Source: Corynebacterium sp.
GTDB lineage: Bacteria > Actinomycetota > Actinomycetes > Mycobacteriales > Mycobacteriaceae
Direction of reading: 5' to 3'
DNA: 61,706 nucleotides
NCBI RefSeq assembly: GCF_030538285.1
Contig: NZ_JAUNUG010000014.1
Span: 1-61,706, forward strand
In this document: positions 1 through 61,706 of the stretch, in pieces
Layout: each line of letters starts with the position of its first letter
Position numbering within the stretch: the stretch's first letter is position 1
The notes under the pieces: generated by a model
Databases searched by the model: none
What the model saw: the letters and a program-made list of their open reading frames with translations, nothing else
Told to the model about the DNA's origin: nothing
Program-made: the position numbers and the translations under genes

Positions 1-43
1 AGGGGCATGATCACTAGCTTCCCCTGAAGTCGAACACGAGTCT

Positions 44-71
44 AGGATAGTCCGCAGCTGCGGACTATCCT
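44..71. repeat. 28-bp perfect palindrome, copy 1 of the AGTCCGCAGCTGCGGACT family; possible terminator
   Basis: The 18-bp core AGTCCGCAGCTGCGGACT (49-66) is extended here by matching flanks to a 28-bp perfect palindrome. A T-rich stretch follows at 71-94, so in RNA it could act as an intrinsic terminator for a plus-strand gene ending before the window. The same core recurs at 1504, 6261 and 20649 inside coding sequence, so termination cannot be its only explanation. Confidence 0.75.
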
Positions 72-170
72 TTACTTACTTTTAGGCCATTTTTGCAGCT
101 CATCGCACATGTCGGGAGCGAGTGCTAGGGTGCGGTTAATCGAACATTCCAGCGACTCCTTGGGGGAGAC

Positions 171-1541
171 ATGCTCGCTACAATGACCGACCTGACCGAT
201 ACCGCCCTGGCCGCCGACATCAACCAGTCCCATCTCAGCCTCACCCATTTCAAGGCCCGTTTCATTCTCGCCGTCACGGAGTTCGACGAACGCGATCTCG
301 CGCGCGATCACGGGGCCCCGAGCACCGTTGTCTGGATGCAGCGGAAGTTCGGCCTCAAGCGATCCACTGGCTTCGAGTATCTGGGGGTCGGCCGTAAGCT
401 GCGGAAGTTCCCGCGCCTGGCGCAGGCGTTTCTCGACGCCGAGTTCTCTTACTCCATTGTGCGGCTTCTGCTGCGCTATCTCACCGAGGACAACGAGGAA
501 GAGCTGTTGGAGCTCGCCGCCGGCCACACCTACGCAGAGCTGGCGGCCAAGCTGGCGGGGCGCGATCAGCCGGATGCGAAACCGCGGCTGAACAAGATCT
601 CGGTGGTCACCGACCCGGAGACTGGTGAGGTGCGGATTTGGGGCGTGCTGGATGCGCAGCGCGGCGCTGAGCTGAAGGCGGCCCTGAAGATCTCTGAGCT
701 GGCCAACCTCATCGACATTGACAATGTGGATGAGGAGGTGCTCAATGATCCGGCAGCTGTTGAGAAGCTTATCGACGACGCCCGCACCCCGCAGGATCCC
801 GAGACCCCGGCCCCGGCACAGAAGCGGCCCAACCGTACGCGTTTCGGTACCCACCTGTCGGTGACGGTGTTCACCGCCTTCATGGGGTTGGTACACATGG
901 TGCGCAGCCACCCGATCCGGCGGGTGCGGGCCCCGGGTGCGGAGGTCAACGTGCTGTTCACGCAGGATGACCGGGCCTACATACCCGGGCATCACGGCGG
1001 GCTCCCCGGCCAGCTGATGAGACAGGTGCTCAACGGGGCGGTGCGCTATCACCTGCTGGACTCCCGGGGATTGACGTTGAAGGTGACGCGGGCAGCGCGC
1101 TTGGCCACGGAGGCACAGATCAAGGCGCTGTTGGCCGTCTGGGAGTACCGATGCGCGGGCCCGGGATGTGACCACTCGAGTTTCCTGGAGTTCCACCACA
1201 TCCAGGACTACGCCAAGGGCGGCCTCACCGCCCTGTCCAATCTCATTCCCTTGTGCTCGGGGTGTCATGCCTTGGTCTCGGCGGGCCTGATGACCATCTT
1301 TGTGGACACTGACCCGGTGTTCCTGCGCTTCCGCTTGCCGGGCGGCGAGTCGTACACCTCCGAAAACCGCAGCCTGGTGATGAAGGACGTGGCGCTCGGC
1401 GAGTGGGCCGACAAGTACCTCAACGGTCCGGTGCCGCACGGCGACGAGGACCAGCTCCAGGTCTGGGAGCACGAGGACAGCTTCGCCGATCTGGAGGACG
1501 AGAAGTCCGCAGCTGCGGACTCCACCGAGGTCAACGGATGA
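171..1541 (+). CDS. HNH endonuclease (DUF222-type) protein
   Basis: A 456-residue protein of the DUF222/HNH family common in actinobacteria. The helical N-terminal region is followed by an HNH nuclease motif at about residues 325-366: YRCAGPGC, FHHIQDYAKGG, LSNLIPLCSGCH, with paired Cys-x-x-Cys-type zinc ligands and the HH catalytic pair. The first ATG is chosen because GGGGGAG lies 3 nt upstream; an ATG 12 nt downstream (183) is the alternative. Members of this family are often repeated in the genome and their biological role is unclear. The C-terminal tail contains palindrome copy 2, read as SAAADS. Its 3' end overlaps the convergent ispE by 11 bp. The nuclease fold is secure; the cellular function is unknown. 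Confidence 0.88.
   Translation: MLATMTDLTDTALAADINQSHLSLTHFKARFILAVTEFDERDLARDHGAPSTVVWMQRKFGLKRSTGFEYLGVGRKLRKFPRLAQAFLDAEFSYSIVRLLLRYLTEDNEEELLELAAGHTYAELAAKLAGRDQPDAKPRLNKISVVTDPETGEVRIWGVLDAQRGAELKAALKISELANLIDIDNVDEEVLNDPAAVEKLIDDARTPQDPETPAPAQKRPNRTRFGTHLSVTVFTAFMGLVHMVRSHPIRRVRAPGAEVNVLFTQDDRAYIPGHHGGLPGQLMRQVLNGAVRYHLLDSRGLTLKVTRAARLATEAQIKALLAVWEYRCAGPGCDHSSFLEFHHIQDYAKGGLTALSNLIPLCSGCHALVSAGLMTIFVDTDPVFLRFRLPGGESYTSENRSLVMKDVALGEWADKYLNGPVPHGDEDQLQVWEHEDSFADLEDEKSAAADSTEVNG
1504..1521. repeat. 18-bp palindrome AGTCCGCAGCTGCGGACT, copy 2
   Basis: Perfect palindrome inside the last codons of the HNH endonuclease gene, read as S-A-A-A-D-S. The core is identical to copies at 49-66, 6261-6278 and 20649-20666. 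Confidence 0.9.
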
Positions 1542-2490
1542 GGTGCGCACCCTTCGCGGGACCGTGGGCGATGGTTCCGGAGTAAGCACCATCGGCAAGG
1601 AGGTCATCGAGGAGGTCCCGGGCGTGCAGCTCTGTCTCGCACAGGAAGGCCACGGTCGGACCCGAGCCGGACACCATCCCGGCCAGCGCACCGCCCGCCA
1701 ATCCGTCCTGGCGCATGCGTTCCACGTCCGGGCGCAGCCGTCGGGCGGGAGCCTCCAGGTCATTGTGCAGGTGAGCAGCCAGCTCCCGCGGATTACCTGT
1801 CACCAATGCCTGGGACAAGCCTTCGGTGCCCATCACTGGGCCGTCAATGACGCCCTGCTCACGGAGGGTGTCGAGCTCCACGAAGACGCGGGGCGTCGAT
1901 AAGCCTTCCTTAAAGAAGACGAGCACCCAGTGATACGTGCCGCGCGAGAGCATCGGGGCGAGTTGCTCGCCACGGCCGGTGCCGAGCATCGTCCCGCCCT
2001 GCAGCGTGAAGGGAACATCGGAACCGAGCTCCGCAGCCAGCTCCAGCAAAGTCTCCTGCGATGCGGCCAGGTACCGCTCCGAAAGTAGGGCGTGCGTGGC
2101 CACCAGCGCAGCCGCCGCATCCGCGGAACCGCCGGCCATGCCGCCCGCCGTGGGAATGCCCTTGTGGATGTGGATGTGCACCGGCGGGCACTCCCCCATG
2201 CCATGCTGCGTGCGGTAATGCTCCACGAGCTTATCGACGCCCCGCCAGGCCAAGTTCGTTGCATCCGTCGGGACGGATGTCGCGTCCATGCCTGTCGCGG
2301 TGAGGCCGGTGACGATGCTGCCTCCTGTGATCCAGTCGGCGTCGGTGTCCACCTCCAGGGTGACCGTGTCGGAGAGGTCGAGGGACTGGAAGACAGAGAC
2401 CAGGTCATGGAAACCGTCGGGCCGCAGATCACCGACGCCCAGGTGCAGGTTGACTTTGGCGTGGGCGCGGGCAGCGATGCTGCGGCTCAT
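1531..2490 (-). CDS. ispE: 4-diphosphocytidyl-2-C-methyl-D-erythritol kinase
   Basis: A GHMP kinase of 319 residues that phosphorylates CDP-methylerythritol with ATP in the non-mevalonate isoprenoid pathway, in the cytoplasm. The N-terminal [14 protein letters not shown] is the substrate-side signature. [19 protein letters not shown] near residues 111-129 is the GHMP ATP-binding loop, and GSGPTVAFL near residue 275 is the third GHMP motif. The start ATG overlaps the ksgA stop by 4 bp (ATGA), so the two genes are translationally coupled in the usual actinobacterial ksgA-ispE order. The 3' end overlaps the convergent HNH gene. Two copies of the dispersed CTTATCGACG word lie inside it (1894, 2229), in two different reading frames. 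Confidence 0.95.
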
Positions 2491-3347
2491 GGTGTCACCC
2501 CCGCGAGGCGGACGAAATCGGTGACGTCGAGCTTTTCACCGCGCAGCTGCGGGTCAATGTCGGCGGCGCGCAGAGCCTCCTCGGCCGTTGCACCGGAACC
2601 GTAATGCCCGGAAAGTGCGGCGCGGAGGGTTTTGCGACGTTGGGCGAAGGCGGCGTCGATAAGCGGCCAAACCTTTGCGCGGGACTCATCGTTGATCGGC
2701 CATGGCTCGGTGCCGGGGGCGAAACGGTCAATGCGGACCAGGCCGGACTCGATGTTGGGCGCCGGCCAGAACACGTGCTTACCGATCGTGCCTGCCCGAC
2801 GCACCTGGCCATAAAAGGAGGCTTTGACGCTGGGCACGCCGTAGATCTTCGAGCCCGGCTGCGCGGCCAGGCGATCGGCGACCTCCGCCTGCACCATGAC
2901 GAGCACGCGGCGGATGGAAGGAAATGTGGCCAGCAGGTGCAACAGGACCGGAACGGAGACGTTATAGGGCAGGTTAGCGACCAGCGCGGTCGGCTCCCCC
3001 AGATCCGCCGGCTCCACCTTGAGGGCATCCTTGAGGATCACCTGCAGGCGATCGGCGTAAGGGGCAGCCCGCCATTCGACGGTGTGGGGCAGCTCGGCAG
3101 CCAGGCGCGGGTCAATCTCCACGGCGGTGACCTGCTCCACCGTGTCGAGCAGCCCCAAGGTCAACGACCCCAGGCCAGGGCCGACCTCGACGACGTGATC
3201 GTGCGGGTCGAGGTCGGCGGCGGAGATGATCATGCGCACCGTGTTGGGATCGTGGAGGAAATTCTGGCCGAGCTTTTTCGTCGGGGTGACGTCGAGTTTC
3301 TCCGCCAGGGTACGGATCTCCACGGGGCCGAGCAGTTGCGAGGTCAT
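2487..3347 (-). CDS. rsmA: 16S rRNA (adenine1518/1519-N6)-dimethyltransferase
   Basis: RsmA/KsgA, 286 residues, dimethylates two adjacent adenines near the 3' end of 16S rRNA using S-adenosylmethionine during 30S maturation. Visible motifs are [10 protein letters not shown] (N-terminal), [15 protein letters not shown] (SAM-binding motif I) and [11 protein letters not shown] (the catalytic NLPY motif). A -10 box TAGATT (minus strand, 3354-3359) stands 6 nt upstream of the ATG with no ribosome binding site, so the mRNA is probably leaderless and starts at this ATG. It is co-transcribed with ispE. Also known as ksgA. Confidence 0.95.
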
Positions 3348-3371
3348 GCCACCAATCTAGACCACGAGTGT

Positions 3372-3905
3372 CTAGTGCTTGCCCTCGGCAAACTCCTCGA
3401 CGATCTTGGCGTTGAAGGCGGGGAGATCGTCCGGGGTGCGGGAGGAGACGAGACCGTTGTCCACGTGAACCTCCTCGTCGACCCAGGTGGCACCAGCGTT
3501 GCGCAGGTCAGTCTTGATCGACTCGTAGGAAGTAAGGGTGCGGCCCTTGATCACGTCGGCGTCGGTGAGGATCCAGCCACCGTGGCAGATAACACCCACC
3601 GGCTTGTTCGCGGCGAAGTGCTTCTTGACGAAGTCGACGGCCGGGCCGTCCATGCGCAGCTTATCGGCATTCACGGTGCCGCCGGGGAGGATGAGGGCAT
3701 CATAATCGGCCGGGTCGACCTCGCCAGTGGTGGCGTCGACGGAGACCTCGGTGCCGTTCTTGCCCTCGATGGTGCCGGACTCCGGCGCGATGATCGTGAC
3801 GGTGGCGCCCGCCTCACGGACGGCCTCGACCGGCTGGGTCAGCTCGGAATCCTCGAAACCGTCGGTGGAGAGAACCGCGACCTTGACGTTGTTGAGTGCA
3901 GACAT
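3372..3905 (-). CDS. DJ-1/PfpI family protein (type 1 glutamine amidotransferase-like)
   Basis: A 177-residue DJ-1/PfpI superfamily protein. The nucleophile elbow GVICHGGWIL has the expected Cys followed by His, and an acidic residue lies in SELTQP near the N-terminus. LILPGG is the typical preceding strand. Relatives include deglycase/protease-like stress proteins (YhbO, PfpI), but the substrate cannot be read from the sequence. The ATG at 3905 is chosen because GAGAGG sits 8 nt upstream; the ATG at 3911 has only 2 nt spacing. The gene lies between ksgA and rpfB, two genes that are adjacent in the remembered actinobacterial order, so it looks like an insertion. Confidence 0.88.
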   Translation of the reverse strand: MSALNNVKVAVLSTDGFEDSELTQPVEAVREAGATVTIIAPESGTIEGKNGTEVSVDATTGEVDPADYDALILPGGTVNADKLRMDGPAVDFVKKHFAANKPVGVICHGGWILTDADVIKGRTLTSYESIKTDLRNAGATWVDEEVHVDNGLVSSRTPDDLPAFNAKIVEEFAEGKH

Positions 3906-3965
3906 GTTCATTACCTCTCGGGTTGCGTACAGGTTGTATGGCTCGAGGGTAATGAATTGTGCGCG

Positions 3966-5288
<1,323 letters not shown>

Positions 5289-5314
5289 CTAAAAGACCGT
5301 TGTGAGACTGCTCA

Positions 5315-6154
5315 CTACCCCCGCTGGTACACCCGCTGAAACGTTTCCGTCAGTTCAAGCGCTAGATCTGCCACGTCCTGGCCACGGGCCTCGGCGACAC
5401 ACAACGCGGTGTGCCCGATGAGCGCCGGCTCATTGCGAGCCCCGCGGAAAGGCTCCGGGGTCATGTACGGCGCATCCGTCTCAATGAGCAGCTGCCCGCG
5501 CGGGGCAATACGCGCCGCTTCCCGCAGCTCCGCGTTGCGCTTGAACGTCACGTTGCCCGCGAAACTGAGCACATAACCACGCTCGAGGGCCTCCTCTGCC
5601 ATCGCCAGCGGCGAGGAGAAGCAGTGCAGGATCGTCTCCTTTGGCTGTGGGGCATCAGCCAGCACCGCCATGAGCTCATCGTCGGCCTCCCGATTATGCA
5701 GCATGAGCGCCTTGCCCGAGCTGATCGCCAAATCGATGTGCCAGCGCAGCGCCTCTTCCTGCACCTCCAGCGGGGCGGTGCGCTCCGGCTCGTGGCGAAT
5801 CCAGTAGGTGTCCAGGCCGGTCTCACCGATGGCCACACAGTTCGGGTCGGCGGCCATCTCGGTCAGACGCGCGCGAGCGGCATCATCCAGCTCGTGGGCG
5901 CGGGTCGGGTGGATGGCGCACGCCGCGAAGACATGGTCGTTGTGTTGCGCAGCGGCCAGTGCCAACTCGGCCTCGGCAAGTCCGTCGCCTACCGTGCAGA
6001 TCCGCTCCACGCCGGCGTCCACGGCCCGGGAGACGATGGCGTCGACCTCCTCCGGGGTCCGCGCCCCGCACGACGCCAGATGCGTATGGGCATCCACGAT
6101 CCCGGGAATCCGGTCGGCGGGCACGGGCGTGGGACGAGGCTTCTTCTTCGACAT
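5315..6154 (-). CDS. tatD: TatD family metal-dependent hydrolase (putative DNase)
   Basis: A 279-residue TIM-barrel hydrolase. Metal ligands are visible in DAHTHL (N-terminal), GETGLD, LHNR, HCFSS and ETDAPYMTP. TatD proteins are 3'-5' exonucleases or related phosphodiesterases. The start at MSKKKPRP is chosen because a perfect -10 TACAAT (minus strand, 6162-6167) stands 7 nt upstream with no Shine-Dalgarno, indicating a leaderless mRNA; the in-frame ATG at 6163 lies inside the promoter. It is divergent from the cyclase-family gene with an 18-bp gap. In related genomes tatD lies between metG and rpfB, so the genes at 6173-10542 look like an insertion. Confidence 0.93.
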   Translation of the reverse strand: MSKKKPRPTPVPADRIPGIVDAHTHLASCGARTPEEVDAIVSRAVDAGVERICTVGDGLAEAELALAAAQHNDHVFAACAIHPTRAHELDDAARARLTEMAADPNCVAIGETGLDTYWIRHEPERTAPLEVQEEALRWHIDLAISSGKALMLHNREADDELMAVLADAPQPKETILHCFSSPLAMAEEALERGYVLSFAGNVTFKRNAELREAARIAPRGQLLIETDAPYMTPEPFRGARNEPALIGHTALCVAEARGQDVADLALELTETFQRVYQRG

Positions 6155-6160
6155 GGCTGA

Positions 6161-6167
6161 CATTGTA
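6161..6167. promoter_or_regulatory. Overlapping bidirectional -10 region of tatD and the cyclase gene
   Basis: On the minus strand TACAAT (6167-6162) is 7 nt before the tatD ATG. On the plus strand CATTGT (6161-6166) is 6 nt before the cyclase ATG. The hexamers share five base pairs. The minus-strand box is a strong match; the plus-strand box is weaker. Confidence 0.55.
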
Positions 6168-6172
6168 GGGTT

Positions 6173-6805
6173 ATGCCCCGCTTTCTCGACCTCACCCGCC
6201 CACTGCACCCGGACATGCCCCGCTTCCCCACCGATCCTCCACTGCAGGTCAGCGAGCTGGAGTCCGCAGCTGCGGACTCTTTCGAAGTGCTGGCCTACTC
6301 CTTCGTCGGCCCCTCCGGGACGCATATCGACGCCCCGTCGCACGTGCTGCCCGGCGGCCGCACGCTCGCCGACATTCCGGTTTCCGACATGATGCTGCCA
6401 CTGATAGTTCTCACGCCTATCAGTGATCGTTCTGCCCCCTTCCTCACCACCGCCGACATCCTCGCGTGGGAGTCCCACCACGGCAGAGTGCCGTCGGGCA
6501 GCTTCGCCGCCCTCCACACCGGCGAGCCCCGCGCCGGGTGGTCGCTGGAGGCGGTTCAGCTCCTACACGCTCGGGAAGTGGTGGCCATCGGTCACGACAC
6601 TCTCAACACCGACCCCGCAGAGCTCACCGAGCGTGGCGAGTACCCCGCGCAGCGCTGGTGGCTAGAGCACGACCACTGGCAGGTGGAACTGCTAGCCGGT
6701 CTGGAACAGGTGCCGGTGACCGGCGCGCACATGTGGGTGTCCTGGCCCGTGCCGGCCGGTGGATCATCGTTCCCGTGCCGGGCGGTGGCGGTGGTGCAGG
6801 ATTAG
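6173..6805 (+). CDS. Cyclase family protein (kynurenine formamidase-like)
   Basis: A 210-residue member of the cyclase/kynurenine formamidase family, which are manganese- or zinc-dependent hydrolases. The metal-binding signature SGTHIDAPSHVL is present at about residues 44-55, followed by TGEPRAGWS and GHDTLNTD, the substrate-side motifs. The substrate (N-formylkynurenine, another amide or a lactone) cannot be told. Palindrome copy 3 is embedded at about residues 29-35 (ESAAADS), in a loop before the strand leading to the metal site. No ribosome binding site is seen, so the mRNA may be leaderless. The 3' end overlaps the convergent membrane-protein gene by 4 bp. Confidence 0.85.
   Translation: MPRFLDLTRPLHPDMPRFPTDPPLQVSELESAAADSFEVLAYSFVGPSGTHIDAPSHVLPGGRTLADIPVSDMMLPLIVLTPISDRSAPFLTTADILAWESHHGRVPSGSFAALHTGEPRAGWSLEAVQLLHAREVVAIGHDTLNTDPAELTERGEYPAQRWWLEHDHWQVELLAGLEQVPVTGAHMWVSWPVPAGGSSFPCRAVAVVQD
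6260..6279. repeat. 20-bp palindrome, copy 3 (core AGTCCGCAGCTGCGGACT)
   Basis: Perfect palindrome with the 18-bp core plus one flanking G-C pair on each side, inside the cyclase-family gene and read as E-S-A-A-A-D-S. Confidence 0.9.
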
Positions 6806-7170
6806 GGGTCAAGAACCTGGCACGCCCAGAACGGTGGGATGGAACCACCCTCGCTGGCCGGTGGGCGCTCCCAGAAGAAGAAAACCCACACCTCACACGC
6901 ACCGGATAGTACCGCGATGATGACGAAGAAGGCCGCGAAAGATGCCAGGGCAGCTAGGCCGAGCCAAAGCCTCCGGTTGAGGATCGCCACGAGGAGCGCA
7001 AAACCTGAGAGCACCACGGTGAGTAGCGGTCCGGTGACGTTGTTGATTTCCCACACGGTGGCACGGTCAATCTGCCCAGAAAGGAACCAGCGGACGTAGG
7101 TGAGCACAAAATTGAGGACGATCGCGGCCCAGGCGAAGCGGCGCGCGGTGGCTGAACGGATGGCCGACAT
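6802..7170 (-). CDS. Small four-helix membrane protein of unknown function
   Basis: A 122-residue protein with four predicted hydrophobic segments: FAWAAIVLNFVLTYVRWF, VTGPLLTVVLSGFALLVAIL, LWLGLAALASFAAFFVIIAV, and a short C-terminal hydrophobic run EVWVFFFW. No recognised domain. The ATG at 7170 is preceded by GGGGAGG with a short spacer, which favours it over upstream in-frame starts. It is convergent with the cyclase gene (4-bp overlap) and immediately downstream of the RecQ-like helicase on the same strand. Confidence 0.7.
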   Translation of the reverse strand: MSAIRSATARRFAWAAIVLNFVLTYVRWFLSGQIDRATVWEINNVTGPLLTVVLSGFALLVAILNRRLWLGLAALASFAAFFVIIAVLSGACEVWVFFFWERPPASEGGSIPPFWACQVLDP

Positions 7171-7219
7171 GTTCCTCCCCGGGCGTTTGATTTCCCCGTC
7201 AACCGCAACCCTAGTGGCC

Positions 7220-9286
7220 TCAGCCCCGGCTGGCCAGCGCGAAGGGCAACACTGGCTGACCGGTGCGCTCGGCCAGGGCATGGCCTGCGACGGTGACCGA
7301 CCAACCGGTGTCGATGAGGTCGGTGACCAGCAGGACTGGGCCGTCTGGTTCCCCGACGCCGCCGAAGTCCCAGTGGTCGAGTAGCGCCGTCACGCGGTAG
7401 GCGGAGTTCTGCGCTGTGACCTCCCCCGCCCCCGCGCGCACGGGCAGCACCCCGGCAAAGGACATCTGCCCCACCGCAGCGATCGCTTCCGCCAACGCCT
7501 CCACAAAAGCGGTGCGCTCTGGGTCGTGTGAACCCAGCGCCACCACCGTGGTGGGCCGCTGCGACCAGTCCCAGTCGGAGAGCACCGCGACGATGTGCGG
7601 CAACCAGGTGTCCTGCTGCCAGGGGGCGGTGGGGCGCCAGGAGGGATCGCCAAGAAGCTGGGTCAACGCCGGTCCGCGGGCGATGTCGTTGAGTCGACCC
7701 AGAGCACGCCCCGGCTCCACCCCGTGGATGCGGCCCCTGACGGCGATGCCGGTGGGCCACTGACGGCGCTGGGTGACGCGGACGCCGGGGGCGGTGAGTC
7801 GGGCGTCGACACGCTCGGCGACTTCCCGGTCCACGTCTACATCCCGACGGAAGCCGGTGCAGTTGTCACAGCGGCCGCAGGGACCCTGCGCGGTGGCGTC
7901 GTCGAGCTGGCCACGCAGGAAAAGCATGCGGCAGGCCTCGGTGGTCTCGTAGGCGACCATCGCGTCCTGCTCCGCCTGCCGGGCTTGGGCGAGGCCGGCG
8001 TAGCGGGCGGCGTCGTAGGCCCAGGGCTGGCCGGTGGACACCCAGCCACCTTTGACGCGGCGGACCGCACCGTCCACGTCGAGGACTTTGAGCACCTGGT
8101 CCAGCCGCGAGCGAGACAGGTCCACCTGGGCCTCGAGCTTCATCGTCGACTGCGCCTCATCCCCCAGCACACCGAGTAAGTGGCGCACCGTTTGCTCGTC
8201 GGGGAAGGAGACGGAGGCGAAGTACTCCCAGATATCGCGGTCCTCTGCCCCGGGCAGGAGAATGACGTCAGCGCGTTCGGTGCCACGGCCCGCGCGGCCG
8301 ATCTGCTGGTAGTAACTCACCGGCGAACCCGGTGCGCCGACGTGGACGACGAAACCGAGATCGGGTTTATCGAAACCCATGCCGAGCGCCGAGGTGGCCA
8401 CAAGCGCCTTGAGTTCGTTGTTGATCAGCGCCTGCTCCAGCCTTTCGCGTTCCGTCGCCTCGGTGCGGCCGGTGTAGGCGGCAACGTTCCACCCAGCCGC
8501 CTCCAGCGCCTCGGCTAGGTCCTCGGCGGCAGCGACGGTGAGGCAGTAGATGATGCCGGAGCCCTCGAGCTCCGCGAGGTGCGTGGCCAGCCAGGCCGGG
8601 CGCTGCGTGGTGTCGGGCAGGCGGACAACAGAGAGGCAGAGGGACTCGCGGTCAAGCCCGCCGCGCAGCAGCCCGGTGTCTGCCCCTAACTGCGCCTGCA
8701 CATCGGCGACGACGCGGTCATTGGCAGTAGCGGTGGTGGCCAGCACGGGCACCCCTTCCCGCAGCCCAGCGAGCAGGTCGCGGATCCGGCGGTAGTCGGG
8801 GCGGAAGTCATGCCCCCAGTCGGAGATGCAGTGCGCCTCGTCGACGACGACCATCCCCACGGTCGCCGCCAGGGCAGGCAGCACCTCATCGCGGAAACCG
8901 GGGTTGTTCAGCCGCTCCGGGGAGACCAGCAGCACATCGATCTCTCCCGCGGCCACCTGCGCCTGGATCTCCTCCCATTCGGTCATGTTCGCCGAGTTGA
9001 GGGTGGCCGCGCGGATCCCGGCGCGCTGGGCGGCGGCGACCTGGTTGCGCATGAGCGCCAATAACGGGGAGATGATCAGCGAGGCCCCTGCCCCAGCGTC
9101 GCGAAGCAGCTTCGCCGCAATGAAGTACACCGCCGATTTCCCCCAGCCGGTTCGCTGCACGACGAGCATGCGGCGCCGATCGTTGACAAGCGCGTCGATC
9201 GCGGTCCACTGGTCATCGCGCAGCTGCGCGCCCGGCCCCGCGATGCCGGTGAGTAAGTCGTTGGCCTGATCCCTGGTTGCCTGCAT
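7220..9286 (-). CDS. RecQ-family ATP-dependent DNA helicase with C-terminal phosphoribosyltransferase-like domain
   Basis: About 688 residues. The N-terminal helicase core has Walker A QRTGWGKSAVYF, a DEAH box VVVDEAHCISDWGHDFRPDYRR (DEAHCISDWGHDFRP is the RecQ signature) and motif VI QQIGRAGRG. A RecQ zinc-binding region follows (CRMLFLRG and CGRCDNC). The last 200 residues are not RQC/HRDC; they end in GPVLLVTDLIDTGWSVTVAGHAL, which looks like the PRPP-binding loop of phosphoribosyltransferases and occurs in actinobacterial RecQ-like proteins. The ATG at 9286 is chosen because a -10 TAGCGT stands 7 nt upstream (leaderless). An ATG at 9316, overlapping the MFS stop codon, is the alternative start. 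Confidence 0.88.
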   Translation of the reverse strand: MQATRDQANDLLTGIAGPGAQLRDDQWTAIDALVNDRRRMLVVQRTGWGKSAVYFIAAKLLRDAGAGASLIISPLLALMRNQVAAAQRAGIRAATLNSANMTEWEEIQAQVAAGEIDVLLVSPERLNNPGFRDEVLPALAATVGMVVVDEAHCISDWGHDFRPDYRRIRDLLAGLREGVPVLATTATANDRVVADVQAQLGADTGLLRGGLDRESLCLSVVRLPDTTQRPAWLATHLAELEGSGIIYCLTVAAAEDLAEALEAAGWNVAAYTGRTEATERERLEQALINNELKALVATSALGMGFDKPDLGFVVHVGAPGSPVSYYQQIGRAGRGTERADVILLPGAEDRDIWEYFASVSFPDEQTVRHLLGVLGDEAQSTMKLEAQVDLSRSRLDQVLKVLDVDGAVRRVKGGWVSTGQPWAYDAARYAGLAQARQAEQDAMVAYETTEACRMLFLRGQLDDATAQGPCGRCDNCTGFRRDVDVDREVAERVDARLTAPGVRVTQRRQWPTGIAVRGRIHGVEPGRALGRLNDIARGPALTQLLGDPSWRPTAPWQQDTWLPHIVAVLSDWDWSQRPTTVVALGSHDPERTAFVEALAEAIAAVGQMSFAGVLPVRAGAGEVTAQNSAYRVTALLDHWDFGGVGEPDGPVLLVTDLIDTGWSVTVAGHALAERTGQPVLPFALASRG

Positions 9287-9315
9287 GGCCCCCACGCTAG
9301 ACCATGCCCCCGACA

Positions 9316-10542
9316 TTACCTCTGAGCTGCTAGTTCATCATCGACGAAGCTGGCTTTTGCGGCCCGGAAACCGACCATTCCCATGAGCACGCACACACCG
9401 GCCAGGACGGGCAGGATGAGCGAGAAGTCCCCCATCGACTCGCGAACCACTCCCACCACCAGCGGGCCGAGCGCCGCGATGACATAGCCGACCGGTTGCA
9501 CGAAACCGGACAGCCGCGCGGTGACCAGCGGCACGCGGGAGCGGGCGGGGATGAGTGCGATCGCCGTCGGGAAGCAGAAACCGCCGACACCCAGCAACGA
9601 TGCCCACAGCATCGGGGAGGCGGCCGGCGCCATCCACAACCCCACATAGCCCGCCGCCATGAGCGCGGAGAAGAGCACCGGCAGCCACACGATGGAGCGC
9701 AGCCGGTCGATGATGACGGGCATGATGAGGCCGCCGACGATGTTGAAGCTGCCGGCCACCGCCAGCGCCAGGCTCGCCGTGGAAGCCGCGACGTCACTGT
9801 CAACAAGGATTTTCGGCAGCCAACCCATCTGGATGTACGCGTGCATGGACTGCAGGCCGAAGAACATCATGAGGAACACGGCCGTGGGTGAGCGCCACAT
9901 GGAGACTTGCTTGTCGACGCCGCCGTCCACCCGCGGCGAGGTCGACGACGGTACGTCGCGCCCCACCCGCAGCACGACCACGAACCACACCACCGCCTGC
10001 ACTGCGGCGGGAATGGCCCAGAGGAACAGGGCCCAGCGGAAGTCGTCGGAAAGCAGGGCGGTGAGCGGGCCGGCCGCGCCGGAGATCCCCAGCACCGAGC
10101 CGTAGACCGTCATGAGTGCAACAATGTGGCGGCCGCCATGGTTTTTGATCCACGCTGGTAGCAGAACATTCGCCAGGGCGATACCGACGGTGACGAACAC
10201 GGTGAGCACGATGAACGCCCAGATGTCCCCCACCCAGGGCCGCGCCGCCAGGCCCACCAGGGACAGCATCATGCCGATGAACAGGGTACGCGAGAGCCCC
10301 AGGCGGGTGGCCAACGGCACGGCCAGCAGACCCAATACCGAGAAGAACAAGCCCGGGATGGCGGTGATGACACCTGCCAGGGAACCGCCGACGCCGAAGG
10401 CGGTGAGGGCGTCGGCAAGCACGGCGCCCAGCGAGGAAATGCCGGAACGCAGGTTGAATGCCGCGATGAATACGGCGGCAAAAAGAAGCAGCGCGGGGAG
10501 AACCCGCGCTGTCCGCCGTCGGGGTGTGCTCATGCACCCCAT
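9316..10542 (-). CDS. MFS transporter, CynX/NimT-like
   Basis: A 408-residue major facilitator with about 12 transmembrane helices. The first helix segment FIAAFNLRSGISSLGAVL matches the CynX/NimT group (cyanate or 2-nitroimidazole transporters), and VGLAARPWV resembles the helix 2-3 loop. The substrate is unknown. Two starts are possible: MGCM at 10542 or MSTPRR at 10533, the latter with a weak TGTAAT box 7 nt upstream. The stop codon overlaps an upstream ATG of the RecQ-like gene, so the two may be co-translated. It follows metG by 13 bp. Confidence 0.85.
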   Translation of the reverse strand: MGCMSTPRRRTARVLPALLLFAAVFIAAFNLRSGISSLGAVLADALTAFGVGGSLAGVITAIPGLFFSVLGLLAVPLATRLGLSRTLFIGMMLSLVGLAARPWVGDIWAFIVLTVFVTVGIALANVLLPAWIKNHGGRHIVALMTVYGSVLGISGAAGPLTALLSDDFRWALFLWAIPAAVQAVVWFVVVLRVGRDVPSSTSPRVDGGVDKQVSMWRSPTAVFLMMFFGLQSMHAYIQMGWLPKILVDSDVAASTASLALAVAGSFNIVGGLIMPVIIDRLRSIVWLPVLFSALMAAGYVGLWMAPAASPMLWASLLGVGGFCFPTAIALIPARSRVPLVTARLSGFVQPVGYVIAALGPLVVGVVRESMGDFSLILPVLAGVCVLMGMVGFRAAKASFVDDELAAQR

Positions 10543-10555
10543 TACATCACACCAA

Positions 10556-12385
10556 TTACTGAACCGGTGCCCATTCCGGGCCAGTCTCAGCCAGCTCCGG
10601 ATCCAGCTTCTGGATCAGCGGCTGCGGCTTGCTCAAAGGGGTGCCCGGGACGACGTCGACACGCTCCCACACCGCCTGCTGGGAGGCGTAATCGCCGGTG
10701 ATGACCGGGTAGGACGCGCCTTCCTCCGGCAGGCCGACGCCGACGAGATCGACCGGCATGTCGTCGGCGACCTCACGGATCTCGGGCGACGCCGCCCACA
10801 CACCCTCCCGGCCGAGGGTCTCGTGGACCTGCTGCGCGATGTGCGGCAGGTACGGGGTGAGCAGGGTGTTGCAGTCGGAGACCACCTGCAGTGCGGTCCA
10901 CAGGACGGTGGCCAGGCGCTCGCGCTGGGACTCATCCTTGGCCAGCTTCCACGGCTCCTGGTCGGCGATGTAGGCGTTGGCCTCGCCGACGACGTGCATG
11001 GCGGCGGTGATGCCGTTCTTGAAGCGCGAGGCCGCCAGGTTCTCCCCGGCGATGTCGAAAGTCTTCGCCGCCAGGTCGAGGATGGCGGTGTCGGCGTCGG
11101 TGAGCTCGCCCGGGGTGGGGACCTCGCCGAAGTTCTTGTGCGCCATGGACACGGTGCGGTTGACCAGGTTGCCCCAGCCGTTGGCCAGCTCGTTGTTCAC
11201 GCGGCGGACGAACTCGTCCCAGGTGAAGTCGGTGTCGGTGTTCTCCGGGCCGGCGACGGCAATGAAATAGCGCAGCGGGTCGGGGCCGAACTCGGCGAGG
11301 AAGTCCTTGACGTAGATAACCACGCCCTTGGAGGAGGAGAACTTCGAGCCGGACATGGTGAGGAACTCCGAGGAGACCACCTCGGTCGGCAGGTTGAGCT
11401 CACCGTACTTGTGCTGCTCACCGCCCTTCGCGCCGTGGCCCGCATAACCGAGCAACTCGGCGGGCCAGATCTGGGAGTGGAAGGTGATGTTGTCCTTGCC
11501 CATGAAGTAGAAGCTCTTGGTGGCCGGATCCTGCCACCACTGCTTCCACGCGTCCGGGTTACCGGAGCGCCAGGCCCATTCGATGGAGGAAGAGAGGTAG
11601 CCGATGACGGCGTCGAACCAGACGTAGAGCTTCTTGGCGTTGTTGTCCTCCCAGCCCTCGACCGGGATCGGCACACCCCAGTCGATGTCGCGGGTCATGG
11701 CGCGAGGGCGCAGGTCCTCGAGCAGGTTGAGGGAGAACTTCAGCACGTTGGGGCGCCAGTCCTCCCGACCGCGCAGCCACTGACCCAGTGCCTCTGCCAG
11801 GGAGGGCAGGTCGAGGAGGAAGTGCTCGGTCTCGACGAACTTCGGGGTCTCGCCGTTGACCTTGGACACCGGGTTGATCAGGTCGGCCGGGTCGAGCTGG
11901 TTGCCGCAGTTGTCGCACTGGTCGCCGCGGGCGCCGTCGGCACCGCACAGCGGGCAGGTGCCCTCGATATAGCGGTCAGGCAGGGTGCGGCCGGTCGACG
12001 GGGAGACAGCACCCATGGTGGTCTCCTTGATCATGTAACCGTTGTCGTACAGGCCCTTGAACAGCTCCTGCACTACCGCATAGTGGTTACGGGTGGTGGT
12101 GCGGGTGAACAGATCGTAGGACAGGCCGAGGCCGGCGAGATCCTCGACGATCTGCCGGTTGTAGCGGTCAGCCAGTTCCTTGACGGTGACGTTCTCCTTG
12201 TCGGCCTGCACCAGCAGCGGGGTGCCGTGCTCGTCGGTGCCGGAGATCATCAGCACGTCATTGCCGATCATCCGCTGGTAGCGGGCGAAGACATCGGAGG
12301 GGACGCCGAAACCGGCGACGTGTCCGATGTGGCGGGGGCCGTTCGCATACGGCCAGGCGACGGAGACAAGCACAGACTGGGTCAT
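10556..12385 (-). CDS. metG: Methionyl-tRNA synthetase
   Basis: A class I aminoacyl-tRNA synthetase of 609 residues charging tRNA-Met. The HIGH-type motif is in [15 protein letters not shown], the KMSKS-type motif is FSSSKG, and a zinc knuckle CPLCG...CDNCG lies near residues 145-165. The anticodon-binding domain occupies the C-terminal third, without the extra dimerisation domain, as in actinobacteria. The ATG is preceded by AAGGTGG at good spacing; an in-frame GTG at 12394 is less likely. It lies 10 bp downstream of the frameshifted BCCT gene. Confidence 0.97.
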
Positions 12386-12395
12386 GGGAACCACC

Positions 12396-14161
12396 TTATT
12401 TCATGGGCTGCGCCTTGTTGCGCTTGGCCAATCGCTTCGCGCGCTGCGCCTTGCGTTCCTCGGTGAGTCGGTGCTCGGCGTGGATGCGGCGTTCGCGGGC
12501 CAGGCGGGCACTGAACTCGCGCTGGGAGCGGTGGTCGAGATAGAGCGGATCGTTGCTCAGGTCCTTCCACAGCGCCACCATGAGCGCGATGATCACCACG
12601 AGGAATGGGCTGGCTGCGGCGATGGTGATGGCCTGCAGGTTGCCCAGGGAGTCCTCGGAGGAGGTGAGCATGACCATGCCGACAGCCGCGGTCATCAGAC
12701 CCCACATCGCGGAGACCCACGGGGTGGCGTCGGTCCTCCCACCCTGCGACAACGTGCCCATGACGGTGGAGGCGGAGTCGGCGGAGGTGATGAAGAAGGT
12801 ACCCAGCAGGAACATGGCCGCAAACCCGGCGATGGTGCCGCCCGGCAGCTGGTGCAAGAGATTGAACAGCTGGGACTCGGCCGAACCGTCGCCCCAGATG
12901 GAGTTGCCGTTCTGCTCGAAGATGATGGCGGTGCCGCCGAAGATGGAGAACCACACGAGCGAGACCAGCGAGGGCACGACGAGCACACCGATGGTGAATT
13001 CGCGGATGGTGCGGCCGCGGGAGATGCGCGCCAGGAACATGCCGACAAACGGCGACCAGGAGATCCACCACGCCCAGTAGAAGATGGTCCAGCCGGAGAG
13101 CCATTCGCCGGCGGTGCCGTCGGCGGACATGGCGGTACGTCCGGCCATCTCGAAGAACTGGGCGAAGTATGAGGACATCGCGGTGGGCATGAGGTTGAGC
13201 ACCGAGACGGTCGGGCCCAGGATGAACACGAAGATCGCCAGGGCGGCGGCGATAAGCATATTGGCATTGGACAGGTACTGGATGCCCTTACCCACACCGG
13301 AAATCGCCGACAGGACGAAGGCGGGGTGAGCACGCCGATGATGCCGACGATGGTCCAGGTGCCGGGGGCGTCGATAAGCCCGGAGGCGGACAGTCCCGCG
13401 CGGATCTGCAGCGCGCCGACGCCGAGGGACGTGGCGGTGCCGAAGATGGTGGCGATAATCGCCAGGATGTCGACGAGTTTGCCCAGCGGGCCGCGCGCGC
13501 CCTTCTCCCCCAACAATGGTACGAACGCCGAGGAGATCAGCTGGCGGCGGCCGAGGCGGAAGGTGGAGTACGCGATGGCCAGGCCGACGATGGCGTAAAT
13601 AGACCAGGGGTGCAGCGTCCAGTGGAACAGGGTGGAGGCCATCGCCGTGCCCACCTCCTGCGGCTGGCGCCCCGGCACACCATCGCGGTAGAAGGTGAGC
13701 GGTTCGGTGGCGCCGTAGAACATCAGGCCGATGCCCATGCCGGCGGCGAACATCATGGCGATCCACGAGACCGTGCGGAACTCCGGTTCCTCTTCATCCC
13801 CGCCGAGTTTGATCACGCCGAAGCGGGAGACGGCGACGACGATCATGAACGCCACGAAGATGGTGCCGAAGATGACGAATGCCCAGCCCAGGTTGTCCAT
13901 GACGAAGCTCAGGGCGGCGGCGCCGAAGGCGGCGAAGCTGTCCGGGCCGAGCAGGCCCCACCCGACGGTGCCGAGCACGATCAGCGCCGCCACCCCGATG
14001 ATCCACCAGTCGAATGTCGGATGCCCGGCGGTCGATTCGTGGACGATCGCGGTGTCCTCGGCGTCGACGCGGTCGCCGATGAGCTCGGCGTCGCCCATCA
14101 TGGCCGCGAGCTCTTGAGTTGCGGTATGTGGTTGTCCCTGCGCAGGGTCAGGAGTAGTCAT
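12396..14161 (-). pseudogene. BCCT-family (betaine/carnitine/choline) transporter, frameshifted
   Basis: Two overlapping frames together give one full BCCT permease of about 588 residues. The first frame (from 14161) carries the N-terminal half, including the family motif [18 protein letters not shown]. The second carries [42 protein letters not shown] and the Arg/Lys-rich cytoplasmic C-terminal tail. The break falls at the GGGG run 13323-13326, where inserting one base restores continuity (GVLT to AFVLS). BCCT carriers import compatible solutes such as glycine betaine and ectoine under osmotic stress. Either the gene is newly dead or the base was lost in sequencing. Upstream DNA to 14323 holds its promoter region and one CTTATCGACG copy. 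Confidence 0.85.
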
Positions 14162-14206
14162 AGTGTTAATTTTGGTTATGCCCGGGCGGGTATCAAGCAG
14201 GATTTA

Positions 14207-14216
14207 CTTATCGACG
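14207..14216 (+). repeat. CTTATCGACG dispersed word, intergenic copy
   Basis: One of 18 copies in the window, here between the BCCT and rsmI genes and so not explained by protein coding. Confidence 0.7.
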
Positions 14217-14323
14217 CCCGGTCAGACCACATTTCCCGCCCCCGTTATACCTTTGTTACTGCCCGTTTCGGCAGTACAAGCGGCCGAAGCGGGCATGACA
14301 CCTCACAAAGCCATAACACTTGC

Positions 14324-15172
14324 TCAGCGTGCGGCCAGCACGGCCTCATAGAGCTCACGGTTGGACACCCCACGCCCGGCTGCCACCTCGCGGCAGGCGT
14401 CCTTCAGGCGGGTTCCTTCGGCGACCAGGGCCTCCACCACGGGGACCAGCGACTCCACGTCCGCCTCATCCGGGGCGCCACCCTCGATGACGACGGTGAT
14501 CTCGCCCTTCACGCCTCCGGCCGCCCACTCCGCCAACTCCGGCAGCGTGCCGCGGCGGACCTCCTCGTATGTCTTCGTCAGCTCCCGGCACACCGCCGCC
14601 CGGCGCTCGGGCCCGAGGACCTCCGCAGCCACCTCGAGGGTCTCGGCCAGACGGTGCGGGGACTCGAAGAAACACGCCGCCCGCTCCTGCGTGCGCAAAG
14701 ATTCCAACCACGTACGCCGCGGCCCGGGCTTGCGCGGCGCGAAACCATCAAAGAGGAACTTCCCCACCGGCAGCCCGGACAGCGCCAGGGCGGTCGGCAC
14801 CGCGGAGGGGCCGGGCAGGCAGGTGACGGGGACACCGGCGGTGTGGGCGGCGTCGACAAGCGAAAAACCGGGATCCGACACCAACGGCATACCGGCATCG
14901 GTGACGACGAGGACGACGCCGGTGTGGGCGGCGTCGATAAGCTGGCGCGCCCGGCCCTCCTCATTGTGATCAAAATTCGACACCACCCGACCGGTGATCT
15001 CCACCCCGAGCGCCGCCGCCAGATTCCGCACCCGACGCGTGTCCTCCGCCGCCACGACGGATGCCTCAGCCAACGCAGCACGCAGCCGCGGGGAAGCATC
15101 GTGAATGTTGCCGAGTGGGGTGGCGGCGAGCACCACACCCCTCGCGGGCAGGAGCGGAGCATCGGAGACCAT
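14324..15172 (-). CDS. rsmI: 16S rRNA (cytidine1402-2'-O)-methyltransferase
   Basis: A 282-residue SAM-dependent tetrapyrrole-methylase-fold enzyme that 2'-O-methylates C1402 of 16S rRNA. Signature segments are GVVLAATPLGNIHDASPR at the N-terminus, AEDTRRVRNL, VTDAGMPLVSDPGFSLV and CLPGPSAVPTAL, followed by FFESPHRL. The ATG at 15172 is supported by a minus-strand -10 TAGGAT located 7 nt upstream (leaderless). The gene is divergent from pmt with a 24-bp gap and overlapping -10 boxes, the same pairing remembered in Mycobacterium and Corynebacterium. Confidence 0.95.
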   Translation of the reverse strand: MVSDAPLLPARGVVLAATPLGNIHDASPRLRAALAEASVVAAEDTRRVRNLAAALGVEITGRVVSNFDHNEEGRARQLIDAAHTGVVLVVTDAGMPLVSDPGFSLVDAAHTAGVPVTCLPGPSAVPTALALSGLPVGKFLFDGFAPRKPGPRRTWLESLRTQERAACFFESPHRLAETLEVAAEVLGPERRAAVCRELTKTYEEVRRGTLPELAEWAAGGVKGEITVVIEGGAPDEADVESLVPVVEALVAEGTRLKDACREVAAGRGVSNRELYEAVLAAR

Positions 15173-15179
15173 GCCCCGT

Positions 15180-15189
15180 ATCCTAGACT
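15180..15189. promoter_or_regulatory. Overlapping divergent -10 boxes of rsmI and pmt
   Basis: TAGGAT on the minus strand (15185-15180) is 7 nt from the rsmI ATG. TAGACT on the plus strand (15184-15189) is 7 nt from the pmt GTG. The two hexamers share the TA step at 15184-15185, so the 24-bp gap holds two leaderless promoters. Confidence 0.75.
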
Positions 15190-15196
15190 CGTCCCC

Positions 15197-16765
15197 GTGA
15201 GCACCGCCCTCGACCAACCCCGACATGCCCGGCGTATCCGCCCCGTCACCCCGCGCCCGTGGGCGTGGACCCGCGCGGACACCTCCGCCACCCTCACCGT
15301 CGCGGTCCTGGCACTTCTCACCCGTTTCATCGGCCTGACCAGCGCCGTCTCCTCCGGTACCCCCGTTTTCGATGAAAAACACTACGTGCCGCAGGCATGG
15401 GACATGGTGCGTTCCTGGCAGAACGCGCTCATCGGCGGCATCGAATCCAACCCCGGCTATGGCCTGGTCGTTCACCCGCCATTGGGCAAACAGCTCATCG
15501 CCCTCGGCGAGTGGATGTTCGGGTACACGCCGCTGGGGTGGCGTTTCATGGTCGCACTGCTCGGCGCCGCCACCGTGATGATGACGATGCTGCTGGTCCG
15601 TCGACTCGCCGGAACCTGGCAGGTGGCCACCTTCGCCGGCGTACTCGCCGTGTTCGACGGTGTGCTGCTCGTGGCGTCCCGCTTCGGCATGCTGGATATC
15701 TTTCAGGTCTTCTTCATCGTCGTGGCCGCCTTCGCGCTGGTCTGCGACCACCAGCAGATGCGGGCCCGCCTCCATGCCGCGTGGGTGGACGGACGCCTGG
15801 GGGACTCACCGCTCGGGCCGCGCCTGGGTTTCCGGTGGTGGCGCTTTGCCGCCGGCGTCGCCCTCGGACTGGCGCTGAGCGTGAAATGGTCGGGCCTGTA
15901 CTACATGGCGTTTTTCGGCCTGTTGGCCGTGGCCGTCGACGCCGCGTTGCGCCACCGTTACGGCATCCGCCGCCCGCTGCTCGGCGCACTGCTTCGCGAC
16001 GCCCTCCCCGCCTTCGCCTCCCTCGTCATCGTCCCGGTACTGCTGTATTTCTGGAGCTGGCGCGCCTGGTTCGCCTCCGAAACCTCCGTCTACCGCCACG
16101 CCGCCGCGAACGGGGAAATGTCGGAGGGCTGGCTGCGGGACCTGTTGCCGGACTGGGCCGCCGGGTTCTGGCACTACCACCAGTCCGTGCTGTCCTTCCA
16201 CGCCTCGCTGACCACCTCCGGCGGGCACTCCCACCCCTGGGACTCCAAACCCTGGTCCTGGCTGGTGGCCAGCCGTCCCATCCTCTACTTCTCCTCCACC
16301 GACATCGACTGCGCCACCGGCACCTGCCGCCGCATGATCTACCTCTTCGGCACCCCGGCGATCTGGTGGCTGACGGTCCCGGTCGTGGCGTGGGCGCTGT
16401 GGTGCCTGGTCATCCGCCGCGACTGGCGATTTTTGGTGCCGCTCGTGGCGTTCGCCGCCGGATTCATCCCCTGGCTCATCGGCTACGACCGCCAGATGTA
16501 CTTCTTCTACGCCACCGCCCTCGTCCCTTTCACCATCGCCATGCTGGCGCTGACGTTGGGGCAATTGCACGCTAAGGGTGCGCCCGTGCGGTGGGGCTGG
16601 GTGCGTCGCCTGGCCGGCGGGGAGATCCGCTGGGGCACCGTGGCTGTCATCGCGTACCTATCGTTGGTGATCGCCTCGTTCCTCTACTGGCTGCCCATCC
16701 TCTACGGCTTCATGGTGCCGGAAGCCTGGTACCAGTCGCTGATGTGGCTGCCGAGCTGGCGCTGA
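15197..16765 (+). CDS. pmt: Dolichyl-phosphate-mannose-type protein O-mannosyltransferase
   Basis: A 522-residue GT39 integral membrane enzyme that transfers mannose from polyprenyl-phosphate-mannose to Ser/Thr of exported proteins. FDEKHYVPQAW near residues 58-68 holds the catalytic acidic DE pair of the first periplasmic loop, and NPGYGLVVHPPLGKQLIALGEWMFG is the conserved second-helix segment. About ten transmembrane helices follow. The GTG at 15197 is selected because TAGACT stands exactly 7 nt upstream; the long open frame upstream of it is antisense to rsmI and BCCT. A hairpin at 16831-16856 is the likely terminator. Confidence 0.95.
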   Translation: MSTALDQPRHARRIRPVTPRPWAWTRADTSATLTVAVLALLTRFIGLTSAVSSGTPVFDEKHYVPQAWDMVRSWQNALIGGIESNPGYGLVVHPPLGKQLIALGEWMFGYTPLGWRFMVALLGAATVMMTMLLVRRLAGTWQVATFAGVLAVFDGVLLVASRFGMLDIFQVFFIVVAAFALVCDHQQMRARLHAAWVDGRLGDSPLGPRLGFRWWRFAAGVALGLALSVKWSGLYYMAFFGLLAVAVDAALRHRYGIRRPLLGALLRDALPAFASLVIVPVLLYFWSWRAWFASETSVYRHAAANGEMSEGWLRDLLPDWAAGFWHYHQSVLSFHASLTTSGGHSHPWDSKPWSWLVASRPILYFSSTDIDCATGTCRRMIYLFGTPAIWWLTVPVVAWALWCLVIRRDWRFLVPLVAFAAGFIPWLIGYDRQMYFFYATALVPFTIAMLALTLGQLHAKGAPVRWGWVRRLAGGEIRWGTVAVIAYLSLVIASFLYWLPILYGFMVPEAWYQSLMWLPSWR

Positions 16766-16830
16766 GCCGGTCACCTTTTCCGAGTGAACGTCATTTTATA
16801 AGCCCAGGTCGCGGCCTTCTATAACTAATA

Positions 16831-16856
16831 CGACTGTTGGCTTTTGCCGACAGTCG
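16831..16856. terminator. Hairpin between convergent pmt and zf-HC2 genes
   Basis: CGACTGTTGGC, TTTT loop, GCCGACAGTCG: an 11-bp stem with one G-U pair. It lies between convergent genes and could end transcription from both sides. The T-tract is weak on either strand. Confidence 0.5.
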
Positions 16857-16880
16857 GAAAAGATGGCAGGGGGAGTCTGC

Positions 16881-17582
16881 CTACACCGGCCCCGAGCCCA
16901 GCTCCCGCAGCAGAGCCCGCACCGACACGTAGCCGTGATGCGAGAGCCACGCCCATGCCAGCGACACCAGCGTGAATAGCAGCAGTGCCAAACCCATGAC
17001 CTGCCCCGCGCCGACGGTGTCCAGCACGAAATCACGCATGAGGAAGCCGAACAGGAAGGTCCACAGCGCGCCGAACACCACCAGCAACGGCGAGACCAGG
17101 CGCGGTTTCCAAGCGACGGTGAGCAGACCGAGGGCGAAGGAGAAGCGGACGGCGGCGGCGTCGATAAGCAGCGAAGCGGTCTCCGGATCGGCGTCCGGGG
17201 AGACGACGCCATCCACGGCGACGGGGGTGAGGCCGCCGGCCGTGCCGAGCAGTTGCACGCCCCACACGACCCACAGCACACCCGCCACCACGAGCAGCAC
17301 CCGCGCGATCGCCAACCCGACGGTGCGGGCGTTGGCGGCGCGGCGCCACTCGGGTTCAACGCCGGCGATGATGACCTCGGACAGGTCGGCCGGCGGGGTC
17401 ATACCGCCGTCTTCGGGTTCCACGAAACGCAGGCGGCGGCTCAGCACCAGGGCCTCATCGTGGAAACGCTGGCATTCCGCACACACGGCGAGATGCGAAT
17501 CGACGATGTCCTCGTCCAGTGGTGAGGGTTCACCGTCGATACGCGCGGAGAGCGCGGCCTGCACCTTCTCGTGGTCGATCAC
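16881..17582 (-). CDS. zf-HC2 domain membrane protein (anti-sigma-factor-like)
   Basis: A 233-residue protein. The N-terminal zinc-binding anti-sigma-like domain has HLAVCAECQRFH (H-x3-C-x2-C) at about residues 31-42. Four hydrophobic segments follow (about residues 90-110, 145-165, 168-190 and 195-215). Such domains usually hold an ECF sigma factor, but no sigma gene is next to it here, so the partner is unknown. The start ATG overlaps the DoxX stop by 4 bp, making an operon of DoxX then this gene. It contains one CTTATCGACG word (17159). Confidence 0.75.
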   Translation of the reverse strand: MIDHEKVQAALSARIDGEPSPLDEDIVDSHLAVCAECQRFHDEALVLSRRLRFVEPEDGGMTPPADLSEVIIAGVEPEWRRAANARTVGLAIARVLLVVAGVLWVVWGVQLLGTAGGLTPVAVDGVVSPDADPETASLLIDAAAVRFSFALGLLTVAWKPRLVSPLLVVFGALWTFLFGFLMRDFVLDTVGAGQVMGLALLLFTLVSLAWAWLSHHGYVSVRALLRELGSGPV

Positions 17583-17983
17583 TTGCTCAACACCCCGTCC
17601 AGGCTCACACGCCCAGAGCCGAACACCACGACCATGACCAGCGCCGCAGTGAGCACGATCGGGTACTCGAGGCCGCCGGTGGTGGTGAAGAAACCGGAGT
17701 CAAGGTGCACGAACCAGATCGCCGCCACCATGAGCAGCGCCAGCAGCCCGGCGACGAAGGTAGTGAGCAACCCGACCACCAGCAGGGCTCCGCCGAGCAG
17801 CTCGGAGCCGGTGACCAACCAGGCCGACAGCTTCGGTTGCGGGATCCCCCAGGCCGAGAATTGCCCGGTGGTTTCGGTGATGCCGGTGAAGACCAGCTTG
17901 TCCCAGCCGTGCGCGATGAACACGGTGCCGAGGACGATACGCAGAAGCAGCAGCGCAGCATCCCTCACGGCCGGTGTGTCCAT
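17579..17983 (-). CDS. DoxX family membrane protein
   Basis: A 134-residue four-helix membrane protein of the DoxX family. The first segment LLLRIVLGTVFIAHGWDKL is the family hallmark (helix, then GW.K). Mycobacterial DoxX works in a membrane oxidoreductase complex for redox stress; function here is by family only. A minus-strand -10 TAGTCT lies 6 nt upstream of the ATG, indicating a leaderless mRNA. It is divergent from ogt with only 17 bp between start codons, sharing a near-symmetric -10. Confidence 0.88.
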   Translation of the reverse strand: MDTPAVRDAALLLLRIVLGTVFIAHGWDKLVFTGITETTGQFSAWGIPQPKLSAWLVTGSELLGGALLVVGLLTTFVAGLLALLMVAAIWFVHLDSGFFTTTGGLEYPIVLTAALVMVVVFGSGRVSLDGVLSK

Positions 17984-17988
17984 GCCGT

Positions 17989-17995
17989 TAGACTA
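17989..17995. promoter_or_regulatory. Single TAGACTA element acting as -10 in both directions (doxX / ogt)
   Basis: Plus strand: TAGACT (17989-17994), 6 nt, then the ogt ATG. Minus strand: TAGTCT (17995-17990), 6 nt, then the doxX ATG. The hexamers share five of six base pairs and the whole intergenic region is 17 bp. Confidence 0.75.
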
Positions 17996-18000
17996 CCCTC

Positions 18001-18447
18001 ATGCTGCTTGAGACTCCCATCGGCCCGCTGTCCCTGCGCGCCAGCGACCGTGGCCTCACCGCGATCGACTTCGGCGGCGAGGCGGTCCCCGAGACCCCGT
18101 TGCTCATCGACGCCGCCACCCAGCTCACCGAGTACTTCTCCGGTGATCGTCTGCTTTTCGACGTCCCCCTCGACCTCCCCGACGCCGGATTCCGCGGGCA
18201 GGCCCAGGCCGCTTTGTGCGACATCCCCTTCGGGGAGACCATGTCCTATGCGCAGCTAGCTGCCCTGTGCGGCAACCCGCGGGCAGTGCGCGCCGCTGGT
18301 TCGGCATGCGCCAGTAATCCGGTGCCGATCATCCGCCCCTGCCACCGCGTGCTGCGTTCCGACGGCTCCCTCGGCGGCTACCGCGGCGGGCTGGACGTCA
18401 AGGAGTGGCTGCTAGAGCATGAAAAGCGGATCCGCGGGAACCTCTGA
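18001..18447 (+). CDS. ogt: Methylated-DNA--protein-cysteine methyltransferase
   Basis: A 148-residue suicide repair protein that removes O6-alkyl groups from guanine onto its own cysteine. The active site PCHRVLRSDGSLGGYRGG is intact (acceptor Cys about residue 114), preceded by the helix-turn-helix SYAQLAALCGNPRAVRAAGSA with the Arg finger. The N-terminal domain is short, as in Ogt rather than Ada. A leaderless start is supported by TAGACT 6 nt before the ATG. It is followed 24 bp later by a 3-methyladenine glycosylase, making an alkylation-repair operon. Confidence 0.95.
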   Translation: MLLETPIGPLSLRASDRGLTAIDFGGEAVPETPLLIDAATQLTEYFSGDRLLFDVPLDLPDAGFRGQAQAALCDIPFGETMSYAQLAALCGNPRAVRAAGSACASNPVPIIRPCHRVLRSDGSLGGYRGGLDVKEWLLEHEKRIRGNL

Positions 18448-18471
18448 GCCTTTTTCGGAGTCCAATAAGAC

Positions 18472-19068
18472 ATGACCGAATCAGACCTCATCATCGGCTC
18501 GGACGGCCTGGCCCGTCCTCCGTGGGCCGCCACCACCGATCTGCTCCGCCACTACTACGACACCGAATGGGGCATGCCCGTCCGCGACGAGCAGGGCCTT
18601 TTCGAGCGCCTGTCCCTCGAGGCCTTCCAGGCCGGACTGTCCTGGGAGCTCGTCCTGCGCAAGCGGGAGGGCTTCCGCTCCGCCTTCGCAGGGTTCGATC
18701 CGGACACGGTGGCGGAGTTCGGGGAGGCGGACGTCGAAAAGCTCCTGGACAACCGGGAAATCATCCGCAACCCCCGCAAAATCGAGGCGGTGATCCGTAA
18801 TGCGCGGGCGACGCTGGCGTTGCGGGAGGAGGGTGGGCTCGTCGACCTCATCTGGTCCCATCAGCCGGCCGAGAACCTCGCGCCTCGGACGCTGGCCGAG
18901 ATCCCCAGCCGCACCCCCGAATCCGAATCCCTGTCGAAGGCCCTGAAGAAGGCCGGATTCACCTTCGTCGGGCCGGTGACCTGCTTCGCACTCATGGAGG
19001 CCATCGGCATGGTGGACACGCACCTGGTCGGCTCGCACAGGCGGGGGACGTCAGGGGTGTGGGACTAG
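18472..19068 (+). CDS. DNA-3-methyladenine glycosylase I (Tag family)
   Basis: A 198-residue Tag-family glycosylase that excises 3-methyladenine. YYDTEWGMPV and FERLSLEAFQAGLSWELVLRKRE match the family signature and base pocket, and GPVTCFALMEAIGMVDTHL is the C-terminal region. Classical Tag has a Cys...His zinc pair at the N-terminus (CxW and YHDxEWG); here these positions read PPWA and YYDTEWG, so the zinc site looks lost. It forms an operon with ogt. The 3' end meets the frameshifted two-repeat gene. Confidence 0.9.
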   Translation: MTESDLIIGSDGLARPPWAATTDLLRHYYDTEWGMPVRDEQGLFERLSLEAFQAGLSWELVLRKREGFRSAFAGFDPDTVAEFGEADVEKLLDNREIIRNPRKIEAVIRNARATLALREEGGLVDLIWSHQPAENLAPRTLAEIPSRTPESESLSKALKKAGFTFVGPVTCFALMEAIGMVDTHLVGSHRRGTSGVWD

Positions 19069-19590
19069 CTGATGTCCAGCGAGCTCAGCCCGAGAACGAA
19101 CCGGGTGTCGTCCTCCAGCAGGACCCACATGACCACCTGACGCCCCGCCGTCAACTGACCAAGCACCGACTGCGGGAGGAACATCCGCTTGGAGCGCCCC
19201 ACCGGGTTCCCATACGGGTTGGCGAACCGGACTGTGACCTCCAGACCGGTGTAGCCGTGGCGGATCTCACCGGTGAGGGGACGCCAGCCCCAGCTGCACC
19301 TGTAGGCGGTTGAACATCTCCTGTGCCTCCGCCATTCGCTCATCGGGCACCGTAAGGAGTCGCTGCGGCTTGTCCGGCTCGTAGGCGACGGGCATGATCG
19401 TGCCCTCGGAGAAGCTGGCAAGCTCGGGCAGAGGAATCATCAGCTGCAGGTCACCGGTGAACTCCCGCATATCGGCCCCGCGCACCCGGAGGGTGATGCG
19501 GTACTGCGTGACGTCATTGACGGTCAGCCCAATCTCGGCGAGCTTCTCGACGGTACCGACCCCCAGCAATGCGTTCGGCGAAGCCTGAGG
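19065..19590 (-). pseudogene. Frameshifted two-repeat protein of unknown function
   Basis: Two overlapping frames encode related halves. The first (about 19267-19590) reads GVGTVEKLAEIGLTVNDV, ITLRV, IMPVAYEPDKPQRLL and then MFNRLQVQLG. The second (19065 to about 19285) continues TGEIRHGYTGLEVTVRF, MFLPQSVLGQL and VLGLSSLDIS. Both halves follow the pattern of a small beta domain (a V..V/I strand, then a strand ending P.., then a V.Y/L..D strand), so the parent protein probably had two tandem copies. A single-base shift near 19270-19285 breaks the frame. No start codon with a ribosome binding site is visible, and the upstream end runs into the GNAT stump. The family was not recognised. Confidence 0.55.
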
Positions 19591-19630
19591 GGATCTGAGG
19601 CGACGGCTACCGCTCACAAGTCGCCGCTGC

Positions 19631-19806
19631 TCACCCTCCCCTAGGGTCCGTGCCAAGCATCCCGAACACGAGTGTGTCGGTCCACTCCCGCTTACTCCAC
19701 CAGTCCTGCCGGAAGTGCGCCTCCTGCCGCATTCCCAGCCGCTGCGCGAGACGGGCAGAGGAGTCATTGCGGGGGCACCACCCCTGGACACCCCAGGTGA
19801 TCGCCA
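19631..19806 (-). pseudogene. C-terminal stump of a GNAT acetyltransferase
   Basis: A minus-strand frame reads ITWGVQGWCPRNDSSARLAQ, RLGMRQEAHFRQDWWSKREW and TDTLVFGMLGTDPRGG then stop. This is the typical end of a RimJ/RimL-like GNAT protein: N-x-x-S-x-R-x-A-x-R-L-G-M-R-x-E-A-H-F, then W.D.L.F. The N-terminal two thirds are missing: the frame hits a stop just upstream and the DNA beyond about 19806 encodes a different gene on the other strand. It is the remnant of one half of a divergent gene pair. Confidence 0.65.
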
Positions 19807-20092
19807 TGCGGGCGCCCCGCGAACCGAACTACCTGGCCCTCTCGGAGCGCATGTGCTGGCTGCTCGAGGAATCCGGGTCGACTGACCCCCTCAGCGACGC
19901 CTACGCACTGTCGAACTTCGTCATTGGCAGCGCGACCACGGCACCCATGGCGCGTCAGGAGCGGCAGGCACCTGTCGACAGATCCATCGCCCCCTCTATT
20001 CGTCACTCCACGAGCAGCACACGGTCGACCCCGAGGTGATCCTCACCCTTGGACTCCGTGCTCTGCTCAGGTCACCACACCGCGGGCACTGA
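19806..20092 (+). pseudogene. C-terminal stump of a TetR-type regulator, frameshifted
   Basis: The plus-strand frame from 19806 reads PNYLALSERMCWLLEESGS, then DPLSDAYALSNFVIGSATTA and PVDRSIAP. After a one-base shift near 20005 it continues LYSSLHEQHTVDPEVILTLG and LRALLRSPHRGH then stop. This is the ligand-binding C-terminal domain of a TetR_C (tetracycline-repressor-like) protein. The DNA-binding half is missing. It abuts the GNAT stump head to head, as expected if one deletion removed the shared promoter and both 5' halves. Confidence 0.65.
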
Positions 20093-20124
20093 CCCGGGGA
20101 CAGCGTGCTGTACGGAAGGTGACG

Positions 20125-21222
20125 CTAGCCGGCGCGGCGATCGTCGCTGAAGCGCGGCGGGCGGCGGAAGGTACGCACCGGGGCGGGCTCTTCTTCCTCA
20201 AAGTGGTAATCGACGACGGGGAGGTGATCGAAGTCGGGGGACTCATCGTCCCGCTCGAGGATGACGGCACCCGGGCGACGCAGGTGGCTGGGGATGGCCA
20301 GCTCCTCGTCGGCGGCGTTGAGCACACCGAGGCGGGCGCGGCGCAGCTGGCGGATGCGACGATGGCGCAGGGCCTGCTCCTCGCGCACCTGGGTACGCAG
20401 GGCGGCGAGGTAGACGACAGTTGCCGCGACGGCGATACCGGCCAGCGCCCACGTCCAGCCGCCCACGATGAAGGCCACAATAGCGGTGAGCACCACTGCT
20501 GCGGCCAGGACGATGAGGGTGCGCTGGCGGCGCTGGTAGCGGTCGACGGAATGCTCGGCGTCGGCGACCGGATCCCAACCACCGCGTGCGGCGCGGTGCT
20601 CGGCGAACTCGATCTCCTCCTCGGAAAGATCATCCTCGAGGGGCTCAGAGTCCGCAGCTGCGGACTCCGCCGTCTCGCTGACCTGGGAATTCTCTTCATC
20701 AGCGTCCTCGACGACCTCCACGATGCTGTCAACGGAATCCGGGTACATCATGTCGGAGGGGGAGGTGTAGGTGTCGTCGTAGGCGTAGGTGGTGTCCTCG
20801 TCCCAGTCGTCCCACTCGTCGTACTCGGCCTCAGAGGTCGCCGTGTCACCGGCCTCCAGCTCATGGACGATGCCGCCGTCGACGATCTCGGCCGGTGTTG
20901 CCTCATCCGCGGGCTCCTGGCGGGTGAACAGGCCGCGGAAGCGGGAGCGGGGGGCGGGCTCGTCATCGAGAAGCACATCGTCGACAAGCTCAAGATCAGC
21001 GTCGTCGATGTCGTAGTCGTCGGCGGGGCGACGCACGTCAGCGGCGCTGAGCCGGGGGCGGCGACGGACGGGGAGCTCCCCGGAACCGCCCTCGTGGATG
21101 ACACGGGTGTCGTCAAAGCCTTCGCCGGCCTTGCGGATGAGCTTCTGCCCACGCATGAACAGCGGGGCGAGCACGAACAGCCACACCACGATGATCAGGG
21201 CGATGATCAGGCCATTGGACAC
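20125..21222 (-). CDS. glpR: Divisome membrane protein GlpR/SepX (gephyrin-like protein receptor)
   Basis: A 365-residue protein. An N-terminal helix (about residues 4-22, LIIALIIVVWLFVLAPLFM) is followed by RGQKLIRKAGEGFDDTRV, a long acidic low-complexity stretch (about 75-215), two further helices (about 235-275) and a C-terminal tail. This architecture and the gene order glpR-rimJ-glp-galU match the corynebacterial receptor that recruits the gephyrin-like protein Glp to the septum, and SepX of Streptomyces. Palindrome copy 4 lies in the acidic linker (ESAAADS). The function is assigned mainly from synteny and architecture. Confidence 0.85.
   Translation of the reverse strand: MSNGLIIALIIVVWLFVLAPLFMRGQKLIRKAGEGFDDTRVIHEGGSGELPVRRRPRLSAADVRRPADDYDIDDADLELVDDVLLDDEPAPRSRFRGLFTRQEPADEATPAEIVDGGIVHELEAGDTATSEAEYDEWDDWDEDTTYAYDDTYTSPSDMMYPDSVDSIVEVVEDADEENSQVSETAESAAADSEPLEDDLSEEEIEFAEHRAARGGWDPVADAEHSVDRYQRRQRTLIVLAAAVVLTAIVAFIVGGWTWALAGIAVAATVVYLAALRTQVREEQALRHRRIRQLRRARLGVLNAADEELAIPSHLRRPGAVILERDDESPDFDHLPVVDYHFEEEEPAPVRTFRRPPRFSDDRRAG
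20648..20667. repeat. 20-bp palindrome, copy 4 (core AGTCCGCAGCTGCGGACT)
   Basis: Perfect palindrome in the acidic linker of glpR, read as E-S-A-A-A-D-S on the gene strand. Same extended core as the copy at 6260-6279. Confidence 0.9.
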
Positions 21223-21315
21223 GATTCGTGCACCTTTCCTTGTGCGAGGATACGTCTATTCTCATCCAGCGTATCGGCGCGAAAACCTGTCACCGCCCTC
21301 CCACGCCGAGGAAAA

Positions 21316-22008
21316 TCACCGCAATCGACCGGCGCGACGCAGGCGTTCGACGCACGTCTCGCGGTGATCGCCGATGACCTGGGCGACGAAGTGGTGGTCC
21401 CGCCAGCGGCCGTCGATATGCAGATTGGCGCGCAGGTAACCCTCCTCCCGGAAGCCGTTGAGCTCCAGGACCCGGCCGGAGGCGGGGTTGTCCGGCAGGA
21501 AGGTGGCGGTGACGCGGTGGAGACCGAGGCGTCGAAATGCATGGTCGGTGCCCAGGGCGCAGGCGGCGGTGGCCACTCCCCTGCCCTGCTCGGCGGAGAA
21601 CACCCAGTAGCCGATCCAGCAGTCGGAGACGCTGCCGTGCTGGATGGTGCCCAGGGTGACCTGGCCGACGAAGCGTCCGTCCAGCTCAATAACCAGGGGC
21701 ACCACGTCTCCGCGGCGGGCCGCCGCCCGGATCCCGCCGAAGAAAGCTCGCCAGGCGGCCTGCGAATGCGCGGCCTCCCAGCCGTCGTGGGCGGTGGGCT
21801 CGACGGGGCGCAGATGCGCTTCGTCGAGAAGCCTCTGTTGGCACCAGTGGCGACCATCGCGGCTGGTCAAAGGGCGCAGGCGCAGGCGGCCGCCGTCGGG
21901 AAGCCGGACGTAGGGGGTGGATTCGGGCCACCCGGGGTGCAGGAGGTGCCGGGGGCCGCGGGCCGGCTCCCGGAACGATGCCGCCGCCCACCCGAAGGGG
22001 TCAAACAC
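21316..22008 (-). CDS. GNAT family N-acetyltransferase, RimJ/RimL-like
   Basis: A 230-residue GNAT acetyltransferase. YVRLPDGGRLRLRPLTSRDG is the usual N-terminal entry, IGYWVFSAEQGRGVATAACAL holds the acetyl-CoA loop (Q-x-x-G-x-A) and NPASGRVLELNGFREEG is the C-terminal motif. It probably acetylates protein N-termini or small molecules. The GTG at 22008 is chosen as start: it lies 4 nt after the glp stop and keeps VFDPFGWAAASF, a conserved opening; the upstream frame is antisense-like. It sits between glp and glpR, in the cell-division cluster. Confidence 0.88.
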   Translation of the reverse strand: MFDPFGWAAASFREPARGPRHLLHPGWPESTPYVRLPDGGRLRLRPLTSRDGRHWCQQRLLDEAHLRPVEPTAHDGWEAAHSQAAWRAFFGGIRAAARRGDVVPLVIELDGRFVGQVTLGTIQHGSVSDCWIGYWVFSAEQGRGVATAACALGTDHAFRRLGLHRVTATFLPDNPASGRVLELNGFREEGYLRANLHIDGRWRDHHFVAQVIGDHRETCVERLRRAGRLR

Positions 22009-22012
22009 GGAC

Positions 22013-23287
22013 TCAGCTGCCCTGGGCGAGGAACATGACGTCGACGATGTCACCCGGGCGGATCTCCGTGGCCTCCTCCGGCACCCGGATGAGCGCGTTG
22101 GCCTCCGCGAGGCCGGCCAGCAGGTGCGCGGGCGCACCCGTCGCGGCGCCGATGCCCTCCACGAGGTAGTCGAAAGTCTCCGAATCGCGCATGAGGCGGG
22201 CGCGGATATAACCACGCCGCCCCTCGCGGGAGGCGATGTGGTTGAGTGCCCGGGCACGGACCACCCGGCGCCCGGTGTTGCGCTTGCCCAGTGAGGTGCG
22301 GATCAGCGGGCGGACCAGCACCTCGAAGGTGACCAGCGCGGACACCGGGTTACTCGGCAGCAGGAACACTGGGATGCGTTCCTCGCCGAGTAGGCCGAAG
22401 CCCTGGACCGAACCGGGGTGCATCGCCACGCGTGAGGTGTCGATCTCCCCGAGCTCCTCCAGGACGGACCGGAACATCTCCGAGCTTTGGCCGCCGACGG
22501 CACCGGAGATGACGATGACCTCGCTGCGCTGGATCTGGCCCTCCACGATCTCCCGCAGGCGCCGCGGCTCACCGACCGCGATTCCGACGCGGTGTACCTC
22601 CGCGCCCGCCTCCCGGCCGGCGGCGGCCAAGGCGTAGGAGTTGACGTCGAAGATCTGCCCGAGCCCCGGCTCACGGTCAATGTCGACCAGCTCGCGGCCG
22701 ACGGAGATCACCGACAGGCGCGGGCGCGGGTAGACCAGCACCTTGGAACGCCCCACCGCGGCGAGCAGACCGATCTGGGCGGGGCCGAGGATGGAACCGG
22801 CGCTGACGGCCACATCGCCGGGTTGGATATCATCGCCGGTGCGGCGGACGAACTCACCGGAACGCACCACCCGCTGGGCGGTGACGCGCCGCTTCCCGCG
22901 GTCGGTCCACTCGAGGGGGATCACGGCGTCGGCCAGCGCGGGCAGCGGGGCTCCGGTGTGCACGCGCACGGCCTGCTTCGGCTGCAGGCGTAGCGGCTGC
23001 TGGGAACCGGCGGCGACCTCACCCACCACGGGGAGGGAGCGCTCCACCGGCTCGACGGGGGCGTCCGGATCGGGCACAGGGGCGCCGAGACCCTTCTCCC
23101 CGCCGACGTCAACGGCGCGGACGGCGTAACCGTCGATCGCGGCCTGCGGGAAGCCCGGCAGCGCACGGGTCGCCTGGACCTCCTCGGCACACATGAGGCC
23201 GAGGGCGTCGGCGATGGCGATGCGGACCGGCTCCGGCGTCACCGCCGCGTCGGTGACCAGCGCCAATTGCTGCTCAACGGAACGCAC
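22013..23287 (-). CDS. glp: Gephyrin-like molybdotransferase Glp (MoeA family)
   Basis: A 424-residue MoeA/gephyrin fold. MoeA motifs are present: ALPGFPQAAIDGYAVRAVDVG, VHTGAPLPALADAVIPLEW, VISGAVGGQSSEMFRSVLEE and FLLPSNPVSALVTFEVLVRP. MoeA inserts molybdenum into molybdopterin; the copy next to glpR and galU in corynebacteria has been recruited to the divisome and binds FtsZ and GlpR. The GTG at 23287 has AAGGAG 7 nt upstream and starts VRSVEQQLALV; an upstream in-frame ATG would overlap galU. Whether it keeps molybdotransferase activity cannot be read here. Confidence 0.9.
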   Translation of the reverse strand: MRSVEQQLALVTDAAVTPEPVRIAIADALGLMCAEEVQATRALPGFPQAAIDGYAVRAVDVGGEKGLGAPVPDPDAPVEPVERSLPVVGEVAAGSQQPLRLQPKQAVRVHTGAPLPALADAVIPLEWTDRGKRRVTAQRVVRSGEFVRRTGDDIQPGDVAVSAGSILGPAQIGLLAAVGRSKVLVYPRPRLSVISVGRELVDIDREPGLGQIFDVNSYALAAAGREAGAEVHRVGIAVGEPRRLREIVEGQIQRSEVIVISGAVGGQSSEMFRSVLEELGEIDTSRVAMHPGSVQGFGLLGEERIPVFLLPSNPVSALVTFEVLVRPLIRTSLGKRNTGRRVVRARALNHIASREGRRGYIRARLMRDSETFDYLVEGIGAATGAPAHLLAGLAEANALIRVPEEATEIRPGDIVDVMFLAQGS

Positions 23288-23306
23288 TTCCGGGCTCCTT
23301 CCCGTC

Positions 23307-24257
23307 TTAGTCTTCGGTGACTGAGGAGGCCGCCTCATGTTCGGCGAGGATTTCGGTGATCACGCGCTTGAGCGCAGGGCCGTACTTGGGGTGTGCCAGA
23401 CCGAAATCGACACACGCCGGGATGTAGCCGCCCGGGTTGCCCAGGTCGTGGCGCTTGCCCTGATGGACGACGATGTGGACAGGGTGGCCTTCGCGGATCA
23501 TCAGCTCGATGGCGTCCGTGAGCTGGATTTCCCCGCCCTTACCTGGCTTGATGCGCTTGAGGGCGTCGAAAATACCGCGGTCCAGCAGGTAGCGGCCGGT
23601 GGCGACGAACGTCGACGGGGCGTCCTCCGGTTCGGGTTTTTCCACCATGCCGTTGACGCGCTTGACGGTCGCGGCATCCAGGCCACAATCGGCAGGAATT
23701 TCCTCGATGTCGAAGACGCCGTAGTTGAACACGTCTTCGCGCGGGACGTCGACCGCACACAGGACGGAGCCGCCGAGTTCAGCGCGTACGGCAGCCATCT
23801 TCTCTAGTACGCCCATGGGGAGAACAAGGTCGTCGGGAAGCATGACGGCGACGACATCTTCATCATCGTCGAGCACGCTTTCCGCCAGTCCGACGGCGTG
23901 GCCCAGGCCCAGCGGCTTGGCCTGCTCGACGGCGACGGGGCTCATCAGCTTCGCGGCACGCTGCACCTTCTCCACCTGCTCGGTCTTGCCGCGCTCGGAC
24001 AGTGTCTCCACCAGGTTGGGGAACTGCTCGAAGTGGCGCAGCACCTCCTGCTTGTTGGGGGCGACGATGACAGCCAGCCGGGAGGCTCCGAGTGCGTTGG
24101 CCTCTTCCGCGATCAGCTCGATGCCGGGGGTGTCCACGACGGGGAGCAGCTCTTTGGGGACCGTCTTCGTCGCTGGTAGGAAACGGGTACCCATGCCGGC
24201 GGCGGGGACGATCACAGTTTTCACGCCGTGGGGGTGGGTCTCGGTTGACACGCTCAT
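23307..24257 (-). CDS. galU: UTP--glucose-1-phosphate uridylyltransferase
   Basis: A 316-residue nucleotidyltransferase making UDP-glucose for cell-wall arabinogalactan, trehalose and glycans. The signature VIVPAAGMGTRFLPATKTVPKE is near the N-terminus, followed by LPVVDTPGIELIAEEA; VMLPDDLVL and EIQLTDAIELM are also typical. A -10 TAGGGT on the minus strand (24266-24271) lies 8 nt upstream of the ATG, giving an almost leaderless mRNA. It is divergent from the fau gene and upstream of glp (19-bp gap). Confidence 0.97.
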   Translation of the reverse strand: MSVSTETHPHGVKTVIVPAAGMGTRFLPATKTVPKELLPVVDTPGIELIAEEANALGASRLAVIVAPNKQEVLRHFEQFPNLVETLSERGKTEQVEKVQRAAKLMSPVAVEQAKPLGLGHAVGLAESVLDDDEDVVAVMLPDDLVLPMGVLEKMAAVRAELGGSVLCAVDVPREDVFNYGVFDIEEIPADCGLDAATVKRVNGMVEKPEPEDAPSTFVATGRYLLDRGIFDALKRIKPGKGGEIQLTDAIELMIREGHPVHIVVHQGKRHDLGNPGGYIPACVDFGLAHPKYGPALKRVITEILAEHEAASSVTED

Positions 24258-24265
24258 AACGCACC

Positions 24266-24288
24266 ACCCTACCCCGGACGATTACCCT
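24266..24288. promoter_or_regulatory. Divergent -10 boxes of galU and the 5-FTHF cyclo-ligase gene
   Basis: Minus strand TAGGGT (24271-24266) is 8 nt from the galU ATG. Plus strand TACCCT (24283-24288) is 7 nt from the ATG at 24296. Unlike the other divergent pairs here, the boxes do not overlap. Confidence 0.65.
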
Positions 24289-24295
24289 TGAGGGT

Positions 24296-24889
24296 ATGGA
24301 CATCCGGGAGAAGAAGGCAAAACTCCGCCGGGCGATGACTCAGGCGCGCAAAGACATGACGCAGGAAGAAATCCGCGGTGAGGATGCCGCGATCATCGCT
24401 CATGCGGCGGCCTTGTTACGCTCTCTGACCCCCGCGGAGACGGCCGTTGCCGCCTATGCCCCACTGGCCGGGGAACCTGGTGGGCCACTGCTTCTCGACG
24501 CCCTCCACGGCGAGGCCTCCTCCCTCCTCCTGCCGGTCTCGTTGCCGGGCGGACGCCTGGACTGGGCCCCCTACCAAGGTCGGCTGGCTTTGTCCCCGGG
24601 GGTGTTGGGGATTGCGGAGCCGACGGGGCCACGTCAGGGGCCGGATGCCATCACCACCTGCCGCCTCATTCTCGTGCCAGCGCTGGGCGTGTCCCCGGAG
24701 GGTGTGCGTCTGGGCAAGGGCGGCGGTTTCTACGACCGGGCGCTGGCCCGCTTCGACGGTGTGGAGAGTCCGCCCCGCACGGCCGTCCTCCTATATAACG
24801 GTGAGATTCGCGATGACATCCCCACCGAGGAGCACGATATGCCGGTCGACATGGCGATCACCCCCGCCGGGGTGCGCCACTTCCGATGA
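24296..24889 (+). CDS. fau: 5-formyltetrahydrofolate cyclo-ligase
   Basis: A 197-residue enzyme converting 5-formyl-THF to 5,10-methenyl-THF with ATP, in one-carbon metabolism. The C-terminal signature VRLGKGGGFYDRAL is intact, and VPALGVSPEGVRLG is the preceding motif; the N-terminal helix has RRAMTQARKDM. A leaderless start is supported by TACCCT 7 nt upstream of the ATG. Also named ygfA or mthfs. Confidence 0.93.
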   Translation: MDIREKKAKLRRAMTQARKDMTQEEIRGEDAAIIAHAAALLRSLTPAETAVAAYAPLAGEPGGPLLLDALHGEASSLLLPVSLPGGRLDWAPYQGRLALSPGVLGIAEPTGPRQGPDAITTCRLILVPALGVSPEGVRLGKGGGFYDRALARFDGVESPPRTAVLLYNGEIRDDIPTEEHDMPVDMAITPAGVRHFR

Positions 24890-24938
24890 TTTTGGCCCTG
24901 TCGGGAACCTCCCGGGTCTGCGCGCAGTCCAATACTGT

Positions 24939-25571
24939 ATGACCCTTTCTTTTCTGTCCTCGTTCCGTTCCCCCGGGTGGCGCCGGGCTGTCATGTTGCG
25001 GCGTGTGTTGGCTGTGGTGCTGTTGGTGTGTGCGGCGGGGTTCGCGCTTCGCGACGCCGGCGTCGGTACCCCGCAAGCCCTGGTTTTTGCCCGCCCGGTC
25101 GCCGCGGGCGATGTCCTCACGCGGGAGGATGTCCACCTCCTTCCTGTTCCCGATCACCTGCGACCTGCCACCGCACTCACCGATCCGGAGGCGGCGGAAG
25201 GCCTCGTAGTGGCGGCATCGGCCGATGTCGGGGAGGTGGCGACAGCATCCCGTTTCGTCGGTTCCGCGCTTCTCGACGCCCCGTCGGAGGGCGATGTGGG
25301 CGAAATCACCGCGGTAGTGCCAGTGAGACTGGCGGAACCGGAATTACTTCCCCTGTTACATCACGGGGATACCGTCACGATCCTGCGCGCGGAGTCCGAA
25401 CGGGCAGAACCGGACGTCATTGCCACAGGTGGGAGAGTGATTCTAGCGGATACTCGGACATCCCCCGGCACGCTCCTGGTCGGGCTGGGGGAAGATGCGG
25501 CGCATACCGTGGCTGCGGCCTCCCTGAACACCCCCCTGACCGTGGTGCTCACCCCAGGTCTCCCCAATTGA
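24939..25571 (+). CDS. SAF domain-containing membrane-anchored protein
   Basis: A 210-residue protein. A basic N-terminus is followed by one transmembrane helix (LRRVLAVVLLVCAAGFAL, about residues 19-36) and a SAF domain (VFARPVAAGDVLTREDVHLLPVP, about 48-70). An antifreeze-like fold of this kind occurs in the pilus-assembly protein CpaB (RcpC) and in FlgA. No pilus genes are nearby, so the role is unclear. The start is uncertain: ATG at 24939 or the in-frame ATG at 24993, neither with a convincing ribosome binding site. It lies 49 bp after fau. Confidence 0.75.
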   Translation: MTLSFLSSFRSPGWRRAVMLRRVLAVVLLVCAAGFALRDAGVGTPQALVFARPVAAGDVLTREDVHLLPVPDHLRPATALTDPEAAEGLVVAASADVGEVATASRFVGSALLDAPSEGDVGEITAVVPVRLAEPELLPLLHHGDTVTILRAESERAEPDVIATGGRVILADTRTSPGTLLVGLGEDAAHTVAAASLNTPLTVVLTPGLPN

Positions 25572-25635
25572 GCGTGAATAGTCTAGAGTTTGCACGTCCC
25601 TTAAAAACTCTCAGATTCCACCGGAAGGACCCACC

Positions 25636-26031
25636 ATGTTCCAGGGCTTCAAGGAATTCATCATGCGCGGCAACGTCATCGACCTTGCCGTCGCCGTGGT
25701 CATCGGCGGTGCCTTCACCGCTATTGTCACTGCATTCTCCGACAACCTCATCAACCCGCTCATCGCCGCTCTCGGCGGTGCTGATGTGTCCGGCCTCGGC
25801 TTCCACATCATCTCCGGCAACGACGCCACCTTCCTCGACTTCGGCGCCGTCATCACCGCAGCCATCAACTTCCTGCTGATTGCCGCAGTCGTCTACTTCG
25901 TCATCGTCGCCCCGATGAACAAGCTCAACGAGATCGCCGCCGCCAAGCGTGGCATCAAGCAGGACGAGGAAGAGCCGCAGCCGACCGACGTCGAGCTCCT
26001 CACCGAGATCCGCGACCTGCTCAAGCGCTAG
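25636..26031 (+). CDS. mscL: Large-conductance mechanosensitive channel MscL
   Basis: A 131-residue homopentameric osmotic release valve. FKEFIMRGNVIDLAVAVVIG starts the protein, with TM1 including GGAFTAIVTAF. TM2 is FGAVITAAINFLLIAAVVYFV, and the charged C-terminal bundle ends LLTEIRDLLKR. GGAAGGACC lies before the ATG. In M. tuberculosis it is likewise next to the mprAB-pepD-moaB2 group. The 3' end overlaps the convergent small ORF by 4 bp. Confidence 0.95.
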   Translation: MFQGFKEFIMRGNVIDLAVAVVIGGAFTAIVTAFSDNLINPLIAALGGADVSGLGFHIISGNDATFLDFGAVITAAINFLLIAAVVYFVIVAPMNKLNEIAAAKRGIKQDEEEPQPTDVELLTEIRDLLKR

Positions 26032-26228
26032 TAATGGGGAGGGCGCTGCTCGCGCCAGAACTCCTCCGCGGGAAGAGACTCCTCGGCCTCCGGGTCGAGG
26101 ACAACTTCCCGCTCCTCATCCGCCGCCCGGACATTCCCGAACAGGGAGTCCGGGCGGTCGGCGTCTCGGTCGATGTCGGGAGCATCGGAGCGCCGCACCA
26201 CGCGCCGCCGGGGCCTACGGTTACTCAA
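26028..26228 (-). CDS. Small charged protein of unknown function
   Basis: 66 residues with a basic N-terminus (RRPRRRVVRR) and an acidic C-terminal half (EEREVVLDPEAEESLPAEEF). No recognised domain. Its start overlaps the mog stop by 8 bp and its end overlaps mscL by 4 bp, which suggests it is a real coupled last gene of the mprA-mog operon. It could be a small regulatory or structural partner; the sequence does not say. Confidence 0.6.
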   Translation of the reverse strand: MSNRRPRRRVVRRSDAPDIDRDADRPDSLFGNVRAADEEREVVLDPEAEESLPAEEFWREQRPPHY

Positions 26229-26799
26229 CGCTGTACTTCTGCAGTTGGTCGATGACGTGGTGGACCAGCGGCGTCAACGTCGCCATGCCGTCGCGGACCG
26301 CCGCCCGGGAGGCCGCGAGGTTGACCACCACCGTGGAGCCGGATACCCCCGAGATACCCCGGGAGGTGCAGGCGTCGACCGCGCCGCACGCCAGGCCAGA
26401 GGAACGCAGCGCCTGGGCGATACCAGGCACCAGCTGGTCCAGCACCGCCCGCGTCGCCTCCGGTGTCTTGTCCCGGGGGCCGACCCCGGTGCCGCCGACC
26501 GTAAGGACCAGGTCCACTCCCCCGATCACGGCAGTCTCAATGGCCTGCCGGATCTGCGACTTCTTCGAACGCACCGACAGCACCCCGTCGACTGCGAAAC
26601 CTGCCTCCACCAAAAGTTCGGTGACCAGCCGGTCGGTGTCCTCACCTGAGCCGAGAACGTGGTCTGCCACCAGCACCACGAGTGCCCGGCGGCGCGCTGG
26701 CGGGGTGTCCTCCCGTTCAGTGGCAATCAAAAATGCGGTGTCCGGTTCGGCCACATCCAGAAGCGCAGACGTGCGCGGGGACTCTTCGGTGGTGTGCAC
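26221..26799 (-). CDS. MogA/MoaB family molybdenum cofactor biosynthesis protein
   Basis: A 192-residue protein with the MoCF-binding motif LTVGGTGVGPRDKTPEATRA (about residues 98-117). Mog/MoaB adenylylates molybdopterin, although actinobacterial MoaB2 can have lost this role. The GTG at 26799 has AGGAG 6 nt upstream. It is downstream of htrA with a 41-bp gap, matching mycobacterial moaB2 after pepD. Confidence 0.88.
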   Translation of the reverse strand: MHTTEESPRTSALLDVAEPDTAFLIATEREDTPPARRRALVVLVADHVLGSGEDTDRLVTELLVEAGFAVDGVLSVRSKKSQIRQAIETAVIGGVDLVLTVGGTGVGPRDKTPEATRAVLDQLVPGIAQALRSSGLACGAVDACTSRGISGVSGSTVVVNLAASRAAVRDGMATLTPLVHHVIDQLQKYSVE

Positions 26800-26840
26800 G
26801 ATGATCTCCTGACATTCTTCGGATTTAATGTTTTTAGAAT

Positions 26841-28052
26841 CTACTCTGTGGTCAGCGTAACCTCTACCTCTCGACTCTGCCCCGTATCCGGCTGGGAAAT
26901 TTCCAGGGTGACGGTCTGCCCGAATTCCAGGGAGCGGATGGATGCGACAAGGGCATCAGAATTATCCACAATGCGCTCATCGACCCGTTTGATGACATCA
27001 CCCGGCTGGATGCCCGCCTGCTCGGCAGGGCTCCCGGGCTCCACGGTGTTGACCAGCGCACCATGCTGATCGCTCCGCCCAGCCACTTGCACGCCGAGCA
27101 TCGGGTGCGAGGCTTCACCAGTGGCGATAAGTTGCTCGGCCACGCGTTTGGCGAAGTTGGCCGGGATGGCAAACCCGAGGCCGATCGAACCGGCCTCCCC
27201 GGAGCTCATCGAGGCAATGACCGAATTCATGCCGACGATATTGCCCGCCATGTCGACGAGCGGTCCACCCGAGTTACCGGGGTTGATCGCAGCATCGGTC
27301 TGAATCGCGTCGATCAGCGAGGACTCCCCACCACCGTCGGAGGCCCGCACCGGGCGATTCAGTGCAGAGACGATGCCCGAGGTGACTGTGGCACTCAGGC
27401 CCAGCGGCGAGCCGATCGCCACGACTTCCTGCCCCACCCGCAGTACATCGGAATCACCGAAGGAGATGACCGGCAGGTCCGCGACATCACGGATCTTCAC
27501 CACCGCGATATCAGTCGCCGCATCGGAGGCCACGTAGTCGGCGGGGAGGGTGCGGCCGTCGTTAAGCATGACCTCGATGAGCCCGTTGCCGCCCTCCGCC
27601 CCAGAGACGACATGGTGATTGGTCAGCACATAGCCATCCGAGGAAATGATCGAACCGGACCCCTCCCCTGCGCCCCGGCGGGTAGCCACCTGCAGAGACA
27701 CGACGGTCGGCAGCACGTTGGCAGCCACGGCCTCGACGCCACCTTCCGGCGCCTCCGGGGCCGGGGCGCTGGATTCCTCCAGTGCGTTGACCGTCTCCCC
27801 GCCGGTGGCTCCGCTATCACCTGCATTCGAGGCCACGAGGCCGACGATCGACCCGGAGGCGACAGAACCGACGAGCATCAGCGCCAACGCGGTACCCAGG
27901 CCGACGCTGCGCTTAGTCCGCTGCGGCGGCTCGGGCGACTGGGGGTCCGGCGCCGGGCTGGTGGAGGTGGGCCACTGGTACGGCGAAGTCACGGGCTCGT
28001 ATTGCGCGCCTGACCGCTGCCCCGGGGTGTTGTTCTCATGCATGCCCACCAT
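26841..28052 (-). CDS. HtrA/PepD-like trypsin-family serine protease with PDZ domain
   Basis: A 403-residue membrane-anchored protease. A Pro-rich cytoplasmic N-terminus is followed by one transmembrane segment (about residues 50-75, LGTALALMLVGSVASGSIVG). The catalytic triad is His in LTNHHVV, Asp in ATDIAVVKI and Ser in PGNSGGPLVD. A PDZ domain ends the protein (from about residue 305; SPAEQAGIQPGDVIKRVD). It handles misfolded exported proteins; in mycobacteria PepD is part of the MprAB stress circuit. GAGGGAG precedes the ATG at 28052; an ATG at 28043 is possible. Confidence 0.93.
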   Translation of the reverse strand: MVGMHENNTPGQRSGAQYEPVTSPYQWPTSTSPAPDPQSPEPPQRTKRSVGLGTALALMLVGSVASGSIVGLVASNAGDSGATGGETVNALEESSAPAPEAPEGGVEAVAANVLPTVVSLQVATRRGAGEGSGSIISSDGYVLTNHHVVSGAEGGNGLIEVMLNDGRTLPADYVASDAATDIAVVKIRDVADLPVISFGDSDVLRVGQEVVAIGSPLGLSATVTSGIVSALNRPVRASDGGGESSLIDAIQTDAAINPGNSGGPLVDMAGNIVGMNSVIASMSSGEAGSIGLGFAIPANFAKRVAEQLIATGEASHPMLGVQVAGRSDQHGALVNTVEPGSPAEQAGIQPGDVIKRVDERIVDNSDALVASIRSLEFGQTVTLEISQPDTGQSREVEVTLTTE

Positions 28053-28095
28053 TGTCTCCCTCTGCTCTGAACCATTCCTGGCTCATTTCTGAAGG

Positions 28096-29550
28096 TTACC
28101 TGGACGCCTTGACCTGCGGGCGCCCCGGCAGTTCCACGACAACCCGCGCGCCGCCGTCACTGGATTCCTCCACCCACGCTCGCCCACCGTGCCGCTGGAT
28201 GGTCTGCTTCACGATGGCCAACCCCAGCCCCGAGCCCGGCTGGGAGCGCGACTCCGGCGAGCGGTAGAAACGTTCGAAGACCCGCTCCCGATCCTCCACC
28301 GGGACTCCGGGACCGGAATCGGCGATCGACAGGCGGACGCGGTCGTCGGCAAGCTGTTGCATCCGAACCCGCACGACACCGCCCGACGGCGACCACTTGG
28401 CGGCGTTGTCCAGCAGGTTGAGCGTGGCGCGGCCGAGGGAGAACTGGTCCCCCGACAGCTCCCAGCCGAAGGTCCGCAGATCGAAATCGATGTCCGCGCG
28501 ACGCCGCCGCACGCGCTCCAGGGAGGTAGCCAGCACAACGTCGAGGTCGACCACCTCGACCGCAGGCTCCGTGGCGTCCTCGCGAGCCAGGTCAACGAGG
28601 TCACCGATAAGTGTCGACAGCTCCGTCATCTGCGCCAACACGTCGCGCTCCAGGTCCTGCCGGTCCTCCGCAGAAATGCGGTCCCCGGCACCCGGCTGGT
28701 GCAACATCATGAGCAGCTCAATGTTCGTCCGCATCGACGTCAAAGGCGTCTTCAATTCGTGGCCGGCGTCTGCCACCAGCTGGGACTGGCGGGTCCGCGA
28801 TTCCTGCAGCGCCTCCAACATCGCGTTGAAGGATCGCGTCATCTGGGCCAACTCATCATTGCCGTGCACCTCGATGGGGCGCAGATCGTCGGTGCGGGCA
28901 ACGTAGTCCACGGCCCGCTGCAAACGCTGCAGAGGCTTCAGGCCGGCGGCCGCCACGACAAGACCGGACACGATCGCCAGGAGGGTACCCAGGCCGGCGA
29001 TTGCCAACAGGACCATGCCCAGCGTGGTGATGAGATCATGGGTGCCACTCATGTCCTGGGCGAGGACCACTGTCGCGCCGGTGGCATCCGACTTCGACAG
29101 AATCCGTTCCCCGCCAACCGTCCGGAACATGGTTTCCAGCTCCGTGGCGCGGAGATCACCACCCACCGGGATGACGTCCCCACGCGAGAACGACCATCCC
29201 GGCGGGGACACCGACACCCGCGTGTCCGGATTATAGGACTTGAACTGACGGATCTCCCGGTCAATGTTGGTCAGGTAGAAGGGGTCGATCGTCTTTTCCA
29301 GCAACGCGTTCGCCAGCCGGTCCAGGTTCCGGTCGACACCGGAGGTCAGCGCACGCGACACCGTCAGATACGCCAGGAAAGTCATCAGCCCGATGGCGAA
29401 GGACACCACGGCGAAAGTGAGCACCGCCAAGCGCCACCGCAGTGGGGTGCGCTGCGCCCAGGAATTCTCCGGCGACACCGTGACGGTGACCGGACGTTGC
29501 TCCGCGGCCGGTATATCGGCCGCTGCGGAGCTCCTGCGGCGCAGGATCAC
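28096..29550 (-). CDS. mprB: Sensor histidine kinase MprB (CgtS2-like)
   Basis: A 484-residue sensor. TM1 is about residues 40-62 and TM2 about 178-200, with an extracytoplasmic sensor domain between them and a HAMP linker ([14 protein letters not shown]). The phosphoacceptor is His in [16 protein letters not shown]. The ATPase region has [18 protein letters not shown] and [11 protein letters not shown]. It senses envelope stress. The GTG start overlaps the mprA stop (GTGA), so the pair is translationally coupled. Confidence 0.93.
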
Positions 29551-30242
29551 GGGGCGGTCTCCCGCAGGACGTAACCGACGCCACGGACCGTGTGGATGAG
29601 ACGGGACTCGCCCTCAGCTTCGGTCTTGCGACGCAGGTAGCCGATGTAGACCTCGAGAGCGTTTCCGGAGGTGGGGAAATCATAGCCCCACACTTCCTCC
29701 AGGATGGTGGCGCGAGACAGCACCCGGCGCGGGTTCCGCATGAGCAGCTGCAGAAGGGCGAACTCGGTGCGGGTGAGGCTTATTTGACGGCCATCACGGA
29801 CGACGTCGCGGGTCTCGGAGTTCAGGCGCAGATCCTCAAAGACCAGGTCCTGGTCGTCCTCCTGGTTGGCGGGGTTCTCCACCGCAGCGCGGCGCAGCAG
29901 GGAACGGACGCGGGCGAGCAATTCTTCCAGCGCGAAGGGTTTGGGCAGGTAGTCATCGGCGCCGGCATCGAGGCCGGAGACACGATCGGCGACGCCGTCG
30001 CGTGCGGTGAGGACGAGGATGGGGCGGTCGTAGCCGTCTCCGCGCAGGGTACGGCAGACTTCGAGCCCGTCCATGCGGGGCATCATCACGTCGAGAATGA
30101 TGAGATCGGGTTGCTCCCGCTCGATTGCCTCCATTGCCTCGACCCCGTCTTCGGCGAGTACTACTTCGTACCCGTTGAAAAGGAGGGATCGTCGGAGGGA
30201 TTCACGGACTGCCTGCTCGTCGTCCACCACAAGAAGTTTCAT
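29547..30242 (-). CDS. mprA: Response regulator MprA (CgtR2-like), OmpR family
   Basis: A 231-residue OmpR-type regulator. The receiver domain has VVDDE, phosphoacceptor Asp in [15 protein letters not shown] and Lys in YLPKPF. The winged-helix DNA-binding domain ends in [18 protein letters not shown], then [21 protein letters not shown] (30242) is chosen as start because a CATAAT box stands 7 nt upstream; an ATG at 30251 is less likely. Order mprA-mprB-htrA-mog on one strand matches M. tuberculosis Rv0981-Rv0984. Confidence 0.94.
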
Positions 30243-30273
30243 GTACTCCATTATGTACTAGGCGGAAAACAAA

Positions 30274-30313
30274 AACACCGCTCCCCTCCACAAAGTGGAG
30301 GGGAAGCGGTGTT
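30274..30313 (-). terminator. Intrinsic terminator of the rpmE2-rpmF operon
   Basis: A long inverted repeat (AACACCGCT... CCCCTCCAC, AAA loop, GTGGAGGGG...AGCGGTGTT). Read on the minus strand it is followed by TTTTTGTTTT, a clear T-tract. Confidence 0.88.
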
Positions 30314-30335
30314 GCGGTATCGCGCTCAGTCGATA

Positions 30336-30509
30336 CTAGAACTGCTCGACCTCGACCAGGCCCAGCTGTGCGGCCTTGACCAGGCGACGCGGGATGCGGA
30401 CGGTCTGGCCGTCCACCTTGACCTCCTGGAGGGCGACGTTGTCGGCCTTCCACTGGGAGCGGCGCATGCGCGTGTTAGCGCGGGACATCTTTCGCTTCGG
30501 AACTGCCAT
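30336..30509 (-). CDS. rpmF: 50S ribosomal protein L32
   Basis: 57 residues starting [20 protein letters not shown], the typical L32 N-terminus, and ending GLVEVEQF. The zinc-binding Cys pairs seen in some L32 proteins are absent. AAGGAGG lies upstream of the ATG. It follows rpmE2 by 15 bp and ends in a strong terminator. Confidence 0.95.
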
Positions 30510-30524
30510 GGTTCTTCTACCTCC

Positions 30525-30791
30525 TTAGGCCTTCTTCTTGCGGCGGGCCATGCCGCCGAAACGCTTCTCGAACTTCTCGACGCGGCCAGCGGTGTCCATG
30601 ACACGCTGTGCACCGGTCCAGAAGGGGTGGGACTCGCTGGTGACGTCAACGACGATCAACGGGTACTCATTACCGTCTTCCCACTCGACAGTGCGATCAG
30701 ACTTGACGGTGGAACGGGTCAGGAACTTGAAGCCGGTACCGGCGTCCTGGAAGACCACCGGGTGGTAGTCGGGGTGGATATCATTCTTCAT
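30525..30791 (-). CDS. rpmE2: 50S ribosomal protein L31, type B (zinc-free)
   Basis: An 88-residue type B L31: [20 protein letters not shown], then [20 protein letters not shown] and FEKRFG. It lacks the CxxC zinc motif of type A L31. In many bacteria type B is the zinc-starvation copy, repressed by Zur, but no Zur palindrome is seen upstream. The 128-bp upstream gap holds the promoter, with a minus-strand TAGGAT at about 30896-30901. Confidence 0.95.
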
Positions 30792-30919
30792 GAAGTCTCG
30801 ATTCCCTCAGGATTGAACATCAGGTCGGTTCCAGGGCATGGCTCGCAGAGGCCCGGATCGTGCCTGAGTTGGGTTGGAGATTGACAACTCGGACCATCCT
30901 ACTCCCCGAGTGCCGGATC

Positions 30920-31774
30920 TTAAAATTCCGTGCTATGGGGCGCGCGCCGGCGGTGCCACAACGCCAGGATCACCGCGCCTACCAGGAGCTGCGCCACCCC
31001 GAGCATCACCCAGGCCACCGTCCCGAGGTCGAGCGGATGCACCGCGGATGCCACCGCCAGCCAGATGTGCATGCCGCCGTGGGTTCCCACCGCCCACCAC
31101 ACCGACCCGCGCCACAACACCACCGCACCGCCGAGCACCGCCATACCGAAGGGCATGGCCAGGTACCAGACGTGATCGCTCAGGCTCTGCTGCCCGCCAG
31201 AAGACACCAGGTGGATGACGGTGAAGGCTAGCGTCGTCCACGCCAGGGTCAGCCACGGACGGTTCCGGGTGACGTGGAAGAACCAGCCACGGTAGATCAG
31301 TTCCTCCGGCAGGCCCTGCAGCAGGACCGCCCGCACGAAGAGCAGGATGAGGAGTAGCCCCAGCGGCACCTGCTCGACGTCGCGTCCGTCGAGATTCGGG
31401 ATCTCCGCGGCGCCGGTCTGCAGAGCAGCCAACAGGACCCACGCGGGGATGATCGCCAGCGCGACGAGTGCCAGCCCGCCGACAAAGCCGGGCAGCAGGC
31501 TTCTCCACCGCGTCAGGCCCGTCACGGAAATCGACACCCCCTCCACCCACCGCATCCACGCCACCACTCCAGCGACGACGATGAGCGGGGTGATCAGGAA
31601 GATGAGGGATGCAGCCGCCAACTGAGCCTCCTCCTCTGTCCAGCGCCGCTCCGCCCAGTGGTGGAGCGGCACGCGGGCGAAGTTCGCAGCGGCCAGCCAG
31701 ATGGTGCCGATGATCACGCGGATGAGCACGCCCCACCAGGTGAGGGGAAGCAGTGGTTTATTCTGTGTATCCAT
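30920..31774 (-). CDS. CPBP family intramembrane metalloprotease
   Basis: A 284-residue membrane protein with about eight helices. The CPBP (Abi) motifs are EELIYRGWFFH (EExxxR) and TLAFTVIHLVS (FxxxH), the putative glutamic-type or metal site. Family members process prenylated proteins or provide bacteriocin self-immunity; the target here is unknown. The ATG has a minus-strand TAGCGT 8 nt upstream (leaderless). It is divergent from a two-component system, and together these genes interrupt the ribosomal protein cluster. Confidence 0.85.
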   Translation of the reverse strand: MDTQNKPLLPLTWWGVLIRVIIGTIWLAAANFARVPLHHWAERRWTEEEAQLAAASLIFLITPLIVVAGVVAWMRWVEGVSISVTGLTRWRSLLPGFVGGLALVALAIIPAWVLLAALQTGAAEIPNLDGRDVEQVPLGLLLILLFVRAVLLQGLPEELIYRGWFFHVTRNRPWLTLAWTTLAFTVIHLVSSGGQQSLSDHVWYLAMPFGMAVLGGAVVLWRGSVWWAVGTHGGMHIWLAVASAVHPLDLGTVAWVMLGVAQLLVGAVILALWHRRRAPHSTEF

Positions 31775-31886
31775 ATCTGCAGACGCTATGCGCGCCCGGT
31801 CGCCTGCCAGAAGCCCCGGCGGTCACGGTTTTCGCGAGCGAAATTCATGACCCGGGTCATGGGTGTCTGCCGGTAGCGTCAACAGC

Positions 31887-32981
31887 ATGGACCGACGGTT
31901 ACTCACCTTCTTCTTCGGCGTCGCCTGGCTGTTGTTCCTGGGTGCGGTGTTAGCAGAGCACCGACCGGTGGAGCACCAGATCATCGGCGGGGTTACTGCG
32001 GTGGTGCTGCTCGGGTCGTGGTGCCTGTGGTTGTTGCGCCCGGGAACGCCGACGGCGCTTGCCTTCGCCGCCGTGGGACTGGCGTCTTTTCTTGTCGCCA
32101 ACTCCCCGGTGAGTATCGGCATGCAGTGGATGACCCTCATCGTGTTGTTGTTGTCGCTGAGCGCCGGGGCCGCGCTGGCCTACGGCGCGGTGATCATCCT
32201 GGTGACGGCGGGGGTTCACCTGTTCACCGGCAGCCCGTGGACGCTTGTCCTGATAGAGGGTGGCAATGCGATCCTGCTGGTCGCCGCTGGGCTGGCTGTG
32301 GCTGGGCTGATCCGGGGGCGGCAGCGGGCCCTCGATGACCTGCAGACGGCCAACGCCCGTCTCCGCGCCAGCCTGCGGGATTCGCGGGAGCTGGCGCTGT
32401 CCCAGGAACGTGAGCGCATCGCAGCGTCCCTGCACGACGGTTTGGGCCACCGGCTGACCACTATCGGCCTGAGTCTCGATTACTCGGCGCGGATGATCGA
32501 GCGGGATCCAGATAAGGCCCGCGCGGAGATCCTGCGCGCCCGCGAGGCCACGACCGACTCCCTCAATGTCATGCGTTCCACCGTGCGGGCGATGCGTCCG
32601 ATCACGCTTATCGACGATCACCTCACCGCCACACTCCACCAGTTCGCCGCCTCCTTCGACACCACAGGCCTACAAGTCACGGTAGACGCTGATCTCCCTC
32701 AGGAGCCGCCGCCGGAGCAGGCGCAGCTGATCCTCCGTTTCGTGCAGGAGGCCCTGACCAACGTCGTGCGTCACGCGGACGCCGACGAGGTCCACATCAC
32801 GGTGCACGATCACCGGGTGTCGCTGGCCGACAACGGCCGCGGCAACGACGCGGAACCCTCCTTCGGCCTGCGCACCCTGCAACAGGCCGCAGCCGAGCTC
32901 GGCGGGCGCATGGACATCGACCCGCATGGCGGCCTCACCGGGGGCTGCCGACTCACGCTCACTCTCCCGGAGGCATCATGA
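31887..32981 (+). CDS. NarL-type sensor histidine kinase
   Basis: A 364-residue HisKA_3 kinase. Five or so N-terminal helices (to about residue 155) suggest sensing in the membrane. The phosphoacceptor is His in RERIAASLHDGLGHRLTTIG, and the ATPase domain has QEALTNVVRHADAD and LADNGRG. The ATG is supported by TAGCGT 7 nt upstream (leaderless). It overlaps the response-regulator gene by 4 bp. Stimulus unknown; the divergent CPBP gene may be a target. Confidence 0.9.
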   Translation: MDRRLLTFFFGVAWLLFLGAVLAEHRPVEHQIIGGVTAVVLLGSWCLWLLRPGTPTALAFAAVGLASFLVANSPVSIGMQWMTLIVLLLSLSAGAALAYGAVIILVTAGVHLFTGSPWTLVLIEGGNAILLVAAGLAVAGLIRGRQRALDDLQTANARLRASLRDSRELALSQERERIAASLHDGLGHRLTTIGLSLDYSARMIERDPDKARAEILRAREATTDSLNVMRSTVRAMRPITLIDDHLTATLHQFAASFDTTGLQVTVDADLPQEPPPEQAQLILRFVQEALTNVVRHADADEVHITVHDHRVSLADNGRGNDAEPSFGLRTLQQAAAELGGRMDIDPHGGLTGGCRLTLTLPEAS

Positions 32982-33604
32982 CCCTGCGCGTCCTACTCAT
33001 CGACGACCACGACATGCTGCTGCGCGGCCTTACCCTGCTCTTTGAGACCATCGACGGCATCGACATCGTCGCCACCACCACCGATGGTTCCCGCGCGCTG
33101 CACCTGGCCCGCGAACACGACGTCGACGTCATCATCACCGATGCCGCCATGCCCGGCACCGACGGCCTGGCCGTGGTCCGAGCCTGCGCGCCACACCTGC
33201 CCACCCTGGTGCTCACCACTTTCGACGACGCCCGCTTGGTCGCCGAGCTCGTTGCCGCCGGCGCCTCCGGCTACCTGCTCAAGGACGTCTCACCGGACGA
33301 CCTGGCGGCCGCGATCCGGGCCGCCGCCCAGGGCGGTATGATCCTGGATCCCCGGGTGGCGCGCTACGCGTGGGCGTCGACAAGCGATACCGGCGGTGAC
33401 GACAGTGAGCTGGCGGTGCTGACGAGGACAGAACGCATCGTCGCCAAGCTGGTGGCGCAGGGCCGCAACAACCACGAGATCGCCGCGGAACTGGTGCTGG
33501 CGGAAGGCACCGTGAAAAACCACCTCTCAGCGCTGCTGCGCAAGCTGCACGCACGCGATCGGACGATGCTGGCCCTGCGGTTGGCGAAGGCCTTTGGGCT
33601 GTGA
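32978..33604 (+). CDS. LuxR/NarL-family response regulator
   Basis: 208 residues. The receiver has LLIDDHDMLLRG, phosphoacceptor Asp in VIITDAAMPGTDG and Lys in YLLKDVSPDD. The HTH domain reads LTRTERIVAKLVAQGRNNHE, then AEGTVKNHLSALLRKL. Start ATG overlaps the kinase stop (ATGA). The next operon begins 195 bp downstream. Confidence 0.93.
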   Translation: MTLRVLLIDDHDMLLRGLTLLFETIDGIDIVATTTDGSRALHLAREHDVDVIITDAAMPGTDGLAVVRACAPHLPTLVLTTFDDARLVAELVAAGASGYLLKDVSPDDLAAAIRAAAQGGMILDPRVARYAWASTSDTGGDDSELAVLTRTERIVAKLVAQGRNNHEIAAELVLAEGTVKNHLSALLRKLHARDRTMLALRLAKAFGL

Positions 33605-33799
33605 ACTCGGGATTAGGTTTTCAGGGGCGCGGGCTGTAGAGTTGTCCCTTGCTGTTGTCGAAGTAAACGTCTACGCCCCGTCAGCTGGTGAAAGACTGCG
33701 CCCCGACCCGTACTCAGTCACGAGGGTACGCGGAACCCAATCGGTGCGGCGCGGTCCTTGCATGCTTTTCGACGTGGGCGGCTAGGAGAAAGAAAACCC

Positions 33800-34036
33800 A
33801 TGTCGGCTATTTGCCAGGTCACGGGACGTACGCCGCAGTTCGGCAAGACCGTCTCGCACTCGCACCGACGTCACTCGCGCCGTTGGAACCCCAACGTGCA
33901 GCGTCGTCGGTTCTTCCTGCCCTCCGAGGGCCGTACCATCACCCTGAACGTTTCCACCAAGGGTCTCAAGATCATCGACCGTGACGGCATTGAGTCTGTC
34001 GTCGCCAAGATCCGTGCACGTGGGGAGAAGATCTAA
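33800..34036 (+). CDS. rpmB: 50S ribosomal protein L28
   Basis: 78 residues: [20 protein letters not shown], then [21 protein letters not shown] single Cys remains, so no CxxC zinc site. AGGAGAAAG precedes the ATG. It is the first gene of rpmB-rpmG-rpsN-rpsR. The 195-bp leader holds a likely promoter (TAGAGT near 33637) and an untranslated leader of about 150 nt without a recognised motif. Confidence 0.96.
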
Positions 34037-34039
34037 GTA

Positions 34040-34204
34040 ATGGCACGTAATGACATTCGTCCGATCATCAAGCTGAAGTCCACGGCTGGCACCGGTTACA
34101 CCTATGTCACCCGTAAGAACAAGCGCAACAACCCCGATCGCATCTCGCTGATGAAGTTCGATCCGATCGCCCGCAAGCACGTCGAATTCCGCGAGGAGCG
34201 ATAA
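34040..34204 (+). CDS. rpmG: 50S ribosomal protein L33
   Basis: 54 residues: [20 protein letters not shown], then [20 protein letters not shown]. Cysteine-free form. The ATG is 3 nt after the rpmB stop, and rpsN follows 3 nt after its own stop. Confidence 0.96.
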
Positions 34205-34207
34205 TCT

Positions 34208-34513
34208 ATGGCTAAGAAGTCCAAGATCGCCAAGAACGAGCAGCGCAAGGAAATCGTCGCCCGCTACGCGGAGCGTCGCGCTGAGCTCAAGGCCATCATC
34301 TCTAACCCGAACACCTCTGACGAGGACCGTCTCGACGCACAGTTCGAGCTGAACCGTCAGCCGCGCGACGCCTCCCCGGTGCGCGTCCGCAACCGCGACT
34401 CCCACGATGGTCGCCCCCGCGGTTTCCTCCGCAAGTTCGGTCTGTCCCGTGTCCGCATGCGCGAGATGGCTCACCGCGGTGAGCTGCCGGGCGTCCGTAA
34501 GTCCAGCTGGTAA
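34208..34513 (+). CDS. rpsN: 30S ribosomal protein S14 (zinc-free)
   Basis: 101 residues, the long S14 form without the CxxC...CxxC zinc knuckle: [20 protein letters not shown] at the start and [20 protein letters not shown], then [11 protein letters not shown] at the end. Part of the four-gene ribosomal operon. Confidence 0.96.
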
Positions 34514-34525
34514 GGAGTGGCATCA

Positions 34526-34774
34526 ATGAAGCGCACCAACCCCCGTAAGCAGCGGATGGAGCAGTCCCGCCGCCCCAAGAAGAACCCGCTCAAGGCCGAA
34601 GGCATTGAGAAGGTGGACTACAAGGACATCAAGACCCTTCGTCTGTTCATCTCTGACCGCCACAAGATCCGTTCCCGCCGCGTCACCGGCCTGACCCCGC
34701 AGCAGCAGCGTCAGGTCGCCACCGCCGTGAAGAACGCACGCGAGATGGCCCTCCTGCCGTTCACCAGCCGCTAA
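34526..34774 (+). CDS. rpsR: 30S ribosomal protein S18 (zinc-free)
   Basis: 82 residues: [20 protein letters not shown], then [20 protein letters not shown] and [17 protein letters not shown]. No cysteine. AAGGAG stands upstream of the ATG. It ends the operon; a terminator lies at 34845-34884. Confidence 0.96.
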
Positions 34775-34844
34775 ACCGGTTGACAGGACGCAGTCACAAC
34801 AGCGCACTTTTGCCGCTGGCTGTGTGACACGGTAGAAGTACTTC

Positions 34845-34884
34845 AGGCACCGCCCGCCCCCCACTTCGGGGACGGGCGGTGCCT
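34845..34884 (+). terminator. Intrinsic terminator of the rpmB-rpsR operon
   Basis: AGGCACCGCCCG and its complement CGGGCGGTGCCT form a GC-rich stem, followed by TTTGTGT. The promoter of the next gene lies just downstream. Confidence 0.85.
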
Positions 34885-34915
34885 TTGTGTCGTGGCCGTT
34901 TGGTAGTTTTTCATC

Positions 34916-35800
34916 ATGCATCCCTCCCTGTCGGAACTGAACACCGAAGCCCGTCGCGCCTCCTCCCCCACGATGGCCCGCGGCATCCTGGCGGAGGCGC
35001 AGGAGCTCATGCGCAATGCGCTCGATCACGGCGAGTCGGAGCCGGCGCTGGCGTTGTGGTTCTCGCACACGCTGCAGGAATGGGCGCTGAGTCCGGCGGT
35101 GGAGGAGATCACCGGCGGTTCGCGCCTTTTGTTCACCGGCCCGGTGGCGCGTTGCGACGCCATCCCCACCGACACCGTGACCTGGTTCATCATCGGTGAG
35201 GCCCCGGACGCGAACGAGCAGCTCCGGGAGCTTGTCGACGCCGCCGCTCTCCCCGTCGGCGACCTACCGGCACCAGCACCCCAGGCACACTGGGACGCTG
35301 CGGCGTCGGCAGCGGCGTCGCAGGGGGACGCAGATAAGCTCGCCTACTGGGTGGATGCTGGCTACCTCGACGGCCCGGCCGTGGCGGAAGCGCTACTCGC
35401 GCCGTCGCTGGCGCACCTGCCGCCGATGCTGCGCCTGGCGGAGGGACTGCCCGACTATGACACCCCGGTGGATGTCCGCGGCTCCCTCATGGACCCGGTC
35501 GTGGCGGTCGCCCGCTGGGCAGGGCTTCTGGCCGGCGCCCGCGGCGGCAATGCCCCGCACCGCCTGGGCACGGCGCAGCACCAGGGAATCCTCACCGAGG
35601 ATGAGGCGGAGGCGCTCACCCAGGCCTGGTCCACCGGCCTGAGCATGGAGCTACGCGCCTGGCGGCACGGTACCTGGGGGCAGGAGGAGACGATGCGCTC
35701 CCTGCCGTCGCTGGACCGCAGTGCCTACGGGGCGGCTGCGCGGCTGGTGAGCGTGGCGCTGCGTTCAATCGCGGGACGTCACGGCATTGCCCTGCCTTAA
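34916..35800 (+). CDS. Putative nucleotidyltransferase substrate-binding-domain protein
   Basis: A 294-residue protein resembling the DUF294-type proteins next to amtR in corynebacteria. The segment GPVARCDAIPTDTVTWFIIG fits a nucleotidyltransferase-like core that has lost the usual GSxxxG...DxD catalytic motif, and the C-terminal helical half includes DPVVAVARWAG and RLGTAQHQGIL, as in the substrate-binding domain. GlnD-like proteins share this layout, which would suit its position beside the nitrogen regulator, but this is inference. Leaderless start: TAGTTT, 6 nt, ATG. Confidence 0.65.
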   Translation: MHPSLSELNTEARRASSPTMARGILAEAQELMRNALDHGESEPALALWFSHTLQEWALSPAVEEITGGSRLLFTGPVARCDAIPTDTVTWFIIGEAPDANEQLRELVDAAALPVGDLPAPAPQAHWDAAASAAASQGDADKLAYWVDAGYLDGPAVAEALLAPSLAHLPPMLRLAEGLPDYDTPVDVRGSLMDPVVAVARWAGLLAGARGGNAPHRLGTAQHQGILTEDEAEALTQAWSTGLSMELRAWRHGTWGQEETMRSLPSLDRSAYGAAARLVSVALRSIAGRHGIALP

Positions 35801-35847
35801 CGCTGGTATCTTTAGTCGAACAGAAAACCTGAGGAAGGAGTGGCTCG

Positions 35848-36507
35848 ATGGCACGTGCAGTCGGTCGTCCCCGCAAGCACAGTCCGCGGCGCCGTGGTTC
35901 CACGGCCCGGGAAGAGATTCTCGATGCCTCCGCCGAGTTGTTCACCACCCAGGGCTTCGCGTCGACGTCGACCCACCAGATCGCCGATGCGGTGGGCATC
36001 CGCCAGGCGTCCCTGTACTACCACTTCCCGTCGAAGACGGAGATCTTCCTCACGCTGCTGAAATCGACGATTGAGCCGTCCACCGAGCTGGCCGATGTCC
36101 TCGGCGAGTCGGATGCCTCCCCGGCGTTACGGCTGTGGGCGCTCGTGGCTGCGGAGGCCCGGCTGCTTCTGTCCACCCGCTGGAACATCGGGCGTCTCTA
36201 CCAGCTGCCGGTGGCGGCGTCGGAGGAGTTCGCGGAGTACCACACGCAGCGCACCCAGCTGCGGGAGTTGTTCCGCGTGCTGGCCGCCGCCCTAGTCGGG
36301 GAGGATGACCCGCGGGCAGATCTGCCCTTCCACATTGCGTTGTCCGTCATTGAGATGCGGGATAACGACGGCACGATTCCGGCCGAGTTGTCAGATTCTG
36401 TGTTGCCGCCGATCGCCGTCATGCTTGCCGACGCCGCCCTCGACGTCCTCCACGCCCCGCTCCCCGAAGATCGCGTCGAACGCACCCTGGCCTTGATCAG
36501 TGAGTAG
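35848..36507 (+). CDS. amtR: TetR-family nitrogen regulator AmtR
   Basis: A 219-residue TetR repressor very close to C. glutamicum AmtR: GRPRKHSPRRRGSTAREEIL, then ASTSTHQIADAVGIRQASLY and YHFPSKTEIFLTLLKST. AmtR represses ammonium uptake and assimilation genes and is released by adenylylated GlnK. AGGAAGGAG stands 8 nt upstream of the ATG. Neighbours (a CitE-like lyase, then the purH/purN region) follow the corynebacterial order. Target operators were not searched for. Confidence 0.93.
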   Translation: MARAVGRPRKHSPRRRGSTAREEILDASAELFTTQGFASTSTHQIADAVGIRQASLYYHFPSKTEIFLTLLKSTIEPSTELADVLGESDASPALRLWALVAAEARLLLSTRWNIGRLYQLPVAASEEFAEYHTQRTQLRELFRVLAAALVGEDDPRADLPFHIALSVIEMRDNDGTIPAELSDSVLPPIAVMLADAALDVLHAPLPEDRVERTLALISE

Positions 36508-36535
36508 CTGTCTGGCGCGCCGTCTCATCGCCTTT

Positions 36536-36545
36536 CTTATCGACG
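36536..36545 (+). repeat. CTTATCGACG dispersed word, intergenic copy
   Basis: Lies in the 71-bp gap between convergent amtR and the CitE-like gene, where coding constraint cannot explain it. No terminator hairpin is obvious in this gap. Confidence 0.7.
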
Positions 36546-36578
36546 TCGCCCTCGCCGACCGGACTGCCCGCACTGTGG

Positions 36579-37379
36579 TCATTCAGCGCGGGCCAGGATG
36601 CGCTCTGCCTGGCTGATCAGCGGGGCGTCGATCATCATGCCGTCCACCTGGAAGGCACCACCATGGGTGGCAGCCTGGGCGAGCACCTTCCGCGCCCACT
36701 CCACCTGCTCGGCCTCCGGGCGGTAGGCGCGGCGGACGGTCTCCACCTGCGCCGGATGGATACACGCGGTACCAAGGAAACCGGAACGCGCGGCGTCGAG
36801 AGCCTCCGCGAACTGGCCGCCTTCATCGCGGAAATCCGCGTGGATCGCATCGATGGCGAACTTGCCTGCGGCCGCCGCATGGAGGAGCACCTGGGAGCGG
36901 GCATGCCGGATGACGTCCCGGTACTCCCCGGCCGCTGATTCATCCGACTGGCGCCGGGAATGCGTGCCGCCGAGCAGGGTGATCAGGTCCTCGGCTCCCC
37001 AGAACAGGCCGATCACCTCCTGGCGCGCCACAATTCCGGCGATGTTGACCACCGCCTGCGGAGTCTCGATCATGGCGATGACATCGAGGCCGTCGAGCCC
37101 CGCGGGCAGCGAGGACTCGACCTTGGGGACCATGACGGAGTTCAGGCCCAGCTCCCGGGCGAGGGCGACGTCGTCAAGAAAAGACGGTGACAGAGGGCCG
37201 ACGGTGCGCAGGATGGTGCGGGTGGGATCCAGCTCGGCTTGCTTAAGCGCCGCGTGATGATCACCTGTGCCGGCGCCATCCTCCAGATCCACGATGACAG
37301 TATCCGCCCGCTCATACGCCTTCGGGATCAACTCCGGGCGGTGCACGGGGGCAAAAAGAAACGCGGGTCCAAAGTTCAT
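36579..37379 (-). CDS. HpcH/HpaI aldolase / citrate lyase beta-subunit family protein
   Basis: A 266-residue CitE-like TIM barrel. AFLFAPVHRPELIPKAYERA and VIVDLEDGAG give the N-terminal CoA-side motifs, VPKVESS and IAMIETPQAVVNI the metal ligands, FWGAEDLITLLGG and GFLGTACIHPAQV the remaining signature. It cleaves or condenses a CoA ester such as malyl- or citramalyl-CoA; the exact substrate is unknown. No CitD/CitF partner is present, so it is not the classical citrate lyase. Leaderless start is plausible (CATACT 7 nt upstream). Confidence 0.88.
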   Translation of the reverse strand: MNFGPAFLFAPVHRPELIPKAYERADTVIVDLEDGAGTGDHHAALKQAELDPTRTILRTVGPLSPSFLDDVALARELGLNSVMVPKVESSLPAGLDGLDVIAMIETPQAVVNIAGIVARQEVIGLFWGAEDLITLLGGTHSRRQSDESAAGEYRDVIRHARSQVLLHAAAAGKFAIDAIHADFRDEGGQFAEALDAARSGFLGTACIHPAQVETVRRAYRPEAEQVEWARKVLAQAATHGGAFQVDGMMIDAPLISQAERILARAE

Positions 37380-37454
37380 GAGAACCAGTATGGACTACTG
37401 AGCGAAAGTGGCGCCCGCCACAGGCCAACACCTTCCGCGGGTAGCATCGGCCCC

Positions 37455-38339
37455 ATGAACGGCACCGCCCACCCAGCGCCGCCGGAGCACCTGGCCCCCG
37501 CCCCGGCGGGACTGCTCACGCGCGGGGCCGCCACCGGTGGTGAAGTCCTCGCCGTCATCCTCACCGGACTGGCGCTGCAGGCGCTGACCCGGCAACCACT
37601 CGGGTGGGACGTGGTGGCCTCCACCATGCTCATCGCCGCGGCGCTGCGGATTGTCACTGAGACCGGCTGGGGTGCCAGCCCGGGTAAGTGGCTGGCCGGG
37701 ATCCGGGTGAAATTCCCCGGGGAGGCCCGCTGGATGCGCCTGCCACAGTCCCTGTTACGCAACACGTGGCTGTGGCTGCCGCCGTTGACCGTGCTGTTTC
37801 GGCCGCAGGAGGAAGAATTGTGGGTGATGGCGACGGCGGTCGGCATCTCCATCGTCCTGGGCCCGGACCGCCGTTCGGTCACGGACCTGTTGGCCGGGGC
37901 ATTCGTCATCGACCCTTCCGCGCCCCGCCGGGTTGCCGACCCGGTGGATCATGTCTCCCCACGCCGGGCTCTGGCGTGGGCGGTGGATATGGCACTGGCA
38001 ACACTCGCTGGCCTGGCGCTGGCGCCGGTGCTGGACTGGTCGTGGTGGGCGCGCGGCCTGGTGGTTCTGGCCGTGATCCGGCTGCTCAGCGAAACCCTGG
38101 GTGTGCCCTCCCCCGGCAAGGCCCTGTTGCGGGTGCGGGTGGACTACCCCGCCGGCCTGCGCGTGGTGCGGGCGATAGCACGCAACCTGTGGCTGCTGCC
38201 CGCCATCCTCATCGCCGCGACCGTCGGGCACTCCGTGTTGCTGGTGGAGGGTTTCATCGCCTTGACGTTCATCTACATCCCTGCCCAGCGCAGTGTCACG
38301 GACCTGCTCGCGCAGGCGAAGGTGCGGGTCAGCGGGTAG
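37455..38339 (+). CDS. RDD family membrane protein with duplicated RDD unit
   Basis: A 294-residue membrane protein made of two similar halves. Half one has RIVTETGWGASPGKWLAGIR and RRSVTDLLAGAFVI. Half two has RLLSETLGVPSPGKALLRVR and QRSVTDLLAQAKV. Each half is an RDD-type unit of about three helices. RDD proteins are linked to ion exchange or small-molecule transport, with poor functional proof. The ATG at 37455 is supported by TAGCAT 7 nt upstream (leaderless). Confidence 0.8.
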   Translation: MNGTAHPAPPEHLAPAPAGLLTRGAATGGEVLAVILTGLALQALTRQPLGWDVVASTMLIAAALRIVTETGWGASPGKWLAGIRVKFPGEARWMRLPQSLLRNTWLWLPPLTVLFRPQEEELWVMATAVGISIVLGPDRRSVTDLLAGAFVIDPSAPRRVADPVDHVSPRRALAWAVDMALATLAGLALAPVLDWSWWARGLVVLAVIRLLSETLGVPSPGKALLRVRVDYPAGLRVVRAIARNLWLLPAILIAATVGHSVLLVEGFIALTFIYIPAQRSVTDLLAQAKVRVSG

Positions 38340-38997
38340 CCACGTCGTAGAGCGGGACGGAGTTGGCGAGGGTGCCGTTGGTGTAGATGTCAACGACGTC
38401 ATAGTCCACGACAATCCGATTCGGTGTCACATCGACAACAAAGCGACCGGGGTTGGTCTGGGTGGCCGGTTCGTTGAGGTGGCCGTCGAAAACCCAGGAA
38501 CGGTAGGTCAGCCCGCCCGCGCCGTCACAGATCGTGATCCAGGCGTTGTCGCCGCGACCGGCGTACACGAGGCTCTCGCCACCGCCACAGCGGGTGATGG
38601 TGTTGTCGTCCCAGCCATCGGCACGCAAGCCCGGCACGGAGGATTCGGGTGCCTCCCGCTGGGTGGTGGCCGTGGTCGTCCGCGTCGTGGTCGTGCGGTG
38701 AGTAGTGGTCTCTTCCTCGGGCTCCGGCTGAGGTTCCTGCGTCTCCACGACCGTTGACTGCACCACCACCGTGCCCCCGGCCGGGGCCGAACTGGTGGAG
38801 GAGCCGAACACGCCGGAGGTGTAGAGCAGCCAGCCGAGGAGGCTGACCGCGGCAATGGCCAGGACCGCCACCACGGCAATAAGCACCCCGACCATCGCCC
38901 CACCACGCTTGGGTTGGGCCTGGGAGTACTGCGGCGGGTACTGCTGGTACTCCGGCGTCGGCTGGGTTTGCGGGTTGTGGTCCCAGGGGTTGCTCAT
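38329..38997 (-). CDS. Pro/Gln-rich single-pass membrane protein, kinase operon
   Basis: 222 residues. A Pro/Gln/Tyr-rich cytoplasmic N-terminus (YQQYPPQYSQAQ) is followed by one transmembrane helix (about 35-62), a Thr/Arg/Glu-rich spacer (about 85-115) and an extracytoplasmic domain with two cysteines (ITRCGGGESL and ITICDGAGG), likely a disulfide. AGGAGA precedes the ATG. It is the last gene of the kinase operon and has the same layout as the protein at 42097-42738. No known family recognised; the domain may bind a cell-wall or signal ligand. Confidence 0.7.
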   Translation of the reverse strand: MSNPWDHNPQTQPTPEYQQYPPQYSQAQPKRGGAMVGVLIAVVAVLAIAAVSLLGWLLYTSGVFGSSTSSAPAGGTVVVQSTVVETQEPQPEPEEETTTHRTTTTRTTTATTQREAPESSVPGLRADGWDDNTITRCGGGESLVYAGRGDNAWITICDGAGGLTYRSWVFDGHLNEPATQTNPGRFVVDVTPNRIVVDYDVVDIYTNGTLANSVPLYDVATR

Positions 38998-39027
38998 GGT
39001 CTCTCCTGTGTCTTCCTAGGGCCTATT

Positions 39028-40491
39028 TCAGCACACCGGGATCTGGGTGGTGGTGTCAGCCGCATTCGGGCCGGAGTAGAACAAAGCGAAGCGGTGCGCA
39101 GTATTGGTGGGGACAATCGCGTGGCGGGCATCCCCCGCGGGCCAGCTGGCGATCTCGCAGTTGTTGTACAGCCAGTGGGTGGCCTCGTGCGGGGTCAGCG
39201 CCTCATCGCGCTGGGAACCGGAACCGTAGTCCACGATGTGCAGGGTACGTTCCGCATCACTGCAGGTCACCGCGCCGCGTTGCCCTTCCTCACGGGACCC
39301 GGCGGCACACGACAGGCCATCCCAGCCGCTGAGGTTCTGGAAGCGGGGCACCAGCTGCGGGAAGGCGGAGACGATCGGCGCTTCCTCGTTCTCCCACGAG
39401 GGGTAGGCCCGCATGAACCACGCCACCCCGCCGAGCACGCCGCCAAGCAGGAGGATAAGCACCAGCAACAGGCTGATGAGCCCGGTGGAGGATCCGCGTT
39501 GCGGGGCGGGCGGCAGGGGCGGGGCGATCATCGTCGGGGCGTAGGTCTCCGACTGCGGGGCGGGGGCCGGCGGGCGGTCGATGGAGCGGGAACCGCCGGC
39601 CTGGCTCAATGCCTGGATGAACTCAACGGCAGTCTGGTAGCGGTACGCCGGTGCCGGGGCCAGGGCCTTGCGCAGGACTTTTTCCACGCCCTCGAGGTTG
39701 CCCTGGTCAGCCTGATGGATGCCCAGTTCGCGCAAGTGCGGGAGGGGGCGATCGGGGTTGGCCCATTCGTCGACGCTCATGGTGTCCTTGTAGGAGGCCA
39801 AGGTAAGCATCTCGAAGGCGATGAGGGTGAGCGCGTAGTTGTCGGAGGCGGCCGTCGGGGTGTTGTGGACAGTGCCCTGGGCGCCGTGGGTACCACCGGG
39901 GAAAAGTTCGGGGGCGTAGTAGCGTTCGGTGCCGATCATCACGGACAGGCTGGTGATGCGGGTGTCATCGGCGGCGAGGCTGATGCCGAAGTCGGTGAGC
40001 AGGGAACGCACCTCGGTGTTACCGCGGCGAGGCACGAGGATGTTGCCGGGTTTGACGTCGCGGTGGATGACGGCGGGCTGCATCCGCAGGTGCAGGTGAT
40101 CAAGCGCAGCGGCGATGGGGCGGAGCAGCTCGACGGTCTCCTCGATGGTGAAACGGTTGCCCCATTCCCGCCGGGTGCGGATCAGGGAAGCGAGATCGTC
40201 GCCGTCGATGTAGTCCATGACGAAGTACGCGCGATCGTCGTCAAGCGTATCCGCCGAATGGATCGTGACCACCGCGGAATGCTTGATTTTCGCCAGCGTG
40301 CGCATCTCGGATTCGAAGCGGGCGAGGCTGGCCGCGGCGTCGAGAAGCTCTGTCGACAGCAACTTAATGGCGACCCGGCGGTCAAGTTTCGGATCCCTCG
40401 CCCGGTAGACGACGCCCATGCCGCCGCGCCCGATCTCCTCAATGTCGGTGAAGTCGTGGCGCTCCCGCAGGACCTCGAAGAATTCCGCCAT
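39028..40491 (-). CDS. Transmembrane serine/threonine protein kinase
   Basis: A 487-residue Hanks-type kinase. It has the glycine loop EIGRGGMGVVYRARDPKLDR, Lys in RVAIKLL, HRDVKPGNILVPRRG, LLTDFGISLAADD and the APE motif YYAPELFPGG: all catalytic motifs are intact. One transmembrane helix (LISLLLVLILLLGGVLGGVAW, about 335-355) is followed by an extracytoplasmic domain of about 120 residues with four cysteines (LSCAAG, VTCSDA, NNCEIA and PVC at the end). No PASTA repeats, so it is not PknB. The ATG at 40491 is chosen over a GTG at 40500. It is 102 bp downstream of the FHA gene. Confidence 0.9.
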   Translation of the reverse strand: MAEFFEVLRERHDFTDIEEIGRGGMGVVYRARDPKLDRRVAIKLLSTELLDAAASLARFESEMRTLAKIKHSAVVTIHSADTLDDDRAYFVMDYIDGDDLASLIRTRREWGNRFTIEETVELLRPIAAALDHLHLRMQPAVIHRDVKPGNILVPRRGNTEVRSLLTDFGISLAADDTRITSLSVMIGTERYYAPELFPGGTHGAQGTVHNTPTAASDNYALTLIAFEMLTLASYKDTMSVDEWANPDRPLPHLRELGIHQADQGNLEGVEKVLRKALAPAPAYRYQTAVEFIQALSQAGGSRSIDRPPAPAPQSETYAPTMIAPPLPPAPQRGSSTGLISLLLVLILLLGGVLGGVAWFMRAYPSWENEEAPIVSAFPQLVPRFQNLSGWDGLSCAAGSREEGQRGAVTCSDAERTLHIVDYGSGSQRDEALTPHEATHWLYNNCEIASWPAGDARHAIVPTNTAHRFALFYSGPNAADTTTQIPVC

Positions 40492-40593
40492 GACTGTCAC
40501 CGCCCTTCCCGTTCGTTGTTACCTCACTGATAGTCGCACACCGCACCGGATTACCCCCGGCTGGCGGGGAGCACTCCCCCCCCGCAATGATGC

Positions 40594-41250
40594 TTATCGA
40601 CGCTTCCTCGCCGCCGCATACCGCGCCAGCGACACCCGATACGGGGTGGTGATCGGCTCCCCGTCCTGCATCAGCCGCTTGCACAACCGCTCGATACGGT
40701 GGTTGGTAGCCTTTTCCGTCCACCCGAGCCGCTCCGCGACTTCCCGGACGGTAGGAATGTCATGGTCACCGGCCCCCGGGTGGCGCAGCAACGGATCGGC
40801 GAGCGCGTCCATGAGGCGACGCTGCTCCTCGGTCGGGGTGTGCCGGGCGTAGGTCTCATCGGTGTCGGCGTCCGGGGTCACCGGCCCCGGGCGGGCGAGA
40901 TCCCGGTTGGGAATGTCAATGTGCAGCTCGTAGAGGCGCTCCGGGGTGGAGAAGGTGATGACAGTCGGCCCCACCGGCACCGGCATCACTGCACCGGGAC
41001 CGAGGGTGAGACGGGAGAAGGTACGCGCCCCGCGGGGTTCGATATCGACGGTGATGTGCGAACCCTTGTTGACGATCATCCACCCCTGCCCCGCGTACCA
41101 GATCTGCAGGAGAATGCGATGTAGATAGCGGTCATCGGTGCCGACGGGAAAGCTCCCGGCGCGCCCGATCGTCGTTTCCTCGCCTGGCTGCAGCATGATG
41201 CGACTGCCGATGAGATCGTTGATAATCAGCGGCGGTGGTCCCTCAGTCAC
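40594..41250 (-). CDS. FHA domain protein with C-terminal winged-helix-like region
   Basis: A 218-residue protein. The N-terminal FHA-like domain runs about 5-95: MLQPGEETTIGRAGSF, then LHRILLQIWYAGQGWMIVNK. The GR motif is kept, but the S-R-x-H stretch reads YLHR, so the phosphothreonine pocket is atypical. The C-terminal part (about 145-218) looks like a helix-turn-helix: PTVREVAERLGWTEKATNHR, then IERLCKRLM. The GTG at 41250 has AGGAGG 8 nt upstream. The protein could turn the neighbouring kinase signal into transcription, reminiscent of EmbR with domains in reverse order; that is inference. Confidence 0.72.
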   Translation of the reverse strand: MTEGPPPLIINDLIGSRIMLQPGEETTIGRAGSFPVGTDDRYLHRILLQIWYAGQGWMIVNKGSHITVDIEPRGARTFSRLTLGPGAVMPVPVGPTVITFSTPERLYELHIDIPNRDLARPGPVTPDADTDETYARHTPTEEQRRLMDALADPLLRHPGAGDHDIPTVREVAERLGWTEKATNHRIERLCKRLMQDGEPITTPYRVSLARYAAARKRR

Positions 41251-41266
41251 GTCCTGATCCTCCTGG

Positions 41267-42100
41267 TTAACAGCGTGCGACTGGTAATTCTGCCATGTCA
41301 CCGAGAATTTCGGTGATGATCGTCGTCATCGCCTGGGCGTCGGCGAAGCTTCCCGACGCCGGGGTCGCCGCCACAGCCACCGCCCGCTTACCGTCTGCGG
41401 CGGGCACCAGCCCCAGCTGGCGTGCCGTGTACACACCGTTGAAGTCCGGGCCCCAGCCGCCTTTGAAACGAGCACCGGGGATAATTCCCAGCCCCCACGC
41501 CTGGGACGGATCGACGGCGGCCATATCCGCAAGCACCGTCTCCGCCCCCGCGATGCACGGCAGATGCGCGGCGAATCGGGCCTGGTCAGCGGGTGACCAG
41601 GGGGTCTGTCCGAAGATACTGAACTCCGGTCGCAGTACCTCCTGGTTCACGGCTGTCCCGGCCTGGCCTTCGGCGAGAACCGCGTCCACCCCCGCCGGGC
41701 CCGCCACCTGCCACAAGGTTTCGGCGGCAGCGTTGTCGGAGATGCGGATCGCCGCTGACACGCTCGGGGCCAGCTCGGGGTTGATGCGCAGCGCCGCAAT
41801 CGCCAGCGGCACCTTGACCGTCGACCACGCCGGGGTGGCGGACATCTCACCCGCCTGCCAGGTGTCGACGCCATCGGAGACCGCCACCCCAGCGCTCCCC
41901 CCGTACTGCGTGATCGCCGCGGTGACCGCCTGTTCCAGTACCGCGGCGTCGACCGACTCCTGCGCCGGGACCGGGGCCGGAACCGGATCGGTGGTCTCCG
42001 TCTCTGTCACGGTGACCACCACATCAGGCTCCTCCTCATCGACCGGGATGGTGCAGCCGGTGAGCGCTACGGCTAGAAGGAGAGTCCAGGCCCTCCTCAT
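41267..42100 (-). CDS. Lipoprotein serine hydrolase with class A beta-lactamase/DD-peptidase motifs
   Basis: A 277-residue exported lipoprotein. The signal ends in a lipobox (AVALTGC, Cys at about 16). It has the three serine penicillin-recognising motifs in order: STVK (S-x-x-K, in PAWSTVKVPLAIAALR), SDN (in IRISDNAAAETLW) and KGG (in RFKGGWGPD, the K-T/S-G position). It may be a beta-lactamase, DD-peptidase or other peptidoglycan-directed hydrolase; the sequence alone does not show antibiotic resistance. It overlaps the upstream membrane-protein gene by 4 bp. The position in a kinase operon suggests envelope signalling. Confidence 0.8.
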   Translation of the reverse strand: MRRAWTLLLAVALTGCTIPVDEEEPDVVVTVTETETTDPVPAPVPAQESVDAAVLEQAVTAAITQYGGSAGVAVSDGVDTWQAGEMSATPAWSTVKVPLAIAALRINPELAPSVSAAIRISDNAAAETLWQVAGPAGVDAVLAEGQAGTAVNQEVLRPEFSIFGQTPWSPADQARFAAHLPCIAGAETVLADMAAVDPSQAWGLGIIPGARFKGGWGPDFNGVYTARQLGLVPAADGKRAVAVAATPASGSFADAQAMTTIITEILGDMAELPVARC

Positions 42101-42738
42101 GAGATATGCACGACAGCATTATTGCCGCCGGTGCAGGTGACGTAGGAGCCATTGTCACGGCAGGTCATGGTGTATGTCTGCCCCGTGACTGAGCTAAAGA
42201 CCCGCAAGGTGGCGTCGGTGTCGCCGGTGTCGAGGTAATTGCGCACGAACGCATCACGCACGGCATTGGCGAAAGGCTCACTGGTCACCGTGGTGCCACG
42301 CCACACGCTGTTGAAATCACCCGTCGGGGCGTTATCGCGGGCAGCGGAGTTCGCCGGAATGGAACCCGAAGGCACCGCCTGCTCACCGCGCTCCCGTTCC
42401 CGCTCGCGGGGTTCGGTGGTGGGTGTCTGCGCCTGCTCCCCCGGCGCGACCTGCACGGTGCTGGTGAAAGTGGAGGTCACCGGCCCACTGGCCTGCGACC
42501 CACTGCCCCCGAACCACCCGAACAACCAGCCTGCGACACCCACCGTCGCAATGATCACCGCCAGCGCGATGGCCAGCAGAATCCACAGCCAGCCCTTCGA
42601 CTGCGTCGGCTGCTGATACTGCTGGTACTGGGGTTGCGGCGGCTGCTGGGCCCACTGATTGGTCGGCGGTGCCTGCTGCCACCCCTGTCCACCCGAGCTT
42701 GAGTTCTGCTCCCACGGATTCTGCGGATGATCATTCAT
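42097..42738 (-). CDS. Pro/Gln-rich single-pass membrane protein, first gene of the kinase operon
   Basis: 213 residues: a Gln/Pro-rich cytoplasmic N-terminus (about 1-47), one transmembrane helix (LWILLAIALAVIIATVGVAG), a Thr/Pro and Arg/Glu-rich spacer (about 85-120) and an extracytoplasmic domain with paired cysteines (MTCRDNGSYVTCTGGNN). It has the same architecture as the last gene of the operon (38329-38997) and is probably a distant paralogue. No family recognised. Confidence 0.7.
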   Translation of the reverse strand: MNDHPQNPWEQNSSSGGQGWQQAPPTNQWAQQPPQPQYQQYQQPTQSKGWLWILLAIALAVIIATVGVAGWLFGWFGGSGSQASGPVTSTFTSTVQVAPGEQAQTPTTEPRERERERGEQAVPSGSIPANSAARDNAPTGDFNSVWRGTTVTSEPFANAVRDAFVRNYLDTGDTDATLRVFSSVTGQTYTMTCRDNGSYVTCTGGNNAVVHIS

Positions 42739-42934
42739 CGGGGCGGGCCTTTCTCAGCACACTCTGGATATAACCTGTGCACTCATCGTCCCACATCGAG
42801 TGGCCTCACGTGCCAATACCCCACCCGACCGGGGAGTGCTCCCCGACGGCTCCTCGAAGGGGCGGACACCGTTTTACGGTGAGGTCACATCCGCAGAGAG
42901 CGGATCTCCCTCCCCCAAAGACAAGGACCCCGTC

Positions 42935-43540
42935 ATGACCCGCTTCGCCCGCCGCGCCGCCGTCACTGTCACCGCCCTCGCGGTCGCTCTCGCCCCAGTA
43001 AACGCCGCCCATGCCAACGACCTCCGCGACAGCCTCAACACAGCCAACCAGGGACTGCAGGTGGCCCAGCAAGGCGTCAACCTGCTGAACCAGGCCTCCC
43101 CTGCCCTCAGCTCCGGATCTTCCGCCTCCTCTCCGCGCCCGGGTGGCGGCGGTAGCCCGTCCGCCGCCATTGGCGGCGAGTACCTCAACAACTACAACCT
43201 AACCGCCACCATGGGTGGTCGGGAGTACCAGTTTTCGAACTACAAGCACGGGTCCAAGGCTTCCCAGTACTGGAACCTCGACAAGCCCTACTCCCGCCTG
43301 ACTGCGACCCTCGGCTTCGATGACAAGCACCTGGTCACGGGCTACAAGGCCAAGGTTGTGGTCCGCGCCGACGGGGTCATCCTCGACGAGTACGAGGTCC
43401 ACTCCGGTAGCCAGCGTCATATCGACCTGAAGCTGAACAGCCCGGCCATGCTCCGCTTCGACTGGACGATCACCAACCACGCGGACCAGCCCGGTACCCA
43501 GTCGCGCTTCATCATCGGCTCCCCGAAGGTCTACCGCTAG
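42935..43540 (+). CDS. Secreted protein of unknown function
   Basis: 201 residues. A signal peptide (RRAAVTVTALAVALAPVNAAHA, cleavage near 27) is followed by a Gln/Asn/Ser/Gly-rich linker and a beta-rich C-terminal domain: GGREYQFSNYKHGSKASQYW, then LGFDDKHLVTGYKAKVVVRA and LRFDWTITNHA. No cysteines in the mature part. AAGGA lies upstream of the ATG. It is divergent from the kinase operon; the gap includes both promoters, none clear. It ends before a hairpin shared with purH. Confidence 0.7.
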   Translation: MTRFARRAAVTVTALAVALAPVNAAHANDLRDSLNTANQGLQVAQQGVNLLNQASPALSSGSSASSPRPGGGGSPSAAIGGEYLNNYNLTATMGGREYQFSNYKHGSKASQYWNLDKPYSRLTATLGFDDKHLVTGYKAKVVVRADGVILDEYEVHSGSQRHIDLKLNSPAMLRFDWTITNHADQPGTQSRFIIGSPKVYR

Positions 43541-43556
43541 GGCCCCTACAACATAA

Positions 43557-43589
43557 AGCGCCGTGACGGATCATCCCCGTCACGGCGCT
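43557..43589. terminator. Bidirectional terminator between the secreted protein and purH
   Basis: AGCGCCGTGACGG and its exact complement CCGTCACGGCGCT form a 13-bp stem with a 7-nt loop between convergent genes. T-rich DNA follows on the minus strand. Confidence 0.85.
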
Positions 43590-43607
43590 GTTGCCTACCC
43601 GCGCAGC

Positions 43608-45171
<1,564 letters not shown>

Positions 45172-45179
<8 letters not shown>

Positions 45180-45771
45180 GGATGAACTCAACCTTCCTGG
45201 TGGTCTCGTCAATGGTTGCTTCTCGAAGCACCGACACAATCAGCTGGCGCTCGATCTTCTTGATCCGCTCGTGGAGGGAGCTTTCGGTGTCATCCGGTTC
45301 CACGTCGACCGCCTGCTGGGCGATGATCGGGCCCGTGTCCACGCCCGCGTCGATGTAATGGACTGTGGAACCGGTGACCTTCACGCCGTAGGCGAGTGCG
45401 TCGCGGACGGCATGGGCGCCCGGGAACGACGGCAGCAGCGCCGGGTGGGTGTTGATGATGCGACCACCGAAGCGGTCAAGGACGCCGGCGCCGAGAATCT
45501 TCATGAACCCGGCGGATACGACGATCCCCGGGTTCCCTTCAGCGATGACGTCTGCGAGAGTGACGTTCCAGGCGGCCCGGTCGGATCCCAATTCCACGAC
45601 CCGCGTATCGACGCCCGCCCCTTCCGCACGCTCCAGCGCCGCACACGGTACATCGGCGATGACGAGAGACACGCGGTAGTGATCGTCCTGGTTGTCCAGG
45701 ATCGACTGCAGCAAAGTGCCGCTACCGGACACGAGCACAACGACGTTGAGGGGATCGAGGGTGGAAGTCAC
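45172..45771 (-). CDS. purN: Phosphoribosylglycinamide formyltransferase
   Basis: 199 residues, the 10-formyl-THF-dependent GAR transformylase. [16 protein letters not shown] is the N-terminal loop; the catalytic Asn-His-Asp set is in [20 protein letters not shown] with [15 protein letters not shown]. The GTG at 45771 is chosen because TAAGAT (minus strand, 45779-45784) stands 7 nt upstream, a leaderless start inside the end of perM. It is followed by purH. Confidence 0.96.
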
Positions 45772-45781
45772 CCGATTGATC

Positions 45782-47233
45782 TTAGTCCCTGGGAGCCTCT
45801 TCTTCGCCCTTCTCGTCGACTTCCTCCCCGGGCTCCCCCGATTCCGTGGGAGCCGGAGGCTCTTCGTCCACCGCGGGCTCTTCATCCGACTCGGGCTCCG
45901 GCTCTGGATCTTCCTCAACGACTTCACCGTCGACGATCTCTTCCGGCTCTTCTTCCACCTCAGGTTCCGGTTCCGGAGCTTCCTCTGGTTCTGCTTCCGG
46001 TTCTTCCTTTGCTTCGCGACGCTCTGCCAGCTTCCCGATCAACGCCGCCGCCACACCGATACCGGCGGTCCAGGCGAAGGCGAGACCCGCGGTCAGCCAG
46101 TGCATGGGGCCGACCCCACCGATCTCCCCGAGACGCCCGGAGATGAGGTAGCCGGCAAGGAGGGTGAACAGGGCGACGAATGCGGCGGTGACCAGTGTCT
46201 GCACGATACTGAACCGCACCCCACCGAGGGCATAGGCCACGGCCATGGACGTAATGAGCAGCAGCAGGATCGACCACTGGTGCGCCCATCCCGGGATGAT
46301 GGCCAGCAGCGGCAGCGGGGGCAGGGCGGTGAGGTCAATGGCATACAGCGAGATGGATGCCGCGCCGATATGGAACTCGGAGCCGAAGAGCACCCCTACC
46401 GCGGCGATCACCGCGTTGGGGATATAGAGGAGGCTGATCAACGCCACCGCCAGCACACCGAGCCCACTGTTATATAGGGACGCCACCTCTACCTGGCGCT
46501 GCCAGCCGATCGCCGCCAGGGCGACGAGGATCACCAGGGCACCCGCGGACAGGTACATGAGGATGCGGGCGGCGATGGAGGCGGCGTCGATAAGCCATTC
46601 GGGGGCGTTGTAGCGTCGCAACAACGCGCGCCACAGGCGGCCGCCCATGCCGATACCCAGGGCCAGCGCGTGCAGGATGAGAGTGCGCGCGATGGCGTGG
46701 CCGAGTGGGGGCGGGCCGACGTCGAAGACGCGGCCAGCGTCCCACATCATGGCGGCGGCGATGAGCGTGAGGAGCAGGGGAATGCCGATGACGCCGGCGG
46801 CGAGGACCAACAGGTCGGCGATGCTCACCCGCTCGCGGACGGCGACGCGCACGCGGCGGGCGATGAGCGCCACCAGCCCCATGGCGGGCAGTAGGGGCAG
46901 GACACCAAGCACTGTGCCGTCCGCCACGACTGGGGAAAGGTTAAGAATCAGCCACATTTGGGCGATGGTGGCGGGCAGAGCCGCCAACGTGGTGCGTGTC
47001 ACAAGCAGCCCCGCCAGGGCCACCGCGATGATCGCCAGCACCACCACGCCGTGGGGGATGGCTGCCACCGGGAGATAACGACGCAGCCGCCCCTTCACAC
47101 CGGTCAGCGGCGTGGGGTCGGTGGCGCGGGTGCTGCCGTGGCGAACCGCCGCGTCACCTGCGGAAGTTCCACCGGTGCGGATCTTTCGCGGGCGCCGGAC
47201 GGGCCGGGACTGGGGGCTGGTTTTCTTGCTCAT
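45782..47233 (-). CDS. perM: Cell-division membrane protein PerM (DUF6350)
   Basis: A 483-residue polytopic membrane protein with about nine to ten helices after a basic N-terminus (SRPVRRPRKIRTGG). The C-terminal tail of about 80 residues is almost all Glu/Pro/Asp (EEPEAEPEEAPEPEPEVEEE). Position upstream of purN-purH matches Rv0955-Rv0957 of M. tuberculosis, where PerM is needed for division under stress. The ATG at 47233 is preceded by GGGGAGG. The identification rests mostly on synteny and topology. Confidence 0.82.
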   Translation of the reverse strand: MSKKTSPQSRPVRRPRKIRTGGTSAGDAAVRHGSTRATDPTPLTGVKGRLRRYLPVAAIPHGVVVLAIIAVALAGLLVTRTTLAALPATIAQMWLILNLSPVVADGTVLGVLPLLPAMGLVALIARRVRVAVRERVSIADLLVLAAGVIGIPLLLTLIAAAMMWDAGRVFDVGPPPLGHAIARTLILHALALGIGMGGRLWRALLRRYNAPEWLIDAASIAARILMYLSAGALVILVALAAIGWQRQVEVASLYNSGLGVLAVALISLLYIPNAVIAAVGVLFGSEFHIGAASISLYAIDLTALPPLPLLAIIPGWAHQWSILLLLITSMAVAYALGGVRFSIVQTLVTAAFVALFTLLAGYLISGRLGEIGGVGPMHWLTAGLAFAWTAGIGVAAALIGKLAERREAKEEPEAEPEEAPEPEPEVEEEPEEIVDGEVVEEDPEPEPESDEEPAVDEEPPAPTESGEPGEEVDEKGEEEAPRD

Positions 47234-47401
47234 CACCTCCCCACTGTGCCACGATGGACCCCTCGTGAGGGGGCGGCGCGACCCGTGTCACGCGGGGTGT
47301 GTGCGGGGGATGTAACGCTTGCCGCCCACACTGCGATTAAGGGCGAATCTGATTAATCGGTTGCCTCATCTAAATCGAGACGCTATTGTTACCGACCGTA
47401 G

Positions 47402-47420
47402 GTAACAAAGCGGTCACAAA
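47402..47420 (+). promoter_or_regulatory. MtrA-like direct repeat upstream of the M23 peptidase gene
   Basis: GTAACAAA, gcg, GTCACAAA: two 8-bp repeats with an 11-bp period, closely resembling mycobacterial MtrA sites. Additional GTTAC/GTAAC half-sites flank it (47389, 47424). It is 43 bp before the start codon. Binding is inferred. Confidence 0.5.
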
Positions 47421-47462
47421 CTCGTAACCCCGGGATTGTGGCAGACGACGGAAGAAGGCTTC

Positions 47463-48209
47463 ATGCGCATGACGACTGAGCGGTCGACCCGAGGAAAGCA
47501 CCGCAAGATCACCACCTCGCAGACCGCCAAGGGTCGTATCGCACTGGTGGCGGTTGCCACCGGCGCCGTCTCCACCGCAGGTGTCGGCGGCGCTGCTGCC
47601 GCTCAGCTGCAGGCCACCAACATAGCTGACACCGCTGTCACCACCCCGGATGTCGCCCTCGCGGCAAACACCTCCGATATCGCGGCGCAGGTCACTGAAG
47701 CCGCCCCGCAGATCCTGGCTATCGCCGAGCACAAGCCGGCTGATTACATCCAGGCCCAGTTCGACAAGGCCGTGGAGTTCGCCGACGTCCGCGCCCAGCT
47801 GGATCAGGCGCTGCGTGCTCCGTCCGTCGCCAAGCCGGCCGAGGGTGTGTTCACCTCCGGCTACGGCCCGCGCTGGGGCACCCTCCACGCCGGCATCGAC
47901 ATCGCCAACGCCGTGGGCACCCCGATCCTCGCCGTCATGGATGGCGTCGTGGTCGACTCCGGCCCGGCCTCCGGCTACGGCAACTGGATCCGCATCCAGC
48001 ACGAGGACGGCACCATCTCCCTCTACGGTCACATGGAGACCCTGGACGTCGCCGTCGGCCAGACCGTGACCGCCGGCCAGAAGATCGCCGGCATGGGCAA
48101 CCGCGGTTTCTCCACCGGTTCCCACCTGCACTTCGAGATCCACCCGGGCGGCCACGGCGCCGTCGATCCGGTTCCGTGGTTCGCGGAGCGCGGCATCACC
48201 ATCGCCTAA
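47463..48209 (+). CDS. Secreted M23-family metallopeptidase (LytM domain), copy A
   Basis: A 248-residue exported endopeptidase. The signal-like segment is IALVAVATGAVSTAGVGGAAAA (about 25-46), a helical linker follows to about 125, and the LytM domain carries all zinc and catalytic motifs: GTLHAGIDIANAVGTPILAV (H-x3-D), ISLYGHME and GSHLHFEIHPGG (H-x-H). It should cut peptidoglycan cross-links. GAAGAAGG precedes the ATG. A paralogue lies at 52375. An MtrA-like repeat stands upstream and a terminator at 48227. Confidence 0.93.
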   Translation: MRMTTERSTRGKHRKITTSQTAKGRIALVAVATGAVSTAGVGGAAAAQLQATNIADTAVTTPDVALAANTSDIAAQVTEAAPQILAIAEHKPADYIQAQFDKAVEFADVRAQLDQALRAPSVAKPAEGVFTSGYGPRWGTLHAGIDIANAVGTPILAVMDGVVVDSGPASGYGNWIRIQHEDGTISLYGHMETLDVAVGQTVTAGQKIAGMGNRGFSTGSHLHFEIHPGGHGAVDPVPWFAERGITIA

Positions 48210-48226
48210 CCTGTCACGCTTTAACA

Positions 48227-48254
48227 CCCCGGCCAGTTCCGTCGCTGGCCGGGG
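48227..48254 (+). terminator. Intrinsic terminator of the M23 gene copy A
   Basis: CCCCGGCCAG, 8-nt loop, CTGGCCGGGG, then TTTGCTGATT. Perfect 10-bp GC-rich stem. Confidence 0.85.
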
Positions 48255-48288
48255 TTTGCTGATTCTCTGGGATCCTTGCCACCGCACA

Positions 48289-48322
48289 GGTTACCGGGTA
48301 ACCTTCAAGTTACCGGGTAACC
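48289..48322. promoter_or_regulatory. Tandem palindromic operator in front of the PadR gene
   Basis: GGTTACCGGGTAACC (48289-48303) is repeated as GTTACCGGGTAACC (48309-48322). Each is symmetric about a single central base pair, and the copies are 19 bp apart, about two helical turns. They lie 31-64 bp before the regulator ATG, so they are the probable autoregulatory PadR site. Confidence 0.7.
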
Positions 48323-48352
48323 TACCCGCCCTTCCACAGCAAGGATCAGCCC

Positions 48353-48880
48353 ATGTCTATCAAGCATTCCCTGCTTGCGTTGCTGGTTGACGGGCCCCGT
48401 TCCGCCAGTCAACTCCAACAGCAGTTCAGCGAGCGGACCCAGTCCGTATGGCCGCTCAACATCGGCCAGGTCACCCAGACCCTCGCCCGTCTGGAACGCG
48501 ACAGCCTCATCACCGTCGCCGGCACCATCACGGGCGCCAACAATCGCCCCGCCGACACCTACCAACTCACCGACGCAGGCCACGCCCTTATCCAAACCTG
48601 GTGGGCAGAGCCCGTGCACCGGCCGGCCACCGAGCGCGATGAGCTCGTGATCAAGATCTCGCTTGCCGCACACCACCCCGGCATCGACCTCATCGCCCTG
48701 CTTGACCGCCAACGCCGCGCCACCATCGACCAGCTGCGCACGTTGAACCGGGCATCGCGTTCCCTCGATGACACCCGCACCGCCGAGCGTCTCCAGGTGG
48801 AGCGCCGCATCTTCGATCTCGAGGCCGAGGCCCGCTGGCTCGACCGCGTCGAGGCCCTCACCAACCCGAAGGAGTTCTGA
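48353..48880 (+). CDS. PadR-family transcriptional regulator
   Basis: 175 residues. The N-terminal winged helix reads KHSLLALLVDGPRSASQLQQ, then VWPLNIGQVTQTLARLERD and TDAGHALIQTWW. The C-terminal helical dimerisation arm (about 100-175) is typical of the longer PadR (Vir_act_alpha) group. It probably represses the ABC transporter genes directly downstream (1-bp gap) and itself, through the tandem operator. Confidence 0.9.
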   Translation: MSIKHSLLALLVDGPRSASQLQQQFSERTQSVWPLNIGQVTQTLARLERDSLITVAGTITGANNRPADTYQLTDAGHALIQTWWAEPVHRPATERDELVIKISLAAHHPGIDLIALLDRQRRATIDQLRTLNRASRSLDDTRTAERLQVERRIFDLEAEARWLDRVEALTNPKEF

Positions 48881-48881
48881 C

Positions 48882-49583
48882 ATGTCCCCCACTTCTCCCG
48901 CTCCCCTGGAGCTGCAGAACGTCACCTGCGTGTTCGGGGACGGCCCGCGCCGCGTCGTCGCCCTCGAAGACATCTCCCTCACCCTGGAACCAGGCGAACT
49001 CGTCGCCGTGATGGGACCCTCCGGTTCCGGCAAGTCGACGCTGCTCAATGTTGCGGGCCTCCTACAGGCGCCGACCTCCGGTCGGGTGCTTATCGACGGC
49101 GCCGACGCCGCCGACCTCTCCCCCTCCCGCGCCGCTCTTTTGCGTCGTTCGCGGATCGGTTTGGTTTTCCAGCACTACAACCTCGTTCCCACCTTGAGCG
49201 TCGGGGAGAACGTGTCCCTGCCCCTGGAGTTGGGCGGACTCAGCCCGGCGCAGTGCCGGGAGGCGGCGCGGATCGCGCTGCAGGAGGTCGGCCTCGAGGG
49301 ACTCGACGATCGTTTCCCGGAGGAGATCTCCGGCGGCCAGGCCCAGCGCGCGGCCATCGCCCGTGCGCTCATTGGTGAACGCTCCGTCCTGCTGGCCGAT
49401 GAGCCGACCGGCGCCCTGGACACCTCCACCGGTGACGCTGTGCTGCGTATTCTCCGCGAGCGCGTCGACGAAGGTGCCGCCGGCATGATCGTCACCCACG
49501 AGCCGCGCTTTGCCGGCTGGGCGGACCGCGTCATCGTGGTCCGCGACGGCCGCCTCGTCGACGATGGTGGTGAGCTGTCATGA
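48882..49583 (+). CDS. ABC transporter ATP-binding protein (LolD/MacB-like)
   Basis: 233 residues: Walker A GPSGSGKSTLLNVAG, the Q-loop in LVFQHYNLVPTLSVGENVSL, ABC signature ISGGQAQRAAIARAL, Walker B SVLLADEPTGALD and an H-loop in VTHEPRF. The type pairs with FtsX-like permeases for lipid or peptide export. It overlaps the permease gene by 4 bp. Substrate unknown. Confidence 0.93.
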   Translation: MSPTSPAPLELQNVTCVFGDGPRRVVALEDISLTLEPGELVAVMGPSGSGKSTLLNVAGLLQAPTSGRVLIDGADAADLSPSRAALLRRSRIGLVFQHYNLVPTLSVGENVSLPLELGGLSPAQCREAARIALQEVGLEGLDDRFPEEISGGQAQRAAIARALIGERSVLLADEPTGALDTSTGDAVLRILRERVDEGAAGMIVTHEPRFAGWADRVIVVRDGRLVDDGGELS

Positions 49584-52177
49584 GCACACTGCTCGCCGCC
49601 ACCCGCCCCACCCGGCGCGATATCCTGCGCCACCCGTGGCGCATCCTGGCCGCCGTCCTGCTTATCGCGCTGCCCGTGTTCGCCGGTTCGTGGATCCTTG
49701 CCACTGAGCATTCCGCCTCCACGGTGATGACCGGCCCCACCATCCGCACGTCCGCAGAACTCGGTGGGGATACCTGCCGGCAGTCCATCGACCGCTCGCG
49801 TCATGACTGTGAAGGTGACGTCCGGCCTGGGAGCGCGCTCGATCTACTCGAAGCACACCTGCCGGAAGGGTTCGAGGCGGAACTGCACTACACCTCCTGG
49901 GGTTCGGCCTCCACCGAGCATCGCCAGAGCACTCTCAACATCCGGCAGCGCCCCACCGGCGCACTCCCGCCCGCAGACGAGATCTATCTTCCCTCCTCCG
50001 CTGCAGCGGCCCTGCAGGTGGAAGCCGGAGATACCTTCACCTACACGCCCGATAGCTCGGAATTGGCCAGCGTCGAGCTGACCGTGGCCGGCATCTCGCC
50101 CGGTTTCGACGCCCTCGTTTCCGAGCCCACGCTGCTGGCCCCTACCGACTCTCCCGAATCCGCCGAGGAAACCTACCGCTCGACGTGGGTGATCACCGGA
50201 CCCCGGGAGTTCACCTGGGATGATGTTCTGGCGCTCAACGCGGTGGGCTTTACCGTGCGCGCGGAGGATGTCATCGACAATCCACCGCCGGCTGATGCGG
50301 TCCCGGAGGGATACCGCACGGTCCACCATCCGGCGACGGTCACCTCCGATGCCATGACCCTGTTCCTCATGATGGTCGCAGCCCTTGTCGTCGGCGTGCT
50401 GTTCCTCCTGGTCATCTCCCCGGTGTTCACCATCGCCACCACCCGCATGTCGCGAATTTTCGCGCTCATGAGCTCCCAGGGAGCCACCCCCGGACACATC
50501 CGCCTCGCGGTCCTCGCCTACGGACTGCTGGCCGGTGTCATCGGAGCGACGATCGGTGCCGTCCTCGGCGTCGGTGCCCACGCTATCTGGTGGATGTTCA
50601 CCTACCCGGGGTGGCCACAGGCCGTCCCCTGGGGATACGTGGCTCTTCTCTGGCTGCTGGCCGTGGTGGCGTCGACGGCGGCGGCGATGCTGCCGGCCTG
50701 GGTAGTGTCGCGGGCGTCGATAAGCGCGGGAGTCCAGGGTGCCGCCCCGGATCGCCTGCTGCAGTGGCGCCCGTGGATGGCCATTGGCCCCGTGGGGCTG
50801 GCCCTGCTGGCGGGAGGCATGTTGGTGGCCTGGCTGACTGTCGATCATGATGTGCTCACCTATTACGGGCCGCTGCCCGCGCTGGCCATGGTTGTGTTGC
50901 TGGCGGCGAGCGCACCCGCCCTGGTGTGGGTGATGGGCCGGGCCGGTCGAAAGGCGCCTGTGGCGTGGCGTCTGGCCCTGCGGGATGCGGGACGGCAGTC
51001 GCTGCGCAGTGTGCCCGCGCTGGCTGCGCTCATGGCGGTGCTGGCGGTATCCGTGGGCATCATCACCGGGGCGCAGGCTGCCCGCGAGCGTTCGCAGGAC
51101 CTCTTTGAGTCTGTGTACGAGAACGAGGCGATCCTCATCACCCCGGAAGGGCGGGGCGAGCACCGCCCACAGGAAGAGGACGTGAAGGATGTGATCACCC
51201 ATATCCAAAGCATCACCGGGCCTGCGGAACGCACCACCCTGCGCGGGGTGCACCCCAACTGGCACGGGGACAACTTCTATGAGATCAACTACGGGCAGCT
51301 ATGTGGCCCCGGAAACCAGTCTGAACAGTGCGCTCTGCTGGAGCGTTCGGATCGGGTGAGTGGGCCGCTGGAATGGGCGAGTGGGTCCTATCTTGAGGCC
51401 TCCCCCGAGATGCTCGATCTCCTCCGGATTGACGAGCCCGTCGACCTTTCCACCCCGGCGGTCCTGGTGCCCCGGGATTTCACCGTCGATGAGCTGACGC
51501 TGCAGCACAATGCCTATTCCGAGGGTCAGGACCCGGAGGTTCTCGACGAAGTGACCCTGCCCACCCTGCCCGTACTTCCGGAGCTGATGGTGGCGACCCT
51601 GATCACGCCCGCCGGGCTTGCGGAGCTCGGTGCGCCCGTCGACTACGTCGGCACCATTCTCACCCCCGCCGAGAAGATCACTTTCACCGAGCGCCGCGAC
51701 ATTGCCGCGTGGGTGAAAGAGGAGACAGTGGGCACGAGCGTCAACGTCCTGCCGCCGAACAACCGCCCCGACTGGTGGACTGCTGCCGCCGCCGGGATCC
51801 TCGGGCTCGGCGTGCTCGTGGTGGTCACCCTGGTGTTGGCATTGTCCTGGCAGGGTTCGCGTCGCCAGTTCGCGCTTATCGACGCCATCGGCGCACCGCC
51901 CTCACTTCCCTCCCGCGTTTCCGGTGCTTTCGCCGCCCTGCTCGCCCTGGCGGGCTCGCTGGCCGGCGTGGTGTCCGGATACCTGGCCGCGTGGTTCATG
52001 TCCACCCGGACGGTAGTGCACCCCACCGGTGTGGTGATGGAGACCGGGGCTGCTGGCTACCTGGCGCCTGACTGGTGGCTGTTGCTCGTCCTGCTCGTGC
52101 TCACCCCGGTGGCAGCGTGGGCGGTGGGCTCGCTGTTCCACCGCCGACTCGGCGAATTGGAGTATCGGGAGACCTAA
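49580..52177 (+). CDS. FtsX-like ABC transporter permease
   Basis: 865 residues. An N-terminal transmembrane segment (ILAAVLLIALPVFAGSWILA) is followed by a first large extracytoplasmic domain (about 40-260), four helices of an FtsX core (about 260-400 and 410-460), another helix with a second extracytoplasmic domain (about 500-730) and three final helices (about 735-850). This is the 10-helix two-FtsX layout of bacitracin/lipid-type exporters. With the ATPase and PadR regulator it may pump or sense a cell-envelope-active compound. Two CTTATCGACG words lie inside (50715, 51874). Confidence 0.88.
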   Translation: MSTLLAATRPTRRDILRHPWRILAAVLLIALPVFAGSWILATEHSASTVMTGPTIRTSAELGGDTCRQSIDRSRHDCEGDVRPGSALDLLEAHLPEGFEAELHYTSWGSASTEHRQSTLNIRQRPTGALPPADEIYLPSSAAAALQVEAGDTFTYTPDSSELASVELTVAGISPGFDALVSEPTLLAPTDSPESAEETYRSTWVITGPREFTWDDVLALNAVGFTVRAEDVIDNPPPADAVPEGYRTVHHPATVTSDAMTLFLMMVAALVVGVLFLLVISPVFTIATTRMSRIFALMSSQGATPGHIRLAVLAYGLLAGVIGATIGAVLGVGAHAIWWMFTYPGWPQAVPWGYVALLWLLAVVASTAAAMLPAWVVSRASISAGVQGAAPDRLLQWRPWMAIGPVGLALLAGGMLVAWLTVDHDVLTYYGPLPALAMVVLLAASAPALVWVMGRAGRKAPVAWRLALRDAGRQSLRSVPALAALMAVLAVSVGIITGAQAARERSQDLFESVYENEAILITPEGRGEHRPQEEDVKDVITHIQSITGPAERTTLRGVHPNWHGDNFYEINYGQLCGPGNQSEQCALLERSDRVSGPLEWASGSYLEASPEMLDLLRIDEPVDLSTPAVLVPRDFTVDELTLQHNAYSEGQDPEVLDEVTLPTLPVLPELMVATLITPAGLAELGAPVDYVGTILTPAEKITFTERRDIAAWVKEETVGTSVNVLPPNNRPDWWTAAAAGILGLGVLVVVTLVLALSWQGSRRQFALIDAIGAPPSLPSRVSGAFAALLALAGSLAGVVSGYLAAWFMSTRTVVHPTGVVMETGAAGYLAPDWWLLLVLLVLTPVAAWAVGSLFHRRLGELEYRET

Positions 52178-52374
52178 ATTACCCCCGCAGCTCTCACCCC
52201 ATAAAATTACTTGAGCCACTCTATTCACACCAGTAACAGGGGTCTGAGCTGCAGGGATGCCAGGTTCCTTATCGTTTCATGCCCGCGACCTGCGGTTTTC
52301 CACGTTGCCGCTGCGCGCTGCCCCCGGTACTTTTGACTCGACTCAATAAACACCACAGACCGAAGGCAGGACGC
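52178..52374. other. Intergenic region between ABC permease and M23 copy B
   Basis: 197 bp that carry the promoter for the M23 gene. A GTAACA half-site at 52221 recalls the MtrA-like repeats, but the second half is not at the 11-bp period. TTGACTCGACTCAATAAA near 52333 could contribute to a promoter. No terminator hairpin was recognised for the permease gene. Confidence 0.4.
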
Positions 52375-53169
52375 ATGCTCTCTCGCGCCGGAATCACGGC
52401 CACGCTCCTCACGACCGCACTGGCCGCCGGAGCCTTCACCCCCGCCGTTCAGGCACAGGAAGCCAACTTCCAGATCACCGACGAAGGCGTGACGGGTGCT
52501 GATCTCGACGACATCATCACCGCCCTCAATGCCCTCGGCAAGGTGGCGGAAACCGTCAACAACGCTGAGAGCACCGATGAGGAGTCCGAGGGCAGCTCCG
52601 ACTCCGACCTCCAGGTCATCCTCGACCCGCTGACCGCCCTGCTCAGCTCCATCTCCGTGGTCTCCCCCGAGGACCAGTCCATCCTGAGCGAACTCGAGGA
52701 GCTTGACGTTCTCAGCGACCTCACCGATATCGCCCCGGTCAGCCGCATGTCCCCGGTCCGTGGTGAGACCGCCGACGGCCGCACCGTCGTGTTCCCCACC
52801 TCCGGACGCTTCACCTCCGGCTACGGGGCCCGCTGGGGTGCCATGCACCAGGGCATCGACATTGCCGACCCCATCGGCACCCCGGTCCTCGCTGTCATGG
52901 ACGGCAATGTCATCTCTGCGGGCCCGGCCCAGGGCTTCGGCAAGTGGGTGCGCGTGCAGCACGACGACGGCTCGATCTCCGTCTACGGCCACGTCCACAC
53001 GATCGACGTCTCGCTCGGCCAGCGCGTCACCGCGGGCGACCAGATCGCCACCATCGGCAACGAGGGCCGCTCCACCGGCCCGCACTTGCACTTCGAGATC
53101 CGCCCCGACGGCAACAACCCGGTCGACCCCGTCACCTGGTTCGCCCAGCAGGGGATCACCGTCTCCTAG
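52375..53169 (+). CDS. Secreted M23-family metallopeptidase (LytM domain), copy B
   Basis: A 264-residue exported protein with a clean signal peptide (ITATLLTTALAAGAFTPAVQA, cleavage at QAQE). A Glu/Asp/Ser-rich linker (about 60-85) is followed by the LytM domain: GAMHQGIDIADPIGTPVLAV (H-x3-D), ISVYGHVH and GPHLHFEIRPDG (H-x-H). The domain is closely similar to copy A, but the linkers differ. AAGGCAGGA lies before the ATG. The two copies flank the PadR-ABC genes. The 3' end overlaps the convergent uvrD gene by 4 bp. Confidence 0.93.
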   Translation: MLSRAGITATLLTTALAAGAFTPAVQAQEANFQITDEGVTGADLDDIITALNALGKVAETVNNAESTDEESEGSSDSDLQVILDPLTALLSSISVVSPEDQSILSELEELDVLSDLTDIAPVSRMSPVRGETADGRTVVFPTSGRFTSGYGARWGAMHQGIDIADPIGTPVLAVMDGNVISAGPAQGFGKWVRVQHDDGSISVYGHVHTIDVSLGQRVTAGDQIATIGNEGRSTGPHLHFEIRPDGNNPVDPVTWFAQQGITVS

Positions 53170-55466
53170 ATCTTCTCCATCGGTACCCCGCCGATGAGCA
53201 TGAGCCGCACCTTGCCGGAAGATCCGAAGTCAATGGTGACGGTGGCGCGCGCACCGGAACCGTCGGAGGCGATGACCGTGCCCAACCCGTACTTGTCGTG
53301 GTTGACGCGATCCCCCACCGCCAGCTGCAAGTTGTTGTTCTTCGGCCGGGCCTTCGGCAGGCTCGGCTTCTGCGGTGTGCTGCGATGCATGGGGCGTTCC
53401 CAGGAGCTGTCACCACCCCAGGAGGACTCGGGCTCTTCTCGCCGCCAGTCCACCAGCTCACCGGGCACCTCCGCCAGGAAGCGGCTCGGCGGGTTGGTCA
53501 TCGGGTTACCCCAGGAGGAACGCAGCATCGCACGAGTGAGGTAGAGCTGTTCCCGGGCGCGGGTGATGCCCACGTACGCCAGGCGGCGTTCCTCCGCCAA
53601 CTCATTCGGATCCCCGAGCGCGCGCAGGTGCGGGAACTGGCCGTCCTCCCAGCCGGTGAGGAAGACCACCGGGAACTCCAGGCCCTTGGCCGTGTGCAGT
53701 GTCATGAGCGTGACCACGCCCTGCTCGTTGTCGGGGATCTGGTCAGCGTCTGCGACCAGGGAGACCTTCTCCAGGAACGCCTGCAGCGACCCTGGCTCCG
53801 GCTCCCCCTCGTCGAGGGAGAACTCGCCGCCGTCCATCTCCGCGTAGGCCACCTGCATCGCCGCCTCCGATGCGAACTCCCGCGCCACCGACACCAGCTC
53901 GTTGAGGTTGTCCAGGCGCGCTCCATCCTGCGGATCGTTGCTCAGCTCCAGCTGCTCCCGATAGCCCGTCACGTCGAGGATCCGGGAGATCAGCTCGCCG
54001 ATGTCCAGCTGGGGCATCTCAGTGCGCAGGCCGCCCATCATCTCGTTGAACTTCACGATGGCGTTGCGCCCCCGGGAACCGAGGAGGGAGACCTTGTCCT
54101 CCGCGGCGTCGATAAGCGCCTGCCCGAAGGACATCCCGTTACCTTCCGCATGGACGGCGACCATCGCCTGCGCGCGATCGCCGATACCGCGGCGCGGGGT
54201 GTTGATGATGCGGCGCAGGCTGACCGTGTCATCCGAATTCGACAGCACACGCAGGTAGGCGACCATATCGCGGATCTCAGCGCGCTCATAAAAGCGGGTG
54301 CCGCCGACCACCTTGTAAGGGATGCCGGCGCGGATGAACACCTCCTCCAGCGCGCGGGAGGCGTTGTTCGTGCGGTACATCACCGCGATATCGCTGTAAG
54401 TGCGGCCGCGATCGGCGAGGGCGTCGATCTCCCCGGCGATGAAACGGGCTTCATCGTGCTCATTGTCGGAGACGTAGCCGATGATCTGCTGCCCCTCCCC
54501 CAGCGCCGTCCACAGCTTCTTCTCCCGGCGACCATCGTTGCGCGAGATGACCGCGTTGGCGGCGCTGAGGATGGTCTGCGTCGAGCGGTAATTCTGCTCC
54601 AGCAGAATGGTGCGCGCCTGCGGGTAGTCGCGCTCGAACTCCTCGATGTTGCGGATCGTCGCCCCACGGAAAGCGTAGATCGACTGATCCGAGTCACCCA
54701 CCACGCACAGCTCGGGGGCGTTCGGGCCAGAGCCGACCAGGGTGGCCACCAGCATGTACTGGGCGTGGTTGGTGTCCTGGTACTCGTCGATGAGCACGTG
54801 GCGGAAACGACGGCGATAATGGTCCACCACCTGCGGATGCTGCTGGAAGATCCGCACTACCTCACCAATGAGATCATCGAAATCGAGGGCATTCGCCGCA
54901 CGCAGGCGGCGCTGATAGTCGGCGTAGACCTCCGCCACGGTGATGTCAAAGGGGTTGCGCAACGCCTGCGCATCCTCCGCCGCCTGCTGCGGGGAAATCA
55001 GCTCATTCTTCAGATTCGAGATCGCATTCGCCAGGACGCGGGCGGTGAATTTCTTCAGATCCAACTGATGATCCTTGGCGATCATGCCGAACAGCCGCCG
55101 CGAATCATCCGCATCGTAGATGGTGAAGTTGGTGTTCAGGCCCGGTACCAGCTGCGCCTGCTGACGCAGGATCCGCACACACACCGAGTGGAACGTGGCC
55201 ACCCACATCCGCTCCGCCACCGGGCCGACCAGACCAGAGACGCGCTCCCGCATCTCCGCCGCGGCTTTATTGGTGAACGTGATCGCCAGGATCTCCCACG
55301 GCGCCACCCCGCGGTCCCGCATGAGGTGTGCAATACGCCGGGTGAGCACCGCCGTTTTCCCCGACCCCGCGCCGGCGACAATGAGCAACGGCGAGCCGGA
55401 GTGCTCGACCGCCGCCTTCTGCTGTTCGTTGAGACCGAGAGTGAGATCAGTGGAGGATTCCTGCAT
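53166..55466 (-). CDS. pcrA: UvrD/PcrA-type ATP-dependent DNA helicase
   Basis: A 766-residue SF1A helicase for nucleotide excision and mismatch repair and replication restart. Walker A is AGAGSGKTAVLTRRI, Walker B/II is VLIDEYQDTNHAQY, motif III VGDSDQSIYAFRGA, motif IV EQNYRSTQTIL, motif V TLHTAKGLEF and motif VI YVGITRAREQLYL. The C-terminal Tudor-like end reads VGDRVNHDKYGLGTVIASDG. The ATG at 55466 is chosen because TAGGTT (minus strand, 55474-55479) stands 7 nt upstream; an ATG at 55496 with GGAGGGG is the alternative. Divergent from chorismate mutase. Confidence 0.95.
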   Translation of the reverse strand: MQESSTDLTLGLNEQQKAAVEHSGSPLLIVAGAGSGKTAVLTRRIAHLMRDRGVAPWEILAITFTNKAAAEMRERVSGLVGPVAERMWVATFHSVCVRILRQQAQLVPGLNTNFTIYDADDSRRLFGMIAKDHQLDLKKFTARVLANAISNLKNELISPQQAAEDAQALRNPFDITVAEVYADYQRRLRAANALDFDDLIGEVVRIFQQHPQVVDHYRRRFRHVLIDEYQDTNHAQYMLVATLVGSGPNAPELCVVGDSDQSIYAFRGATIRNIEEFERDYPQARTILLEQNYRSTQTILSAANAVISRNDGRREKKLWTALGEGQQIIGYVSDNEHDEARFIAGEIDALADRGRTYSDIAVMYRTNNASRALEEVFIRAGIPYKVVGGTRFYERAEIRDMVAYLRVLSNSDDTVSLRRIINTPRRGIGDRAQAMVAVHAEGNGMSFGQALIDAAEDKVSLLGSRGRNAIVKFNEMMGGLRTEMPQLDIGELISRILDVTGYREQLELSNDPQDGARLDNLNELVSVAREFASEAAMQVAYAEMDGGEFSLDEGEPEPGSLQAFLEKVSLVADADQIPDNEQGVVTLMTLHTAKGLEFPVVFLTGWEDGQFPHLRALGDPNELAEERRLAYVGITRAREQLYLTRAMLRSSWGNPMTNPPSRFLAEVPGELVDWRREEPESSWGGDSSWERPMHRSTPQKPSLPKARPKNNNLQLAVGDRVNHDKYGLGTVIASDGSGARATVTIDFGSSGKVRLMLIGGVPMEKI

Positions 55467-55522
55467 GGCTAACAACCTACTAGTAGGCCCCGACATATCC
55501 CCTCCGTGGCACAATAGCTGCC

Positions 55523-55828
55523 ATGACAGATGCTGCCGACAACTTCGAGATCCGCATGCCCACCGGCACCGATGACCCGCTGTCCGACGCGGAGATCCAG
55601 CAGTACCGCCAGGAGATCGACCGCCTCGACCGCGTCATCCTCGACGCCGTCAAGCGCCGCACGGAGGTCTCCCGTGCCATCGGCAAGACCCGCATGGGCT
55701 CCGGCGGCACCCGACTCGTCCACACCCGCGAGTTGGCCATCATCAACCAGTTCCGTGAGGAGCTCGGCCACGAGGGGCCCGTCATCGCCAATGCCCTGCT
55801 GCAGCTGGGGCGTGGACGGCTGGGTTAA
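55523..55828 (+). CDS. csm: Chorismate mutase (AroQ type)
   Basis: 101 residues, an all-helical AroQ enzyme making prephenate for Phe and Tyr. EIQQYRQEIDRLDRVILDAV holds the first active-site Arg region, VKRRTEVSRAIGKTRMGSGG the second with Lys, then LAIINQFREEL. A weak CACAAT box lies 7 nt upstream of the ATG. In corynebacteria csm lies beside pcrA; here the HicAB module is inserted after it. The 3' end overlaps the convergent hicB by 4 bp. Confidence 0.92.
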   Translation: MTDAADNFEIRMPTGTDDPLSDAEIQQYRQEIDRLDRVILDAVKRRTEVSRAIGKTRMGSGGTRLVHTRELAIINQFREELGHEGPVIANALLQLGRGRLG

Positions 55829-56169
55829 AGGCTGCTCAGCCGACGCAGGATGTACTGGTTGAGGCTGAGACCCTCCTCGGCCGCCGAGAGCGCGAGCTCG
55901 CGGTGCAGACTAGCCCCTACGCGCAGGTTGAACTTTCCGGAGTAGGCACGATCCGCGAAAGCCACCGGAACCGCCTCGCCGCTGGCCGCCATGTCCTGCA
56001 CCGTGTCCCGGATGAGCAGCTGCAGACCGGTCAACGCCTCTACCTGCGAATCTGACAGCCACGACAGCGAGGGAAACTCCGCACAGGTGGCGACGTATTC
56101 CCCGTCCTCCGGCGACCAGGTCACGCGGTAAGTGTAGTGGGAAATATCGAGTTCTTCGTTTCGCTTCAC
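55825..56169 (-). CDS. hicB: HicB-family antitoxin
   Basis: 114 residues. The N-terminal HicB-like domain reads YRVTWSPEDGEYVATCAEFP, then SLSWLSDSQVEALTGLQLLI, and the C-terminal ribbon-helix-helix DNA-binding part is SGKFNLRVGASLHRELALSA, then EGLSLNQYILRRL. It neutralises HicA and represses the operon. Start ATG overlaps the hicA stop by 4 bp. Confidence 0.88.
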   Translation of the reverse strand: MKRNEELDISHYTYRVTWSPEDGEYVATCAEFPSLSWLSDSQVEALTGLQLLIRDTVQDMAASGEAVPVAFADRAYSGKFNLRVGASLHRELALSAAEEGLSLNQYILRRLSSL

Positions 56170-56411
56170 TTATCTCCTAACCTCTCAATTGCAGCGAGCA
56201 CTTGCTTTACCTGATAGGTCTTCGCCCGGCCTTTGCTGTTTTGTATGTTCACCCGAGGATCGCCCGGCCAGGGGGTTGCGAACACTGCATGCGATCCGCC
56301 CGTTCTCCGCGGCTCTCCGAAAAAGGCCACGCAGACTTTGTACAGGTCGTTGTATCGAACGTTGGTCGGATTAGATTTCAGCTGGTCGAGGATCCTAGAT
56401 ACGGACACCAC
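56166..56411 (-). CDS. hicA: HicA-family mRNA interferase toxin
   Basis: 81 residues with the double-stranded-RNA-binding-like HicA fold; GGSHAVFATPWPGDPRVNIQ holds the catalytic His in GGSH. The C-terminal helix is KTYQVKQVLAAIERL. HicA toxins cleave mRNA. Start is one of two tandem GTG codons (56411 or 56408). The region is AT-richer than its neighbours, suggesting transfer. A 7-bp inverted repeat sits 8 bp upstream. Confidence 0.85.
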   Translation of the reverse strand: MVSVSRILDQLKSNPTNVRYNDLYKVCVAFFGEPRRTGGSHAVFATPWPGDPRVNIQNSKGRAKTYQVKQVLAAIERLGDK

Positions 56412-56606
56412 ACCCTTTTAGTACCATAGGCGGTACTACCTCGGCTAGTCCTGATAGAACCCGACCTACTGGAACCCAACTCCGCCTAACAGCCGTGGGG
56501 TTCAATATCGCCGCCGAGCAGCCACACTCCAACCTGCCGACGTCGTCACCACTCGCCCGGCGGTCGCACGTTTCGCGCGGATCAGGCGCAGTCGGTACCA
56601 CTGCAC
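56412..56606. other. Intergenic region upstream of hicA
   Basis: 195 bp with the hicA promoter region and the inverted repeat at 56419-56438. The rest up to the aldehyde dehydrogenase 3' end shows no gene. Composition is mixed and lower in GC than the adjacent operons. Confidence 0.5.
56419..56438. promoter_or_regulatory. Inverted repeat, probable HicB operator
   Basis: TAGTACC, 6-bp spacer, GGTACTA: perfect 7-bp arms immediately upstream of the hicA GTG. HicB antitoxins with an RHH domain bind such repeats. Binding is inferred. Confidence 0.6.
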
Positions 56607-58067
56607 CTACAACGGCAGCGAGATGTACTTCGGCTCCAGGTACTCGCGGATGCCCTCGAAGCCGCCCTCGCGGCCGATGCCGGACTCCTTGACACCGCCG
56701 AAGGGAGCTGCCGGGTCAGAGAGAGTGCCCTTGTTCACGGCGACCATGCCGGCCTCGATGCGCTCCGCCATGCTCAGCGCCCGCTCCAGGTCTGCGGTGA
56801 ACAGGTAGGAGGCCAGGCCGAAGGGGGTGTCGTTGGCCATGGCGACGGCCTCGTCGTCGCTGTCGAAAGTGGTCACTGCCAGGACGGGGCCGAAGATCTC
56901 CGCCGACAGAATCTCGGCGCCTGCGGGGATATCGGTGAGCACGGTCGTCGGGTAGTAGAAGCCCCCCTCGGGCAGACCAGTTGGCCGTGAGCCGCCGAGG
57001 GGGCGGGACGCGCCGCGGTCGAGGGCGTCGTCGACGAGCGAGGTGACGGTCTCCAGCTGATCGGCGCCGGAGAGCGGACCGTAGGTGACGCCCTCGTCGG
57101 TGCCGGGGCCGATGTGGAAGGACTCCATGACCTTCACAGCCTTGTCCATGAACTCGTCGCGCACGCTGGAGTGGACGAGGAAGCGGTTGGCGGCGATGCA
57201 TACCTGTCCGGCGCCGCGCATCTTTGCGACGGCGACAGCCTCCGCGGCCAGGTCCAGGTCGGCGTCCTCGCAGACGATGTAGGGGGCATTGCCGCCCAGC
57301 TCGAGGGAGACGCGCATCGAGTGCCCGGCTGCTTTCGCAGCGAGCATCTGACCGACCTCGGTGGAACCGGTGAAGGTGAGCTTGCGGAGGCGGGGGTCGT
57401 CGAGAAGCGCGGACACGCGGGATGAGGAAGAGGTGGGCACGACGGCGAGCACGCCGTCGGGAAGGCCCGCCTCGGCCAGCAACTTCGCCAGGTACAGCAT
57501 GGTCAGCGGGGTTTTCGACGCGGGCTTGACCATGATTGTGCAACCCGCGGCCAACGCCGGGGCGATCTTCCGCGCGCCCATGGCCAGCGGGAAGTTCCAC
57601 GGGGTGATCGCCAGGCAGGGGCCGACGGGCTGGTGGTGGACGATGATCCGGGCGCTGCCGGCCGGGTTGTGGCGATAGTCGCCGCGGATGCGCACGCCCT
57701 CCTCGGCGAACCAGCGGAAGAACTCCGCGCCATAAGCAACCTCCCCGCGCGAATCGGGCAGGGCCCGGCCCAGTTCCGCGGACTGCAGGTAGGTCAGCTC
57801 CTCCTCGTGGGCCATGATGAGCTCGAAGGCGCGGCGCAGGATCTCGCAGCGCTCGCGGGCAGGCGTGGCCGCCCAGTCGGGCTGCGCCGCGCACAACGAA
57901 TCGAGGGCCCGGCGCGCGTCCTTTGACGTGGCCGAGGCGACCTCCGTCAGCACGCTGCCGTCAGAGGGGTTGATCACCTCGAAGGTGCCGCCGTCGGAGG
58001 CATCGACGAAGGAACCGTTGAGGAAGAGGCGGGTGGGGGCGGCGTCGATAAGCGTTGCCAGATCCAC
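56607..58067 (-). CDS. NAD(P)-dependent aldehyde dehydrogenase (succinate-semialdehyde dehydrogenase-like)
   Basis: 486 residues. The family motifs are ITPWNFPLAMGARKIAPALA (NAD-binding loop and Asn), FTGSTEVGQMLAAKAAG, the general-base Glu in VSLELGGNAPYIV, the nucleophile Cys in GAGQVCIAANRF and the C-terminal FGGVKESGIGREGG. The best match by memory is the GabD group oxidising succinate semialdehyde, but other substrates are possible. It starts with GTG overlapping the monooxygenase stop by one base. A CTTATCGACG word lies at 58043. Confidence 0.88.
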   Translation of the reverse strand: MDLATLIDAAPTRLFLNGSFVDASDGGTFEVINPSDGSVLTEVASATSKDARRALDSLCAAQPDWAATPARERCEILRRAFELIMAHEEELTYLQSAELGRALPDSRGEVAYGAEFFRWFAEEGVRIRGDYRHNPAGSARIIVHHQPVGPCLAITPWNFPLAMGARKIAPALAAGCTIMVKPASKTPLTMLYLAKLLAEAGLPDGVLAVVPTSSSSRVSALLDDPRLRKLTFTGSTEVGQMLAAKAAGHSMRVSLELGGNAPYIVCEDADLDLAAEAVAVAKMRGAGQVCIAANRFLVHSSVRDEFMDKAVKVMESFHIGPGTDEGVTYGPLSGADQLETVTSLVDDALDRGASRPLGGSRPTGLPEGGFYYPTTVLTDIPAGAEILSAEIFGPVLAVTTFDSDDEAVAMANDTPFGLASYLFTADLERALSMAERIEAGMVAVNKGTLSDPAAPFGGVKESGIGREGGFEGIREYLEPKYISLPL

Positions 58068-58369
58068 TACTTCTCCGTGGAATCGAAGACGACCTCGAAT
58101 TCCAGCAGCTGCGCACCGGTGGCGACGGGCTTGCGGCCCCCGCCGTGCGCGGCGCGGGCGTCACCGTCACGCCACGCGGCGTAGGACTCCTCGTCGGCCC
58201 AGCGGGTGACCACGAAGTAGCGATCCTCCCCCGCCACCGGGCGCAGGAGCTGGAAACCCTCGAAGCCGGGTGAGGTGTCGACGGCGTTCTTGCGGGCGGC
58301 GAAGCGCTCCTCCAGCTGCGGGCCGGCACCCTCAGGGACAGTGATGGCGTTGATTTTCACGATGCTCAT
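58067..58369 (-). CDS. Antibiotic biosynthesis monooxygenase (ABM) / heme-oxygenase-like fold protein
   Basis: 100 residues: MSIVKINAITVPEGAGPQLE, FEGFQLLRPVAGEDRYFVVT and RWADEESYAAWRDG give the ABM-type ferredoxin-like fold. Corynebacterial homologues near pgi can resemble IsdG-type heme degraders; the heme ligand cannot be confirmed here. It overlaps the aldehyde dehydrogenase start by one base. A CACAAT box lies 6 nt before the ATG. Confidence 0.8.
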   Translation of the reverse strand: MSIVKINAITVPEGAGPQLEERFAARKNAVDTSPGFEGFQLLRPVAGEDRYFVVTRWADEESYAAWRDGDARAAHGGGRKPVATGAQLLEFEVVFDSTEK

Positions 58370-58460
58370 GCCCCCATTGTGCCCAACCTCGGCGCTGCCC
58401 CCGGAAAGCCACTAGATTCGGGGGTGTTGCCAGTTTCCCCCGCGAAAAGGAGCCCCCGAC

Positions 58461-60098
58461 ATGGCCGACATCACCACCTCCGCCGAATGGAAGAACCTGG
58501 AGTCCGAGTTCGAACGCACCCAGGATCAGACCCTGCGGGAGCTGTTCGCCCAGGATCCGCAGCGCGCGGAGAAGCTCACTTTCGATGCGGCGGGCCTGCA
58601 CGTCGACCTGTCCAAGAATCTGCTTGACGACGCCGTCCTCGACGCCCTCGTCGCCCTCGCCAAGGAAGCACAGCTCACTGACGCCATCGAGGCGATGTTT
58701 AACGGCGCGCACATCAACAACACCGAAGACCGCGCCGTGCTGCACACCGCCCTGCGTCTGCCGGTGGAGAAGGACCTGGAGGTCGACGGCCAGGACATCG
58801 CCGCGGACGTCCACGAGGTGCTCGGCCGCATGCGTGACTTCGCCTCCGCCCTGCGCGCTGGCACCTGGCTGGGTCACACCGGTCGCACCATCAAGAAGAT
58901 CGTCAACATCGGTATCGGTGGTTCCGACCTGGGACCGGCCATGGCCGCACAGGCGCTGCGTTCCTACGCCACCGCCGGCATCACCGCCGAATTCGTCTCC
59001 AACGTCGACCCAGCCGACATGTCCGCCACCCTCGAGGGCCTCGACCCCGAGTCGACCCTGTTCATCATCGCGTCGAAGACCTTCACCACCCAGGAGACCC
59101 TGGCCAACGCCCACGCCGCGAAGCGCTGGCTGCTGGAGGCCTTCGACGGGGACGAGCAGGCCGTCGCCAAGCACTTCGTGGCAGTGTCCACCAACGCAGA
59201 GAAGGTCGCCGAGTTCGGCATCGACACCGCGAACATGTTCGGCTTCTGGGACTGGGTCGGCGGCCGCTACTCCGTGGACTCCGCCATCGGGCTGTCCCTC
59301 ATGGCTGTCATCGGCCCGATGGACTTCATGCGCTTCCTCGGTGGCTTCCACGCCATGGACGAGCACTTCCGCGCCACCCCCTTCGAGAAGAACGTTCCCG
59401 TCCTCATGGCCCTGCTGGGCATCTGGTACGTCAACTTCCACGAGTTCGAGACCCACGCCGTCCTCCCCTACTCCCAGGACCTGGCCCGCTTCGCCGCCTA
59501 CCTGCAGCAGCTGACCATGGAGTCCAACGGCAAGTCTGTGCGCCACGACGGCTCGGCCGTCAATTACGCCACCGGTGAGATCTACTGGGGCGAGCCGGGC
59601 ACCAACGGCCAGCACGCCTTCTACCAGCTCATGCACCAGGGCACCCGCGTCGTCCCGGCCGATTTCATCGGCTTCGCCCGCCCCAAGAACGACCTGCCGA
59701 CGGCCACCGGCGCAGGCTCCATGCACGATCTGCTCATGGGCAACCTCTTCGCCCAGTCGAAGGTGCTGGCCTTCGGTAAAAACGCCGAGGAGATCGCCGC
59801 CGAGGGTGTGGCCGAAGACCTGGTGAGCCACAAGGTCATGCCGGGCAACCGCCCCTCCACCACCATCCTCGCCGAAGAGCTCACCCCCGCCGTGCTCGGC
59901 GCCCTCATCGCCCTCTACGAGCACATCACCTTCGTCCAGGGCGTCATCTGGGACATCAACTCCTTCGATCAGTGGGGCGTGGAGCTGGGCAAGCAGCAGG
60001 CCAACCAGCTCGCGGCGGCCGTCTCCGGTGAGGAGGAGGCCGACTCCGGTGACGCCTCCACCGACGCGCTGGTGCGCTGGTACCGGGCGAACCGTTAG
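58461..60098 (+). CDS. pgi: Glucose-6-phosphate isomerase
   Basis: 545 residues, interconverting glucose-6-phosphate and fructose-6-phosphate. [20 protein letters not shown] is the phosphate loop, [10 protein letters not shown] and [13 protein letters not shown] bind substrate, and the signature [20 protein letters not shown], then [11 protein letters not shown], is intact. AAAAGGAG lies upstream of the ATG. The terminator follows at 60121. Confidence 0.97.
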
Positions 60099-60110
60099 TT
60101 TTAGGCGCGA

Positions 60111-60121
60111 CGTCGATAAGC
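60111..60121 (-). repeat. CTTATCGACG dispersed word, intergenic copy next to the pgi terminator
   Basis: CGTCGATAAGC on the plus strand, immediately 5' of the pgi terminator hairpin, outside any gene. Confidence 0.7.
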
Positions 60122-60155
60122 ATTAGCGCCCGCCGAACCTGCGCGGGCGCTAATG
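60121..60155 (+). terminator. pgi terminator hairpin whose 3' arm contains the next gene's -10
   Basis: CATTAGCGCCCGC and GCGGGCGCTAATG form a perfect 13-bp stem with a 9-nt loop; TGTATTTTTA follows. The right arm includes TAATG of a TAATGT -10 box (60151-60156), 8 nt upstream of the ATG at 60165. Confidence 0.8.
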
Positions 60156-60164
60156 TGTATTTTT

Positions 60165-61649
60165 ATGGGCGAAGCAGTATCTTCCGACACCTACACCCCG
60201 CATCAGCGCACGCGCTACCGCCAGCAGCTGAACAACGACCTCGAGGTCTTCGACCGGCATCTGCAGAAAGCGGAGTTCGGCAACCGGGGCACCATCGGCC
60301 TCGAACTGGAGCTCAACCTCGTCGACGAGGACATGCAGCCCGCCCGCCTGGCGCCGGAGGTACTCGCGCAGCTCAGCGACGAGTACCAGTCTGAGATCGG
60401 CATGTACAACGTCGAAATGAACCACCCGCCCCTGTCCGTCGCGGGGGATGGGCTACGGCAGCTGCACGAGGGCATCAGCGCCCGCCTCGACGCCGTCTCC
60501 CAGGCGGCGGAGTCGGTGGGTGCGCAGGTGGCGATGATCGGCACCCTGCCGACCGTCACCCCCGAATTCCTCGCCGACCCATCATGGATGGTGCCGGAGA
60601 ACCGCTACCGGGGCCTGAACAACGCCATCATGCAGAGCCGCGGCGAACTCGTCCACATCGACTTGTCGAATGAGGAGGAGTGCCGCAAGGACTTCGACGA
60701 CATCGCCCCCGAATCCACCTGCACATCCATGCAACTGCACCTGCAGGTCCCGCCGGCCCGATTCACCCAGGCATGGAACGCGGCGCAGGCGATGTCGGCG
60801 GTGCAGGTGGCGCTGGCCGCGAACTCGCCGCTGTTTCTCGGCCGCAAGCTGTGGCACGAGTCGCGGATTCCGGTGTTCCAGCAGGCTATCGACACGCGCA
60901 CGCCCGAGCTGGTCACCCAGGGTGTGCGCCCGCGCGTGTGGTTTGGGGAGCGGTGGATCACCTCCGTCTTCGACCTCTTCGAGGAGAACGTCCGCTACTT
61001 CTCCCCGCTGCTTCCCGAGGATCGCGGCGGCGGCGACAAGCCGATCATCGAAGGCCAATCCCCCACCCTCCACCACCTCAACCTGCACAACGGCACGGTG
61101 TGGCGCTGGAACCGCCCCATCTACGCCCCTGGCAAGCAGCGCGCACACCTGCGCGTGGAGAACCGGATCCTTCCCGCGGGGCCGACCGTCACCGACATCG
61201 TCGCCGACGCTGCCTTCTACTACGGGCTGGTGAAGTACCTCTCCTCGGAGACCCGGCCGGTGTGGTCGCGCCTGACGTTCAAGGACGCCGAGCAGAACTT
61301 CTTCTACGGGGCGCGGGCCGGCATGTTCGCCAGGTTGGACTGGCCGACGCTGGGGCGTATCGACGTCGCCACCCTCGTCACCAACCACCTCCTCGACCAG
61401 GCCCGCGACGGGCTGCGCGCCCTCGACGTCGACGAGGACCTCATCACCTACTACCTCGGCATCATCGGCGAGCGCGCGCGTACCCGCCAGAACGGCGCCA
61501 TGTGGCAGCTGCGCACCTTGAAGGCACTCACGCCTTCCGGCTCCACGCCGGATTCGCCGGAACGCCGCGCCGCCCTGGCCGAGATGCTGCGCCGCTACCT
61601 GGCGAATCAGGCCACCGGCGAGCCGGTCCACACGTGGAGCATCGGCTGA
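60165..61649 (+). CDS. Glutamate-cysteine ligase (GCS2) family protein
   Basis: 494 residues of the GCS2/YbdK-type carboxylate-amine ligase family. NRGTIGLELELNLVDEDMQP is the ATP/glutamate entry motif; SCTSMQ-like TCTSMQLHLQV, MVPENRYRG and RAHLRVENRILPAGPTVTD follow. Corynebacteria use mycothiol, not glutathione, so gamma-glutamylcysteine production is not implied; the product may be another gamma-glutamyl amide. The ATG at 60165 is supported by TAATGT 8 nt upstream (near-leaderless). Confidence 0.82.
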   Translation: MGEAVSSDTYTPHQRTRYRQQLNNDLEVFDRHLQKAEFGNRGTIGLELELNLVDEDMQPARLAPEVLAQLSDEYQSEIGMYNVEMNHPPLSVAGDGLRQLHEGISARLDAVSQAAESVGAQVAMIGTLPTVTPEFLADPSWMVPENRYRGLNNAIMQSRGELVHIDLSNEEECRKDFDDIAPESTCTSMQLHLQVPPARFTQAWNAAQAMSAVQVALAANSPLFLGRKLWHESRIPVFQQAIDTRTPELVTQGVRPRVWFGERWITSVFDLFEENVRYFSPLLPEDRGGGDKPIIEGQSPTLHHLNLHNGTVWRWNRPIYAPGKQRAHLRVENRILPAGPTVTDIVADAAFYYGLVKYLSSETRPVWSRLTFKDAEQNFFYGARAGMFARLDWPTLGRIDVATLVTNHLLDQARDGLRALDVDEDLITYYLGIIGERARTRQNGAMWQLRTLKALTPSGSTPDSPERRAALAEMLRRYLANQATGEPVHTWSIG

Positions 61650-61706
61650 GGTTTGTCAAGGCTTCGGCCAGGTGTTCGGTGCGTTTCTGTGGATAACTGT
61701 GGGTTA
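61650..61706. other. Terminal 57 bp without a gene
   Basis: Contains TGTGGATAA (61688-61696), identical to the complement of the DnaA-box consensus. Only one copy is visible and the next gene lies beyond the window. Confidence 0.3.

Follow-up and report, generated by a model that had tools for sequence, protein, structure and literature searches.

A dense, dialect-forming word in Corynebacterium genomes as a candidate DNA uptake sequence

Why does a single 10-base word, CTTATCGACG, recur on both strands of a 61,706-nt stretch of Corynebacterium DNA (the whole stretch analyzed, here called the window)? A recount gave 18 exact copies, eight on the + strand and ten on the - strand, the same as in an initial annotation of this DNA, and CTTATCGACG is the commonest 10-mer in the window. 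Dinucleotide shuffles of the window contained a mean of 0.06 copies with a maximum of 1 (100 shuffles), and the excess over the roughly 0.1 copy that had been expected stands. Sixteen of the 18 copies extend to the 11-mer GCTTATCGACG, as had been said of most of them; the positions given for six of the + strand copies are those of this 11-mer with its leading G (for example, 767 vs 768 for the 10-mer).

The word in the window and the genome

In the whole genome from which the window comes (2.95 Mb, designated G000) CTTATCGACG was counted 863 times (436 + 427 by strand) vs two times (1 + 1) for the reversed word. A wider word with an 11-base core, GCTTNNCGAYG, has CTTATCGACG as its best spelling; this core differs from its own reverse complement and is thus no palindrome, so that the strands can be counted apart. 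The C form of the wider word is GCTTNNCGACG and the T form is GCTTNNCGATG. G000 contains 1,964 copies of GCTTNNCGACG (980 / 984 by strand) vs 64 for the control, and its optimum is TGCTTATCGACGYCCSCG, to which the word extends in 24 copies. In G000 intergenic gaps of at most 300 bases the center of the word carries A in 13 of 17 copies and T in 17 of 17. The initial annotation saw one spelling only and therefore missed the 50 copies of GCTTNNCGACG in the window; its observation is confirmed and is larger than first noted.

Dispersed selfish repeats or terminator elements are another conceivable explanation, and some copies do form inverted pairs. These number 0 to 32 per genome and lie above chance in G277 (32), G275 (29) and G222 (27); the excess is several-fold in these three and in G158, G157, G144 and G184, where the chance level comes from simple arithmetic carried out for eight genomes only (G000 and the seven enriched ones). 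In the genome G029, one inverted pair between converging genes folds at -48 kcal/mol (z -8.1). Against this explanation, copies are mostly single and inside genes, their flanks show no repeats beyond a few bases, and G000 has 10 inverted pairs vs about 8 expected, which is the chance level. A repeat or terminator element is thus refuted as the general explanation and is very improbable; terminators look like a secondary use of the word in some genomes.

Placement in genes, frames and gaps

The word could also be a by-product of codon usage, of a conserved Leu-Ile-Asp motif or of base composition, since the majority of coding copies read Leu-x-Asp in a single frame. In sampled G000 genes the word makes 145 of the 637 CTT codons and 56 of the 101 Leu-Ile-Asp tripeptides. 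In the window (where sense, antisense and intergenic labels are those of our own gene caller unless an ORF is named) eleven copies of GCTTATCGACG read Leu-Ile-Asp, nine of them in the sense direction of called genes: an HNH-domain gene (767..777, +), an rRNA adenine dimethylase gene (2654..2664, -), the gene at 17159..17169 (-), a histidine kinase gene (32606..32616, +), a DUF6350 gene (46585..46595, -), an ABC ATPase gene (49088..49098, +), an FtsX-like permease gene (51874..51884, +), a UvrD/PcrA-type helicase gene (54107..54117, -) and an aldehyde dehydrogenase gene (58043..58053, -). The other two lie in ORFs that the gene caller missed and that match Pfam BCCT and TP_methylase, respectively: the copy at 13369..13379 (-) is in a BCCT transporter ORF (12695-14161) omitted by the caller, and the copy at 14932..14942 (-) is in the sense direction of a TP_methylase ORF (14324-15775) where the caller had a + strand gene.

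The remaining copies of the 10-mer are placed as the initial annotation described. Three are in other frames or antisense, namely in a GHMP-kinase gene in the sense direction but another frame (1894..1904, -; previously labeled ispE), antisense in a GHMP-kinase gene (2229..2239, +) and antisense in an FtsX-like permease gene (50715..50725, -), all spelled GCTTATCGACG. One copy of GCTTATCGACG runs across a gene end (40592..40602, +), and three copies are intergenic: CTTATCGACG after A (14207..14216, +), CTTATCGACG after T (36536..36545, +) and GCTTATCGACG (60111..60121, -).

Other spellings of the wider word in the window lie as follows. In the sense direction are GCTTCTCGACG at 4568..4578 (-), 21822..21832 (-), 24490..24500 (+), 25268..25278 (+), 40338..40348 (-) and 57398..57408 (-, aldehyde dehydrogenase gene); GCTTGCCGACG at 4724..4734 (-), 10410..10420 (-), 28344..28354 (-) and 36423..36433 (+); GCTTCGCGACG at 9097..9107 (-), 15991..16001 (+, mannosyltransferase-domain gene) and 25046..25056 (+); GCTTCCCGACG at 21894..21904 (-), 23831..23841 (-) and, in another frame, 9565..9575 (-); GCTTGTCGACG at 20979..20989 (-), 35230..35240 (+) and, as Leu-Val-Asp in the same TP_methylase ORF (14324-15775, + strand gene in the caller), 14851..14861 (-); GCTTTCCGACG at 10044..10054 (-); GCTTTTCGACG at 18153..18163 (+); GCTTAACGACG at 27557..27567 (-); and GCTTGACGACG at 40236..40246 (-) and 58622..58632 (+, phosphoglucose isomerase gene). 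Antisense copies are GCTTCTCGACG at 19542..19552 (+), GCTTCGCGACG at 46011..46021 (+), GCTTCCCGACG at 41348..41358 (+), GCTTGTCGACG at 9909..9919 (+) and 33375..33385 (-), GCTTTTCGACG at 18732..18742 (-), and GCTTGGCGACG at 33439..33449 (-), 47825..47835 (-) and 59162..59172 (-, phosphoglucose isomerase gene), and GCTTTTCGACG at 33764..33774 (+) is intergenic.

Synonymous shuffling within genes left 5.5 of 102 copies (maximum 13 in 100 shuffles), and sampled genes held 234 copies of the word vs 22.2 after synonymous shuffles in G000 and 136 vs 19.8 in G029. The 10-mer has a density of 0.80/kb in intergenic gaps of at most 300 bases (15 copies in 18.7 kb) vs 0.30 in called genes, and the wider word has densities of 0.91 vs 0.69 per kb in G000 and 0.50 vs 0.39 in G029 for the same two compartments. 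Density, examined as a guide to scarcity in foreign DNA, falls with rising gene GC (G000, from 1.07 to 0.38 per kb; G029, from 0.76 to 0.12), a trend confounded by composition. Additionally, 20-kb comEC regions of species that lack the word contain 0 to 5 copies of GCTTNNNGAYG vs 5 to 19 in most bearers; the bearer C. parakroppenstedtii is lower, with 1 and 3. Codon usage does not account for the word. Together with the antisense and other-frame copies, the shuffles and the denser short gaps refute a by-product of codons, motif or composition, to which we assign virtually no likelihood, and bear out the initial view that a protein motif alone cannot explain the copies.

The spacing had been described as clustered, which does not hold for the wider word: in 380 kb of G000 its coefficient of variation is 0.91, within the 0.86 to 1.07 of random placement. 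The reported lack of strand bias does hold, with 79 leading vs 73 lagging copies in 400 kb of the complete chromosome of G029 and a forward share of 0.42 to 0.56 across the 173 genus genomes rich in the C form. This polarity result bears on a guide for recombination or segregation that is read by a DNA motor, of the Chi or KOPS type. The word resembles Chi, KOPS and other polar words in being overrepresented and dispersed, and it is genus-specific, but it has no replication polarity, known Chi sites are shorter, and RecC (PF04257) was found in 0 of 44 genomes with a positive E. coli control, in a search limited to that family. Such a guide is highly unlikely.

Dialects across the genus

The word is dense in most of the Corynebacterium genomes sampled. 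Among 242 of them, GCTTNNCGACG reaches at least 3x the control in 173 (C-rich), GCTTNNCGATG alone is enriched in 13 (T-rich only), 11 are weak and 45 have neither form, vs at most 17 copies of the 10-mer per genome in 40 genomes of other genera. The dialect states C, T and none require four changes on a LepA tree (40 rows, 38 of them Corynebacterium), and sub-dialects are seen in the center and flank of the word. A fixed core is thus combined with clade-specific dialects that track the species tree.

How a dialect changes was seen by comparing G004 (C form) with its relative G006 (T form). G004 has 30 aligned C-form sites, and at 19 of them G006 preserves the remaining fixed bases; 14 of these 19 read T and five did not switch. 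Asp codons that are GAC in G004 are GAT:GAC 13:2 in G006 at the word vs 272:357 elsewhere (Fisher p 0.0009). In the reverse comparison, from G006 to G004, 28 sites gave 14 C-form, 1 T-form and 13 other, and the control CGATG gave 107 C to 380 T. Orthologous copies switch the dialect base together, which argues that something reads the word.

The initial annotation had raised a modification-related site as one of three possible roles. A methyltransferase or defense system would mark or read the word, and the C to T dialect would reflect deamination of methylated C; the dialect difference is indeed a C/T transition. The word is asymmetric, and usual methylation sites are shorter and tighter in the center. 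Deamination decay would not preserve the other eight fixed bases, as the 19 sites did at 80% overall identity, although the fixed-base control (1/7 vs 12/20, p 0.08), the sole one with enough frame match, is too small. The T-rich G006 also has about as many words (1,021) as the C-rich G004 (921). A precedent lies in the cyanobacterial HIP1 (GCGATCGC), which is likewise repeated very many times across the genome, has a disputed function and has been connected with methyltransferases through its abundance (PMC4390886). Being an 8-base palindrome, HIP1 is unlike the asymmetric, dialect-forming Corynebacterium word. We consider a modification-related origin improbable.

Competence genes and a candidate reader

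G000 encodes a ComEA-ComEC operon and a Tad locus, ssd-tadA-tadB-tadC-pilin-TadE. ComEC was found in 76 of 76 genomes and the pilin in 79 of 80, and ComEA-type matches occur in species that lack the word as well. A ComEA-type match was absent in two word-rich genomes, C. phoceense G198 (625 T-form words, just one T2SSF match) and the draft G222 (1,752 C-form words), where all that the ComEA search gave was a match of a second kind, within a frame at least 780 residues long; in G043 a stop lies inside the ComEA match. None of the four competence and Tad families searched cleanly splits bearers from non-bearers, and another reader must therefore carry the difference. Separate TadB and TadC were found in 39 of 41 word-bearing genomes vs 9 of 39 others (the latter including two weak ones, G107 and G116). 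Since these nine keep both proteins and two changes on the LepA tree suffice for absence of the word, few independent events underlie the Tad association. Among the literature matches listed, none described natural transformation in Corynebacterium.

These gene distributions also bear on the main rival, another of the roles first proposed, in which an intracellular chromosome-organizing or nucleoid protein binds the word. Dense, even-handed sites would fold or space the chromosome, and dialects would be drift in specificity. Copies on both strands of a complete chromosome, dialects with a concerted switch, and the lack of correlation between the word and the presence of known competence genes would all fit, but the absence of the word from 45 of 242 genus genomes is odd for housekeeping architecture. 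We know of no nucleoid protein that reads an asymmetric word of 11 to 18 bases at thousands of sites. This explanation is a serious but unlikely one.

The third role first proposed, an uptake-like word, is favored because of the density, the placement on both strands, the indifference to frame, the clade dialects and the concerted switch at orthologous sites. Counting against it are the competence genes that fail to track the word, the chance level of inverted pairs in G000, the five of 19 conserved sites that did not switch and a spacing that is random rather than even. We think it somewhat probable that the word is the DNA uptake sequence of Corynebacterium, marking self DNA for natural transformation. 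A word-reading protein at the cell surface would bind free double-stranded DNA; the likeliest candidate is a minor Tad/Flp pilus subunit or a partner of the pilus. Corynebacterium has a mycolate outer layer, through which the DNA would be drawn to ComEA, with one strand then passing via ComEC to recombination. As word-carrying fragments would enter more often, each recombination event would be apt to repair decayed copies or create new ones, and the word would come to occupy both strands of genes and of the DNA between them, as far as the encoded protein can bear it. Altered specificity of the reader would shift the dialect throughout the genome, and the word would decay where specific uptake is lost.

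To our knowledge, sequence-specific uptake of self DNA has so far been reported only from two Gram-negative families. The Neisseriaceae DUS, whose reader is the minor pilin ComP, is likewise an asymmetric word of ~10 to 12 bases. Each genome carries roughly a thousand copies or more, in and between genes, and the DUS has a fixed core, dialects that follow phylogeny and, where genes end, some inverted pairs (PMC3630211). The Corynebacterium word differs in its unrelated letters, its phylum, its two-base permissive center and the Tad locus of the genus; every neisserial genome with a DUS is rich in inverted pairs (PMC3630211), whereas the 0 to 32 pairs per genome described above are at chance in G000 and exceed it in some other genomes, and the uptake role is here a putative one. 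The USS of Pasteurellaceae similarly combines a short core and weaker extended consensus with dialects and genome-wide dispersal (PMC12616744, PMC5217627), but the Corynebacterium word has different letters, a different phylum and an extension that is C/G-rich downstream. Closer in phylogeny, the actinobacterium Micrococcus luteus has comEA and comEC and requires its Tad genes for transformation (PMC4322843, PMC6370729), the gene set also found here; the term "uptake sequence" does not appear in the main text of one of these papers (PMC4322843), and competence of Corynebacterium is what we infer. By a narrow measure, we favor an independently evolved sequence-specific uptake system, the first outside the Proteobacteria, in a Gram-positive genus with a mycolate outer layer, probably read by a component of the Tad/Flp pilus, with dialects that were switched or lost and that perhaps act as barriers to gene exchange between related species.

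If this is true, it would be a third, unrelated case, in the Actinobacteria, and self-recognition in transformation would have evolved beyond the known lineages. Natural transformability would also be, or recently have been, a trait of a large genus that includes medically and industrially relevant species. The C. tuberculostearicum and C. macginleyi groups, close relatives whose dialects differ by one base, offer a natural route to the reader. Should the reader prove to be a chromosome protein, the word would belong to a previously unknown genome-wide system of chromosome architecture, which would also be notable.

An over-represented word in the window and its genome

The initial annotation counted 18 copies of the 10-mer CTTATCGACG in the window, and an exact search returned the same 18 (8 on the forward strand and 10 on the reverse strand) compared to 0.06 in dinucleotide shuffles. 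No other 10-mer is as common in the window, and the 11-mer GCTTATCGACG is completed at 16 of these copies. The window corresponds to contig C22 in a draft Corynebacterium genome (G000; 2,953,577 bases, 96% complete, 6.7% contamination) that holds 436 and 427 copies of CTTATCGACG by strand, or one per 3.4 kb, versus 1 and 1 of the reversed word used as the control.

Codon usage was examined in 380 kb of G000, comprising the window and 20 stretches in which a simple codon-model script called 372 genes, and in 400 kb of a second species with a complete chromosome (G029). Genes carry CTTATCGACG on either strand and in several reading frames. Most frequent is the frame that encodes Leu-Ile-Asp, which accounts for 60 of the 102 copies in the called genes of G000 and, as initially tallied, for eleven copies in the window. 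A codon-shuffled model, also proposed in the initial annotation, was run on both samples, and the observed counts are far over the shuffled ones: permuting synonymous codons within genes left a mean of 5.5 copies in G000 (maximum 13 in 100 shuffles) versus the observed 102, and 5.3 (maximum 11) versus 56 in G029. Called genes carry 0.30 copies per kb in G000 and 0.16 in G029. The intergenic count was repeated on gaps of at most 300 bases between called genes, where the density is 0.80 per kb (15 copies) and 0.35 per kb (7 copies), respectively; intergenic and antisense counts carry some error because in the window the gene caller missed the BCCT transporter gene and placed a forward-strand gene over the TP_methylase ORF. 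Chance, codon usage and a Leu-Ile-Asp protein motif are ruled out as explanations by the shuffles together with the intergenic copies.

The over-represented words of species across the genus share a wider core in which GCTT and a pair of free bases precede CGA, then either C or T, and finally G; the form with C is GCTTNNCGACG and the form with T is GCTTNNCGATG. The window contains 50 copies of GCTTNNCGACG; counting also the two 10-mers without the leading G gives 52 sites. In G000 any single change at a fixed base of GCTTNNCGACG reduces the count from 261 to at most 44. The sampled genes of G000 contain 234 wider words versus 22.2 after shuffling (maximum 31), and these supply 145 of the 637 CTT codons and 56 of the 101 Leu-Ile-Asp tripeptides; in G029 there are 136 versus 19.8, supplying 91 of 888 CTT codons and 31 of 82 Leu-Ile-Asp tripeptides. 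The density in all non-called DNA is 0.60 per kb versus 0.69 in genes for G000 and 0.28 versus 0.39 for G029, a lower density that needs care as non-called DNA includes missed genes, and in the gaps of at most 300 bases it is higher, at 0.91 and 0.50 per kb. Among 24 usable non-called copies in G000, the centre has A in 17 and T in 22, a T precedes the word in 16 and the downstream bases are C/G-rich, giving TGCTTATCGACGYCCSCG; in the short gaps the centre has A in 13 of 17 and T in all 17. Since these copies favor the AT centre, we conclude that coding relaxes the centre and that the 10-mer of the initial annotation is the optimum. Other genomes have sub-dialects at the centre, with GA or TG in G158 and G144 and GC or GA followed by A in G104.

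Spacing, orientation and inverted pairs

The clustering that had been described from the window did not hold up in the larger samples, as the coefficient of variation of the spacing of the wider word is 0.91 in G000 (0.86 to 1.07 for random placement) and 0.93 in G029 (0.85 to 1.13), values within the random range that indicate neither clustering nor even spacing. Even spacing was sought in the same samples as a possible hallmark and was absent. The lack of strand bias extends to the complete chromosome of G029, where 79 copies are leading and 73 lagging on replichore arms set from GC skew, which rules out replication polarity. A Chi site acting through RecBCD is ruled out since none of 44 genomes tested has RecC. 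Word density climbs with the GC content of genes in both species.

Two intergenic inverted pairs of the word in the samples fold at -48.0 and -36.9 kcal/mol (z of -8.1 and -5.3). At L046:16030-16100, a locus of G029, an inverted pair forms a long perfect hairpin that is flanked by A and T tracts and lies between converging genes, and it is likely a two-way terminator. Inverted pairs separated by 3 to 25 bases occur 10 times in G000 versus about 8 expected from the densities, so that terminators formed by such pairs are not supported in G000 as a general feature of the word. At least one pair is found in 155 of the 242 Corynebacterium genomes, and seven genomes (G277, G275, G222, G158, G157, G144 and G184) have 32, 29, 27, 26, 25, 21 and 18 pairs, respectively, compared to a computed 4 to 8. 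As the pairs are at chance in G000 but above it in these seven, use as a terminator looks like a property of particular genomes.

Two further features of the window were observed. The perfect palindrome AGTCCGCAGCTGCGGACT, 18 bases long, has four copies (49-66, 1504-1521, 6261-6278 and 20649-20666), and its 12-base half is present 8 times by strand versus 0.02 expected. One copy (1504-1521) lies inside the end of an HNH-domain ORF (171-1541) and another (49-66) just before it, an arrangement that would suit a mobile or repeat-associated HNH-domain gene. The BCCT transporter gene (12396-14161, reverse strand) is split into two overlapping ORFs in different frames that match PF02028 at profile positions 2-227 and 229-485; this is a frameshift in the genome or in the assembly.

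Distribution and dialects in Corynebacterium

Among the 242 Corynebacterium genomes, 173 contain GCTTNNCGACG at no less than three times the count of the reversed word, with 115 to 1,964 copies (median 1,076; 166 genomes with at least 300) and near-equal strands (forward share 0.42 to 0.56). G000 has the highest count of this C form. Another 13 genomes contain only GCTTNNCGATG, at 490 copies or more, 11 have a weak word and 45 have neither form. The weak genomes G107, G041 and G188 have 101, 108 and 109 copies of GCTTNNCGACG versus 56, 49 and 59 of the control, about twice as many, and these and the other weak genomes are possible relics of a lost word. In G119, which is one of the 173, 352 C-form words occur beside 1,337 of the T form, possibly reflecting a switch in progress or a mixed specificity. 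Alternative dialects were sought in four word-less genomes (G014, G039, G200 and G124; 80-100 kb each) and in a pool of eight stretches from further word-less genomes, and none was seen. Outside the genus, CTTATCGACG reaches at most 17 copies in 40 genomes of the same order (reversed control up to 8), and GCTTATCGACG has 0 to 3 copies in six named outgroup genomes.

ComEC loci in named genomes identify the genus of G000 as Corynebacterium. Among named species, the ComEC proteins nearest to that of G000 are from C. lemuris and C. hylobatis (71%), with a Corynebacterium MAG at 72%. The GCTTATCGACG spelling is found 478 times in C. gottingense, 529 in C. urinipleomorphum, 251 in C. lipophiloflavum and 97 in C. 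tuberculostearicum, and it is scarce in C. jeikeium (5), C. macginleyi (4), C. phoceense (7) and C. glyciniphilum (0); from matching counts, the T dialect was assigned to C. macginleyi, with 490 copies, and to C. phoceense, with 625. A LepA tree was built from 52 Corynebacterium and 6 outgroup loci, of which those without a usable LepA were left out, giving 40 rows (38 Corynebacterium and 2 outgroups). The C, T and none states cost 4 changes on this tree and presence versus absence costs 2, and the clustering of the labels, taken together, was equalled in 0 of 200 shuffles. The deepest sampled branch has the C form, and absence and the T form are each found at two positions; parsimony counts alone do not set the direction of change. 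The T-form C. macginleyi, G006 and G206 fall within a fully supported clade with the C-form C. tuberculostearicum and C. kefirresidentii.

The dialect switch was followed in an alignment (84.9 kb at 80.0% identity) of a C-form genome, G004 (921 C and 125 T), with the T-form G006 (97 C and 1,021 T). At 30 aligned C-form sites of G004, the other eight fixed bases are kept in 19 and lost in 11. The 19 kept sites read T in 14 and C in 5 in G006, with the centre unchanged in 18, compared to a C to T reading in 73 of 255 control CGACG words. Where the partner of an Asp codon is still GAN, the T:C ratio is 13:2 at the word (2 more G) versus 272:357 elsewhere, where another 24 read A and 42 read G (Fisher p 0.0009). 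In the sense frame, the other bases are retained at 12 of 20 words and at 1 of 7 control words, too few sites to carry weight (p 0.08). In the reverse direction, 28 T-form sites of G006 appear in G004 as 14 C-form, 1 T-form and 13 other, whereas 529 control CGATG words read C in 107 and T in 380. A smaller comparison of the comEC region among named species gave the same pattern. A word-specific base change at many separate places indicates that something reads the word.

Competence genes and the proposed role of the word

The class that appears to match the word best is the DNA uptake sequence. Neisserial uptake sequences are about ten bases long and number in the thousands (PMC3630211); their dialects preserve a core and track phylogeny, and the words are found within and between genes and as inverted pairs at terminators. 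The Corynebacterium word resembles these in having dialects on a fixed core and in occurring both in genes and between them. In the actinobacterium Micrococcus luteus, transformation requires Tad genes (PMC4322843). Competence data for Corynebacterium were not found in the open literature searched, and among the matches listed neither the word as a feature nor a Corynebacterium uptake sequence was reported.

G000 has a comEA-comEC-holA locus, with lepA further on, and a Tad locus encoding ssd (TIGR03815), TadA (TIGR03819), two T2SSF proteins (TadB and TadC), a DUF4244 pilin, a TadE-like minor pilin (match below the curated cut-off) and a DECH helicase. ComEC was rejected as a discriminating gene because it is found in 76 of 76 genomes, bearers and non-bearers, and its length (24 loci, trimmed to the first start codon) gave no clean split. 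The DUF4244 pilin is present in 79 of 80 genomes (missing in G214, which has a weak T form), and the ComEA repeat family matches 80 of 80 (75 over the cut-off), in most of them hitting a second protein as well, so that none of these three genes splits bearers from non-bearers in the 76-80 genomes. Among the five below the ComEA cut-off, the match adjoins comEC in G039, G124 and G043 (with a stop inside in G043); in the bearers G198 (C. phoceense) and G222, only the second kind of ComEA-family match was found among the matches listed. These two look like word-bearing genomes with incomplete machinery, and our confidence in the uptake reading is slightly lowered because of them.

TadB and TadC match T2SSF in separate frames in 39 of 41 bearers (including the weak G127 and G214), the exceptions being G198 (one match) and G214 (none). 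Of the 39 non-bearers (including the weak G107 and G116), 9 show two separate matches, 12 carry the pair within a single open frame, 15 show one match and 3 show none. The single frame of the 12, all word-less, is 353 to 539 residues long, as at L193:9511-10533 in G132. The association of separate TadB and TadC with the word is clade-bound and, since 2 changes on the tree suffice to explain absence, it is suggestive and not proof.

The chief alternative is that the word is the site of a nucleoid or chromosome-organizing protein, which could yield dialects and dispersal as well and which gains from the observation that presence of the word does not follow the machinery genes; the word is missing from 45 genomes, however, which argues against an essential architecture. 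Hairpins, being confined to some genomes, also weigh against the uptake reading. On balance we favor, with modest confidence, a putative DNA uptake sequence. The neisserial pattern together with the Tad requirement of M. luteus leads us to propose a putative surface reader that would recognize the word, probably together with the Tad pilus and at a step before ComEA and ComEC. Biased uptake followed by recombination would keep the word in genes despite the cost of a rare Leu codon and may account for the concerted change of dialect, and the word would vanish in clades that keep the general machinery without the reader.
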